The position numbers were made by a program, and so were the translations under genes. Source: Trebouxia sp. TZW2008 (Eukaryota > Chlorophyta > Trebouxiophyceae > Trebouxiales > Trebouxiaceae). From it: DNA of 64,000 nucleotides. Below, in pieces: positions 1 to 64,000 of this stretch (position 1 is its first letter; every line of letters starts with the position of its first letter). Location: positions 124,001 to 188,000 of the forward strand of contig BDIU01000112.1 in the NCBI GenBank assembly GCA_002118135.1, in the 5' to 3' direction. Under the pieces are notes generated by a model that did no database searches, was not told the DNA's origin, and worked only from the letters and a program-made list of their open reading frames with translations.

Positions 1-100
1 ATGCATGTAGCATCTGAGGAAAGCCGTTGTCATGGGCCCTGTAACAGCAGGCCATCATCAAGCCCCACAGCTCTAATGCTTGCGCTGCCTTCTAATGCAG

Positions 101-601
101 GCAAGGCTTGCAGCAGAGGAAAAGAGGATCAAGTTTGAGCAGCAACAGCAGGGTGCAGCAGCTTCACAGGTTGAGGAGACCAGCTTTGCATCCCTTGTAG
201 CAGGCCAAGCCAGAGAGCTCATGCAGCGGCAGCGTTCCACTAAGCAAACAGCCTTGCAGTACGAGGCAACAAAGGCCAAAGCCAGTTCTGTTCGCATGAA
301 AGCTGTCAAGCAGGATTTGAAAGCCAAGGCTGACTTCATCCAAGCATATGATGCAAGCATGCAGCAGTTGAGGAGCGCAGATGTGCAGGCCAAGCAGCAG
401 GACCTGCTGCGTAGGAAAGGCCTGGTGGATAGTCAGCATGATTTCGAAACCAGGTTGGCGCAAACGCATAGGGAGAAGGCTTATGTGCCTGGTGCGTCTG
501 GTGAGGGGCCGGCAGCTGCGTTGCTGAAGCAGCTGAGCTCGGGAGTGCTGATCAGTGAGGCAAGCGCTACTCTGAGGAGTGAAACCAGTCTCAGACAATG
601 A
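101..601 (+). CDS. 3'-terminal exon of a coiled-coil protein (5' part outside the window)
   Basis: The frame opens in phase 0 directly after a good acceptor (tctaatgcag, ending at 100) and runs 166 codons to TGA at 599-601. The product is rich in Gln, Lys, Ala and Glu with few aromatic residues, which fits a long helical or coiled-coil segment. It includes a Gln-rich run after residue 10 and the stretch LVAGQARELMQRQR. The last ~35 residues are Gly/Ser-rich and probably unstructured. No enzyme motif, membrane segment or targeting signal is visible. I do not recognise the family; many algal cytoskeletal or flagellar proteins look like this, but that is only an impression. The gene converges on the PPP1R42-like gene that ends at 965. 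The shorter minus-strand frame over the same bases has low-complexity content and no splice support. Confidence 0.55.
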   Translation, partial: ARLAAEEKRIKFEQQQQGAAASQVEETSFASLVAGQARELMQRQRSTKQTALQYEATKAKASSVRMKAVKQDLKAKADFIQAYDASMQQLRSADVQAKQQDLLRRKGLVDSQHDFETRLAQTHREKAYVPGASGEGPAAALLKQLSSGVLISEASATLRSETSLRQ

Positions 602-964
602 ACGGGATACGGTGGCATTTTGGAAGGAGGATGAGAGTTGCTTGAAGCTTGCTTTTGCACAGGTTGCATAGACTGCTGTATGACAATGTTGCTGTGCGCG
701 ACAAGCATTGTTTGACAAATGATCGTCATCTTCTAGTGCACAGGTACTTGTCAAATGATGTTGAGCCCTGCTTGTTGCATAGCAGACGTGCTTAAGCCTT
801 TGTTTACTCACAATCGAAAGCTGTTGTGACAGCAATACAGCATTATATGGCCACAATTGTGCCATTGCAAGCTGGCTAAGTGTCACCAAAGAAATTAAAT
901 GCTGCATAGCAGAATTTCAGCCTGCATCTGTTTTATGTGCCATCACAAGCATGCAAAAGCTGCA
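602..964. other. Convergent intergenic spacer
   Basis: This 363-base spacer lies between the stop codon of the coiled-coil gene (+) and the stop codon of the LRR gene (-). It should hold both 3' untranslated regions. I see no convincing exon, RNA gene or long repeat. Confidence 0.5.
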
Positions 965-3717
965 TCAAACAATTGCAAGGCCCTGCAATGCAAGCTGGGT
1001 GCTGTCAGCCTGAGGAGTAACATTGCTGGCAGTTCTGCGCACAGCTGACCCGTCTCTGCTGCTGGCGAAGCTGGGCTTTCTGCTAGGCAACTGCCGCACA
1101 GTAGGCTGCATGTTCTGCATACTCGCAGGCCCAGTTGCTGCTGCTGCTGCCCGACTGTGCAGCTCACTCAAGTCATTGAGGGCATGCTGATCTGGAGGGA
1201 TGTCAGGTGCAATCTGCTGCAGCAAGGCGAAAGCTGCCTCAGGATTGCTGTCACTGCTGCTCGCTGATGCTGTGTCTTGAGCATTTGCTGCATGGCTGGT
1301 GTCCTCATGTGGCTGAGGTGCGACATGATCACTGCCTGCGGACTGGGACTGATCCTCACAAACTGTGTATGCAGCAGTTTTGCCACTTGCAGGGTAGCCT
1401 GAGGGGTTGTTGGTGTTGGGCATTGTCTCCTGCAGGTGCAGACATGACAGTCCAGTGACAAATGATATGCAACAGCAGCTGTGATGACCTTTTCAATATG
1501 CTTCTGCATGACAGCAGGAGAGAGCAGGCATAGATGGGACATGGCTTTCCAGATTCAAGGACAAAGCGACCGCAGCAAGACAGCATGATGTTCTTGATCG
1601 ATCCGGAAGAAAAGGATGTGATATTCTCTGAAGGCAGGGTTATTCTTTGCCTGGCATGCATGTGATTGATCGAGCGTGGCATACCAGCATACTCCTGGCA
1701 CGCTGCACATTGCTGTCAGGCACTGTCTTGACGGACACATCCCGGCTGAGCTTGCGGGAATGCAGGCGCTGCAGGAAAAGGCGCTCCTGCTTGAGCACAG
1801 GTGTCCCGTCCAGATGCTGAAGCCTCTGAGCCACACCCACAATGTCCTTCCTGTGATCAGCAGCTGTGTTGGGTTTCAGGCTTGTGTGTTAGTAGATGCC
1901 GCAGCAGTATGACCTGCTGTGCTTGCGCAGAACAATGCTGCTGATGCTTGTGACAGTGACGTCATAAAGGGATTGGTCAAGAGAGCTGACATTGAACACG
2001 TGTGAGGTGACACTCAAGAGGCGCTTGACACTAGTGTCAACATTGCTGCATGATGCTTGACAAGCTTGAAGGCAACGGCTGGATGCAAGCAGACCTTCTT
2101 CAAGGGAAGTAATCCTCTATAACACAACAAAGGAGATTGTCTGAAAGCCTCTGTGCATGAAAGCCCTTTTGCTGCCTTGCTATGTACAAGCACAAAGCTG
2201 GTCAATGCTGAAATCCTGTTGTCAATGCCAACAGGGTATCAGCATCAGCTGCCACAACTTTTGACATGCTATCTGGCTTCAAAGCGACGCAGCAAACGAA
2301 CTGGGACATGATTACCTGTAGCTACGGGCTCTGCAGAGAGGGTTGCCACGCACATCCAGGATCTGCAGCTGCGGCAAGCTGCCAACCAGACCTTGAATGC
2401 GTGCAACCTCCTCCACCTGATTGCCTGCCAAGTTGAGGTTATGCAGGCACTGCAGCACTGCGAAGGGACTCACGTCTGAGATACTGCAGTGCTGCACAGC
2501 TAGCCGGCCCAAACTGCCAGCCAATACCTACAGTGGAATGCAAGAGCAGTTTTGCAACGTATACATGCAGTACAGTGACATATCACAGGCAAGGCGTACA
2601 GCTACCCTGCTGATTGGCATTGTAAGCAGGTTCTAGCTCTGCTACAGCTTGACAAGCCATTCAAGACCATTCTTTGGTTTTCAACCATGCTTTCTGCATG
2701 GCAAAGCAATGGTTGCATTGTTAAGTTCTGTGTAGAAAAGGAGTGGAGATGAGCCTGTATGTTTGACTGACGTCGTATATTACCCAAAGCAGGCAGAAGT
2801 GCCAATTTCACAGAGGCTCATCCTGGAAAGACAATGCAATACACACAGACCTGCGCTTTGGAGACTTGCTGGGTCAAGAGATAGCAGCGAATGCAAGTAA
2901 GACATCATGTTGTGATCCTGACTGATCTCAAAAACCAGTTCAAGCTGTGGGGAACTCGCATCAATGGATGCAGCAAGCGATATGCATATACGTGTGCCTT
3001 GCAAGCAGAGTGCATCATGCCTAGCATCGCAGACAACTACCTCAAGGCAATCCGAGCTGAATGTCAGCACTGCACCAGGGGATAGCCTCTGCCTGGACAA
3101 GTGTAGCTCTTGCAGGTTGATGCAGCTTTCCAGATTTTCCACATGACAGATCTCATTGTCCTCCAGATACAGCTTTTGCAAGCTGACCAAATTGTCCAGC
3201 CCCTCGAGCTTCCTGATTTGATTTTTCTGCAGTGGTGGCAGTAGGCTTGATGCACAAGCTAAAATAGTGCAGTCTTTGATCTGTTGCAAGCCAAGAGTGC
3301 CAAGGGGTCTCTTGAACAGGTGTGAGATTGCTGTGCAGGGACAGCAAATGAAATGATATGCCAAGAGCGCAGTCTTGAGCAGCAGCAGAAGGCAACACCT
3401 GGAGGTACAGGTGTGTCAGCTGCCTGAGATTTTCCAACCCCCTGATGGCATCTATACGATTGTTGTACAGATAGAGCACACGCACAGCATAGCAGCTATC
3501 CAGGTTTGAGATAGTACGGATGCCCCTTCCCTCCAGGTGCAGATGCGTAACATTGGAGACTGATTCGGTCCAGGACGTGCTGTCAGGACTGTACTTGTTG
3601 GCTTTCTCGGCCGCCTGCATGTCAAGGCTGGCATTTGCCAGGCACACTCTCTTATGGTCGCTACGTAACCTTCCAATCAGTTACCCGCAGTATGCTTGCT
3701 TGACTGATGAGTGACAT
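965..3717 (-). CDS. PPP1R42: Leucine-rich-repeat protein, PPP1R42 (LRRC67)-like
   Basis: I read six exons: 3717-3685, 3614-3399, 3226-3041, 2527-2316, 1850-1685 and 1429-965, giving about 425 residues with all splice phases consistent. SDS22-type leucine-rich repeats run through exons 2-4, for example RVLYLYNNRIDAIRGLENL and LQKLYLEDNEICHVENLE. The order of repeats, the QRLSPG loop after the fourth repeat, and the closing block (LDVRGNPLCR, then LQHLDG and KQERLFLQRL) match animal PPP1R42, a protein phosphatase 1 regulatory subunit linked to centrosomes and cilia. The last ~155 residues are an Ala/Ser/Gln-rich extension with no counterpart I recognise. The start is the ATG of an 11-codon first exon; that exon is short, so the true start is the least certain part. 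The next gene on the same strand stops 517 bases upstream. Confidence 0.75.
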
Positions 3718-4233
3718 CTTGCCGAACTTTGCTGTCTGTCGGATTACCAACGAGGAGCTAGCCTCATAGCAGAGTCTTCATTATTCACAGGCGTCAGAGC
3801 ATGAACAGGCAAACGCAACGTACCCACACAAGCAGTAGCAGTGCAGTCAATGGGCAATTTGCTAAGGGGCTGCCTGCAGGGCGATCTCAAAGTCGATAGG
3901 GCTTCTGATAGGGCAGACCAGTGGGCAGACAAGGTATCATGTCTTCTTGACTGACCCAACATAAACTCGACATGCGCTGGTAGCAGCATAGCGTACGGAA
4001 GAGTTGCTTGCACCCTTGTTCTACTTCCAGGACACTGCATTGCCTTCGAAGTTGTATGCAACCAGGCATCAACAACCACAATGGTTGGTGATCCAGTGGG
4101 GTCGTCTGAATTAGGCCTTAAAGTACATCATTGTGCCATGTAGAGATATCTATATCTTAAGAATGCCACTAGCAACAGGAACCAAGACATAAATGTCTGC
4201 GGCAACTTGACAGACTTCTGCTGTGCTACTGTG
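3718..4233. other. Intergenic spacer between two minus-strand genes
   Basis: This 516-base stretch should contain the promoter of the PPP1R42-like gene and the 3' end of the SART3-like gene. No exon, RNA gene or clear repeat is visible in it. Confidence 0.45.
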
Positions 4234-7200
4234 CTATTTCTTGTTCAAGAGCTGCCTGAAATCTTCATTCTTTGCCCCAGGCTTGATGCTAGGAGCACTG
4301 CTTTCTTTCTGAGCCACAGCACGGGGAACAAACGCGGCCGCAGGGAATGCAGCACCAGCAACACGCTCCTGGTGCTGCACAGCCCTGCCTCTGTTTGCCC
4401 TGCCCCCCTGACCTCCCCTGTTTCCCCTGGCCCCCTCACCTGCCCTGGGTGGGTGGCCACGACCCCTGCCAACCCCCCGCCCTGCTGCGCCCCCAGATGG
4501 CGGCTTCGACACCATGATTGTTAGTTTTCTGCCATGCAGCTCTGGATTCTGCATCTCCACTGCCGTTTGCAAAGCACTCTTTTGGGCAAACTCCACGTAC
4601 CCAAAGCCCTATAATGCAGGTGCAATACCAATTGAGCAGCATGTATACTCACAGAATACCTGCATCTCACATCAGACGGACAATCGATATGACTGTAGCC
4701 TGACAGCAAGTGTGACGCAAGGCTGTAGGTGTCAGTGACCTTCCTGACACGCACACCATGGTGAGGTCGACAGAGGCAGAAATGATATTCAACTTGAATA
4801 TGAATACGTTATGCAAGTTTGCTCTTCTTGGCAAGCCAACAATTAGACTCACCTTTGATCTGCCAGTGCCTTTGTCCATGACAAAGCGCACATCCTTGAT
4901 TTCACCACACGGTGCCAGCAGCGCTTTCAGCTCATCTTCAGTAGCGTTGGCGTCTATGCTACGTACAAAGGCTGTGCACTCATCAGTGAAGATAACTCGT
5001 TGGCCCTTTGAAGCTGTGTCTGCTGCTGCAGGCTGCTGACCTCCAGTTGCATGAGTGTCGTGACTGGCAGAGCCACCGGCTTCTCTCTCTCGCTGTGGAT
5101 CTACTGCCTCTTGAGGGACATAGTGAGAGCCTACAGGCTGGTATGTCTGTGTGCGCTGTGTGTCTGCTTTTGCTGGTGAAGTACTGGCCTCGTCAGCTTG
5201 TTTGCTCCTCTTGGGCTGAGGCTGGCCGTCTGTTGAGAAGCCCAGACCCTGGCGGCGTTTACTGCCTACAGCCTGATCATACTGAGCCTGAACAGCTGCC
5301 TGTGCCTCATGATGATCAGCAGTGACAGCATCTGGTGCTGGTGCACTAGCAGCAGGCGCAGTTTCTGCTTCTCCTCCTGCTGCTGGTGCTGTTGCTGCTG
5401 TTGCTGCTGATGGTGTTGCTGCTGGTGCTGTTGCTGCTGGTGCTGTTGCTGCTGGTGCTGCTGTTGCTGCAAGTGGTGGTGCTGTTCCTGTTGCTGCTGG
5501 CATCGCCTGATCAGCCTTGGCTTTGTTCTTCTTGGCCTTTGTTTTTGAGATGGGCTTTCCGCTAGCATCAGTAGCCGGCTTGATTTGGAAGGTGGGATCA
5601 GCCTGCTGCCGCAGCTTCTTCATCTCTTCTGGAGTCAGCTTTTTGGCCTTCTTGGCTGCTGCCTGAGCCTTGGCAGTGGCATCAGCATCTGTCACAGCTG
5701 CTGCAGCAGCAGCTGCCTGCTCTAAGATGGGCCGTACCTTGCGTACAGCCTGCATAGCAATGCTTGATGTCGTGATGCTGAGTGTACAAGTGTATGCACC
5801 AATCATGACCCAGTGCAGCAACGCGACTTCTGAATAGCAGGCCTGAGCATTACAGTAGCCTCAGCACCAAGCTGTTGCAGGACCACCGTTTGCCTGCAAA
5901 GTACTCTACAAAGGCTGTGTGGCAGACTGGAACAGCTAGCTTGTGAGCCAAACAAGTGTCAAGCAGTCCTGAGGATGCAAAGAAGCAGAGCCAGGCTAGG
6001 GCTGGTGCCCTACAAGCAGCCTCATTGCCCCTGAACACAGAAGCTTGCAAACCATTAGCATGCTGTGGCAGCGTGTCAGCAGTCTGTTGGCAAGACAGGA
6101 CTAGTGGCTTCCACGCCTGCCACTTGTGCTGGCACATGTAACAAGTTCTTTTATTATTGGACTGACCTAATGTTCAAACAGCCAGCGAGTGTGTCAGGCA
6201 CTGACCTCAGCCAAACTACTGGCAGTGCCATGTTCCCGCTCAAAGCGCACCCAGGCCTCACACAAGAACGGCTGGCTGCCCTCCTCAAGCTTCCTGCTGT
6301 ACCCGCGCTTGTACACTCGCCTGGCTTGCTCATGGTTGCCTGACGACACCAGCATGGTCACATACCCAACCCAAGACTCGACATATCGGTTGGCTGTGCT
6401 CTTGAGCACACCCTCCCAAACAGCCTCAGCAGCAACTGGGTCTTCGGCAAGCTTCAGCTCGCAGTCAGCCCAATAGGCGTGGATGCGCAGGCTGCGGTCA
6501 GTGTAGTCAGGGAAGTAGGTCTGCATCAGTTCAGCTGCCTGTTGGAAGGCATGCCTGAGGTCTTGCATGCCTGGTCGGGCTTTGTGACGCAGCCCATCCA
6601 GGCGAGCTAGTATGATCTCCACGTAGTCTTCTGATGTCTGAAGGCCAGCCTGAAGGGCAGAGCTGTACAGGGCAGCGTGCTGCTGCTCATTGGAGGCTGA
6701 GTCTGACTCAAGTGCCCTGAGTGAGTTGGCCCACAAGCTGCCAACCCAGGGGCAGTTTCTGACTGCCCTGCTGTAGACCTTGCTGACTGCGGCTGGCACC
6801 TTGAGGTGATCTTGCAGGTAGTTTGCGTATGCCTGCCACATGTAGTGGGTGACTGGGAAAGCAGTCAGAGCTCGCTCATACATTAGCTGCACCCTGCTGA
6901 TGTCACCTTTGGCCTGCAACAGCAGCAAGATTGTCTTGTAAGCTTCTTGGCAAGGACCCACACCCAAAAGCGGTGAAGCAATGCCAACAGCGCTTGCGCT
7001 AGACTGCTGTTCCTTGACTGACACCAACATCGGTACGCAAACATCATTTGCTGTGTGCATTGAAAGGAAAAGTGTCCACGACCCGGTGATCTAGAAAGCA
7101 TCATGCAACACTATAATCTGCGAGATGCCTCCAAATAGGCCATTTGCACATATTCATGCATGAAGTACAGCGTAGAAGTGCTGCATACCTCTTCATACTT

Positions 7201-8521
7201 AATGTAGGCCAGAAATGCTGCCAGCAGGTCCTCATCTGCTGGCTTGCCAGCTGCTACCATAGCTTCATGCTCAGATCTTATGCTCACTGCTTGCTGAGCT
7301 TTCTGAAAGCCTTGCTCAACATGCTGCAGCACTTTGTGCTGCTGAGCGCCTGGCAGGCTGGCTTCCCATTGCAGGTAGCTTTGCATTGTCTGGTCAGCGT
7401 CTGCATGAGGGACTAGCAACTGGCGATGATAGAGCTGCCTGACACGCTGCAGCTGAACATCTGAGGTTGAGTCTCTGGCCAGCAGCTGGACCTCAAACTG
7501 CCTGCAGTGGACCTGGATGCTGAACAATGTCATTCCTCTAGCTTTAAGAATCAATGCTGTTGATTTCCTTAGATCACAGAGTTGAGACAGAAAGGTTGCG
7601 CTTCCAAATGCCTTTCTTCTTCTGTTGAGATGTCAGTATTTGTGGTTTACATTGGTTATAAGGCTGAAAGACCAAGGAGGAACCGTACTGTGCAAGCTTT
7701 GTGGCTGCTTGACATGCATGCTCACAACAAATAGTGAATGCTGCAGAGAAACACGAAACCCTAGCACAGCAAGCACAGAGCAGATGATGACTGGATGTAC
7801 CTGTATGTCTCCCATAGCTGGCTGCCAAGTGCAATATGGAGACCTGCTACTGCTAATGCCTGTTCGCAGACATCACGCACATGGCTCAAACTGGTACTGT
7901 CTTCTGGCTGTGCGTGTTGCTCTAGAGAACTGCAGCACACCAAATGTAATTACACAAGAGCTGTCCTCAGCAAGGGTGTTTGGTTTGCAACAGTTCATTT
8001 CGTAAGAGGCAGCCTGCTGGTTAATGATTACCGACCTGTAAGTTATGCCTACCTGATGTATGCCTTCCAGACAGCAACAGACAGGTAGTCTTGAACCGCC
8101 AGTTGGAAGAGCTGTTCTGTGTCAGCCACTGTTGAGGCAGCTTTGGCGGTAGTCTCGTCATTTAGCCATTCAAGCCAGAGCTCTTCAGTCAAAGGGTAGA
8201 GCTGCTGCATTGACTGGCGTGCTGTGCGTAGCTTGCTGTGCATCTTGAGCTTTCGCAGTAGCTGGACATACTGCAGCATGACAACATCATCATCAAAAGG
8301 TTTGTGTTGCAACTTGCTTTGCAGCAGCCTGACTAGAGTCAGCATGGTACCTGCACGTGCGAGTCGTAAAGGTTGGGATTCGCCTCCAGGCTTGTTTCAA
8401 GTTGCGCGAGGACATCCATCTCCTCAGGAGTTGCGTCTACTTCCTCGAAGTCGCTATCACTACTGTCATCAGAACTGGTGACGTCCATGGGTTCTGATGC
8501 ATCAGCTGACATGACTGGCAA
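4234..8521 (-). CDS. SART3: SART3/Prp24-like U4/U6 snRNP recycling factor
   Basis: Seven exons (8521-8351, 8270-8053, 7929-7801, 7501-7189, 6913-6206, 5749-4853, 4608-4234) join in frame to 936 residues, close to human SART3 (963). The N-terminus is acidic (SSDDSSDSDFEEVD). HAT repeats follow, with hallmarks such as LTEELWLEWLNDE, ARRVYKRG and CEAWVRFERE. A Lys/Ala-rich linker leads into an RRM whose RNP1 (GFGYVEF) is split by the last intron. The protein ends in a Gly/Arg-rich tail and the LSm-interaction peptide NEDFRQLLNKK, diagnostic of the Prp24/SART3 family, which anneals U4 and U6 snRNAs in the nucleus. Only one RRM is present, whereas SART3 usually has two. Two in-frame ATGs lie at the start (8521 and 8512). 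The 450-base intron before 5749 shows no convincing exon. Confidence 0.88.
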
Positions 8522-8998
8522 GAGCGGTCAAACTTTGAATCCTGATTGTTAAACTCTGACCGACTCAAACGCGCCTTTCAGAATCGTCAGCGGCGTTCGC
8601 TTCAAGCGGAAAGTGACTTGAAATAGCAGATCACTGACACATCCTATGCTCTGTCATGCATTTACGTGAACTCAGAGAACGTCTGGCGAGAAGGCCTGCT
8701 TGTGACTACAGAAGGAGCATTGACACCGCCTTGCGATGCCCGCTCCCAGTGTGAACCTTCTACAGGGCCATGCAGGGAGACTTTACAACTTTGCTCAACT
8801 CAGTCTGTGACTGAGGCCTCAGGCGATGAGTCACCTGGATCTGAGCTGGATTTGCAGCTTCCTGCTCAGATTCCCGGGTTCCCTGTCATGCTGACTGAGA
8901 TCTCGACCTGGGACCGCTTTGCGTTAGTGCGGGCCGTCTAGACTGCTGCTTGACGAGCTGCATGTGAAAGCGCTGCACCGTCTTCTGGCGTGCTTGTC
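8522..8998. other. Divergent intergenic region with weak coding-like segments
   Basis: This lies between the SART3-like start (-) and the mitochondrial carrier (+), so it should hold a bidirectional promoter. Bases ~8650-8940 on the plus strand have coding-like composition with short open frames, one reading NLLQGHAGRLYNF from an ATG near 8735 and another ending at 8941. No splice pattern joins them into a recognisable protein, so I do not call a gene. Confidence 0.25.
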
Positions 8999-11900
8999 AT
9001 GGGTGTTTCGATTGTTGCGGTGCGCGATGACGCTTTTAGCCTCTGCACCTTTCCGAACGCCAGCCAAGCTTGCACGTTGACTGAACACGGCTTGATCGAT
9101 GCGTGTAGGATTTGACCGCCGGAACCTTTGCAGGCGCTGCTTCATTAGTCGTTGGTCATCCCTTCGATACGATCAAGGCAAGTCACACAAGAGAGCAGCC
9201 TGACAGTCTGCTATTAAAAGGACTGCTAACACGGGAGCAATGCCAGCGTTCACATCATGTACTAGGTCAACTTATGCGTGCCACGCAGGTCAAGTTGCAG
9301 AGCCAGCCAAAGCCACTCCCTGGTCAGCTGCCTCAGTATGCTGGAGCAGTTGATGCTGTCAGAAAGGTGAGGGCCTTTCCAGTGTGCCATGTAATTTCAG
9401 ACCACTGCCAGGTAACTCCCAGACAACGCTTTGGACGTATTCAGCTGATGCATGCAGACCATTGCTGAGGGCGGAGCACAGAGTCTGTTCAGAGGCATGG
9501 GAGCTCCATTTGCTACAGTGGCAGTCTACAATGCAATACTGTTTGCTGCAAGAGGCCAGATGGAAAGCATGCTGGCACATGCTGATGGTAAATATCTGCA
9601 TGACTATGCAAAAACCCACACCCATAAGCTTGTGTATGTCTCCACATGACTATGTGCTGTGCCAAGCGCTTGGCAACCCTGTCAACTGCCACATTGATGT
9701 ATATGCTTACAAAGATTGTTAACAAAACATCTGTGTACCAAGGATCATGAACACAAGCTCAGAGATTGCCTTTCATGGCACCGAAAAAGTACATCTTTGA
9801 GCAGACCGTTTTGTCATGTTCATTGTGGGTCACCACCAGCTTGTCAACAACATCTGTACTTTGACCAGTCAGCTTCTCGCATTCAGGAGTATCAGAGTGG
9901 CTTGCCAGTGCAGCAATTGTACCTTGCTGCATACGCATGCTTAGAACCAGACAATGTGTTGCAGGGAGCCCACTGAGTGTGGGGGACCAGTTCATAGCTG
10001 GGTTGGGGGCTGGCGCTGCAGGAGCCCTCATTGCCTGCCCCACAGAGCTCATCAAGTGCCGCCTGCAGGTATAAGTGCAGACAATCATGAAAATGTTGTT
10101 GTAGCAAGTTTTTTGGAGTCATAATTGAGAGTTATGAGGCTCACAAAAGTGATTAAATGCTGCCTGGAACCATACTGCCTATGCACATGATTTCCCCTTG
10201 CACACAGCTGAGACAGCCACATTTAAATACCTCGGCTGTACACTTCATTGCTGCTCGTCACCAGCAGCATAAGACACCCACCTGAAAGCAACTGCCTTCG
10301 CACAGTGCTTGCAACAAGCAGCACGGCCCAGCCAAGTTGTGTGTTCATGTCAACCTGCTCAAAGCTAAAGGGCTTCAGGCTGTTCCAGCTCAGTTTAGCA
10401 CACTCAAGCTGTTACTGTCATGTTGCTGAATGTCTTAACGTTGCAGCTTTTGTCGAGTCATACCACTTGTCTTGTGCTCAGCTCAGAAAACTTGTGTTCA
10501 GCAAGTGGTGCCTGCAGGCTCAGGCTAGTACCAGAGGTTTACCGGCGCAGCCCCAGGGCAGGTTGCTTCCCAATGGCTTAGCAAGCCTAGGCTCGTCTGG
10601 GCAGGGCCTGGCTACCTTGACACAGACCAGGGCGTTTTCTCAGGGCATTGCCACAATGCCCTCAGCGGTTGCCACATCTGGCACCACACCTGGCGCCCTG
10701 CACCTGGGTGAACTGACAGTCAGTGCCTCTGTTGCTGTTACATACCTGTGTTTTCCACAAGAGTTGTCTCCTTGGAGAAAGGTGTTTATTGTCCTTTGTT
10801 TGCCCAAAAGTTTCCGTGACGTTGGGCTTGTCCTGCGGAAGGAACAAGTTGAAAGGTTCAGATCTGCCATTCTCTGTGTACATCATCCTCAGACTATCTA
10901 CAGCAATGTCAGCATGACTTGGCTTCCGCGGCGACATCTTTGGTTTGCTGACGTCCAGCTTAGAGCACTTTGCAAAAACAAGGCCTGAGCTTTGACAAAA
11001 AAACTGTATGCACATACATCTGATGTGAAGCAAACAGTGGCGTGACAAGTCAACAATCATGTGACACTTGACCTTCGTTTGCCTACACAGGGCAGCTTGA
11101 GATACAAGGGTCCTCTTGATGTAGTGAGGCAGGTGACAAGGGCAGAGGGGGGCGTCCTGGGGCTGTACAAGGGGTTGGTGCCCACCCTGCTGAGGGAGGT
11201 GCCGGGCTGTGGTGCCATGTTCGCTGCCTATGAGGCCATTAGACTTGCAGCTGTGCAGCAGCAGGTTGGAACTGCTGTTCATCGTGTGATTTCTGCCGAC
11301 AAACAACTGCACTTGCATGCGACCTTTGAGTCGCAATCAAATGCACTCCTTATTGTACCAAAACAGCCGATGGTATTGCAGCAAGGTCATCAGAGCCTTA
11401 CATTCATCACCAAGTAAAGTGCAGCGCAGATATGCTTGAAGAAAGACTTGGCATGCAGGTGTAGGCCTATGTTTACAGTTCCTGACTGCATATGTTGTCC
11501 AGTGCCAGCGTCATGTACAGAACTGTACAGCAACGTGGCAAGACCAAGTGGCTGGACATGCAGCAGCTCCGCTTACTCGCACTTGTGGAACATGGTCATC
11601 ACAAGACTTTGCTATGTCACCACCCTATGCAAGATGTCGTGTTGTTGGTCTGTACTTTTATGTCATCTGCACACAAGCAGAAAGCCACAGCCTGTTATCT
11701 TTTGGGCAAGAGGGTCTGTGCCACACACAATGCAAGCAAGCACAGCACGTGTCAGTGCCACTGCCAGGGCTTGAAGAGCACAAGTGAGCTGGGCAAGGGA
11801 ACCCTGTTGGCTGCTGTGCTTTCAGATCTCTGTACTTGTGCAAAAAGAGAAGTGTGTGTTGTGAAATTGCCAGGGCTTGAAAAGCACAAGTGAGCTGGGC

Positions 11901-12692
11901 AAGGGGAGCCTGATGGCTGCTGGGGGTGCGGCTGGGGCGGTCTACTGGCTGGTTGTGTACCCAGCAGACATTGTGAAGAGTAAGCTTCAGGTGGACAGCT
12001 TCCACAAGCCTGCCTACAAAGGAACCTTGGACTGCGCACGACAGGTGAAGGATCGGCAGCTTTCTGTCACAATCATGACCAATGGTCTGCATACTTTTCA
12101 GCACATGTGCTAGCTGTGCATGACACTAGTCTTGGCACTGTATGTTGTAGACAGGACTCCTAGCTGCCTCACATACCTTAGCTCATTCCTGTGTCACCTG
12201 CCCTGCTACATTGTGCTGTTGATATTTACCTTGCAAGGGGAATAAGCTGACAGTGTGGTACCACCTCAAGTGTCAAGGCTGCACATTCACTTCTGATGCA
12301 CAATGGCATGCAAGGCTTTGTCAGGTGATGACAGCATGGCTTATCTGGGTTGATGACCCAGTCCGAGTCACACCTGTGTGTGGCTGGGAGCTCACCACCA
12401 TCAAGTCTTCAAATGTCTTGACGCACTCTTGTCTGGGCACATCATTGACATGGCTGCTACTGGCTTGCAGCCTCTAACAGCAGTTTCGTCTGTGCAATGA
12501 AGTGGTCTTGACATGACTGCTTGATAACTTGCGATCTTTGACGATCAGCAATGTTGTCTGCAGTTGTATGCGGCTGATGGTGTGGCAGCTCTCTTCAGGG
12601 GCTGCTCGCCTGCGCTTGCGAGAAGTGTACCAGCAAATGCTGCAGCGTTTCTGGTGTATGAAATGGTCAGGCAGGCAATGACTACACAGTAG
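8999..12692 (+). CDS. BOU: Mitochondrial carrier, BOU / carnitine-acylcarnitine carrier (SLC25A20)-like
   Basis: Nine exons (8999-9019, 9109-9177, 9289-9366, 9458-9587, 9965-10068, 10518-10718, 11091-11264, 11874-12044, 12564-12692) give about 358 residues in one frame. The first mitochondrial-carrier signature reads GHPFDTIKVKLQSQPKPLPG, the second CPTELIKCRLQ, the third YPADIVKSKLQ. Each is followed by the usual aromatic/Gly block (FRGMGAPF, YKGLVPT, FRGCSPA). The order and wording closely follow plant BOU, an inner-membrane carrier of the acylcarnitine/glutamate transporter group. Substrate cannot be read from sequence. Intron 2 appears to begin with GC (AAG|GCAAGT). Exon 6 carries a Gly/Ser/Thr-rich loop insert between carrier repeats two and three. 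Exon 1 (MGVSIVA) is the weakest part of the model; everything from 9109 onwards is firm. Confidence 0.85.
11768..11816 (+). repeat. Decayed tandem copy of the start of carrier exon 8
   Basis: Bases 11768-11816 repeat the first ~49 bases of exon 8 (11874-11922) with a few differences, and are preceded by the same ccag acceptor context. The copy then runs into unrelated sequence and lacks the rest of the exon. It is probably a splicing decoy or a relic of tandem duplication. Confidence 0.8.
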
Positions 12693-13636
12693 CTGTTGTT
12701 TCCAGCCCAGCAAGACTTGCTGATGTTTCTGTAACATGTATGTCTCAACAGCTGTTCCGAGCTGGATTGCTTGCTGCTTGTCTGGCCCTGAATGCTACTC
12801 ATTGCTTCCGTAGCTGCATGAAGATGTGCAAATTTACTTATGCAGAGCGCCATTGTTTTATTGCTTGTTCCATGATCAGCATGAGTGCACAGCCCATCCT
12901 TGAAGTTGTCAGCACGTTTCACTCTCTTGTAATTGCTGTATATTGTATGTATCAAAACAGGCTGTTATGCTTAACAATTGAGTCTCATACATGAGTCTCA
13001 TGCAGCTGACACGCATAGAAGCTTTCTGCACGTATACGTCCCTTGGTCTGCCTCACATATTGTCTGACACATTATGTGGGAACATGTGTCGCTGTTGTGC
13101 GACCGCAGTGCATATTGAGGCCTTTTTACTTGGTCAACAGCGCCTTAGTGAAGGACAGGTCAGCGCATGGCTTGCTGTTGCTGTTGCAAACAGAAGATGG
13201 AAGATGCAGGCATCTCTTTCAACAGCGACATTGCCTGATCTGATACACAATTTCTGTAGCATTGCTTTAGATTCGACCGTGCATCACACACAAAGCAAAT
13301 ACAGCACCAAAACACACTGAAAGCTGCCCAGTACTTTTCACATACAATGAATGTACTCAAGCAGGTGATGTCTACAAGTATACGAAATAAAAACCCAGCA
13401 GCATACACTTGCACCTGCATTCGGTGGCCATACATCTGCCAATTAACTACTAATCTGATAGCACCTGCTCAAGCTGTTCTTCAAGTGTGTAATCAACAAA
13501 AGCTGTGCAGACAGCCATATTTGGCCAGGTACATGAATCCCTATGTGGCTGTGCAAGCCGAGGCTGCTCCTACTCACAGAGTGTCATCATGACATCTGAG
13601 GGCGCAGACATGTCCTCCTGTTTCCAGCTGTGTAAA
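12693..13636. other. Convergent intergenic spacer
   Basis: This 944-base region separates the carrier stop (+) from the fibrillarin stop (-). It is AT-richer than the flanking exons. No exon with good splice sites, RNA gene or strong repeat is seen. Confidence 0.45.
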
Positions 13637-16331
13637 TCACGCTGCTGCCTTGGCCTTGGGAGGCGGTCTGTAAACCCCCACAACCATCGCATGATCCCTC
13701 TCATAAGGCTCTAGGGTGACCTGCTCTTTTGGCTTCAACTGCATCTCTGCTAGCTTCTTGACTTCCCTGGCAAAGACTGCCTCTGGCTGTGCTGTGGAGT
13801 CAATGCAACTGGCCTTGATGGAGATCACATAGAACCCACCATTCTTTAGAAAGTACTGTGCATTCAAGCCGACAATACGCGCCTGCAACAATAGGACTCA
13901 AGGTGTCAGCCAGACATTGTACACTCAACATACACTCAATGTACACATGCAGCTACAGACTGCATGCATTCCATCAGTACACCTAGCCTTTGTGTAGTAG
14001 ACAGCAATTGAAACCAGGCTTCAACGACTGCAGCAAATCCGTAGCTACATGTGTGCAGTGCTAGCGCCAGCAAGCGTGTCCAAGCAGCCAAAAGTGGCTC
14101 GAAGTAGAACGCTGGACTTGCACAGGTTCAGCGTCTCAATCACCACATGCCTTGCCAACACATATGCAAGCAATCCAACATAAGGCTAGAAGGCAAAGCT
14201 GGCTTGCACATGTGTGCAGGCCTGCAATTTGCAAGGCATGTCCAAGCAATCAAAAGTAGCTTATACAGTCAAGAGGGTCTGAAAGGAAAGGGAGCTTGCC
14301 TGGTCAGGCTGTACAACATCAGCAAAGCATCAGCAAGCAGTCGAAAAAGGCTTGCAGGGAAAGCAGCTTGCACATGTACAGTCCTTCAACTAGCAAGGCA
14401 TGTGGAAGCAGTGCAGGGTGGCTTGAAGGAAAAGGTGGCTTGCCTGGTCGGGCTGTGCAACATCAGCAAAGACTGCATCTACCATGGGCACCAGCATCCT
14501 GTACTTCTGGGGATGCCGGGCGTCCTCAATGATGGGGATCACATTGGGCCTGTTCTTGGCCATGTTCACCAAGTCTCGACCTGCACGTGCATGACATGAA
14601 CATGATAAGACAAGGCTGAGCCAGATTACTGAACGTGCTAGCATCAAGGGAATGGCTGAGTTCTGTGCTGAGCCAACTCTGCTGTGAACGCAAGCATTTG
14701 GTCATGTGTGCTGCAGGCGTGCAGGAGGTAAACATTGCAGACACTCCTTCTGTACATGTGATCCTGTCCGAGATCAAGAGCGAAATGATGCCAGCTGTGC
14801 AATAGAGTGCCCCTGCTTGATGCAGGAATGCACGAGGACTCTGCCGTCTCAGCGACTTCAGCAGCAGCAAAATTTTGATCTGAAGCGGTTGTTGCTGCTT
14901 GCGCTGAAGCAGCTATATTCGCATCAGACAAGAGATGTTCAGCATACAAGCCAGGCATGTCTAAAATCCAGGCACACATGGGCGCAGGCAGTGACCAACA
15001 CTACCAACAGGACAGCCGAAATACTGTGTCATGCAAAAGAAGCATCCTGCAAGTCAGCCTTGCAACCTAGATAACTTCTTGCTGCTTTACTTTGCAATTG
15101 CCACTGTAGCTGTCTTTGTGGATGGACGTGGGACTCACCGCTCCTATGTGAGAACTCCACAGCAAAGACAGCTCCTGTGGGTCCAACAATATCTGACACG
15201 TGTGACACACTGGTGCCAGAGGCAGCGCCCAGGTACAGCACTTTGCCGCCTGGCTTGATATGTACATTGTCCACTCCAGCCAGAACTGATGCTGCCAGCT
15301 TGGACCTGAAGGGGTTCCACACCCGGTACTCTATCTTCTCCCCTTCCCCTGCCTCTACACTGATCCTCTTCTCATTGTACACACTGCAAACAAGGCATAG
15401 AACGCCTCTGCGCTGATGCTTTTCTCATTGTATCCACTTCTCAGTGTATACACTGCTCATTGTATACACTGCAAACAAGGCACGGAATCAGTGCAAGCCC
15501 CCTGACTCTACGCAATTGGAACACATGACATAGTGGTGTATGTAGCACATCAGCATTGGTGCAAATCACAGCTGGCACATACCAGTGTGCAGTGCAACAC
15601 AGCTGCGCATGTCTGCCATGTCAGGGTCAAGCAGATACTTTGACGTGCAAAAGATGCTACATCAGGCCACAACCTTTGATGCAGGGTCTGTGCAACTTGA
15701 GTGATGTTGCCAGATGATTTGCAAGTGTACCTGACTCCAGGCACAAGGTTCTTGGTGACAAGGGCGTCTTCCTTTCCACGGGCAATGAAGATGCCTTCAT
15801 GTCTGTGCTGCTCAATGACAACATTGCTGCCACCCTTCATACCACCCCGGCCTCCGCGACCACCGCGTCCCCCTCTACCCCCACCTCTGCCTCTGCCACC
15901 CCTGCCACCCTTTTCAACACCTCCACGACCTCCAAAACCACCTCTGCCACCGCCACGTCCTCTGCAACATGAAGGAAATGGGGGGAATGAGCATCACGTG
16001 TATTCAATGCACAGCTCAGACTGTTGCAGTTCAGTACATGAAATACAAAGAGGGTAAAGAGTCTAGTCTGTAGACCATCAGGTCAAATCTGCAACAGGGT
16101 GCAATGCCGTTTATGCGCGCTGCAGATGGTTACTCCCAGATATTTAAGCAACCAATGGTTGCAGACTTGGCTGAGCAGAGCTAATGCAGTGCAGTGTCGA
16201 ACTTGCTTGACAAGCAGGTAGCAAAGGGGCGGTGTTACTGGAGCATACCCTCTGCCACCACGACCTCCTCTGTCACCTCCTCTACCACCGCCTCTGCCTC
16301 CGCGAAAACCGCCACGGTCGCCGAAGGCCAT
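13637..16331 (-). CDS. FBL: Fibrillarin, rRNA 2'-O-methyltransferase
   Basis: Five exons (16331-16249, 15961-15731, 15383-15139, 14580-14444, 13882-13637) encode 313 residues; human fibrillarin has 321. The N-terminal ~85 residues form a glycine/arginine-rich GAR domain that directs nucleolar localisation. The methyltransferase domain follows with the conserved order [23 protein letters not shown], the SAM-binding [56 protein letters not shown] and [15 protein letters not shown]. It is the catalytic subunit of box C/D snoRNPs and also methylates histone H2A in animals and yeast. Intron 4 seems to start with GC (CAG|GCAAGC), fixed by the conserved join of DQ to ARIV. Intron 4 also carries repeated copies of the exon-4 donor region. 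The start ATG opens the GAR domain directly. It is divergent from the PsbS-like gene. Confidence 0.95.
14288..14475 (-). repeat. Tandem copy of the exon-4 donor region inside fibrillarin intron 4
   Basis: Bases ~14294-14328 (gcttgcctggtcaggctgta and onwards) repeat the true exon-4/intron-4 junction at ~14438-14472 with two or three changes. Looser copies of the neighbouring GCTTGCA/AAGGCATGT blocks occur from ~14200. The copy keeps the GC-type donor context. Its role is unknown; it is most simply explained by tandem duplication across the junction. Confidence 0.7.
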
Positions 16332-16787
16332 GCTGGCCTAAGTGCTATGGGGCCCTGATAATAACGCTCTGGCTAAAATCCACCAACGGTAGCGAATGCG
16401 ACCAACGCACGTCAATTTGAAAGTCCTATACACTTAGCATGCACCAACGTTGCAATGTGAGGCGTTGCTGCGTTGCGACAAAAAGCTCTGCAACAAGTTG
16501 CAGTCAGGCGGCGTCAACCTTCCGGATTACTCACCCAAATTTCAGCTGCATGTGGATCACATGCATGGCACATGGGCCCATACCAAATTTCACACAACGG
16601 GAGAACAAGGAGATAGCGCAGAAACGCAGCTGCTGCCGCTACTGCAGACTGGCCAACGCAAGCACTGCAAACCTGCCGCTTTGTGCGGGGGTTGAAGTTG
16701 CTGAGCGTGGAGTAGCACGTGTACACGGCTGCCGCAGTCGCCAGCATGTATATGGCTCTGTAGCTCAAGTGCACTCCCGTTGGGTCT
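16332..16787. other. Divergent promoter region, fibrillarin (-) / PsbS-like (+)
   Basis: A 456-base region between two start codons that must hold both 5' untranslated regions and promoters. Open frames on both strands here lack splice support. I see no clear TATA box. Confidence 0.4.
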
Positions 16788-17703
16788 ATGCACTGCTTGA
16801 CCTTGCAGCCTTGCTGCTGCCTCATCCACCATCCGGGCCGCGTGCACACAAGACGACTGACAAGGAGGCACCTGGTGACGCGGGCTAGCCAGGAAGATGG
16901 TCGCTCAGACGAGCAACTTTCCAAACCAGCACAGGGTCAGAACCCCTGGGACGAGCATCTCAGCACGCAGGAGAAGCAAGCGGACAGATACCGTCCACCG
17001 CTTGTGACTGGCCTGGACATACAGGTGTCCCGGGGAAAGTTTCTTGGCAGGCTTGCCATATTGATCTTAGGGGTGGGTTGGAAGCCTTGTAGCGCTTGCT
17101 TCCCGCCCTGACTGATGGAGACATTGCAGCATTATGATCACGATCTGCAGGCAGTGCTGGTGGGTGAGCGAATCACTGGCAAGGGTGCCATTGAACAATT
17201 TGAAATTTCTGAAACTAACGTTCCTTTGTGGGAGATTGAGCCCTTGCTGGGCATAGCAGTGATAGGCTTGATTGTTGCCGCTTTCTGGCCTAGCTCTGAC
17301 AAGTCACAAACCCCGAGCCTGTTTGGGCGAGTTCAAAAACTGAGTGGGCGCTTTGCCTGCTTGGGTTTGGCCAGCACAATAACAGCAGAGGTGGTCACAG
17401 GCAAGGTATGAGTTGCGTGACAGCTTTCTCTGAATCAACATGTTAGCCTTGCAAGTTTGACCTGACGCCATGCACAGCACATTTGTATTGCGGCAGATAC
17501 GGCCTGTCTGGTCAAAGCAGTCGCTGCCATGCCGCAGAAGTGAAGCATGTAGACTGACATGATAGCACTCTGTGTAGGGCGCCCTAGCTTTGCTGAATGT
17601 GCAAACTGGGGTTGATTCAGTGAGTGAGGTAGAGGCCATTGGGGCTTTTATTGTGCTGCTGCTGCTGACCGAAGACTTGGGTAAAAATAAAGAAGAGGAC
17701 TGA
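16788..17703 (+). CDS. PSBS: PsbS-like four-helix protein of the light-harvesting superfamily
   Basis: Three exons (16788-17072, 17151-17405, 17578-17703) give 221 residues. The first ~35 residues are Arg/Leu/Cys-rich without acids, like a chloroplast transit peptide ending near RHLVTRAS. The mature part has two homologous halves. Half one reads GRLAILILGAVLVGERITGKG then WEIEPLLGIAVIGLIVA, with the helix-one pattern split by intron 1. Half two reads GRFACLGLASTITAEVVTGKG then a second hydrophobic helix. The tail is acidic (KNKEED), as in PsbS. PsbS sits in thylakoid membranes and senses lumen acidification to trigger energy-dependent quenching. The copy is divergent: the usual ETG of the second half reads QTG, and the linker between halves is short. 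A different two-fold LHC-like (SEP/LIL) protein is the main alternative. Confidence 0.7.
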
Positions 17704-18502
17704 CATTTGACGTCACACAAGCAATCTGCACAACCCAGACAGATTGTTGCAGTCTCATTTGCCATCCAAGGGCTGGTTTCTGCTGGAGTGACAGATCTCA
17801 ATATCAGCAAAATCCGCTTCAGATGAGCGTGATACTGACTGTACATATTTATGACAACTTGAGTTTCATTTGTTTGATGCAAATTGTGCTGGTGCATGAC
17901 ACAGTTTTGACCAGGTTTTGACCTCGGCAGTTGCAACTTGATATTTCATTCACACTTCAGGAGAGTAACAAAAGCATAACCTGTGCAGCAAGAGGATGAC
18001 TTGAGAATGACAAAACACTCATCAAAGAGCTTTGTGGTTGTAAGAGTGTGACCACCATCTGCAGCTGATGCAATGTAAATATGCTGCTCTGAACATTTAC
18101 TTGCAGAACGGCAGCAAGCACGTCCATATCAAGCTCATTACGCTGTAGCAGCACCTGCTTTAATCAATGCTTGTATTGGTTGAGAAGCATACTTTGCATC
18201 TGGTGATGGACCCCACGATGACTGTATGACAATCTGCTAGCAACAAATGACATCTCTCCTAGCAACAAATGACACAAGGCAAAATCTGTCTACACTGCCT
18301 GCGCAGATTTGCCCAGTTTTGACTTGCAACATTGCTTCAGACTAGACCAGACACGCGCGAACAAGCACTGAAACTGTGCAGAGCGCACACCTATCGCAAG
18401 CATCGATGCGAAAGTGGGCTCGCAGGAGCCACGCACCGCTACCGTACTGTGCAATGCAGCGTTGCACAGTGATCTGCGAAATCAGCACTCTCGCTGCCAG
18501 AG
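17704..18502. other. Intergenic spacer between two plus-strand genes
   Basis: This 799-base region contains the 3' end of the PsbS-like gene and the promoter of the YaaW-like gene. A short direct repeat (gcaacaaatgacat near 18240 and 18262) is visible. No gene is apparent. Confidence 0.45.
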
Positions 18503-20473
18503 ATGGGTTTTGAAGCGTTGCCTGTGCAGAATAGCATGCTGCAGAGCATTCCTAGTTCTGCAAAGGGCATTGTCTTCACAAGCAGGCCTTGCACGGCACG
18601 CACGCCCGTCCACCGTGCTGGCAGGCCACTAGTCTGGTCAACTCCGAGACCGCAACAGAAACGTAGTCTGCAGCTGGGTGCACGGGCAGCGTCTTCTAGC
18701 CGCAGCAAACTCCCAGTTGTCACACAGCCTGCATCAAGCAATGATGTTGATCGCGATCTGTGGACTGTGTTAGACCTGGCTTCAGATGAAGAACTGGAGG
18801 GAGTGCACGATGTCCTGTTCGGTGCGTAACAAAGGGCTTGTTGTTTCTTGGCTTGTATTTTCTGGAATGTTGCAAGATTCTCTGCAGAAGTCTCAATACC
18901 CTGGGATTTGCACATATGTCTTATGCCTGGGTGAACGTTTCAGGTGCCAGTCTTCTAAGCCCCTTGTTGAAGTCAATATTGACTACAAAGGAGCCAGCTG
19001 CGTTGAAGCACAGAGGCAGAGCTGCTGTGATGCACCGTATCGAGCAACGCATGCGGTTCTTGGCGGTACCCCCAGCCCCTTTGCTCTTGACCTGATTTCC
19101 GGACCCACCTTTTATGTCGAGTGCGCTGATGGCTAATGTTGGTGTTGACCCTGTGCAGGCAGACTCAGCATCTACACTGCGGGGCCAGTACCCCAGCTAC
19201 AGAGAGACACTACAGCGGCTGTGTTACAGGCTTGACATCAAGTGTCCCAGCACTCTCTTGACTGAAGTAGGTTCTTGTCTGTGGTTCCTCTGGCGCTCTG
19301 CAAAAGACCTGTTGCATGTTATTGTTACAAAGCTTGCGCGTGGTTACTGTATCATTGTATGCTGATCACATGCAAGACAACAGGTGCTTGCCAAATCTGG
19401 GGTCCATTGTTACACAGTTTGATTGGATGCTGACCACTCCTGTACAGCCATGCTGCGGTTGCTCAGCAAACTGCATGACGTTTCTTTTTGCACTGAATAC
19501 TAGCCAACACTCAGACAGGATTGCTCAGCAGGATCTGGAGACTGAGGTGCTGATGCACATCTTGGAGCAGCAGAAAATGTCTACAACTGCTGCACTGAAG
19601 AAGATCTCGCATATCAAGGCCTCGCCTTCAGCCAGGTATGTCAACAGGACTGACATTTCAAGCTCCTGTCCAGTTGCATTGTGAGCTGTCATCATATGCT
19701 GCACATTGTCAATCATCATTATTTGTGGTGGTCATCAAGGCACAGATGCTTGCTTATGCAGAAGATCTCAGAGTGTTCTGGACCATCTTATGGACAGAGT
19801 TGGTGTGCAATTGAAGTTGAGTGCTCAGGAAATGGCACCCACTGCTGCTAAGCTGGGCAGTGCTGCTACCATGTCTTCTGTTCGGGTCACAGCTCTGAAG
19901 CAGCTGGGTGGTCAGGTCCTAGCACAGCGAGCAAGATACGAAGCAGCGCTGGCTGTGGTCTGCAAGACTGGAGCCACATATAAAAAGCGTGCTGCATTGC
20001 AGGTATGCTTTGATGTGATGCACATAGCCCTATGTGGGTTGCAAAATTACTGCTGCTAGTTACATGGGCAGCTGCACTGCATCACAGAGTTTGATTGCCA
20101 TCAAAGCATGAGAGTGTGCAATGCAATCTGCTGATGCGCCTATTGCATGCTGTTGTTGCTGATTACACTCCAGTAACAAGATGTTGCTGCCCCACTACAC
20201 TTTAATGCAACAATGAGTCTGTACAGCAAGTTCACAACATGTCTCTGCTTGTAGGCTGCCCAGCAGGGGTTTACTTCAGCTGCAGCAAAATATGGTACTG
20301 CGAGGGGCGTTCTGAGTTTTCTGGGACCTGCTATGTGGGTCTGGCTCGGGCTGGATCTAGCTTTGAAGTCCATTGGCTCTGATTACACAAGGATTGTCAA
20401 GGCTGTTGCGCTTCTGGCACAAATACGCCTGCTGCACACACATGGCTTCACAAACTCTGCCCCACCAGTGTAG
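18503..20473 (+). CDS. YaaW/UPF0174-family protein with probable organelle transit peptide
   Basis: Six exons (18503-18821, 18944-19065, 19159-19266, 19532-19635, 19762-20002, 20255-20473) give about 370 residues in one frame. The N-terminus (first ~75 residues) is Arg/Ser/Ala-rich and lacks acids, typical of a plastid or mitochondrial transit peptide, ending near RAASSSRSKL. The mature part resembles bacterial YaaW (DUF3944/UPF0174): an opening with DLASDEELEGV, then LRGQYPSYRETLQRLCYRL, then ETEVLMHILEQQ, a helical middle, and a C-terminal hydrophobic pair including LGPAMWVWLGLDLALKSIG and YTRIVKAVALLAQIRLLH. The molecular function of this family is not established. Exon 4 may begin at 19529 instead of 19532 (tandem cagcag acceptor). 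The C-terminal ~45 residues probably include one membrane-associated helix. Confidence 0.7.
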
Positions 20474-21290
20474 CAAAGTCTTTCAAATGTGTGTATGCAT
20501 GTTTATTGTATCCACAGTGAACGAGTCTGACACTAGAGTGTTGTTGTGTGCGTGCGTGACTGAATGTGGGCCTGTTATGTTGCTTGTGAATGCTTGAAGC
20601 TGAATCCGCTTTGAGGATCTAAAAGAATAGTATCTGACCTCTGTGCTATCAGCTCTATCACAGCACATGGGATTGATTGCACTTGCTGAGCTAAACGCGT
20701 GCACAGATGTACTGTATCAAGACTGTACTTTACGGTTGCAACGACAACTGAGTGTGATTGTGTATGGACTGTTTGAATTGAGTGAGTGAACGCTCTGAGC
20801 ATGAGGCAATTGCTGCTGCTGTATGCAGCAATGTAAATGTGCTGCAATGTTGTGCAATCGCACAAGTGCAAACGGGATTGATGAATGGCAGATGTGATCA
20901 ACGTGCCCTCATGGCGTGCAGCAATGCAAGACTGATTGCACCACCGTGGCATGCAATCTTGGCGTACAAGACGCTCAAGCAACTAGGCACATGATGTCAC
21001 AGATGAATTTTGTTGTGTCAAGCATTGCACCAGGTTCTACTGCTACATCCTAGGATTGCTTAACACAACCATTTGTGCCAAAGTGATTGTACTAAGCATG
21101 GTGTTCTGCACCCAATGTATGACACCACTGTGGCTGCATAGGCTACCTGCACAGCTCAGCAGTCATGGCAACCAAGGTTGAGCAGGACTGCTGAGCTGGT
21201 ATTGCAGCAGCTGCTTTTGCTGACCATACAGTCACTTGGCCAAGAGGCATGTTATTGCAGGACACCAGCACTTGATGACATTTGTCCCAA
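20474..21290. other. Convergent intergenic spacer
   Basis: 817 bases between the YaaW-like stop (+) and the acyl-carrier-protein stop (-). Nothing with splice support or RNA structure is evident; open frames here are short and of biased composition. Confidence 0.45.
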
Positions 21291-21839
21291 TCATTTAGCT
21301 TGAGGGTGTGCTGAGATGTACTGGATGGCGTCTGCTGTGGACAAGATTTTGTCTGCCTCAACATCGGGAATCTCCACTGCAAACTCCTCCTCAAATGCCA
21401 TCACAACCTCCACCGTGTCTAAGCTGTCCAGTCCAAGATCTTTCTGAAAATGTGCTGATGGAGTGACCTGCATCAGAATAGACGTTGTACCACGTGATGG
21501 CTGCACGCAGTGCATCATCTAAGCATCTTAATCGTTCTGTAGATAGCAAGTGTGACGCGAAAAAGAAATTAGAGCTCAGCTGACAGCAAGCTTGGCATGC
21601 GTCAACAGTGCTAAGGTGAGCAAGCTTGCCTTGCTCTGGTCCACTTTTTCGAAGTTTTTGACGACGCTGAGGATACGCTCTGTGACCTCGTTTTTGTCCA
21701 AATACGTACCCGCAAAGCCACGAACACACTGCCACGCTGCTGGACCTGCTTGATGTTGTGTGGCTGCAAAGTTGGCTTGAAGTCGGATATGACTCAATAC
21801 CCCTCTTCGAACAGTGCCCAAGGCCTGCGCCAGCGCCAT
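21291..21839 (-). CDS. mtACP: Mitochondrial acyl carrier protein
   Basis: Two exons (21839-21630 and 21467-21291) encode 128 residues. The first ~45 residues ([17 protein letters not shown] and on) form a mitochondrial presequence ending around RGFAG. The carrier domain has [16 protein letters not shown], then the phosphopantetheine site [18 protein letters not shown] with the modified Ser, and IPDVEADKI. It acts in mitochondrial fatty-acid and lipoate synthesis and as the accessory complex I subunit NDUFAB1 (SDAP). The single intron appears to begin with GC (AAG|GCAAGC); no GT is available near the junction, and family alignment fixes the join of DQSK to VTPSAHF. Length and motif spacing are normal for the family. 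Confidence 0.93.
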
Positions 21840-22250
21840 GATCGCGCACAAGGTGTCAACTCCTGGCCTATTGCAAGATCGCAGCCAATGTTGCGACAAT
21901 GAACACTGTTGGGTCATTCGTGTACGCACAGATGCAACTCGAACAACGGAACCCCCTTGGGCCTAGACTCGGGCCCCCCCAGGACTTGTCTGAAAGTTCT
22001 GAGCAACACATATATAATATGTTTACAGCAGTACATTGCTGCACAAGTACAGGCTTGCTGATGCTGACCCATGATGACACTTGTGTCGAGTCGATGATGT
22101 GTCTGGGAGACATGCATTCCTTCGTTCGAATGACATTCTGTTGGATGCTCAGCAGCTCACAAGTGCAAACTCAACTGATGCATCAACGACTTCTGGCACG
22201 CAGATGCTCTCAGCTGTTCAACAAGTTCGAGAGCTAGGTACCCCGTATGT
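21840..22250. other. Divergent region upstream of mtACP (-) and the phosphodiesterase (+)
   Basis: About 410 bases. Plus-strand bases 22081-22238 have a coding-like open frame (for example DAQQLTSANSTDAS) without an in-frame start, and may be part of an upstream phosphodiesterase exon. I could not connect it with confidence. Confidence 0.3.
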
Positions 22251-25200
22251 ACAAGGCAATTCCGAGAGATTGCTCAGTTGACAGGAGAATTTGACATTTC
22301 AAGGCAGGACAAGGCCATCTCACGGGGCAAAATGTATCTGGTGGGCTTGGGTGAGTTCACCAGTGCCCTACCGTCACAAGTTGCATTGCGCTCTTGTCAC
22401 CTGAAACATTGTGGCTACGCTTCTGGTCTTCCTTCATGGCCAGGCCTTGAGCTTTTAGTAAATCATGTGCAAATGTGCTGCATTCAAACTTACAGCAGGG
22501 CAATGTGTACAGGTCAAGCATTGACCGAAGTGTCGACATTGCGCCTGCGATCTTCGGCGCACCGACCGCGGACCATGTCATAGCGGAAGCTGCAAGTTCT
22601 CTGGCAATGTCGGGCTCCTGCCCGCCGCTTGCAAACGCTGCAGCGAGTGTCACATAAAGATGAGTGAGTGCTGAACTACAGATGAGCTGCTTTTGACCGG
22701 CCCAAGCGGCAAAATTGTTGGAACACTTGAACAAGGATGCAAGGTAGGACAGTCGATGCGTCACTCTGCTGCAGCGCTGACAGCCGGACTGTGTGGTCTC
22801 ACAAGTCACTGAATCTAGGTCCTTTCTTCTGGGAAGAAGCTGAGGCTAAGCCAAACAGCAATGCTGCTTATGGCGTATCCCACCAAGACAAAGTGTGGAC
22901 TACGCAAGAGCTGCAGATCTTGCACAGCATGGCAGGAGCGGTCTTGATCTGCAAGCTTGGGCACCAGGAGGACTCTGCTAGGTGACAGCAGGCTGCAGCT
23001 CAGATACAGCTGCATTCAAAGTGCACATTGAATGTGCCTGACAGCATCCTATTGCGTCACAGGCCAGCTGGGGCAACATTCTTCAAGCAGACATACTTTC
23101 AGAACACAGCCTGCCTGAATCTGTTGGGCAAAGCTCGTCCTTTGGAAGACTATGTAGCACTGGTTGACGCCATGCCAGAATGGGAGCGATCAAACCGCAG
23201 AGTTTGGTCTGATGCAATCTCACAGGTTTATAGATATAGATATAGCATCAGTCTCTTGTGGTGCTGATTGCATGTTTCAGATAGCTCACACAGGACATTA
23301 CATGCAGGGACCCAAGGAACTTCGCAGCTGGGTCAAATTTCAGCATTTGACACCTTACTTTCTGTCTGCTCCTGATTCTGCCATCATTGTAACCATTCTC
23401 AGCAAGGTAAATCTCATGGCTGGTGGTTGTTGCTTGTTGCAATCAGTGCTGTCAGCAGCATCGAGTGTTCAGCCAAACCTCATGGCTAGTATGCAATCAA
23501 CTCTTGTTTGGTGCCCTAAAGGTTATCAGAGTCCAGCTGGATTCTGGTGAGATCAAGACGGCCACTCTGCTTCAATTTGAGTCTCAGATGACAACTCAGA
23601 ATGCCCGCATCACCGCCATGCATCAGTACAACCCTATCTACAGATTCATGTGCGATAGGAATGGCGTCATAGTGCATGCAAACAAGCGAGCCTGGGAAGC
23701 TTATAGTGATGGTACGCTTCAAGTCCATGTTTTGTCGCTGGCTTTCCTGCATGCTTGTGCCTATTGCTAAGCAACTTTTGCTGTGTTGACCCAGGCAAAG
23801 GATACACACCCACCTTGAAGGATGTCTTCTCGAGGGGCGACTACCCAGGTTAGAACTTGTACTCAGAATAAGCACATTTACCAAGCGAGCTGCATTGGTC
23901 AGGGCATGCTACAATCGCAGCATTCTACAATCATGAATGCTGGAGACCACAGACCACAATCAACAGACCGCTCCCTCTAGCACGTATTTGAACTCACATG
24001 CTATGGCATGAGATGGCACTACGTCTGTGCACTGTGCATACTGTGTCATATAGACCCTGCTGTCGGGTCCTGTACAGCATATCATACTACCCTAAAAGAC
24101 ACCTCATCTTGCAACGCCCGTGTTTCAGCAGAGAACACATTTCATTCAACAGAAACACACCATGCACATGGGTGCTGCATGCAGGTGGCGATGCTGAGCT
24201 GGACGCAGCATATGACACTGCTGTCACTGCTATATTTGAAAAGGGAGTTGCATGTCACCGGCATCTGAAATGCTACACCAGCAGAAAGACTGGCAAGCGA
24301 AAATACATCAACATGGAATTGTGGCCAGTTGCTGACCCACTGGATGGCAAGTTGGCTGTGATGGTCAGTGAGTACAACATGACTGAGCAGAAGGAGCTAG
24401 AGCTGCAGCTGTCAGCCCAGCATCAGTCGCTGCAAAGGCAAGGTTGATGATGTATTCTTTTGCATGATCACAATTGCAACCCAGTATCACAGCAATGCTG
24501 ACCATCATACTAGCTGCCACCACACAAACAGCATAGCACACAGGTGCATACCACACAGACAGCATGCAAGCCTTCAGAGTATGTTGTCCCTGCAATGAAC
24601 AGAATTTGCAAAGGCCGTGTATGACTTCCCCAACAATTTAGATGAATCCGCACATCAGTTCAGCGCTTGAGCCCAAGTAAGCCAAGGCCTCTGCACCTGC
24701 TGAGGTTGTGTGCTCATCAAATGCAAAAGCTGTCAATGCTGCCTAATTTGCACAGTGAGGCTGCAAATCAGGCAGTTTTAAAGGTGCTCTGATCAGCACA
24801 AGTCACCTGACACAGCCACGACTGCTGCACAGGCAGAATGCTGAGCTTGAGACGCTTAACGCTGACATCCAGACAGAGAAGAAGCAGCTGCAGCAGCGCA
24901 ACACCCACCTGACAGAGCGCTTGGAGGCGGTAGCGCAGTCGCCCACTCCTGGGCAGGGCATCAATGCTGACACTCCTCTGGACCTCATGCTTGGTCTTCT
25001 GCAGAAGCTTGTCATGGTGTGTTTGCCACCAATCTGATCTGCAAAAGGCTGCATGCTGCATGCGTGCTCAAATCGCTGCAGAAGGCTGTCATGGTGGGGT
25101 TGCCACCATTGAGATATGCTGCTTGCTGCATGGGTATACTACACTAAATGTGCCTAGCTGTGATTTTTGTAAGGGTCCATGGGTTTTGGTCTATTGCGTC

Positions 25201-28200
25201 TGTGATGCATTTGCATCATAATGAGCAGAACACCCAGTTGTTGAATAATTAGCATGTAAGGCAGCACAAATCATGTGTTTGTTGCATCTGGAAATTATTT
25301 TGCAATGTCATGCGCGCAAGTCACAGCTTGTACATAATTCACATTGAACCTCGTCAGCAGGTAACCATCTCAAGCATAAGTTGCACAACGCCACTTGCTC
25401 TGTCAGCTTTGCTCAGCTGTTCCTGCTGCATGGTGGACCAAGAGTGCTGACGTTGCTTCTTGGAGATCATCTGCTTTCGCTCAAGGAGTGATGGCTTGTG
25501 CCTGCTCTGCAGGGGGAGACTGTAGGCATGGCTCAGATCCTGGACTTGCGGCATATACTAACAGAGTCCACGACTGACCTCAGACAGCCAATTGCCCTGG
25601 AAAGGCAGCTCCTGGAGAGCAGCCACTCCACTGACGACGAAGTGGGCCTGTCCATGCTGCAGCTGCTCAAGGTGCGCTTGTCTTCTGCTTCAAGTCTGTG
25701 GTGTGACTGTACTCAAACATGCTACAGCTGCTTAGGCTGTGCTTAGGCTGTGAGTCTGGTCCTCCAAGTCTGTTGTGTGACTGATCCTTGCATTGGAGGC
25801 ACCAAGTACGGCCACTTCCCAACCAAGCGGTGTCTGGCAAGGTTATGTTGAATGCTGTTTTTGTTTGTTGACAGCTTGCAACATCCTGCCAGCAGACACA
25901 GCAGTTTACTCAAGACATTGAGCTTCTGTCACCAGCAGCAATTGAAGCCGCTGTGTAGCTTTGTGGCATGTTTGCTGCAGCACGCTTTGCAACTGCCTGA
26001 TAGAATGCCGTTGAGCGTCAGGCTTTGGAGGCTTGTAGTCACGCACAACACGACTGTCAGTCCAACAGCATATGTTGACTCTGACACGGTCTGTCATGCA
26101 TTGGAAAACGGTAGAGTGAAGGGCAATGGTTCCACATGGCATCAAACTGCAGCCCATTCATTGTAGCATGCGACGCGATGTCTTGTGCGACATTGCAGGG
26201 CAGGTCACCAAGCCAAGCCAAGCACAGCAAACCCGCCAGCCCTGCAGCACAGGGGCAAAAGCCCCATGCCTTGCCTGGCTTGAGCACTATGTACAGGCCC
26301 CAGGTCAGCTCTGAGGACAGTTTCAGAGATGCGCAGTGTCACCTGCAGGCAGCCGTGACGTCTGCAGAGGGCAACTCCAGACCCTTCCTGCAGCTTACTG
26401 ACTGCTTCCCATCACAACGTCAAGCCAGCCTGATCCTTGCATGACACTGCAGGGGAGGTCACCAAGCCAAGCCAAGCACAGTGATCCCGCCAGTCCTGCA
26501 GCGGAGGGGCAAAGGCACCATTCCTTGCCTGGCAGCTTGTACAGGGCCCGGGTCAGCACTGAAGACAGAGCCAGGGATGTGCAGTGCGAGCTGCAAGCCG
26601 CCATCACTCCTGCTGTAGAGCGCATGCTGCAGGTCAGCTGACTGACACAGTGACTTCCCTTTGTAAGGACACTTAGTGTAAGGACACTTGTTGTAAGGAC
26701 ACTCGTTGTAAGGACATTCTTGATGTAAGGAAGACACAATTGGAAACCAGTCACTGCATTACGACTGAAATGGTAGCCCTGAGTAAGGATAATTTGATGT
26801 AAGAACTATTTTCTTGGGAACCAAAGCGGTCGTTATACAGAGAGGTCACTAGTACAGTTGTGACCACCCAGTGAATGGCTTGCCATGTGTTCGATCTTGA
26901 ATTACAGCTAGGAGGGTCCTTGCCAGGACTGGCTGCTGTTTACGCAGCAACATCTTTTCGTAAGTTATTTGCATGAAGCCCTGACTTTGCATGCATACAA
27001 CCGGTTTTGGCGTCACAGGGTCACTTTGTCCCTGTTTCCGTGCTCACTCTGGTCCCAGCCACGGTCTCCATCTTTCTTCAGCATGAGTGAACCCATATGC
27101 AGATGCCAGAAAGCGTTTTTGCATCCTCTCTTGATTATCACATGTATGTCATAACTACAACCGCTGATGCATAGCTTTGCACAACCATCTTGCTGAAGCT
27201 CACGATGTGTGCTTATGTGCTCAGGATGCGACCAAGCAGTGGCAGTTTGACATCCTGGGCTTTGCCGAGGCAACACCCGGCCACACATTGTCCATTATGG
27301 GCTTCTTCATACTCAGCAGCCAAGGCTTCATCAGCGAGTTCAACATCGATGAAGCCAAGCTGTGCCTGTACCTGCGCAGAATAGAGCAGGGTTACAATAA
27401 TTTGGTTCCATACCACAACTGGTATGGCACACCATAGACACAAGCGCATGCACTGTGACAAGGCATTTTTTAGCATGCTGTATGCTGCCTGCACTGCGTC
27501 ATTGCTACGACAAATCTGAATCACACCATGGCATGTTATTGATCACGATTTGGGACAACAGGCCTCACATCACTAAGCCTTCAGCACATGTCTGCGTACT
27601 TCTCTGCTCTGTTAATTGCACCTGCAGATGTCAACTTTGCCAAAACACCCTGAGAGGTTGTGCACACAATTCTGATCTTGTGTGCGTTGCTCAAAGAGCT
27701 CATTCATTGAATGTTTACCGTCTCAGTCGATCTGCCAGCCCATCAACCACACAGTCAGTCAGTCAGTCTGTCTACCAATGGCGTGGGGCTTCTTGCTCAC
27801 CGCTGTGATGTGATCATGAGTGACAAAGTGATTGTTTGATGCTCCTGCAGCACACATGTGGCATCTGTCCTCCAGATGACTCACATGCTCATGGTGCATG
27901 GCGGTGTGATGAAGAGGCAAGGGGCAGACCGGCTCAGCCTGCTGGCCTCCTACATAGCAGCCTTGATTCATGACTTTGAGCACTCAGGGGTCAACAATGA
28001 CTTCCTGATCAAGACCAATCATGACTTGGCCATCACGTACAACCTGCAGTCGCCTTTGGAGAATCACCACCTAGCAGCCTCTACAAGAGTCTTTCTGCAG
28101 CAGCGCTACAACTTCCTTGGGGTATGGGCTTGCCTCGAACAACAGCCGTTCTTGCTCAGCTGGCAACCAAACACATACATGCTGCACACGTCTAGGTCAC

Positions 28201-30361
28201 TCCCCTTGCAGTTACTGCTGCTGCCATCTTAGACAGCCAAGCAAGCATGGTTGATATGCACCTGCAATTAAAGTTGCGCAAGCTGAATTGAGCTCATAGT
28301 GCCGTTCTGGTCTGAAGCTGCAGGGCAGTCAGTAGCCAGACAGCTGTAGCTCTATTAGGTCAGCAGCTGTCCCTGCTTTTGCAGCAGCGTGTGGATTGTG
28401 AATAGCAGGTGTTACTGCAGCTGACGTAGTAGCAGCACCAGCAAAAGGCCAATGTATCAAAAATCACTTTGCTTTGTGCAGGAAGTGTCTCAGGAAGACA
28501 GGATGGCTGTGCGCACGACTGCGATAGATCAGGTGCTGGGCACAGACATGAAGAAGCACTTCAGCATCCTGTCCAGATTCCAGGTATGCTCCTTCATGTG
28601 ACCAGATCTGCAGATTTGAAGTTGCAGCAGGCTGTCAAATTTGCACCTGCAATGGGCAGATTGCATGGCTTTGGCTTCTAGGCCAGCAGCACCAGCAGTG
28701 CTGCACATGAATGAAATTGCACATGCTGATGGTAGCACACCTGCCAAAGCCTTTCAAGCTGGTGAACACCTTCTTGACAGTGTACACCCACCCCTCAGCA
28801 AGACTCTGCATCACAAAGCCCATTCTTCAGCGGTCTATGCAATGTGTTCAGTTTGAGCTGCTGAATGCTAGCACTTGCCGTCTACCAGGTGCTTTGCTTG
28901 ATGCAATTGACAGCTTCCATGCTCACAATGTTTGTGGGCAGTGACACAGAGACAGGATCAGCGCTCCAAACCCGATTAAAGGGCATGGTCAAGTGCAGAC
29001 TGCGAAGGGTGCACTCTTTCTTTTGTTGTATGTTATCTGATTTGAAGCTGTCTGCAGGCCATGTTCAAGAGGACGAGCAGTACTGGTCCTTCAACACCAA
29101 CCACCTCTGCAATGCACGAATTGCCCCAGTCTTTGGCTGACCTCAAGGCAGAGGACAGGAGCATATTGCATCAGGTAGGATAAGCTGTTGCTTACCTGAC
29201 TGTCTGTGATCTGGTTGTGAAGCTGCACCTGCAGCATTCAGGCTGCACTTCTCGCTGCAAATGCTGCCCAGCACTCAATGTTCTGTGCAAAAACCATGGC
29301 CAGGCAAGCTGTTATGGGCAAGTGTGCTGTGTGTGCCCTCTTTGATGATTGTGGCGCTCAATACAGGCTGTATACCAGGAATGGTGACAAGTGCAACTCA
29401 GTCTTGTATATCCAGGCTGCTGACTGCCTCTGTCCTGTCTCCATACCCGCAGAGCATGTTGTTTGCCATTGCCATTTGCTTGCAATTTTGGCAGGTTCGC
29501 TCAATGTCATGAATGTTGGTGCAGATGGTGTTGAAGTGTGCTGACATTGGGCATCTGGCAGCAGACCCCGCAACTCACAAGCGCTGGAGTCTGAAGCTGG
29601 AAGAAGAGTTCTTCTGCCAGGTGTGCCTGCGTGCAGCACCTGCTCAAAGTGCTGATGCTGCTGCTGCTGCCGTTGTTGTCACAAAAAGCAGAGACTCGTA
29701 GCCACATGCTAGTTGTTTTCAAGTGACAGCCAGCTGGCAAAAGACAGATCTGCTGGACAAGGTGAAACCTGCAAAGATTGCAAAATTGTCAATATAGATG
29801 TGTCACCTTCCAAAACAAAGTGCCTTGATGAGTCATAACAGTTTCAGCCAGCTGATTCAGATGTGTCAGTGCAGGGTGACATGGAGAAGTCTCTGGGTTT
29901 GACTGTGAGCCCACTGATGGACCGTACCCACATAGGCGGCATCACACGCTCTCAGGTGCTCTACAATGCTGCGCTTTGCACCTGTGTTTTGCTTTGCAAC
30001 ATGCTTCCTGTGATCAGTGTATGGCACGCTGAACCTTGGGAAAGCTCAGTGACCATTGTCGGCGTCAAGACATGGGCTCACATGTTCAAATAGCTGAAGC
30101 TGCTTGCATCTTGGTCCCAACTGAAAAGACTGGCAACACATTCTGTCTGCACTTTGGGAATGGCAATAGTCTGCTGCAGCATTTGCATTGCATAGACAGG
30201 AGTGTGGCATGTAGGTGGGCTTTTTCAGCATTGTGGGCATCCCCATGTACAAGGCAATGGTGAGCGCCTTTGAAGACGCCAAGCCAATTCTGGACGGTGT
30301 CATGGCCAACTACAAGTGCTGGGAAGCTGCCGCAGTCACAGGCAAAGACCCACGCAGATGA
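22251..30361 (+). CDS. PDE: Class I cyclic-nucleotide phosphodiesterase with PAS-like and coiled-coil N-terminal region
   Basis: At least 18 exons. After an unresolved 5' end, exons are ~22251-22350, 22819-22981, 23063-23225, 23281-23406, 23522-23711, 23795-23848, 24185-24437, 24833-25016, 25513-25671, 25875-25954, 26545-26632, 27225-27421, 27851-28121, 28482-28583, 29058-29174, 29525-29620, 29875-29955 and 30215-30361; phases agree throughout (824 codons from the second exon). The N-terminal half has PAS-like blocks (IYRFMCDRNGVIVHANKRAW; later KYINMELWPV...VMVSEYNMTEQ) and a coiled coil (NAELETLNADIQTEKKQLQQ). The catalytic domain carries YHNCTHVASV, IHDFEHSGVNND, CADIGHLA and the closing SQVGFFSIVGIPM, so the metal-binding His/Asp set and invariant Gln are intact. 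It should hydrolyse cAMP and/or cGMP. One intron starts with GC (AG|GCAAGG at 24438). Confidence 0.85.
24999..25785 (+). repeat. Tandem copies of the donor ends of two phosphodiesterase exons
   Basis: The end of the 24833-25016 exon plus the start of its intron (cagaagcttgtcatg|gtgtg, ttgccacca) recurs at ~25077-25113. Likewise the end of the 25513-25671 exon and its intron start (cagctgctcaag ... caagtctgtggtgtgactg) recurs at ~25724-25780. Both copies lie just downstream in the intron, and carry no other coding signal. Confidence 0.7.
26191..26640 (+). repeat. Tandem duplication containing a complete phosphodiesterase exon
   Basis: Two ~248-base units lie head to tail (from ~26191 and ~26443). 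Each holds GGTCACCAAGCCAAGCCAAG, a TGTACAG acceptor and an exon-like block: 26297-26393 in the first unit and 26545-26632 in the second. The second has a normal donor (CAG|GTCAGC) and keeps the phosphodiesterase frame. The first is 97 bases (not matching in phase) and has lost the GT after CTGCAG. I therefore use the second as the exon and treat the first as a decaying copy. Confidence 0.75.
26662..26737 (+). repeat. Short tandem repeat, unit TGTAAGGACACTTGT (~15 bp)
   Basis: Four to five copies start at 26662, 26677, 26692, 26707 and 26724, in the intron following the 26545-26632 exon. Each unit contains GTAAGGA, which looks like a 5' splice site. The array merges into the dispersed element at 26700-26875. 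Confidence 0.85.
26700..26875. mobile_element. MITE-like dispersed element, copy 1
   Basis: This intronic block is clearly related to 57755-57925: both have CTTGATG, ACAATTG followed by AACCA, CACT, a GTAGCC/GTACC...TTGAGTA or CTGAGTA stretch, then CCAAAGC and an ACTACAGT/ACTAGTACAGT end. The end CAAAGCGGTCGTTATACAGA is reminiscent of short pogo-type (Tc1/mariner superfamily) nonautonomous elements, but I cannot define terminal inverted repeats or a target-site duplication. No coding capacity. Confidence 0.4.
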
Positions 30362-31339
30362 CAGCCCACACTTGTCATGAGTCCAAGCTGCCCGCTGCAT
30401 AGGTGTTGGTTCTGTACAGTGCAGGTGTGAGATTTTGTGGCAAGTGTGTCAGGCAGTGTGTTTGGTGTCTGTCAGGCTCAGAGTGCTAAGGTCATTATCA
30501 TCATATTTTCCTCCAGAAGTGTTGGCTATACAGCCTTATCAGAGTATGTGGAAGTAGTCAATTTCTGCAACCTGTGCACAGCGCTTAGGTACTCTTGCTT
30601 GTTTGTTCTAGTCGTCTTTTCTGTTGATGTGTGTGCCATGAGCACATAGTCCGCTTTTGTTACTTGGCATAATATACTGAAAGGACCAAGCGTTTTCAGT
30701 GTGAACACATCAGCCATATCATACAATATACACCAGTCCTAAGTAGTCGTAGTAGTCAGTAGCACATGTATTGTCAAGCCTTCCCTGCAGATCATGGATC
30801 AACGTGCACGTGCGCATCAGCTTAGGATTCTTACGAAAAGATACTTCAGTACTATTACGGTGTTGACTACAATGGTTTGGCTTTTTTGAAGTGCTTGCTG
30901 GCATGCTGAGGTGTCTGCAGCTGATCAGTGCTGTTTGAATTGCTTTTGGCCTGCTGCTTTATGATATGTGGGAACAGCCAAACACAATGCCCTCACAACA
31001 TGATACAGTCACACAGCTTCATAGCCTAGGCAGCTGAATGCTGTGTAAATGTTGACTCAAGCTTTTGCATATCCTCGTTCTGCAGAGCTGTTCCCCAGCA
31101 GGCAAAGATGTGTTTTGAAGGGATTAAACCGTAGCGCTTTGTGCTTGGCATTCAATGTCCAGGCACTGCACAAGACTGAGCTGGCTGCAGAAGCATACAT
31201 ATGACATGCCATCAATATTATCAATCATTAATTTTATACTAACACATGAACGATCACACTGTATCTTAACATACGATGACAAATCGTTGAAATATCATCA
31301 TTAGCAAAGACAGCAAACACGAGTTCGAATCCACACACC
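30362..31339. other. Intergenic spacer after the phosphodiesterase gene
   Basis: 978 bases with relatively AT-rich sequence from ~31190. No gene or RNA with support. A GTTCGAATC match to a pol III B-box occurs at ~31322, just before the retroelement remnant, but no tRNA fold surrounds it. Confidence 0.4.
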
Positions 31340-31925
31340 AAAAGGGCCGAGGTCACAAATCTTGCTGGACTCCCACGTCCCAGCAAACAGCCAAAACGGT
31401 GAAGATGGCAGAGCTGCCTTGCCTTGCAGGGGCTCCCTCAGAGGCAAGATGAGGCCTGACATGATGATGGTTGAGATGACAGATGAAGCAAGGACTAGAT
31501 ACCTGCCTCATGATGCCAACACTGGACAAGCGTTGCCAAGTCTGCCGGCCAAACTGCCAAATGGGAAAGCAAGGAACATCCACATTGTGGAAGTGGGATA
31601 TCGATACTGCAGCGACGTATCCTACCTTGACAAGCTGAAAAAAAGAAGAGACAACACGCTGCCCGAGAGGCGACCCTGACAACTTATGGGTACAAAGTTA
31701 CAGTACTGACTTACATCCTGGGCTCTTATGGCTCGACATACATTAGCAACCAACAGACCTTGAAAGCCTTGGGCATTGTGCAAGCAGCAGCTGACAAACT
31801 GACTAGGAAAGTTCATGAACACTCTGTGATATGTGCACCCAGTATCAACAAGTCTAGGAGATTTTTGGAAGGCTCTCAAAGTAGGACAAATTATAGACGC
31901 AAAAGACAAAGGGCTGACCCCTCAT
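31340..31925 (+). mobile_element. Degraded 3' end of a non-LTR (LINE-type) retroelement
   Basis: The plus strand encodes the domain that commonly follows the reverse transcriptase in algal LINE-like elements. It starts with RPDMMMVEMTDEARTRY, then ARNIHIVEVGYRYCSD in the frame that ends at 31679. It continues in another frame with TLTTYGYKVTV, LGSYGSTYIS and LKALGIVQAAADKLTRK. The frame shift lies at or near the seven-A run at ~31638-31644. No reverse-transcriptase or endonuclease core is present upstream, as expected for a 5'-truncated dead copy. The family assignment is from motif memory; the pseudogene state is directly visible. Confidence 0.65.
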
Positions 31926-32896
31926 AAGTCAATCTTCTGTGGGTTGTTGCTTTTAAGGCAGCAATCCCGGGCTGCCTCTTTAGATAGAGGCTCCCGTTAT
32001 GACGCCTAACGGCATAGACTTTTCTTTTCTGTTCTTTTTCTTTTTCACAAATCTTGAAAATATGAACTAGGGGCCTGCACTGTCCTCACAACCACTCCCC
32101 ACCAGGTTTCACTAGTGCAATGTATGAGCCAACAGACATGCAAATTTTTGCAAAAGCTGTTGCTGCATCCCCATCAGATTCCCTAAAGCCTCCACACACT
32201 GAAAGGGCTAATTATAAGGTCACAAACCTTGAAAATGTGACCTTGGGGCCTGCAGCGTCCTCACACCCACTCCCTAACAGGTTTCACTAATGCGATGTAT
32301 GAGCCAGCGGACATGCAAATGTTTGCAAAAGCTGTTGCTTGCTGTTTTTACATTTAGTATTGCAGTGCTAGCATGTGCGCATTGTGTATCTGCACCATTA
32401 CATGGACAGACATGGACCTTGTCATGCGTGTTGCGCTGATGCGTTTGTGCTGCGCTATCACATTGCAGCTCAGTGGCTATTCCCTGGGCTTTGTCCTTTG
32501 TCTCAAACCTTTCTCTCCAGCGCTTCAGGCTTAAGCTTAGAATTCGAACAGAGCAGAGCAGAGTAGCCGGGTGCGAGTGCTTGCATGCCCTGTGCCTGAG
32601 GAGTTGTGACTTGCATGTGCCTGCGATACTGTGCGCTCTGTGGATATCTACACCTTCTCGGGGCCCGTTTGTGGTGTTTATTTTTCAGGTAGTCAACTCA
32701 CACTTTTGGAGTGCTTGCTGCCTTTCAGCGCTTGCGGTTGGCAAACTTTGACAGCATAGACGCTGCAGCTTCAGCGGCAGCAGCAGCCAGCCGCAGATGC
32801 TATCAATGCTTGTAACAAATTGCTTCAATCCGAGCCATATGCATCGATATCGGCTTGGGCATTGGTTGATGTCTTCCGACACTCTTTTGCCCAAGA
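31926..32896. other. Intergenic region with dispersed/tandem repeats
   Basis: Contains the repeat pair annotated at 32046-32341. The rest (to ~32890) shows only short open frames without splice support. Confidence 0.4.
32046..32341 (+). repeat. Two tandem copies of a ~125-bp repeat (period 175)
   Basis: Copy one begins at 32046 (cacaaatcttgaaaat) and copy two at 32221 (cacaaaccttgaaaat). They share GGGGCCTGCA, ACAGGTTTCACTA, ATGTATGAGCCA, GACATGCAAAT and GCAAAAGCTGTTGCT. The terminal AAAGCTGTTGCTGCATCC piece recurs at 32909-32927. A more diverged relative lies at ~39850-39915 (TATGAGCCAAGAGATATGCA). One frame through both copies reads YEP.DMQ.FAKAV, so the repeat may derive from coding sequence. 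Confidence 0.75.
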
Positions 32897-32913
32897 TATA
32901 AAAGCTATAAAAG
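32897..32913 (+). promoter_or_regulatory. Possible doubled TATA box
   Basis: Two TATAAAAG matches lie at 32897-32904 and 32906-32913, about 290 bases upstream of the ATG of the ETX/MTX2-like gene on the same strand. Position fits a core promoter if the 5' untranslated region is ~260 bases. Most other genes in the window lack an obvious TATA box. Confidence 0.4.
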
Positions 32914-33196
32914 CTGTTGCTGCATCCTCATCAGACTCCATACAGCCGCGTCAAGTGCCGGTCGGTATGTGACGCGATTGCTGTCGATTCTACAATCTAT
33001 CGCGAGGGGCAAGCGTGGGGTGCCCTGGTTTCCGGGTTCCGAGGGAAATGTCCCCATACAGTAAAAGGCTTCCCTAGCAGCTTCCCCTTTACGGAGAAGG
33101 GTCCTGCACGGAGCGTTGGGACACCGGGGCTGGGTCAACAGCCTTCACGCATATCTGTACGCTTTGACGCACGCTCCTTTCGCCCAGAGCTGCCTG

Positions 33197-35213
33197 ATGG
33201 CAAAGCTAAGACTTTTGTCAGGACAGCTGTTCTGCGTTGAAATGATTGCGTTCACGTTTGCACAGTCCCCAGTTTCTACGCCAGCGACGTTCCTCGTGCC
33301 TTTTGCCACAGCTGGCGCCACTTCAGCTGCCTGCGGCGGAGGCTTTTTTGGATCAGGTCCACAGCGCCAGTGGCGACCTGCTTACAACAACCCTTTCTCG
33401 GCGCACGGCTGCACGAGTCCAACGGCTGGGTTTTCGGGAGTACAGGCCATCAGTGCAATCGGAAACAGCACAGACCTCATGCATCTGCAGATCATGCTGC
33501 GGTTTGATAACAGCAGCGTCGTTCACATCGGAAACTGTACTTCCGGCTGTGAAAACGAGACAAGCTTCTATTTTTTGCCTGCCGAGGTGCGTAGGCACGT
33601 GTCGTTACCTACCGCTCCAGCTGGTATGGAAGCCAACAATCTTGGCGCAAGCAGATTTGTATGTCTGTCCCTGAGCAGACTGTGACGAGTGCTGCAACTT
33701 TCACTTATAGTGAAGACCCTCCACTTGGTGGCGGTTCATACACTACGCTGGCTGGCTTGCAAATCAACACCACCTCTCCCAATGGAGCAAACCGGTCTTT
33801 TGCGATTGGCAGCACGAGCGTGTATGATCACGTTTTTACTACGCAATCTGCAAGCAATGCAGGCACTGTAGGGTCAGGATTCTTTTGCGGCATCTATGGG
33901 TATTTGGTGGACACAAACATGACTGCTACCGGGGTCCAGCAATGCGTAGGCGATGCGTTGTACCCAACCAATGGCATTTACCAGCTTGGTTTTGCTTTCT
34001 TGAAGCCAATTGTTCAGAGCGCTCTCACAAACATGATGCTTGATTCTCTTGCGCTAGACCAGGTTGCCACAACTCCAGAAACGATATACCCCTATAGCTT
34101 GGCCAACGGAGGCTCTACTCAAGAGTCCTTTTCCGTCACCAAAGGTACCTCAGTGTCATACACCAACAGCTGGTCCTCCACGTCTACCTTGTCCAATACC
34201 TTCTCAACTCAAGTGAGTGACACTATCAGCTGATATGAGGCGCACACTGTAGCTTGTATAGTGGGCTCTGCGATTAGCTTGCTTACATCGGCCATCCCTC
34301 TTATTAGACACACGCCACAGGAAACTGCTGCAAGGCAATGACTATCATGTATTGCCTTGCAGGAGGTCAATGAGAATGGTGGTTCCAATGCTGCTCAAAT
34401 TGGGGTGAGTGCAACAGTGAGTGGAGGCGCCAATATTTTATTTGCTCACGCATCAGCCAGTGTGACGGCGTCAGCTCAAGACACTTTCACCAATACTTGG
34501 AAGCAAAGCACCACCCAGATAAATACTGCACAGTACTCAATATCCAAGACAGGCACTATCTCGCAGAATCTCATCAACACGGTATGGTTTCATACCTTGT
34601 TGGCCATGACATAACACCAATATGATGAAGCACTGCTTGCAACCCCAACACTTGCATGGTGTTGCAGGACTCTGTGACTTTCTCAGTAGTTGCACCTCCG
34701 CACTCAATTGTGGACTACCAAGTGTTGGTTTGGAGCGGTCGCTTTAACGTCCCATGGAGCGCCACTTTACAGCTCACACTTCAAGACGGTTCTGTGGTGA
34801 GTGTGAACACCACAGGGCTGTATAATGGAGTCGCTGTTGCTGGCATCAGCGTTCAGATCTTTGAGCCCCAGTCAGGCTACACCGGGCCAAGTGCATACCC
34901 AGAAGCTCCTCCTCCAAGCCCCTCAGCAACTGCACAAGCACCTTCCATTTCTGGCACAACAGTCATTGTGCCGATGCAGCAGCGCAATGCTTTATTCATC
35001 TCCAATTTTCTAGGTCCTGCACCAGCTCCAAGCCCCACATCTTCTTCACCAGAAATGAAAAGCACCCTCCCCGAGTTGGTTTCTGGGTGTGGTGTTGTGG
35101 ACCTGAACCCTTCTGGTCAGTTCAATAACATCTCCTCCTATGCAGATGCTGGTACGGGTGTCAACATGCAAGATGCAAACAACTGCACCATGCCTTTTTT
35201 TGGAGCAAGTTAG
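33197..35213 (+). CDS. Secreted ETX/MTX2-like (aerolysin-fold) protein
   Basis: Four exons (33197-33586, 33679-34212, 34363-34581, 34668-35213) give 562 residues, all junctions in phase 0. The N-terminus looks like a signal peptide (hydrophobic stretch ending near FAQS). An N-terminal domain with Cys and N-glycosylation sites follows (residues ~30-270). The middle (~290-440) has the Ser/Thr-rich alternating pattern of an aerolysin-type insertion hairpin, with TKGTSVSYTNSWSST and ISKTGTISQNL. It is followed by the family-like closing strand VAPPHSIVDYQVLV and FNVPWSATLQLTL. A Pro/Ser/Ala-rich linker and a short Cys-containing tail end the protein. Members of this fold are pore-forming proteins, including bacterial toxins and eukaryotic defence proteins; whether this one forms pores is unknown. 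A cell-wall glycoprotein is the alternative. Confidence 0.6.
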
Positions 35214-36485
35214 GCGTTACAGTCACCCATGTCGAGGAATCCAGCAGAATCTAGGTTTATTGTATGCATCAGGTATTGTGTCAAATACATATGAGCCAGC
35301 TCATGAGCGGTGTGGCAGGCTTGAGTATGCACACATTGTGTAGTGTAGTGGTGTCTCGTGACAAGTAGCTGAAAGCTTAAGGTTAAAGTGGAAGGCAGTG
35401 GACTGTGCAACCAATATATGTTCATGTATAGAGGGTTGCTTTAAAATCAAGTGATCACCAAATGGAAGTATCATGAGCCATTATTCCACCTTATGATGCA
35501 GAAACTTGGCTTGTGTGTGATCTATGTAGAGCTCAGTAGTTATGCATTTGACATGCATTCAGCGTGGTGTCTGCGGAAACCTGTAGGCATTTCAGATTGT
35601 TTCGAGGGTACATAAATTGGCTATAGCTATAAAGATGCTCGCTTGCTTGAGCGTTGTCATGATCTGTTGAGTTCTGTTGGACTTGCTGGCCAGTTTCGAA
35701 CACAAGTTGTGGACAACTTGTAAATATTCATCCCCAACACTTGTCCGTGCAATTGACCGCATACAGTCAAGCAGGCTGCTGTATGCAGAAACCGTTGGTG
35801 CCTTCTCCACCATAATGCATTTGCACCATGCAGCCGCAACGAGCACTATTTTAAGTAATGTCCCATTCTGCAGCTGCAGCAGAGCGCTAGCGCCTGACTC
35901 TACTGCAATTGCAACATTGCATTGCTGCTCCACTTGAATTTGGGCACGCCATTAACATCTGGGTCAGACCCTGTCACAAGTGACACGCATGATGGTGCAA
36001 CAGCAGCTCCTGTGTCAACCAGCCTACAAGCTTGCAATTGCAGTGCATTGCATTGCACTAATGTATTGATTTGGCCAGCTGCCAGATTATAAATATTTCA
36101 TGACAGGACTTGATTGGCACTTCGCCATGGCATGCGTCACCAAACTGTCACCAAGATTCAGTCGGCCAACATGTCAAAGAAAAGATTCAATCATGAAATT
36201 ACAGCAGTTGCTGCTGCACCAATCAACAGTCGCTAGACACTGGCCTTGCCATAGTGCCAGATATGAAGAAAAGATGAAATGCCAAGCTTCAAAGCATTGT
36301 AAAATGCCATGATATGCTGATAGTCCTACAATACTCACAAGTTCCACAAGGAGTGTTTAATAATAAGTTATCAGAAGACATAGGTTCGGAATGCAACGCA
36401 GCAGGCATTCTAGGCAATCATTGTTGATTGATTGCTGCACAGAGGCTGCAAATATTCACAGCCTGCCTAGCTCGACAATTGCTAC
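35214..36485. other. Intergenic region
   Basis: About 1.27 kb between the stop of the ETX/MTX2-like gene (+) and the stop of the two-exon gene (-), hence convergent 3' ends. Open frames are short. No RNA gene or strong repeat is seen. Confidence 0.4.
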
Positions 36486-37383
36486 TTAGGGGATGCATCT
36501 CATGTTTGTGTTTCCTGGAGCTTCAGGCTGCGCCTGTGCAGGAATGCTGGTATTTTTCTGGCGGCCCCATCTTCCTCTTCTGATGGGCTTGCGGTTTCCT
36601 GCTACCAAAGGCAGATTGCTGGGTTCCTGCAAAGAATGAATCAGCATTTATGACTATGGGCATCACAACCATGCAGCAAACTCAGAACCAGAATCTTCAG
36701 TCAATTTGCTGCAAAGTCAAGAGAGCAAAGTGCATTCGCTGCTATTGTAGCTAGCTAGCATAACCATACAGCACAGGAAACAAGCAACACACAGGCAGTT
36801 TATAGCAGCATCAGCACATTGACAGACACTCACAAGCCACAGCTTACACAGCTGGTGCATCGTGTTCTACAGCGACCAGTAGCTCAGGCTCGCCGACAAC
36901 ATGCTGCTGCAACACCCCATGTGACAGGTTTGCTGAACCTGCACCAGCAGCATGGGAGCCTGTTTTCTGCAGTGACCGCTCTGTGTTGAGATACATTAGG
37001 GCATCTGATGCTTGTGCTTCTTTCAGCAGCCCATTCGCGCCCATGTCAATGCTCATATCAAAGTCAAGCAAACCAGGCCTTTGAACACGGCTGTTGTCCA
37101 AGTCAGTTCTTGTGCCATCTGCATTGCAGCTGTTTGCATGTGCAATGGCGCCTGCAGCCAAACCAGTTGCCTGCTGCTTGTCTGCCAGGCAAGATGTATG
37201 GCGGCTTACGCTGCTGTAGCTAGCAGCATCAGCAGAGCGCAGGCTGGCAGACTCTTCTTGCTTAGCCTCAAACATGTGCATGTCCTTTAACACAACAGCA
37301 GAGCTGGCAGGCTGATGGGGATTAGCTTGCATAATGTAACTTGGGTGGCTGGTCTTTCCTGCTGTTGGTGATGGTGCAAGCAT
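36486..37383 (-). CDS. Hypothetical two-exon protein with basic C-terminal motif
   Basis: Exon 1 (37383-36850) opens with ATG three codons after an in-frame TAA, so the start is plausible, and runs 178 codons. Exon 2 (36626-36486) follows a CTTTGCAG acceptor in phase 0. The total is about 224 residues. Exon 1 is rich in Ala, Ser, Asp and Gln with no hydrophobic segment or enzyme motif (for example LLDFDMSIDMGANGLL). Exon 2 has a strongly basic patch, RKPIRRGRWGRQKN, which could be a nuclear signal or nucleic-acid contact, then a Pro/Ala-rich tail. I do not recognise a family. The donor GTGTAA is acceptable but not strong; reading through would stop after one more codon. The protein could be part of a longer gene. 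Confidence 0.42.
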
Positions 37384-38440
37384 TTGGCTTTACCCAGAAT
37401 GCCTATCACTATGATCATGGACAGGGGCCAGTACTCTTTGAGTCTGAGGTGGCAAGCCACCAAAGCCATGAACTGTGGTAGCACAGCTGTTGATGATGCG
37501 CAGCAGTTGCTGTAGAAATGCTCAGATGTAGCTTTTGACCTGTCAAGACAGGTTCATGCACTGAAGTGCTGCAGGATGAATGTTGACATCCTTTGAAATG
37601 GCGCAGATGCAGCTTGAGGGCTGTCGAGGCAGGAAGATACCACGGGTGGTTGCAGGACCAGTGCTCACAATGCAAAGCAATGTCCAGTGGCGTTGCTCCG
37701 GAGCAGCTTCTCTTTTGTCCCTTTTGAAGGCAACTTCCTATAAAAACTTTTGAGACGGGTTAATTCGCTGGATCGTTGCAGCAAGACTGTTACCAATGCA
37801 TAGCAACATTCCATGCAACGGCGTAGATGCAGGTTGAGGGCTGTTGACACAGGCTGAGGCACTAAGCGGAGGCAGCAGGTCTACTGACAGTTTGCGCAAT
37901 CCTGTGAGGTTGTTCCAGGTGCGGCTATACGGGCGGTCAAGGCAGGATAGTGCAATGCAGTGTTGAAGCATGGCTGGCAACAATACAATGCAGTGTTCAA
38001 GTTGCCCTAAAGCAGCTTCAGGGCTGTCCATGCAGGGAGATGCCTGAGGTTGTTGCAGCGCAACCTTTGATGCTTCAATTCAATGTCCTACAAAATTTCC
38101 CAGGTGCAGCGTTCAGGGCTGTGGACACAAGGTGATGTCTGCAATGTTGCAGGACTGCTCACTACCATGCACAGCAGCGTTCTGTCATGGCTCCTAACAT
38201 GCAGTGCATCAGCACTGCTTAGACTGTGCTGAAGTTACAGCGAGAATCAGAAAGCCTCAGAATCATGTAGACCTGTTTTGCCTGGCTACAGGCTTCTCAA
38301 ACCTCACTAGCAGACATTTAGATGATAATGGACAAGCATGGCACCAAGCAAGCTAGGCGTCAGTTGAGAAACTAACACAAGGACATGCCTGTATCAAACA
38401 CCTGCTGGCTGCGCCTCACAATGTTGCCAGGCCCCGGCAC
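37384..38440. other. Gene-poor region with degenerate tandem repeats
   Basis: No exon could be supported. The stretch holds the degenerate repeats annotated at 37525-38150; the remainder is unremarkable. Confidence 0.4.
37525..38150 (+). repeat. Degenerate repeats around (T/C)AGGGCTGT.GA..CAGG
   Basis: Related blocks of ~40 bases recur at about 37525 (gatgtagcttttgacctgtc), 37606 (gatgcagcttgagggctgtc), 37826 (gatgcaggttgagggctgtt), 38010 (agcagcttcagggctgtcca) and 38103 (ggtgcagcgttcagggctgt). Each is followed within ~30 bases by GTTGCAG or a similar motif. Spacing is irregular (about 80-220 bases). They may be old intron-like or exon-derived copies. Confidence 0.5.
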
Positions 38441-39730
38441 ATGCAATGTCACTGCTGGCACGCCACCAGTTGCAACCCCCTTGCAGATCATCAGCTGCAA
38501 CTGCTGGGAGCTGGCATTTGGGGCACACCAAGTATTGTTACCGATGGCACATCAAGGGACGCAACTGGTCCAGCCGCTGCAGTGATGCTAATGACATTGG
38601 CAGCCTGCAGTGTCAAGGGCACTGGTCAGCAAGCATGAGTGCTGACTGAGGCAGGTTCAAACATGCACGTGACATTGAATGGCAGAGGTGTCATTGCTGC
38701 TTATCAAATCATTGCATCGTTCAGGCAGAAGAAATATGCCCAATGCTTCCTACATTCCAAGAAGCAGCCTTCAAGTGCATGCGGTGGTTCATGGAGCACA
38801 TGCAAACATGCAAACATGCAAAGCTACCTACAGAGTTGCAGCGTGTAGATCTCAAGTTGAAGCACATGGCAAATCTAATGTCACACGCTATGCACATGTG
38901 TGTCAGCATCAGTTGCCAGTGATAAAGAACACAGTACCACTGCTGGATTAGCCTGCAGACCTGCAGCTTTGAGTTCATGACGAAGGAATGTCCTGAGACT
39001 CACACCAGTGCTAAGCTGCTTGCTCACACAGCAAGTGCCAGAGCAGTAAGTACGTTTTGCACCTGCACAAGTCTGCACAGACGTCTACAGAGCATCAACT
39101 GGCATCCAGGCAAGTTGCGCGTTTGCTGATGTGTTTGCTACAAATTTGATGTTGCTTTTCCGACATGGGTTGCCGCTACCCTTGTACAGACTGGTTGACA
39201 GGCTGTAATTTAGGCAAGTCCGTGATTCAAGCTTGAAGCTGATGCCTACCTCGCTGCCACTCTGCCCAGCAGCAGCTGTCCTGCGGGGCTATTTGGGCAA
39301 GCCATTCTCTGTAGCAGCTGCTGGCTGCCCAGCTGATAGGAGCAGACTGAGATCACAGCAGCACTCAAGTTGGTGCCTACCTTTGCTGCGTGGCAGCAGC
39401 ACCTGACCTGTGGTACTGCCTCAGCAAGCCACCCTTTGCATTAGCTGCTGGCTGCCCAACTGACAGGACCAAAAGAAAAGTTCACTCGGACGCAAGCCTG
39501 AGGTTGGAGCCTGCATTAGCTGCGCTGTTGCCACATTGCGCAGCAGCATCATTTGTTGTGCAATCCTGAGGACCGTTTCAGCCTGATTCGCCTGGTCACT
39601 TTGTGAGCTTGACGCATCCTGACCCTGAGCAGCGAGCCCAGCCACACCTGTACGTGCATATGCTGTGAAAGACAAGTATGGGCTGTTTGATTTTGCCCAC
39701 GGGCAGGAACAGTGCACTTGCTCATGCATG
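38441..39730 (-). other. Possible minus-strand multi-exon gene, unresolved
   Basis: Several minus-strand blocks have coding-like composition and nearby splice sites: 39647 to ~39480 (LRIAQQMMLLRNVATAQLMQ), ~39345-39253 (QLGSQQLLQRMACP, with donor GTAGGC), ~39060-38945 (VSLRTFLRHELKAAGLQ) and ~38610-38400 (VPSVTILGVPQMPAPSS). I could not join them into one frame, and no family is recognised. Bases ~39420-39490 and ~39250-39360 are tandem relatives of each other. Treat this as a hint of a gene, not a model. Confidence 0.25.
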
Positions 39731-40259
39731 TGCTGCTGTGATGCCCAAACCCCATTGCATTGAGATCATGACGTAATACTCGAGATGCTTAGTAATAGTC
39801 ACAGGACATTGGTCAGAAATGCAAATATCTACATTGCAGGCAGAAAAAGCAAGTGCGACGTATGAGCCAAGAGATATGCAAAGCTTTGCAGAAACCTGTG
39901 GACGCATCTCATGAGCTCACTAAGCTCCTTATAGCAGCAGGCAAACAAGTGGCCCCCGGTAGGTGGCCCGACTGCTGTCAAATCTGCAATCTATCAGCAG
40001 TCCTTTGCATGCAGCTCTGCAAATTGGCCGCTGTGACGAATTTACCCTCAGGGTCCATACAAAGGGTTTGGAGCTGAGATCTTTTGCGAAGCTACTGGCC
40101 TGGCTACTAGCTTTGACCTGACAAGGTGCCAGAACACTCCGCTCACCTCAATCTGCAGAACAAAAAGCCTTGTTATACACAACATCCTGTTAGCAACTTC
40201 GCGTATCACGCTGTGCGCGGTGCCGCCTGTGGCTCGATTACTCAGATCAGTTTGCCACC
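39731..40259. other. Upstream region of the BAP31-like gene, with a relative of the 32-kb repeat
   Basis: Bases ~39850-40000 resemble sequence upstream of the ETX/MTX2-like gene: TATGAGCCA...ATATGCAAA..TTTGCA (cf. 32284 region) and CCGGT.GGT...GCTGTC...TCT.CAATCTATC (cf. 32960-33001). The region otherwise has no supported gene. Confidence 0.45.
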
Positions 40260-41246
40260 ATGGGACAATGGGGCATTTTCATGAACATATGCCTTCCGAT
40301 CCCCTTTGTGTTGCTGGTTCTGTTGTGCGCACCAGCACCCAGGTCAGATTAGAATCAGGCTACTTCGCTTCTGGCACATGTGTCAGTGAACTTGCAAGCT
40401 TAACCGAAACAGCGGCTTGCAGAAAATTTCACCGCGCAATGCTGCAAGTGGTCGACAAAACACTTGGCGTCAGCTTTTGTGAGACTTTGATTGCGATTAC
40501 TGACTACCGCTGCCCTTGATGGCAGATGTGTAGCAGCAATTATTGATTACGTGACTGATGTTTGCAGTTAATAATCAACTGAGCTTGTTGCATTTCATGC
40601 TGGTCGTCACTGGAGTAGCATTTCTCAGTAAGTTTCTCAACTTTTGTTGCTACTGGTTGGGTGTAGCAAAGCATTGGCATAACGTGGGTAGCACAGCACT
40701 TCAGACCAAATTGCAACTTTGCCACGTTTGGTGCAGCCACACTCCAGACCACTCAGAAGCTTGCAAAGGACAGGGGTTTCAATGTTGGCCCTGAAGCTGA
40801 CAGTCCCCTCATCCAGGCAGGCAGTATGGGCAAGAAGTGGCGATCCGAGCGCAACTTCTGGATCGCTTTCATCTGCTTCACTTTGTGGTGGTAAGTCAGT
40901 ACTTGCGCTGTTGCAAAGGGGTCTGCACTCATGCTCATCATGATGCTAAGCTGACAGCTTGCTTCAAGATGATGTGCTTGCCTATTTCTGCTCTTTGCAG
41001 TCTTTTGGCAGTCTGTAGCTTGCCTCAAGCTGACAGTCTGCCTCAAATCTTATTATTTGCAGTCTATTGGCACGCTTCTTCAAGATTCTGCTGAACAAAG
41101 CACGTGTTGAAGACGAGCTTGAGAATTACAAACGTGGTGGCGGAGGCAGCAGAGGCATTGGCAACGGTGCTGCAAATGTCCCAGCAGCCACACGCCCTGC
41201 AGCTGCCCCCACAGCAGGCAGGCCAGAAGCAGCAAAAACAAAGTAA
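40260..41246 (+). CDS. BAP31: BAP31-like ER membrane protein
   Basis: Five exons (40260-40342, 40423-40478, 40568-40627, 40737-40890, 41063-41246) give 178 residues with all phases matching. The start sits in a perfect GCCACCATGG context. Three membrane segments are visible: NICLPIPFVLLVLLCAP (residues ~9-27), LLHFMLVVTGVAFL (~50-63) and NFWIAFICFTLW (~105-117). A cytosolic loop carries TTQKLAKDRGFNVG. KKWRSERNFWIAFICF corresponds to the KxxRAQRNxYIxGF-type block before helix three of BAP31/Yet family proteins, which act in ER quality control and export. The tail is Ala/Pro-rich and ends in KTK, close to a dilysine-type retrieval signal. It is shorter than the usual 210-250 residues, lacking the long coiled-coil tail. 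Confidence 0.65.
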
Positions 41247-42164
41247 AAAAAGCTCAGCAGGCACACAGCATTCCACAGTGGCATGGGAGCCTAGAATGGT
41301 TGCAGCATCGCGCAGCAACATGGTTTTCGACATTGTGCAGCCAGGAGAGTTGCGCATGTACAGCAGTCAGCACGGTAGAGTCATGCCATGGGTTGCTTGC
41401 TGCTACATGTCTTGCAGCAATGGCATTGACAGCGCAACACACTCTGACTGGCATGTCCCTTGCACGTGCACAGGAGTGTGGAATTTGTGCTGTTTGAAGT
41501 GACTGTAAGACAAAGCATTCATTTGTATCATGCATGTTTGATTGCATTCGCAATACAGACAGTCAGTGCAATGCTGGCTTATACATTGCTGTGGTCACTG
41601 CATTGCGCTTGTGTATCGCAACAGCGCCTGCCTCACAGCTGTGGACATCGGCAACCCTGGCGCAGCTTTGACATCAGTTGTCAAGATGGACAGCAACTTG
41701 GTGTACATGTAATTCATGATGCAAGGTGCAGACTGTTTTTGGCAACTTAAGCGTCCTCACATCAATGCTGTCGTTTCAATGAAAGTGTGATGCAAGTAGT
41801 CAAGAACTTTTTGAGTTAATTCACACCGCTTGGTGGAGTGTGTACACCAATAATCAGGTCACTGAAACTGAGGCACCTGTGCTGATCATCCAGTTGCTGA
41901 CGAGGTTTCAAAGAGACTATGAACAAGTTGGCTTAAGTCGGAGTATATGTACATGCCAAGAAAGGGAATGCCTTGAGTAAATACTCAATCTCAAATCGAT
42001 GCATACAGCATCAGCTCACGAAAGCACATCACTGTGGAGATAGACATGGGACTGGAAGCAAGGGGCCATAAAGGGATCATAAGTGCTTGACAATCAGTCA
42101 TCAGCAAACAGCAAATTTTGATCAGGCACTGCCTGTGTACATGGCAAAATGAACAACTTCCAGT
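41247..42164. other. Convergent intergenic spacer
   Basis: 918 bases between the BAP31-like stop (+) and the stop of the membrane protein (-). No exon, RNA gene or clear repeat is evident. Confidence 0.45.
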
Positions 42165-43415
42165 TCATTTGGGGGATGTCTGAGAGGCTGTGCCCGCTAC
42201 AGAGGCAGTTGTTGCAATAGCTGTGTCTTGGTCTTTGTGTGGAGTGCTGCTGGTGCTTGCATAATCAAGCAAGCTGTCTGTAGACTCAGTTGGTTGCAGA
42301 CCTTTGATGACGGAGACATCTCCTGGCTGCATGATGGGCGTCATAGCTGACAGGTTGTGGCCATCAAGACTTGCATCTCTGTATGAGCTGTCTTGTGTCC
42401 AAGCTGGTATTGTGAAAGAGGCATCATCTAGACTGGCACAAAACAGGGACGCCTTGCTTTTCTTCTTGTATGGTTTTAGCTCTTCATCTTCTCGGAAAGC
42501 AAGGTTTGCATCTCCACCTGCCAATGCAAGCCAAGTGGTCTATATACGAAACAGCCGCATGGCTCAGGGTGAGTCATGCAGGGAAGAGGAGTGTTGGCGG
42601 CGGCGGCTGTCATCAAGTAAACAATCCAACAATGTGATTTACGCACAATCTTGTGAGGTTGAAGACTGGTCTGTTACATGATCAGTCTATTGAAGCAATG
42701 CAAACTGTGTAGCTGCTGAGGTTCCAGTGTTAAAAGCTTGCACAATACCTGAGGTCACTGATGTGGCTAGGTGCTGTCTGTAGCTGTCACACCTGACAGC
42801 AACATCATTGATCAAATACCCCTAGAACACTCACCAGGATGCTTCACTATGAACATCTCCTTTGGCTCATGTCCCGGCTGTCGTTCACATGCCGAGCATT
42901 GAACAAGTGGTTCTGTGGTTCGTGGTCCAATGATGATGCGCATGAAGCAGTGATGCCTGCAAAGCAACCTCAGCTGGCTCTGCAAATTTTGCAAGCCCCT
43001 CGAATTGGAAGACACTGTAGATGCAGCAGAAAGACTGTGCTAACAACTGTTCAAAATGCTGCTCTGTAGATATTTACCTGAAGCAGTGGTATACGGTCAT
43101 CAGTATCAGGATGCATGCAAATGTAACAGAGAAACCAATGACCATGTAAATAATGAACAGACTGGTGGAGGACACATGGTGACCAGTGTTTGGCGCTGAG
43201 CCGGGAACATTTGATGTCACAGTGTCATCAAGCTGCTGTGTTGCTGTCGCAGCCGAGCTCAACAGAAACCTGTACATTGCAGGCGTCCCTGCACACGAAG
43301 CAATCGCCGTGGCGATAATTGCATGATGCCCTGACTGCAGGTGGATACTGTGGCAGCTGCAGAGATAGGCATGCCAAAGGCAAAGATCAAGCTGCCCTAC
43401 CAGCTTCGACCGCAA
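42165..43415 (-). CDS. Single-pass membrane protein of unknown function (5' end unresolved)
   Basis: Three exons are supported: one ending at 43078 (upstream limit within ~43415), 42956-42835, and 42517-42165 with the stop. The first contains a clear transmembrane segment, FIIYMVIGFSVTFACILILM, preceded by a Ser/Thr-rich likely extracytosolic part. Intracellular residues follow: YHCFRHHCFMRIIIG, a CSAC pair, then KEMFIVKHPGG. The C-terminal exon is Ser/Thr/Asp-rich and polar with a basic patch (KPYKKKSK), likely unstructured and possibly phosphorylated. I recognise no family. Several in-frame Met codons exist upstream of the membrane helix, and a further 5' exon towards 43960 is possible. It is arranged divergently from the lunapark-like gene. 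Confidence 0.5.
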
Positions 43416-43961
43416 GCTATATGTCTGTCATCTGAAGCGATCAATGTCTGCTTATCGCAGTGTGACGAACTGCATTGCAGAAGACACAAGCAGACGGTAA
43501 CCAGACGGACTGCGGCCTGTCTTCGATGACACTTGCAGAGGCCTGCCTATTCTGCGCTATGTGACGCAGCTCAGGATGCAATATGGCGCAGTGCCTAGCT
43601 GCAAGACTCTGCGCAGGGGCGTTTGGTTGCTTGCACTCGTTCGGCACAAAGCGGCAGCGACTGCAGTGGCTGAGTGCAGTCACAGTTGACTGTTGCAACG
43701 GGTTGCTGAGTTTTGTGAATCTGGCTGTCACATGAAGGCATGACATGACTATCGATCGCAGCATGTCGCGCAGCAAAAGCATCACCGTGCCGGCACCCGA
43801 TTCGTGTTGATGTGCATTCAGACGATGATCTATACCACAGGAGCTTACACGGCGCACCTTGTCTTGCGCAACGAGATTCTCGGACGATCTGCTTAACCAT
43901 GGCTGCCAGGAACACAGCTCTGCAAGTCTCGCAAAAGGCGTGAACATATTCCAGGAAGCGC
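43416..43961. other. Divergent upstream region of the membrane-protein (-) and lunapark-like (+) genes
   Basis: About 546 bases of CpG-richer sequence. Long minus-strand frames cross it but show no family resemblance. It could contain the first exon of the minus-strand gene. Confidence 0.35.
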
Positions 43962-46900
43962 ATGGGAGGTTACTTTTCCAAAATCGGCTCTGATCCGTAC
44001 TACGCAAACTACGAAAAGTCATTTCAGCGCTTGAGGAAGGATATTGATCAGCTGAATGTGAGTTCTGAGTAGCGACTTGCTTACCATAGCGTAGAAACCC
44101 GAGCTGATGATGAGTGATATTGTTTACACGCAGAGCCAGCAACAATCCCGACTGCAGACGAGGAAAAGAGTGGGCCAGTTCATTGTGGTCTGGAGCGCCA
44201 TCCTGTTTGTGTTCATAGCTTTGTTTGCTGCCTGGGTAAGCTGTCACGAAGCTGATCTCTCGCTGCATCAGGGGTGCTCACGCCATGCAGCCTTGATGTT
44301 GCTATGCATTCAAGCCATGCAGCCTCATCTTTGCTAGGCACTCCAGCCATGCAGCCTCAACCTTGTTCGCCATTGATGACTGCATACATACTGCGCTGTT
44401 TTGTTTGATTTCAACAGTTGAACATCGACCGTCCTTATCGTGATGCTCAGAAAAAGCCAGCCTGACAGAGTAGGACTTGGGCCACATACACCCACCACAT
44501 GTGCTGGAAAGTGTGACCAGTTGTGATTACTAAAGGTACTTCGTCAACCAGAGGGTACATATACTGCACAACAACATGCTGCACGGGTATCGCCGCTGCT
44601 GCTGGAGCCCCTGACAGCATATGTCTTGCATTGCTCCCTCCAATGGCTGCTCAAGGTCCGAGACAAGCGCCTTGGACGGCGCCTCACCACCTTGCAAACG
44701 AAGATGAAGAGAATGGTGCATGACCTCAAGGTGACATGTCCGCACTTTTGCAATAGTGCAGCAATGCTGTTCATCAACCAAAATTATTACTGTGAGTATG
44801 CATGCTGTATCCGTGTCCCTCTGCTCAGATATTCTGAGGCAGGTTAGCTGCACGTAACATAAGCCTGCTGTATGGCCTACATGAACAGGGTGAGGCATAC
44901 CTGTTACCTAATTGGCGTTCGCGCGGCTACAGGTGTCAAATCAATCAATCAATCAATCAATAAACCAATCAATCAACCATTCAATCAATCGATCAATCAA
45001 TCAATCAATCAGTAGCTGCATGGGAGCCATGCCACTTTGTCCTCATCTGCACTGTCATCACTAGCAGCATTGGCGCCTTCATGACATTGAGATCACATTT
45101 CCTCACACTTGCAATGGCGCTTGGCGCCTTTCAGTGGACACTGAAGATTTGACAGAAAGACTTTCATTGCCATGTTATGGCACATGCGATCAGGCTTGTT
45201 GTTTGGCTGAAGCATGTACAAGTCTCCTCGGTCCTCCTCCAATGCTGGCGGCAGTGCTATTCAGCACCAGTGTAACATTCTGGAGTTGCGCATCGTCATT
45301 CTCATCCATTCCATGATGCAGTCGCTGCAAGGAAGCTGGATCATGCCATTTTGTGTCCCACTGCATTGTCATTACCGGCAGCGTGGGCATCTGCAAGAGC
45401 ATGGCATGACTGCTTTGCTGCTGCTGCAGGATTCAACAAGATATGAGAAGACCCAGAAGCTGCTTGAAAAGTATGACCCAGAGTATGTGCCAAGCTCTCC
45501 CAGCAGAGGCTTTTCAAACAGCACGCACTTTGGTGCGGCCACCACTCCCGGCATCAGACATCGCAACATCTCTCAAGTGCAAGCACAGGGAAATGCTGGC
45601 ATGATGAGTCCCCTTGCAGGTGCTTCCATGTGACTCTCTTGCTTTGTCTTGCATTGTCTATGTACAGGCTGCAAGCTAGAGTGAAAAAGAAATTGTGGCA
45701 AATATCTATCTTCTGTGCCTTGCATTGTCTCTAAACATGCTGCAATCCAGAGCAAACGTGTTGCAGCATAATCTCTGTTTCCCTTGCCCTGTCTCTATAC
45801 AGGCTGTAATACAGCGTGAGCTTGTTGCCAGCAGACTTGTCTTCTATATACAGGCTATAGTCAAGACTGAGCCTGTTGCAAGGAGGTCTTTCTTCCTTGC
45901 CTTGCACTGTCTTCACTCAGGTTACAATCCATTGCAAGTTGGTTATGCAGGCTGCAATGCAGTGTAAAGCTATTGCAGAAGATGTTTCTTGTTTCTATGG
46001 CAGGTCTGCAGAGTCGCGTGGGTGCTGCTGGGTCAAGGGTGGGGCCCCTGCTCAACTCCCTAGCTGGCATGGTTGGTGACAACCCAGCATTGATGGAAGG
46101 CCTCAAGTAAGGCCATTTGAAATGCTCCGGGGAAAGGCCAAACTCACTGAATTGCAACTAAATTGCAAACATTCACTCAATCGCAACTCACTCAACATTC
46201 ATTACATTGCAAAGTCCTGCAAGCTGTGCATGTCATTGCTCCAGTGCATCGTGATTGCAACAGCAAGCAATCTTGTGTGCCAAGCGTGCACGAGATCGTT
46301 TGCACTTGCTTGCTGACCTGCAATTTTGCTGCATTTGAACCTGCCAATCATTTGAGAGCATTCCATCCATGTCTCCAATTTTTTTCCTGAGCTAGAACAG
46401 CACACACACATGTGCCAGCTCAGTGCTGCACAACTTGAATACACTCTTGAGTAGAGGCTATGAGCTGCAGTTCTGACAGATGTGCCATTGGTGCAGTGCG
46501 GCTAAGGCAGAAGCTGAAAAGCTGAGGTCGCAGGTGGAAAAGCTGCAGCGCGAGAACCACATACTGAAAGCTCGTTTGGGGGAAGATGTCCAGGAGCAGC
46601 AAGCTGTCACTCCAAGTAAGCATTCATTGTTGTTGCTCTTTTGCCATCATCCTTTTTGCTCATTTGCCAGGCAGTCAGCACCTCTGTCACCAGTGAGGTT
46701 GTACATGTTGGCAAATAGCTGTCACTCCAAGTATGTCCTGTCTTCTTGGTATATTGACTGAAGTTGCCTTCAATAACAACAACATTGTCCTTGCATAGCT
46801 CTGTCCATGCTCAGAGGTACCGCTGCAGTCAGAATACACTGATTGGGCAGTGTCTTGGCAGCAATAAGCTTGTCTTGAGTGTCTTAAATCAAGACACCAA

Positions 46901-47323
46901 TGCTGCCGTTTTCGTCTGCTTGCCAAGCAATCAGCGACTCTGCTTTCAGCATTTAGACCACACACTTTGGAGTGATCACAACTAAGCATGGCGTTTGCTA
47001 CAAATGGCACCTGTGCTTTCAAGCCAGCAAACGCAAAGATTTCACATTGCTCTCCACACCTCATATTGTATGTTCTGTCAAAATGGCACAAGAGGTCATG
47101 TCCAATGCAGGAGCAAACCTCCATGAGGAGCGTTTTGTAGAGCCTGGCTCAGGCGATCACTCACCGCAACAAGCAGCCAGTCCCTCAGAGGACACAAATT
47201 TGGCCAAGGCTGATGATGCCACCGAGTCTGCATCTAACACTACACTGCATAACACAGACAGCAATTCTGACAGTACGATGCGCAGTCGGGATCAGCAGAC
47301 CACAGCACGCAAGCGGCGATGAC
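43962..47323 (+). CDS. LNPK: Lunapark-like ER three-way-junction protein
   Basis: Supported exons are 43962-44057, 44134-44235, 44536-44730, 45430-45619, 46004-46106 and 46497-46615; the 3' end is unresolved. The start MGGYFSKIGSD matches the conserved (probably myristoylated) MGGxxSR/K start of lunapark. A coiled coil (YEKSFQRLRKDIDQLNSQQ) precedes the membrane helix FIVVWSAILFVFIALFAAW and a second hydrophobic stretch around PLLLEPLTAYVLHCSL. After that come VRDKRLGRRLTTLQTKMKRM and the signature TRYEKTQKLLEKYDP. A second coiled coil follows (KAEAEKLRSQVEKLQREN). Lunapark stabilises ER three-way junctions. The C-terminal zinc ribbon is expected after this, but I could not place it. An acidic, polar frame ending at 47322 (GANLHEERFVEP...) may be the tail. 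Confidence 0.68.
44245..44375 (+). repeat. Intronic tandem repeat around CCATGCAGCCT
   Basis: Three copies of a ~37-45-base unit (tcacgccatgcagccttgat, tcaagccatgcagcctcatc, tccagccatgcagcctcaac) lie at ~44278-44370 in lunapark intron 2. No coding content. Confidence 0.75.
44938..45013 (+). repeat. Tetranucleotide microsatellite (CAAT)n
   Basis: An imperfect run of about 18 CAAT/CAAT-like units (with CGAT, AACC and ATTC interruptions) lies in lunapark intron 3. Directly visible. Confidence 0.95.
45641..45980 (+). repeat. Tandem ~65-80-bp repeats in lunapark intron 4
   Basis: At least four degenerate copies of a unit CTTGC.TTGTCT.TA.ACAGGCTG.AAT.CAG followed by TTG..GCA start near 45646, 45718, 45783 and 45897, with a weaker copy near 45840. 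Each contains an acceptor-like TACAGGCTG or CTCAGG. The array ends just before the exon starting at 46004. Confidence 0.65.
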
Positions 47324-47724
47324 AGTGACAGCTTGCAGCGATCCAAGGGACGAGAGTAGTGGCCGCATGCATTGATGCGTGCCTGAGTGACCTGCTAGGT
47401 TTGATGACATGCAACATTAGTGTTCAATCCCACGGGTTGTGCAGAAGCTGCATCCACACAGACTTGAGTGCTTCCCAAAGTTGTCAAGACTTGTGCACAT
47501 TCTCACACGTAATAGGTCGATGCACCAGCTTAGCTGTGAGTGATGTCAAAGATACTGTCATGCCCAAGTGACCTTTGAGTGTCAAATGTCAAGAGGCCAT
47601 TAGAGAAGTCAACTTGAGAGACTGCATGCATTTATGGTCTCGGAGCGTGGCAACACGCACAACATCTTTGCTGTAGCTGGCAGGCCTGCAACCGCTAACG
47701 ATGATCCGCAATCTGGCATAACGC
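47324..47724. other. Intergenic spacer between two plus-strand genes
   Basis: 401 bases between the probable end of the lunapark-like gene and the start of the unknown nuclear-protein gene. Nothing further is seen. Confidence 0.4.
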
Positions 47725-50700
47725 ATGAGCTTGCTAGCTCAGCGTCCTTCGAAAGCGGCCTTGCAAGCAATAACATCCCAGGCACGGGCAAACTACCAAG
47801 AACGAGTTGTTGACTTTCAGCAGCTGCTCGAGCACTCATTACAGGTACGTTTCTCTAGGCATCAAGCCATCAAGATGGATTCGGCACCAGAGTACGACGC
47901 GCACCAACTGTTGATGCTGCTGACTGCAGCAGCGAACGGACATAGACAAACACCTTCTACGCCTTTGGGTGATCAGTAGCGCTTCCAAGCTTGAGCACGT
48001 CGACGCCACCAGGGTCTGGCGAAGGCTAGCTCACTTTCTGCCGAGCTCTGCCCGCAACGAAGAGCAGTACAAGCCTTTCTGCCTGCAGCTCCTGCACCTC
48101 GTCAGCCAGGCCCAGCCTGCTGAGGTATGCATCTACTTGCACAGTTGCACCTGGCTCAAGCAGTTTTTGCTCATCTATGGAGCGTGCTGCAGGTAGGATG
48201 GCTGTTTTCTAGGCATCCCAGGATCATCCGCCACTTGTTTGCAGGTAGGACGGCCAGCTTGTCTGTCTAACTGTCCATTCATGACTACAATCCAAACACA
48301 ATGCCATGCTTGCATGTAAAGCAGAGGACAAGTGCATCACATGCTCGTGCGCATTTCACCGCAATAAGTGTACAATTTTGACAAATTACAATGCACACTT
48401 GGCTCAATGTTAGGCTCAGTGTGATGGCGCATCATCTGTTGCATAGCATGTGTCGCAGGTCTACACACCTATGTTGCTGACTTGCGTCGAGCGAGCTATT
48501 TGCACACAAATGGTTTGTCGATATCCCGTGACGCAAATCGCGTTCAATCTATGCCTCAGCAAATGAGTTGAGTCGAATTGAGTAGATCTGAAGCTGTCTG
48601 CAGTCGAGGGTGTTCTGAGCTGCTGCGCTGTTGGCCAGGCTGTTGCTTTCACTTGCGAGTGATAACGCACAAGCAATAAATCCCAAGTGTCAAAGTGCAG
48701 TAAACCTGAAAAAGGCATTAATTACACCTGGTTTGCTATGCGGCATGTGATGCTGCAGACCACCCTCAGCACATTACTACCTGGTTTCAGTGCTCGTATG
48801 TGGGCAACATCTCAGAGTTCAGGCATGGTGCCAGAGCCCTTGCCCAATATTCGCTGCTGCACAGAGCAGAGGTAAGCTTGCTGCATGCGATCACATCATT
48901 TGCATGGCAGCTGCACAGCTTTGGTCACGGAGCAATCTACCGACTAGAGTGAGCACTTGATTGGTGTATCAAACATGTCTGGCAGTTTGCTGTCAGAATG
49001 AGCACACATTGCAAAAAGGCCACACACTGCCTTATGATACAGTCCGTCAATCTGTCAGCCCAATGCGTATAAGAGCATCTTGTTTGCATGTATAGTCCAT
49101 GTGCAAGCATGGCTATGGTATAGCTGCAGGCTCAACCAGTCAGACCAGCATGCTTGCATATCAAGCAGCAAGACAAGCAACCACATGGGGGTTCATCAGA
49201 ACCACCAGCGCAAACACCAAAGGCGGTGCATTTGCAGCATCCCCATCATACCAGGTGTTGCAAAACAACACTCATATTTGTGCACCTCATCGCCAGGATG
49301 TTAAAAGCGTTGAGTCTGGTGCAGATGTGGGACTTGTTGGTGTGGCAAGGCAAGCACCCTCAGCCACCAGTTGCCATGGCGGCCAAGCACTTCAAATATT
49401 TGACTACCTTTGTTTGAACATGCAGCACTTCAAATTTTTGACTATCTTTGTTTGGACATGCAGATGTGGGACTTGCTGGCGTGGCAAGGCAAGCATCTTC
49501 AGGCGCCGTTTACAGTAGCAGCCAAGCACTTCAAATATTTGAATATATTTGTCTGGATGTGTAGATGTGGGACTTGCTGGTGTGGCAAGGCAAGCACCCT
49601 CAGGCACCAGTTGCAGTGGCAGCCAAGCCTTACTACTTCAGCGAACTCAATATCAAGCGCACGATGCGCAACATCCTGAAGCACCACCCGCAGTTCTTTG
49701 CCTCACAGCACATGCTGGACACAGTGCGCAATGGTGACATCATTGCTCTTGACACCAACTTCTTCTGTGAGGTATGCCAGCAATGCATGTCACATCCTGA
49801 AGCACCACCTGCACTTGATCCCTTAGGGCACATGCTGGACACAGTGCGCAGCAGTGACATCATTGCCCTTGACGCCAACTTCTTCTGTGAGGTATGGCAA
49901 CAATGCATGTCACATCCTGAAGCACCACCTGCACTTGATCCCTTAGGGCACATGCTGGACACAGTGCGCAGCAGTGACATCATTGCCCTTGACGCCAACT
50001 TCTTCTGTCAGGTATGGCAACAATGCATGTCACCTCCTGAAGCGCCACCCGCAGGTTTTTGCCTCTGAGCACATGCTGGACACAGTGCGCAGCGGTGACA
50101 TCATTGCTCTTGATGCCAACTTCTTCTGTGAGGTATGGCAACCGCATGTGCATGTCACAAGCTGGCTTTGCGAGACAGCTGTAACAAACTCTAAGCAATG
50201 AGCGCAATAGAGCTGAGAGCGTTCCGCAATGGTGGTATGTAGATCACACAAGAGCGTCTGCTGTTATCTAGGATGGAGTGAGAGGCAGCTCAGAGCTCAC
50301 CCTGTAACACTCAACCGAGTCAGACTCAACTGCAGAGCCTTCTGATCTGTGACTCAGCTACTAAGCATACTCATTCTGATGAGCAGTACTCAGTCTGTTA
50401 CACCAGCTGTCATGCTTTTAACAGCAACAGCAACTGGTACGTGTGCAGGAGCTGTATCAGGTGACGAACCTTCTGGTCAGCTACAATCTCAATATAAACA
50501 CTTCATGTTGTGCACAAGGACCTGCTCTACAGAGACGCTCACAACAAGCCTGCATGGTGAGACTGGACTTGGGCCACACACACACGCAGCACATGTGCTG
50601 CAACGGGTAGTGATTGTTATTATCACAAGGACCTGCCCTGTGCAAGTACACTTCTCAGAGATACTCGACAGTTGCAGACAATGCAGCACGCATACAACTC

Positions 50701-51800
50701 AGCTGGCTGTGCTGTGTCCACTTGTTGACAGTAACAGTCAGTGGTGCTACTGTGCAGGAGCTGTATGAGGTGCTAGTTGATGGGGGTCAAGACGTTGAGG
50801 ATTTAATCAAGCTTGTTCTAGCAAGACAGCCCTTCCAGCATGTGTGTCAGCGGCTGCTGCACTGCCTTGGGGACAGCGATGTGCTACACTTTCTAGCTGG
50901 CATATTGGGCAAGTCGCCGAGTCAGCGTCAGCTTGAGCGCCTTGTTTTTGCAGCTTCAAGAGAAGCTGCACCTACAGCTGCCTTGGCAGCTCAACAGCTG
51001 GAGCAGTGTCTGCAGCTGATGACATTTGGCTGTACCAGCTGGCAGAGTTTGGATGCTTTTGCAGCACATGTGGCGTGGGCATTTCATTTCCAGCAGTGTC
51101 TCAGCAGCTTAGAGACATGCAACCAAGCACAGGTACTTTGTCTGACATGACACACATCCTGCTGTCAAATCGTCTCGCATAATTGTTGATGTGAAGATGC
51201 TCATGGCTGCTGCTTGGTTTCTGCTCAGTGCTTCAGAGGCATTGTGAAAGCCTGCTAACTGCTTCTTTCTCTCATCTGCAGGACCTGTTACAGCAGGCAG
51301 TGTCAGTGTGCAGTGTCGAGTCAGGGCCTGTTTTCTGGTCAGTGTTGAGCCATAGTTCCAACGAAGCTGAGAGCGAAATATGCAGCCAAATATTGCTCAG
51401 CCTGCTGGCAGTACGGTGCACATTAGCTCAGCAAACCACCGGTTCACATCAACAAATGCAACTCTTGACAGAGGCAGGCATCAGTATTGAGAAAAGCGCC
51501 ACATCCCAGCACGACCTTTTGCGCCCTCCCAAAAAGCGCCGATTACACAAGCACCAGCGGCGAAAACACAAAAGGAGGCGCACTGAAGGCATGATGCCAA
51601 TGTCCAGTGAAGAAGACATCAGTGATAGCGAACTGGGCATTATGCCTGCAGACCACGACGACACTGAAAGGCAGCCACATGTTGTGTGGAAAGTACAGAT
51701 TGCAGATCAGGTGTACAGCGAGGTGTCAGAGCATGTTCTCCCAGATCTTGTGTTGCAGTCTGTACTCATGCAGTGGCTGAGTCACCTGCTGCAACAATGA
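47725..51800 (+). CDS. Unrecognised helical protein with nuclear-type basic region
   Basis: Working model: 47725-47844, 47990-48124, 48791-48871, 49565-49771, 50758-51132 and 51237-51800, all phase 0, about 493 residues. The first two exons read ANYQERVVDFQQLLEHSLQ and WRRLAHFLPSSARNEEQY. Exon 4 has MWDLLVWQGKHPQAPVAVAA, then LKHHPQFFASQHML and IIALDTNFFCE. Exon 5 is helical (VLVDGGQDVEDLIKLVLARQ; CQRLLHCLGDSDVLHFLAGI). The last exon ends with a basic cluster (PPKKRRLHKHQRRKHKRRR) next to an acidic patch (SSEEDISDSE), typical of nuclear proteins. I do not recognise the family. The join of exons 1 and 2 is the weakest; the frame also stays open past the first donor to 47979. Exon 4 has three acceptor-side and four donor-side copies. 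Confidence 0.5.
49325..50132 (+). repeat. Multiplied halves of one exon: three acceptor-side and four donor-side copies
   Basis: The 5' part of the exon (ATGTGGGACTTGCTGG...GCAGCCAAGC), with a preceding AG acceptor, starts at 49325, 49464 and 49565. The 3' part (CTGAAGCACCACC...AACTTCTTCTGT[G/C]AG) with a GTATG donor ends at 49771, 49891, 50011 and 50132 (periods 120, 120 and 121). The frame stays open from 49565 through three donor copies to 50068, so 40-residue repeats could be translated if donors are skipped. Confidence 0.95.
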
Positions 51801-52759
51801 TTGTGCTTGCTTGAGTGGCAAATTGCACTGTCCGCTTTTGGACCTTACATATACGCTTGCCATGTGACCGACCCTTGTATCCTTTTTATAAGGATACTCT
51901 GGCGTGACAACGTGCACAACACCTTTATGTATAAAAATAGGGGTTTCTCATTGTATGTGCAGCACATCCTCAAGTCATAAGCGCATGTCACTTCTACGTC
52001 TTGCTGTTAGAACCAGAGGTGACTTGCACTCATGACTTGAGGGCATGATGCACATATCATGAGACAGCACAAAGTATGCATGTGCGAGTGTGTGGCATTG
52101 GCTGCGTTGCAGGCCAAGTATGCTCATGTGTTTGCAGACTGTGCATATGTGGTCATTACATGCGTGCTTTCTTTGCACAGCATGATTGTCTAGATTGTGT
52201 TTTTGTATGTCACCTATTACCTTGACTTGATGGACACGTAGTCATGCCAAACAGAGACTGACCTTACAGTCCGTGCTGTGCGCCAATGAACACTAGACAC
52301 GTATGGCGATCTTGTCTAATGATTCCTAGAAAACTTCCCAGCTTTACAAGGAGCAATTGAACACTGTCATCAATGGCGCACCATCTAGTGCTCATTGGTG
52401 CCCATTCATTGGCTTTATACAGGTCAAGCTGAAATGCAAAAGGTCTTGTCAACTTGCACGTAGGTTATGTCTTACAAAAGCTGCCTGTCCAACTTGTAGT
52501 ATCATGCTGCAACAATGTGGCCGCTTTGCAACACTGACCACTGACCATTGGGGCAGTTCTCAGCATTACAGTGTTATGATTACAGCGTTATGTCATGGTC
52601 ATGTCATGGGGTTTACTATTATATATTCCATGCATGCCTGCTGACCAATGAGGTGAGATGGGCTGATGCTGTGCCGTTCTTTGTAGGTTCCATACCCACG
52701 GAGCTTATTGTACCGCTGCATTAGCTGCAAGCTGAGCAGGACTGCCCCTCGAATTTTCG
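51801..52759. other. Convergent intergenic spacer
   Basis: 959 bases between the unknown nuclear-protein stop (+) and the P5CR stop (-). Relatively AT-rich, with no supported exon or RNA gene. Confidence 0.45.
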
Positions 52760-53879
52760 TCAAGAGTTGGCCAACGCTTCTGCCTTGTCAGCTGCTGTTG
52801 TGACTGCGCTTATCAAGGCGCCACGTATGCCAGCTTTCTCAAGCTCATGTACTCCAGCAATAGTGGTACCTGCAACACAGAAACCCAGGGTCACAGCAGA
52901 TCAAGCAGCAGAGCAATCGTATGTGTTCAGTGCTGCAGTAGCCCTGTAAAACCTTGCAACAAGATGCACTTATGTCAAACCTGCTGGTGATGTGACCATG
53001 TCTTTGAGCTGTCCTGGATGTTTCCCAGGCTGTAAAACCATCTTTGCAGAGCCGTATACAGTCTGTGCTGCAAGCTGTTGCGCCAGCTCTCGTGGCAGAC
53101 CTGCCTTCACTCCTCCATCAGCCAGAGCTTCTATCATGACAAAGACATAAGCAGGACCACTGCCACTGAGGCCCGTGACAGCGCTTAGTAGCTTCTCATC
53201 AACCACACAGCAATAGCCAACAGCACTGAACAAAGTTTGCACTATCTTGCTGTCATCTTCTGTGGCTCTGCCGCCCAGACATATGGCTGCTGCTACCTCA
53301 CCAACCAAACAAGGCGTGTTTGGCATTACACGGATAAGTCGCTTGTCCTCCCCTGCTGCATCCTGTGTGACAGAGCAATAACCTGTTTCATTACGCTTTG
53401 GAGGTGGTGGATGCAATATTCAAGCTTACAACACAAGCACCTTCATGACTGACAGAGGAATGCCAGCTGCGATCGACACCAGAAGGTTTTTGCTTGTCAG
53501 GTGAGGCTTCATATCCCTGATCACTGGCACAACATACTGTGGCTTCACAGCAATAAAAACGATGTCTACGTTCTTCGCAACCTACAGACAAATTGGTGAC
53601 CATCAGGGCTGCACTCTCGACAAGTTTCGGAAGACTTAACGAGGGCTATAGCGAAACGTGCAGAAAGCAAGCTGAGCTGGTGAGCCTTGCCTCAACTGCA
53701 TCTTCGACGCCATTTGCTCCAAAATTGGCAAACACCTCCATGCGAGCCTTTGAGGGGTCACAACACCAAATATCGCTGGCTTCAATAACTTTCCTGTCCA
53801 TGAAACCCCGTGCAAGAGCTTCAGCCATAGCTCCTGCTCCCACAAAGCCGACTTTCCGCCCGTCGATTTTTGAAGGCAT
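52760..53879 (-). CDS. P5CR: Pyrroline-5-carboxylate reductase
   Basis: Four exons (53879-53691, 53581-53441, 53362-52981, 52869-52760) encode 273 residues, the usual size. The dinucleotide-binding site is [17 protein letters not shown] near the N-terminus. VFIAVKPQ and LVSIAAGIP follow, then [12 protein letters not shown], and the C-terminal helical domain with [48 protein letters not shown] and [14 protein letters not shown]. The enzyme reduces 1-pyrroline-5-carboxylate to proline with NAD(P)H and forms decamers; no transit peptide is seen, so it is probably cytosolic. The first intron seems to start with GC (GAG|GCAAGG); using the GT two codons earlier would shorten the loop by two residues relative to plant homologues. 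It is divergent from the ZGRF1-like gene. Confidence 0.94.
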
Positions 53880-54444
53880 GCTTGCAAGTCGATATGTGAT
53901 GTCACTCTGCGGGTTTGCCGCTTTGTCCTGCCAGGATGAGACCGAGTATTGCTCAGCTGTTCACGGAACTTTCCTTTCCTCGACACCTGCTGCTATGGTT
54001 CGACATGTTTGACTTGGATTTTGACCTATCAGAGTTCACATAAAGCACATGCATGACTTTGTGCTTTATTGACTGCATTTCTTGTTCATGCTGTTGGCAT
54101 GGGGATGTAAATCGAGAAGTCCACTGAACAATGCGGCACCTTGGGTTGCCAAAATTGAACAACAAGCTCACGGGGACATTGCAATGTGCAGTCTTGATCA
54201 TTGTGAGCGTGTGTGTGTTCCTGTGTCAGAGTGCATGTTCGTCTCCTGCAGGAGGCAGCACGGCAGAGCGACATGATTGACAACCAACGCAATAGTGAGT
54301 TGCTCGTCACTGTTGCTGTGTGAGCTACATGCTGCAAGCCTCTGCGTCCAGATGCTTGCACAGAAAATTCAAAATGCAGCTTGGCTGGCTAGGTCAAAGG
54401 CTGTCGACATCGTCTCACCTGCGACAGTCACCGGGTCCTGATTG
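53880..54444. other. Divergent promoter region, P5CR (-) / ZGRF1-like (+)
   Basis: 565 bases between the two start codons, expected to hold both promoters. No TATA box or repeat stands out. Confidence 0.4.
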
Positions 54445-57400
54445 ATGTCGCACTTCTTTGCACGGGTGTTGTACTCAAAGCAGGTTACACGGAAGCGCAA
54501 GGCTTGGCAAGATGGCTTTGTCGCAGTCAACAACACAGATCAGTACAGACGGTCAGCCAAGTTATACGATGAGTCTGGCGTGACGGTAGCAACCGGCCGT
54601 GTTCCAACGTCTGAGAGCATCACTCTGGACACGGAAGGTGAAGCGACCTCCTGTGCAGTGCCAACCCCGTTCACGCTTCCGTCAAGTGACAAATTCATAC
54701 GCGCGTGCATGTGCACATATGCAGGCATAACCGCTTTCGAGGGCTATATCGTGAACGTCGACTCAGTATGCGCTGCTGAAGACGTCCCAAGCAATGGCAG
54801 GCCTGCAGTCTCATCGTCGGGCAGTGCACCAGCGCCAATTTCTAGTGCACAGCAAAGCAAGCAAACTTCAGGGCTTCCCGGGCAGCCATGCAAGCAGAAG
54901 TCGACTTTCCAGATGCCTAGGCCAGTGGCGAGTCTTGACAGTAAAGCCAATGCAAACGAGAAATACCACTTGGCAAATCACGCCCTACAAAGGCTGGTAA
55001 AGCAACACGTGCCTGGCAACCCACGGCTGTCAGACAGCAAGCCGGCACAAGCACAGCCGTCTGTCTTATGCAGTTCCACAGTCAAAAGAACAGGTATTCT
55101 GTTTGTAGCAGCACGTGTCTGAGCACTTGCTCTGCTGCAACTGATTCTGTGTGAAACGTTGAAGCTGCTTGCAGACGATGACATACTGAATGCCCTGCTT
55201 GGCAGCAGTCCTATCCCACCAACAAGGAGTCAAGTAAGAATGGCATGCAATCCATGCTAAGCTCTTGATTTCAAATGCATTTATCTGCTAGTCAGTACAC
55301 TTCTGTCTGCAGAGTTTTGATGCACGAGAGCGGAGACAGACACAAGCCACACCCGAAAAGCTGCAGCATAGTGCAAGCTCTGAGCTGACCAATGCTGCAC
55401 AGCCTTTGAGTGTCACAGCAGTTGCCAAGCACCATCTCCAAAACAAATGGGCTGAGTTCACCGAGTCTGAGGCTCCTTGCAACATGCGGCCTGCAAGCAT
55501 AAGTGGGAAAAGCCAGGACAGGACGCTGCTACAAGTCTCCCCAATGCAGCTTTTGTCAGAACCAGTGGCAAGCATGACACAGGCTGCACAATCAAGTTCT
55601 GGAGCCCTGTTCTTGACTCCCAATCCCAAGAGCAGCCAAAAAGACACCCCTGATACAGCTCAGCGAAGACAAGCAACTGCATCATCAGCTTTTGCTGAGC
55701 TGACCAACCAGCCCAGCAAGCTTCAGACCACAAGCACAGGTCAGCATGAAGCTTCCTCAAGCAAACAGGGCAGCCATTCTGATGCTACTTTAGGCCCTCT
55801 GAAGGTGCCACCTTTGGGCAGGCAGAAAGCTTTCAAAGCCCCTGCAATAGGACCTGGTCATCAGCAAATGCAGCATCAAAGTATGACGCCCAGCCAAGCT
55901 CAGCAGCCCAGAACAAGTCCAGATCAAGAACAGCCTATGGGTTCACAAACAGGTCTTGTGTTTCCTGGTTCAGATGCAGGCCCTGCTCAGCGAAATGTCA
56001 CAGTGCCCACTTCCTTTGCCAGTCTGCCTGCTTACAAGCAAGCCTGGAGTGCTGCGGTGACTGAAGAAATCAATATCAGGTAGAGTTTCAGTAAGTACAC
56101 CAATCAACATGTTCCTTGCAAAATTGCAACATTTCTGCAGCCATGTGGTGCAGTGCTCAAAGGATTGTGTGATCCGTCCTGCATATCAGCTTGGCAGCTT
56201 ATTGCTGACATCTTGGCAACCCCTGCTGCATTGCAGGCTTGCAGACTTGGCAAAGGGTTTTCACAAAGCTGTGCAGCAGCAAACAAGCAGCATGCAAAAG
56301 GTATGTCACCACACAGTCACAGATGACTCCTTGGCCTGCCCGCTGCTGCTGCTATTGCCAACACCTGCGCGCAATTCTTGTAATGGACTTTCAATGGACA
56401 TGTGGTAGGCGCTTCCAGCAACAGCCCTCTGAGCATCACAAGGCATCTGCTATCGCATGTTATGCAGCCTTGGCTGATTGGCTGCTTCAACATTCTCGCA
56501 GTGCAAACGTCATCTCAGCTACTGCCCCATCATTACTCAACTGCCCATGTTGATAGCACTTATGCAGGTTGTCAAGTCATGCAGAAAATGCATTGCAAAA
56601 CTTGTGTGTTGCGCCCAGGGGGTTGCTGTGCCAGTGCGGCCAATGCCAGCAGACCTTGAGAAGGGTCTCAGGTCACGCAAGATATTGTACTACAGCAGGT
56701 GTGAGCTGGTCGTATACCAGCAGCGCAAGCCATCGTCTGAGTACTTCAAGAGCAGAAGCAAAAAGGCCAAGAATGCCGGCTCATCTGATGACGAGTCAGG
56801 CAGAAAGGACACTCCCACTATATTTTTGCAGATCCAGTAAGCTCATAAAATTCAAACCTGTCCCCCTAAGATTCCAATTTCCCCCCCTTCAAAGCGCTTT
56901 GAAAAACAATTGAAAAGAATATGTGTTGCGCTTGCTATTTCACCACTGAACAGCTGCTGCTGCACTTCTACCATGTGCGACTTTCAAGTTACAGATCAGT
57001 TTGTATGTCAGCCAATGGCAGAACTCCACCTGCCTTGGTAGACTTATGCCTGCTGTCCAGTCCAAGAAATGTTTGTCATGTCTTCACACTGCTGCTCATG
57101 ACCATAGAACACCAACACTGCTACAGCTTGCAGCTGCATGCACACGGTGATGCCATTGTGCAGCTCAGCACATGCTAAGGCCATGCACTTCATGCGCTGG
57201 TGATGCATCTGAGGTTCTGGCCATACTGTGTGCTATTCATATGCCCTCGAGTATACCTTTCCTAAGAACCCCTTTTTTTGATTTCATTCGGTGTAACAAC
57301 AGGAAAAAGCTTGTTGTTTTCTTTGATAAAGCAGAGAGGGGTATTCTGTTTAAATTAGCTTTTTAAAATGCTCAATAAGCAACAACAACAGCTAACGAGG

Positions 57401-60400
57401 AGAAAGTAGAGGAAAGTACCGGATGGGTGGCAGCAAAAAGAGGCAATTACCTCTTTTTGACGTCAACTGCAGGAGTGGACAAGAGAAGCCCAGCGCCTAT
57501 CAGAAGGATGACCTGTGGGTGTTGTCTTCACAGCCCTGTTGCCAGCTAGTAGCAGGGTCTCAGGCTGCAATGGGGCAGGGCTGGTTGCTGATAGCTTGCA
57601 GCTCCTGGCATGGCCCCAACAAAGATGGCAGGTGAAGTGATCCACTGGCAACGGTTGAATGATGTTTGTCCAACACAGGGGCTGTGCTTTGGCATGTTGG
57701 GCATGTTGGGCGTTTTGCAATCAGTAATGAGATGTTTTTCTTATATGGTCACATGATATAGGGAGATCCTTGATGCATAAACAATGCAATTGAGAACCAA
57801 TCATTTCACTTCAACTGCAGTGGTACCTTGAGTAGATACACTTCAGTACAGGAAGAATGTTGTTGATGCCCAAAGCAGTTGTCACAAGCAGCAGTTACTA
57901 CAGTGTAATCATTCACCAGCCCAGATGCGGTCGCACAGCCCAAGTGTGTCCTGGGAACAACCTCATGGACATATAGTCATTGACGCTATGTGGCACACTT
58001 GATCAGCCTTGGGCGCTGGCTAAAGCATTCAAACGTTACTCTCCCTCTCTTTGGGATGATGCTACCTTGTCAATAAAGTGCAAGCTGTGCGTGCTAGCTG
58101 CGTGCGGACAGGGTCAACGCCTTGGGCCCATGTCTTCACTGCAAACAGACTGTCACAGACGTTCCTGCTCCTGCAAGGTCAAACCAAACCCACATAATCA
58201 GCTCAGTTACAGACATTGTGCTCTTCCTGTGAGGGCAATGAGCACAACAACAGTGTGTCCGACATGAGCTGTGCCATGCCTGCAGGATGCAGATTCAGCT
58301 GCTGTCAGATTGCATCCCCAAGCTGCACAGGAAGCAAAGCATCTACGCCATTCATGGCCCAAATGCTGCAACTGAGCTAGCCATGCTGGCTACACTGCAA
58401 GGCTTGGATGCTGCCAGCCTACCTGCCTTGCCTGCTCTAATGTCCTGCAAGCAATCTCCTGCTGCACTCAAGCACTGCAAGCAGGCTGCTGACACCAGAA
58501 GCCATGCTGAAGTTATGGATGTAACATCAGGTAAACATGGCCAGCTACACATTGTGGGCATTCACATGTGATGCAGTCATCTGCAAAAGCAGGATGGGTT
58601 GCAGCATCTTGCAAAGCATTGTGTGTCGCAATTGAGAGCAGCAGCAGAGCGGCTGACGTTTAAGTGTGCAATATAAAGTTGCATTTGCTCATATGCTGCA
58701 AGATCCAATAATCAATCTTAAGGCTGCTCTTGATGAAGCGTATTGACGCAATAAATACTTGAGCGATCTTACCTGAAACTAAAGAAAGGTATTTATGCAT
58801 TTTGCGAGCATGTTGTGGCACACTGAGATCCTTCTCAATAGCGTCAGAATGCATCATACAACGCAAATGTAGCACATGCCATGCTCAGCTAGTAGCATAC
58901 AGGTCTAATGACACAATGCAATGCTGCAGGCAATGTGAAATGTGAAGCAGAGCCAATGGAGGAGCATGCTAAGGCTGTGGCTGCAGAGTTCAAGCTGAAC
59001 TGTGATCAGATGTCAGTCTTGGCACACTGCAGCCGCTGGGCTGCATCAGACAAGGTAATAATAATAATAATGATAAGTACATGCTCCAGCATATGCTGCT
59101 AGGTATGTGTGGCACAAGTCCTATCTCGCCAGGCAGGCTTGTCTTGAGCGTCGCGATATGGACGCCTGATGTTCAACTGTTGAAAGTCAGACACAACAAT
59201 GTCATTACAGATCTTTCTTGGGCGACCTGGAGGATTTAGGATTTCAGACAAGGTCAGCAGCTCTCAATTGCCATACACTGGATGCTGTACATGCATCTGC
59301 TTCCTCTCACATGTCATCCCCTTTGTCGTCAGGCTGCAGCCATCCTCTAGCATCATGGTTCAGTAGCGGTGGCACACCTTTGGAAGGCCTCAACAAGAAT
59401 AGCACAGAATGCTGCCTTCAGCAATCAGTCCATGGTCTTGGATTGTGATTGCATGGCACAAGCATATTCAGCAAAGTGTGTCCCTCTGCATGCAACTTTA
59501 GAGCACAACGTTATAGAGCAGTGTCTCTCTGCGTGCAGTTGCAAGACACAATGTTGCACAGCAATGTCCCTCTCTGCATGCAATTGCAGGGCTCAAGATT
59601 ACACAGCAAAATTTTTCTCTGTGCATGCAAACGCAGGGCACTGGTCCAGTGTGCATCATTCATGGGCCATTTTGGTGCGGCAAGTCCAGCCTGTTGGTGG
59701 CAGTCGTGCATTGCCTGCTATTGCAGTGCAGCCAACACGGTCCAGTACTGTCACAGCTTGTCAGCCACTATGTGTGCTTGCAGGGCACCAGCCCAGTGTG
59801 CATCATTCATGGGCCATTTAGATGTGGCAGGTCCAGCCTACTGGTGGCATTCATTCATTACCTGCTCAAGCAGCGCAACCAGCAGGACCTGATACTGTCA
59901 CATATTGTCAGGCAATATGTGTGCTTGCAGGGCACAAGCCCAGTGTGCATCATTCATGGGCCGTTTGGATGTGGCAAGTCCAGCCTGCTGATGGCAGTCA
60001 TACACTACCTGCTGAAGCAGCGCAACCAGCAGGGCAGTGCCCTGAAGGGCTGTAGAGTGCTGCTGTCAGCCCACACCAATGTTGCTGTGGACCGCCTCAT
60101 GACTGGCCTGATGGAAAGTGGCTGCACTGGTGGGTTGCGTTTTGATGTCATTGCTGCGATTGTAAGATTGAAGAGACGTCAGCTCCACACTGGCTGCATG
60201 CAGGGCATGCCTCCTACTCCATTCTAAGCTGTGACTGCCAAGTGTCATGCCCTGATGTATGTTGTGCTGGGCTGCACATCAGACATTGCTTCAGGCTGCT
60301 GTTGAAGGTTACTGCATGAACAGCCTGCTAGATACTGGCTGCAACACGGCCACAGTCAAAGGGGTGCTGTGAGTCCAAGACACGTTGCTGTGGACTGCCT

Positions 60401-63290
60401 CATGACCGGCCTGATGGAAACCGGCTGCACAGGTGGCATGCCTTCCTCCATTGCAAGCACCATGCACAATTCAATGTTGTGCTAGGCTGCACAATAGACG
60501 TTATTTGAGGCTGCTGTGAAGGTTGCTGCATGAACAGCTTGCTAGATACTTCCTGCAACATTGGCACAGTCAAAGGGCTGCTGTGAGTCCACGACAATGT
60601 TGCTGTGAATCGCCTTATGACTGGCCTGATGGAGACTGGCTGCACAGGTGGCCTGCCTTGCGCTCAAAGTTGAGCTGTGATTGCAAGCATCATGCCCTGA
60701 TGTATGTTGTGCTGGGCTACATAATAGACATGGTTTGTGGACTGCTCTTGAAGACCGACGCATCAATGACCTGCTAGATACTGGTTTGGCTGCAAGAGTG
60801 CCATGTTATGTATAAGCATGTTCTGTTTTGATGCAGGATGGCACAAATGTACCGATGCCGCAGTACAGTTGCATGCTGCTGCTGGGACTGTTCAGCGCTG
60901 ATTGAGCAACTTCAGTTCAATGTGTGGTGCAGACATGGTGAGTGCAGTGTCTTCGGGCACATCACCAAGAGCTTGCTAGCTGCAACTTTACACATGAAGT
61001 GTATGCGTCAATTTCATCAAGCAGCAGTCTCAGTGTGATATGTGGTGCAGACATGGTGAGGGTGGGTGCCTTGGGGCACATCACCAAGAGCTTGCCAGCT
61101 GCAACTTTACACATGAAGTGTATGCATCAATTTGATCAAGCAGCAGTCTCAGTGTGATGTGTGGTACAGACATGGTGAGAGAGGATGCCTTGAGGCGCAT
61201 CAGCAAAGACTTGCTGGCTGTAAACTCAACCATAAGACTGATACACCCCATCAATGCAGCAATGTGATGTCTAAGTGTGATGTGTGGTGCAGACATGGTG
61301 AGGGTAGGTGCCTTGAGGCGCATCAGCAAGGACTTGCTGCCCCACTCATTACATGCTGTTGACTCCAAGGCCAAGAATGATGCTGCAAGCGAGCTGAAAG
61401 ACATGCTGGCTGCCACCAACAATGCTGCTGAAGCTGCTGTCATTCAGAGAGAGCTAGACCAGCTGAAGCAGGTGGCATAAGTGTAATGAGTGATGTAGTA
61501 TCATGACGCATACAATGGTCTGATACATAATGCATGTGCTCTGTTCAGCAAAGTCGAGAGCAGTCTGCTTTTGAAGTTGTGAGCCTCCACTTGTGTTGCC
61601 ATTGAGTGTGTTTTGCTTGTCATATGTGGTAGTGCACTGCCTCATGCACAATCTACAAAGCCTCTGGAAAACAAGCACGCACCTTTGACAAGAACATGTC
61701 AATGACCCAAGGATGTGCAATACAGGGCGCCGTGACAATGAGTTTGGATCAACTGTCTAGCATCACCGCCATTTTGACACTTCATGCAGCGTCAGCAACA
61801 GAGTGAAACTAGCAGAAACCCTTGTGAGCAAAGCCCTGATTCCTGACATCATGTTGCGTAGGGCGCAGATCGGCAGCGCAAGAAGAAGCTGAAGAGCGCA
61901 GGCGTGGTGGGGGTGACGTGCTGCTCAGCGGGGCTACCAGTGCTGGAGGGCCTTGTTTTCGATGTGGTGCTGCTGGATGAGGCTAGCCAGATGGTGGAGC
62001 CTCTCACCCTTAACCCTCTCACCACTGCCAAACCCAGGTCATCCGTCTTCCGTGGCACTAAACGCCTTCAGTGCTGCTAAGCCCAGAAGTGCTTGACGTA
62101 CTCACTGCTGCCAGCTCAAGGGCACATTTGTGCCTTGATCCTTAGGCCTGCAACTCCCTCAATCGCTGCCAAAGCTGAGTCAGGGTCTTGCCTTAGCCTC
62201 AGCAACTCATCATTGTCACTGCTGCCATAACTTTTGGCCCAAAAGCATGTTTCTTGTATTCTGCCCAAGTGCTTGCTACCAGGCAGTCCCATCACCTTCG
62301 AAATTGTGTATGCTGGCAGGTTCATCATCATGGCAGGAGATCCTTGCCAGCTGGGACCTGTGGTTGCCTCACCAGCAGCAGTCGCCGCCAACCCACCAGC
62401 TGCTACAGCAAGTGCTAGAGCTCCTGCCCACAGCCCCATGCCACCCACTTGGGCTGCTGCAAGGGGGCCTGCTGAGAGGCCATTACCACAGGGGTTGGCT
62501 AGGCCCCTGCTGGTGAGGCTGGTGCAGATGGGTCACCATGCTCACTTGCTGCGCACACAATACAGGTAAGCAAAACAGTTGTTTATGTTCCTCTATTTAT
62601 GTTCCTCATAGCCGGTGGTGGTGAGCAGGCAGATTACGGTCCAATGTTTTGTGGATTGTTTGCTGCACTTTGACTGAGTCTTGAGCAATAGAAATATGCG
62701 GTTTGTCTGTCCGCGCAAGTCTATGTTGACTGCAAAGCTTAGAAGATGTCAGCATGCCACCACCAGCTTATTTCACACGACAAGCTTGTCTGCATTCATG
62801 CCTGCGCCAGCTCTTGCCAGACCATGCATAACCTGCATCAAGGAAATGCTGATTCTTCATGCATTGGTCTGTGTTTATTCAGCTTGATGGCATGCAAACA
62901 GCTATGCAGCTTAAGGTGCCACACTGTCTACTGACTGCTGCAACTCACTTTTCAAGCTTGCACAGCCAGAATGTGATCTGAGCTCAACATGGCATCAGTA
63001 TAAGCAAAATGACACAAGACAGAGCAAACGTTATCAACACAAGCAGCTCAAGATAAGCACAGAAACAGCCTCTTGGTTTGGTATGATGCAGGTGCCACCC
63101 AGCAATCAGTAGGGTGCCCAATGCACTGTTCTATAGGGGCCAGCTGCTAGACGGCTGCTCTGCAGCACAGCGGCCTGCTGTGGTGCCTGGCCTTGCAGCA
63201 GTGAGTTTCATGGAGGTCAGAGGGCAGCAGCGGTATGGGCAGGGCAGCAGCAGCGCCTGCAACCAAGCAGAGGCTCAAGCCGTTGTACAG
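54445..63290 (+). CDS. ZGRF1: ZGRF1-like superfamily 1 DNA helicase with N-terminal DUF2439 (3' end not reached)
   Basis: Thirteen exons: 54445-55093, 55175-55233, 55313-56079, 56237-56300, 56568-56836, 57473-57631, 58286-58530, 58930-59054, 59931-60129, 61293-61471, 61862-62037, 62320-62565, 63092-63290; 1112 codons in frame. Residues ~5-75 match DUF2439 (LYSKQVTRKRKAWQDGF, AKLYDESG). A long Ser/Gln-rich region contains DDILNALLGS. Next come SRKILYYSRCELVVYQ, then YQKDDLWVLSS and WLLIACSSWHGP. Helicase motifs: Walker A GPFGCGKSS, SAHTNVAVDRLMTGL, RVGALRRISKDLL, VVGVTCCSAG, Walker B VVLLDEASQMVEP, MAGDPCQLGP, HLLRTQYRCHPAIS. ZGRF1 unwinds recombination intermediates. The GRF zinc fingers and motifs V-VI are not seen; the latter should lie beyond 63290. 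Several exons have tandem copies. Confidence 0.8.
57755..57925. mobile_element. MITE-like dispersed element, copy 2
   Basis: Relative of 26700-26875: CTTGATGCATAAACAATGCA, then ATTGAGAACCAATCA, CTTCAACTGCAGTGGTACCT, TTGAGTAGATA, GCCCAAAGCAGTTGTCACA and ACTACAGTG in the same order. It lies in an intron of the ZGRF1-like gene. Noncoding; element type uncertain. Confidence 0.4.
59484..59640 (+). repeat. Four ~50-bp repeats just upstream of the helicase Walker A exon
   Basis: Units of TCTCTGTGCATGCAA(T/A)..GCAG followed by CACA..TT.(T)A(C/G)A.AGCA begin near 59486, 59528, 59574 and 59616. Each contains a potential acceptor (GTGCAG, TTGCAG, ACGCAG). They may be relics of repeated duplication of the acceptor zone. 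Confidence 0.7.
59637..60060 (+). repeat. Walker A exon triplicated in frame (147-bp period)
   Basis: Copies start at 59637, 59784 and 59931, each preceded by a GCAG acceptor and each beginning GG(C)AC. The first 110 or so bases are strongly conserved. P-loops read GPFWCGKSS, GPFRCGRSS and GPFGCGKSS. The frame is open across all three (49 codons each) and continues into the true exon. Only the third has all residues expected of a working P-loop. Confidence 0.95.
60378..60652 (+). repeat. Two intronic copies of the helicase motif Ia exon segment
   Basis: The exon segment at ~60073-60132 (GTTGCTGTGGACCGCCTCAT and following, to the donor) recurs at ~60388-60442 and ~60604-60655 with substitutions and stop codons. 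The surrounding ~200 bases (ATGAACAGC(C/T)TGCTAGATAC, CACAGTCAAAGGG) are also repeated. They look like decayed tandem copies. Confidence 0.85.
60925..61340 (+). repeat. Four tandem copies of the acceptor end of ZGRF1 exon 10
   Basis: TGTGGTGCAG|ACATGGTGAG-type junctions precede exon starts at 60933, 61051, 61170 and 61293 (periods 118, 119 and 123). Each copy continues with GCC/TCTT...GGC(A/G)CATCA.CAA..(A/G)CTTGCT. Only the fourth leads into the full exon (to 61471). Confidence 0.92.
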
Positions 63291-63752
63291 GCATGTCTAT
63301 CTTGTCTTGCAGTCAAGTGCCTACTTTGAGATCAAAGTGTCTTGAAAGGCTCTGCTAACAGCAGTTGAGCAGCAGCGGCATGAGCAGGGCAGCAGCAGCG
63401 CTTGCAATCAGGCTGAGGCCCAAGCTGTTGTACAGGCACGCACCAAGCGCCAGAGTCCAGCTAACCTGTTTTTCAATATGCAAGTCCTGCTGACTCTTAG
63501 TGCCAAATTGAAAAGCTGTTGTTACAACGTGTCAAAAGCCGCGCTTTGGGCTGAGCAGCATCAGCGCTTGCAATCAGGCTGAGACCCAAGCTGTTGTTGG
63601 CCCAGGCATACACCAAAGTTCCAACATCTAGTTGATCTGTTGCATTGGCACTGCAATTCCTCTTGACTTGCAATGCTTTATCAAAAAAGCTTTTGATAAC
63701 AAGTAAGCAGCAGCGCTTCCAACCATGCTGAGGCTCAAGCTGTGGTGCAGTC
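63241..63752 (+). repeat. Four tandem copies of the donor end of ZGRF1 exon 13
   Basis: GCAGCAGCGC(C/T)TGCAA.CA.GC.GAGGCTCAAGC.GTTGTACAG-like blocks end at about 63290, 63435, 63598 and 63750. The first two keep TACAG|GC, the third and fourth have changed boundaries. Intervening sequence is noncoding. Confidence 0.88.
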
Positions 63753-64000
63753 AAGTGCCTTTTAACTTGCGTTCATGGGCATAATTGCAACTCTTGTTGA
63801 CAGCGCAAAAGCAATTGCAAAGCGACAGCAAAACAGTCAAAGCAGCACCCGGCAATAAAGTGATTTGTGATCATGCACTATGTCTTTCAATGCATCCGAC
63901 AGGTCTTTCAGTGGATTCAGAGATCCAGACGTGTTGACCATTCAATTTCATAGGCTTTGTACCTGTTGCTATTATCTGGCATCTGGTGGTCACTGACCTC
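63291..64000. other. Probable intron of the ZGRF1-like gene, running to the window edge
   Basis: Apart from the repeated donor copies, no exon for the missing helicase motifs is visible here. The remaining exons probably lie beyond base 64000. Confidence 0.45.

Follow-up and report, generated by a model that had tools for sequence, protein, structure and literature searches.

Introns of Trebouxia sp. TZW2008 often hold worn duplicates of the adjoining exon edge, most likely left by local DNA duplication

Gene-internal duplications are said to be common across eukaryotes and to be able to carry splice sites, as reportedly described by Gao and Lynch in 2009. Compared with what is reported there, directional placement in introns, decay by site class and a lack of young copies were measured in the alga analyzed here. 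Three further systems are close to it. In the RdRp gene of potato, an intron was gained by tandem duplication across an intron-exon boundary (PMC4974935). In the Rogers model, an AGGT exon duplication, direct duplication and splicing leave the mRNA unchanged (PMC3443670, PMC2891723). For new introns of Daphnia, direct repeats from staggered breaks were described and a passive lengthening of introns was proposed (PMC4202315).

The potato duplicate is likewise a local, direct block comprising an intron end and an exon start, with the splice signals copied (PMC4974935). There the copy gave rise to a new intron and an exon segment, whereas in the alga it appears to be absorbed in the old intron, and many junctions per genome are affected. 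The Rogers model shares the direct duplication that interacts with splicing to give the same mRNA, and it differs in that the algal blocks span existing junctions and no convincing new intron was found. Direct repeats within introns are common to Daphnia and the alga. The repeats shared with the exon are 4-12 bases long in Daphnia, compared with blocks of about 30 to several hundred bases, exon sequence included, in the alga (PMC4202315). The kind of event is already known, and its frequency looks unusually high here.

No Trebouxia report of such duplications was found among open-licence titles and abstract openings, a scope outside which most subscription papers lie. The word "tandem" is absent from the main text of both Trebouxia genome papers (PMC12712428, PMC11126685), and the open-licence library held nothing on this alga in the literature on GC-AG introns. 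The lengthening of introns and the disregard of strong decoy sites by the spliceosome are open questions. The genome supplies many natural tests, with a real and a decoy junction paired in one intron at varying age, and public proteins from several Trebouxia strains, together with the two genome papers, make it possible to trace how the copies arose, were lost and are used.

Near direct repeat arrays were detected by self-alignment (offset 20-1500, at least 44 bits, low-complexity pairs removed). For the intron-based tests (junction versus interior counts in 147 introns and counts of intron direction), offsets above 600 were also dropped. The sample comprised ten stretches from nine contigs of the 68.5 Mb assembly; 244 kb of it entered the site-class tests, and the tests of direction draw on 264 kb. 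All junction statistics rest on one purpose-made gene finder, which works ab initio without RNA and was trained on the same sequence. Its first round drifted to GC donors and few intergenic stretches, and it was therefore retrained with strong exons only. The retrained finder still assigns little intergenic DNA (13 of 244 kb). Its errors include carrier exons that are missed or misplaced, a splice to the middle acceptor copy at the Walker A exon of the ZGRF1-like gene, and an extension of the exon starting at 49565 through an open frame to 50011, the third donor copy.

In the window, i.e. the whole stretch of 64,000 nucleotides, 14 near direct repeat arrays were identified by self-alignment. 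Eleven of these could be placed on splice junctions of five genes: the carrier (acceptor), fibrillarin, PDE and the gene at 47.9-51.8 kb (each donor and acceptor) and a ZGRF1-like helicase (two acceptors, two donors; Table 1). Nine arrays cross a junction by the gene finder alone. The carrier array, whose exon was missed by the finder, was added by sequence reading, and the array at 60056-60784, whose own alignment ends short of the modelled boundary, by reading and alignment of ZGRF1 homologues. At the three other arrays (32045-32339, 37609-38058 and 39267-39471) no junction was recognised.

Tandem duplication of exon-intron junctions had been proposed in a first-pass annotation for about a dozen sites in at least seven genes. 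The duplication is real, and donors and acceptors are both affected as claimed, but only five genes are reached at the cut-off. Two genes named there drop out: the BAP31-like gene has, by eye, only a short acceptor-side similarity at about 41000-41075, and the tandem repeat of the lunapark-like gene (44277-44359) lies, by reading, inside an intron.

Table 1. Positions of real junctions and their decoy copies in the window.
Gene	Feature	Position	Strand	Evidence
Carrier	Intronic decoy copy, acceptor and exon head	11762..11816	+	93% identical to 11868-11922; placed by reading
Carrier	Real acceptor and head of exon 11871-12046	11868..11922	+	Self-alignment; hand-joined exons match PF00153
Fibrillarin	Intronic decoy of the 14333..14471 donor, GC kept	14166..14327	-	70% identical
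Fibrillarin	Real exon tail and GC donor, exon 14444-14580	14333..14471	-	Pfam fibrillarin in joined exons; Trebouxia protein P0001 aligns
Fibrillarin	Real acceptor and head of exon 15139-15383	15368..15397	-	Self-alignment, gene model, homologue alignment
Fibrillarin	Decoy acceptor, AG kept	15453..15482	-	93% identical; overlaps 16-base tandem repeat 15424-15472 (TRF)
PDE	Real exon tail and donor, exon end 25016	24999..25065	+	Trebouxia protein P0162 aligns 24825-25016, then 25507-25671
PDE	Decoy donor, GT kept	25076..25135	+	75% identical
PDE	Decoy acceptor and exon head	26189..26365	+	80% identical
PDE	Real acceptor and exon 26453-26632	26443..26613	+	Self-alignment, gene model
47.9-51.8 kb gene	Two decoys, acceptor and exon head (49319-49388, about 49424-49545)	49319..49545	+	91% and 86% identical to exon-joined copy
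47.9-51.8 kb gene	Acceptor copy joined to long exon, start 49565	49559..49628	+	Self-alignment, gene model
47.9-51.8 kb gene	Exon tail and first of four donor copies	49671..49791	+	Donor read at 49772/49773, predicted
47.9-51.8 kb gene	Three more donor copies, GT in each	49792..50159	+	85-90% identical; 120-base unit local only
ZGRF1-like	Two decoys, acceptor and Walker A exon head, both open frame	59633..59926	+	Self-alignment; 147-base unit local only
ZGRF1-like	Copy joined to remaining exon	59927..60034	+	P0121 aligns 59916-60143, 95 bits vs 44.7 for first copy
ZGRF1-like	Real exon tail beside donor	60056..60141	+	Self-alignment and homologue alignment
ZGRF1-like	Intronic array, copies of the 60056..60141 exon tail at 60365-60444 and 60574-60659	60189..60784	+	Self-alignment
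ZGRF1-like	Three decoys, next acceptor and exon head	60912..61279	+	Finder called weak exon 61051-61119 in one
ZGRF1-like	Copy joined to exon 61293-61471	61280..61338	+	P0121 aligns 61292-61477
ZGRF1-like	Real exon tail and GC donor, exon 63092-63290	63224..63296	+	Gene model; P0121 aligns 63090-63290
ZGRF1-like	Three decoy donor copies	63369..63756	+	Self-alignment

The junction duplications in fibrillarin, PDE and the ZGRF1-like gene were checked against homologous proteins, the PDE acceptor weakly. Along its length, fibrillarin shares 98% identity with a Trebouxia protein when it is joined without the copies. At the decoy acceptor of PDE, two Trebouxia proteins lack roughly one segment of this kind, but it is itself poorly conserved. 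Three ZGRF1 homologues contain a single Walker A segment, and P0121 is most similar to the copy that continues into the exon body. Outside the genes checked in this way, the outer sites are presumably the spliced ones.

Near direct pairs numbered 185 in 244 kb, compared with 0 after first-order Markov randomisation per 500 bases and with an inverted count of 13.5, a rough figure from overlapping chunks. After the removal of duplicates, 264 kb held 191 direct pairs in 87 arrays and 6 inverted pairs in 2 arrays. All ten stretches carry arrays (0.10-0.60 per kb), in line with the earlier suggestion of a process that reaches beyond the window. The copies differ from each other by 5-34% and are mostly 70-250 bases apart.

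The units of two arrays, out of the 87, were searched across the 68.5 Mb assembly and had local matches only. No shared element was found among 126 spacers in the 264 kb sample, where two spacers matched elsewhere (one CTG-type repeat and one dispersed repeat). Introner elements, which place similar intron sequences in many genes, were rejected, as the spacers and the two units compared are mostly local. For single-pair arrays with a spacer of at least 25 bases, the spacer resembles a flank above shuffle level in 12 of 27 cases. The other 15 imply that simple head-to-tail duplication does not account for every array. These 15 spacers also bear on the repair of staggered double-strand breaks, whose products would be direct repeats around filler, with an empty ancestral state.

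By gene model, 45 of the 87 arrays have at least two local direct copies with one over a predicted junction, compared with 34.9±4.2 when the arrays were placed randomly 300 times (3/300 reach this value). With a stricter crossing rule, the numbers are 39 and 32.2±4.0 (18/300). The extra copy lies exclusively in the intron for 31 arrays (13.3±3.0 by random placement, reached in 0/300), and exclusively on the exon side for 4 (9.7±2.8; 6/300 as low). This bias has the same direction at five settings, and the placement of the extra sequence in introns is consistent with the intron growth proposed earlier. In well-flanked introns (both flanking exons scoring above 6), 19 donors have the copy on the intron side and 0 on the opposite side only. 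The direction is weaker for acceptors (13 and 7, respectively).

Counted by junction in 244 kb, 48 of 65 have the predicted orientation and 17 the opposite one. At least one of these 17 (ZGRF1, 59783) is reassigned by homologues.

For the 48 junctions, the identity between copies is 0.875, 0.897 and 0.797 at codon positions 1, 2 and 3 and 0.798 on the intron side. An identity of about 0.90 is expected between a drifting and a fixed copy, and 0.80 between two drifting copies. Position 2, close to 90%, and position 3 and the intron, close to 80%, thus indicate constraint on the copy in the exon and drift of the one in the intron. The pattern is weaker for the 17 opposite junctions (0.816, 0.867 and 0.818; intron 0.810). 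The splice dinucleotides of the 48 junctions have an identity of 0.920 (acceptor) and 0.844 (donor).

The abundance, the direct orientation, the intronic extra copy and the one-sided constraint were computed directly. The introns often hold worn duplicates of the adjoining exon edge, most likely dead remnants of local DNA duplication that lengthen the introns. Local direct duplications over junctions probably survive as the outermost splice sites still yield the old mRNA, and the introns grow. DNA blocks would have been duplicated many times over in this genome, locally and in direct orientation, with break repair or replication slippage as a possible source. Blocks within coding exons would mostly be lost due to protein damage. 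A junction-spanning block would be tolerated if the outermost sites stay in use, which is the last copy at an acceptor and the first at a donor. With an unchanged mRNA, the extra copy would join the intron, and the lengthened intron would bear a decoy splice site and a piece of exon that drift afterwards. None of the 87 arrays is at least 95% identical, and 8.9 would be expected at a steady rate, which counts against this reading. The weaker direction at acceptors, the arrays beyond simple head-to-tail duplication and the ab initio nature of the gene models count against it as well.

Alternatively, duplication could be directed at splice junctions or at the edges of transcribed exons, e.g. where transcription or splicing gives rise to breaks or R-loops, as a mutational bias beyond survival; this is possible, although rather unlikely. 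In the 147 well-flanked introns, junction copies and interior-only copies were found at 24 to 2 (22 to 2 in 117 introns without the window; 24 to 3 with a slightly different intron rule), compared with 616 to 531 (1.2 to 1) in a neutral simulation that models only single-base deletions and short insertions. This excess is left unexplained by the neutral simulation and counts against the reading of absorbed duplicates. Over all sequence, 41 observed arrays have at least one junction in the predicted orientation, 10 have one copy mainly in an exon and 30 have neither, compared with 652, 133 and 1,661 simulated and detected arrays. However, the arrays exceed unfiltered random placement only modestly, and copies opposite a constrained exon are lost and blurred more slowly, which may account for part of the junction excess. 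With a threefold survival advantage of junction copies the intron test becomes marginal (P 0.050; 0.072 without the window). The first-pass expectation that junctions are richer in copies than other DNA holds, as a moderate excess over random placement and an excess over the neutral simulation in well-flanked introns.

A past burst targeted to junctions through transcription or splicing would have left decoy junctions in numbers on the order of ten thousand (scaled up to 68.5 Mb from the 45 arrays in 264 kb), with the spliceosome picking the outermost of near-equal sites by an unknown rule. We regard this combination as unlikely.

As a group the decoys are under no coding constraint, and a stop or frame-breaking gap is present in 24 of the 48 copied exon parts. 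The copies usually keep AG, GT or GC as described earlier (41/48, or 42/48 under another mapping), about as often as expected if one copy drifts neutrally (about 39). If used, 47 of the 48 decoys would bring in a frameshift or a stop; only one is in frame and open, and the distances are not enriched for multiples of three (12/48), which makes productive isoforms unlikely as a rule. A functional multiplication of splice sites, as suggested in the first-pass annotation, is not borne out, and a role of the decoys as alternative splice sites or in regulated unproductive splicing is improbable. In its favour, 33 of 48 decoys (20/25 acceptors, 13/23 donors) reach at least the 10th percentile of the scores of real sites, compared with 12.4% (acceptor) and 9.8% (donor) of interior dinucleotide sites. 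This strength counts against the reading of absorbed duplicates, since it is unexplained why the spliceosome ignores such decoys. The few open, in-frame decoys, namely the Walker A copies of ZGRF1 and donor copies 2-3 of the 49.7 kb gene, which the finder took as exon, were also counted against it and in favour of functional decoys.

Intron creation of the Rogers type, in which the duplication of coding sequence gives rise to an intron one unit long between the copies, would place splice sites at homologous positions of both copies. Four introns end at such positions of a pair within 12 bases, but each has at least one weak flanking exon (coding scores 0.5, 0.6, 1.6 and 0.1; one is a 9-base gene-finder exon in fibrillarin) and none has both flanks above 6. 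These four candidates were rejected, and this origin is very improbable.

Ordinary minisatellites or an assembly artefact unrelated to genes are hardly credible and, in their plain form, already contradicted by the directional junction placement, the codon-position pattern, the divergence of the copies and the recurrence in ten stretches of nine contigs, although 30 of 87 arrays have neither a predicted junction nor a copy mainly in a strong exon and some units are short and repetitive.

Family scans for kinases and helicases across the whole genome gave, judged by eye, at least four neighbouring double matches in the expected direction (contigs 73, 130, 100 and 352) and others of ambiguous direction (contigs 44 and 273), in all too few to be counted.

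Self-alignment of the window detected 14 arrays, i.e., groups of near direct repeat copies (offset 20-1500, at least 44 bits). Judged from gene models, sequence reading and homologues, 11 of these lie on splice junctions of five genes: a carrier, fibrillarin, a phosphodiesterase (PDE), the gene at 47.9-51.8 kb and a ZGRF1-like helicase. The first-pass annotation had listed roughly one dozen sites in at least seven genes, a number of genes that is not attained at this cut-off; its two to four copies per site were recovered. The joined exons of the carrier, fibrillarin, PDE and AAA helicase are supported by Pfam, and the helicase also matches UPF1 chains in the PDB. For the other window genes, the BAP31 match was below the family cut-off, the Pfam search for lunapark gave no match, and the gene at 47.9-51.8 kb had a single match, VMAP-M2, below cut-off.

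The sample was extended to nine places on nine contigs (180 kb), one of them the window's own, and to 20 kb more on the window's contig, resulting in 264 kb including the window. A total of 191 direct pairs in 87 arrays was found versus 6 inverted pairs in 2 arrays; randomised sequence gave 0 pairs in the 244-kb pass. All ten stretches hold arrays, which are thus not confined to the window. The density of 0.10 to 0.60 per kb differs sixfold between places (L018-L019 versus L010-L011 and L014-L015).

Junctions were predicted from sequence alone by a simple gene HMM trained on the same sequence. Its strong introns have CAG/GTATGC-like donors, TGCAG/G acceptors and a median length of 292 bases. 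GC donors are frequent in the gene models of the window and of L004-L021, where 23 of the 137 introns flanked by strong exons carry one. The exons broadly agree with protein alignments for fibrillarin, PDE and the ZGRF1-like gene. Recognised errors are missed or misplaced carrier exons, choice of the middle copy as ZGRF1 acceptor, additional weak exons inside ZGRF1 introns and one exon extended through two donor copies.

A predicted junction is crossed by 45 of the 87 arrays, compared to 34.9±4.2 under random placement (at least 45 in 3 of 300). For the first 244 kb the values were 43 of 83 and 33.6±4.1 (at least 43 in 11 of 1,000), and a stricter crossing of 15 instead of 8 bases left 39 arrays versus 32.2±4.0 (18 of 300). 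The direction was more pronounced: the extra copy is intron-only in 31 arrays (random 13.3±3.0; 0 of 300) and exon-side only in 4 (random 9.7±2.8; as low in 6 of 300), while 10 of the 45 are mixed. It was the same at five settings.

Tandem duplications were simulated, accepted only with the mRNA unchanged, mutated and re-detected at the same alignment settings. Around well-flanked introns, 616 of the re-detected duplications crossed a junction, 185 were trimmed and 531 lay in the interior. Among 147 such introns of the real sequence, 24 had a copy of the junction, 4 an exon copy that does not cross it, 4 were opposite only and 2 interior only (22, 4, 4 and 2 for 117 introns without the window). 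An alternative counting rule gave 19 intron-side and 0 opposite-only donors, 13 and 7 acceptors, and 3 interior only. The junction excess over the simulation is significant (P 2.5e-5 to 1.2e-4 over four variants). It would become marginal if copies at junctions had a threefold advantage in survival, a factor outside the simulation; duplication may, but need not, be targeted to junctions.

In all five genes, reading of the sequence places the copy that is continuous with the exon body last at acceptors and first at donors. This placement was compared with homologous proteins for fibrillarin, ZGRF1-like and PDE. The fibrillarin exons joined without copies are 98% identical, over the full length, to a Trebouxia sp. 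C0006 protein. Each of three ZGRF1 homologues has one Walker A segment.

For 48 junctions with the extra copy on the intron side, codon positions 1, 2 and 3 had identities of 0.875, 0.897 and 0.797, the intron side 0.798, and the splice dinucleotides 0.920 and 0.844. With both copies drifting, the intron side implies a change of about 0.10 each, and a drifting copy should show about 0.90 identity to a fixed base. Codon position 2 and the splice dinucleotides match this value; the intronic decoy copies, as a group, therefore drift and are not maintained. AG, GT or GC is retained in 41 of 48 decoys, as had been claimed, yet it is not specially kept beyond drift. The copied exon part is broken in 24 of 48. 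Splicing to the decoys would bring a stop codon into the added sequence for 39 of the 48 and shift the frame for 36, with 1 being open and in frame; the ZGRF1 Walker A copies, outside these 48, are also open and in frame. Since 33 of 48 decoys score no lower than the 10th percentile of real sites, an explanation is called for as to why the outermost site is chosen.

Best-pair identity has a median of 81% and a maximum of 94.9%. None of the 87 arrays reaches 95%, whereas a uniform-age simulation expects 8.9; either duplication activity ceased or the assembly collapsed young copies. Spacers are partly decayed intron and partly not recognisably so: among 27 single-pair arrays that have a spacer, 12 retain flank similarity above shuffle level. 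The others include a 44-base spacer without flank similarity that separates copies 95% identical. This points to break repair with filler as the origin of some of the events.

Published precedents are a potato duplication that spans an intron-exon boundary (PMC4974935) and, in Daphnia, direct repeats proposed to lengthen young introns (PMC4202315). The array density, measured in this one genome alone, looks unusual, as does the quantitatively readable fate of the copies. The window covers bases 124001-188000 of contig 109. The size of the assembly (68.5 Mb, 527 contigs) and the GC content of the window (50.1%) are similar to those of the two Trebouxia genomes reported in PMC12712428 (69.1 and 63.7 Mb; 49.7 and 50.3%). 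The closest protein to PDE is from Trebouxia sp. C0004 (70% identity), which together with the fibrillarin match points to a Trebouxia or a close relative as the source; the database relatives of the PDE suggest an expanded family.

Coordinates of individual features (L015 and L017, sampled stretches outside the window)
Feature	Stretch	Position	Observation
Fibrillarin GC donor	window	14443/14444	checked against a homologous protein
PDE	window	22247-30400	many Trebouxia relatives in protein database, several per strain name
PDE segment	window	26189-26613	two Trebouxia proteins about one segment shorter; segment poorly conserved
Extended exon	window	49565 (start)	
First ZGRF1 alignment	window	59916-60143	Myrmecia protein, 95 bits versus 44.7 for first copy
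Next ZGRF1 alignment	window	61292-61477	same protein; last of four copies
Non-junction array	window	32045-32339	motifs similar to next row, recurring upstream of two genes (by eye)
Similar motifs	window	about 39830-39990	
Dispersed repeat	window	31943-32038	common to the three stretches
Dispersed repeat	L017	4107-4455	
Dispersed repeat	L015	2850-2904	
Region near dispersed repeat	window	31400-32040	by eye, similar to a decayed fragment of a coding sequence or retroelement
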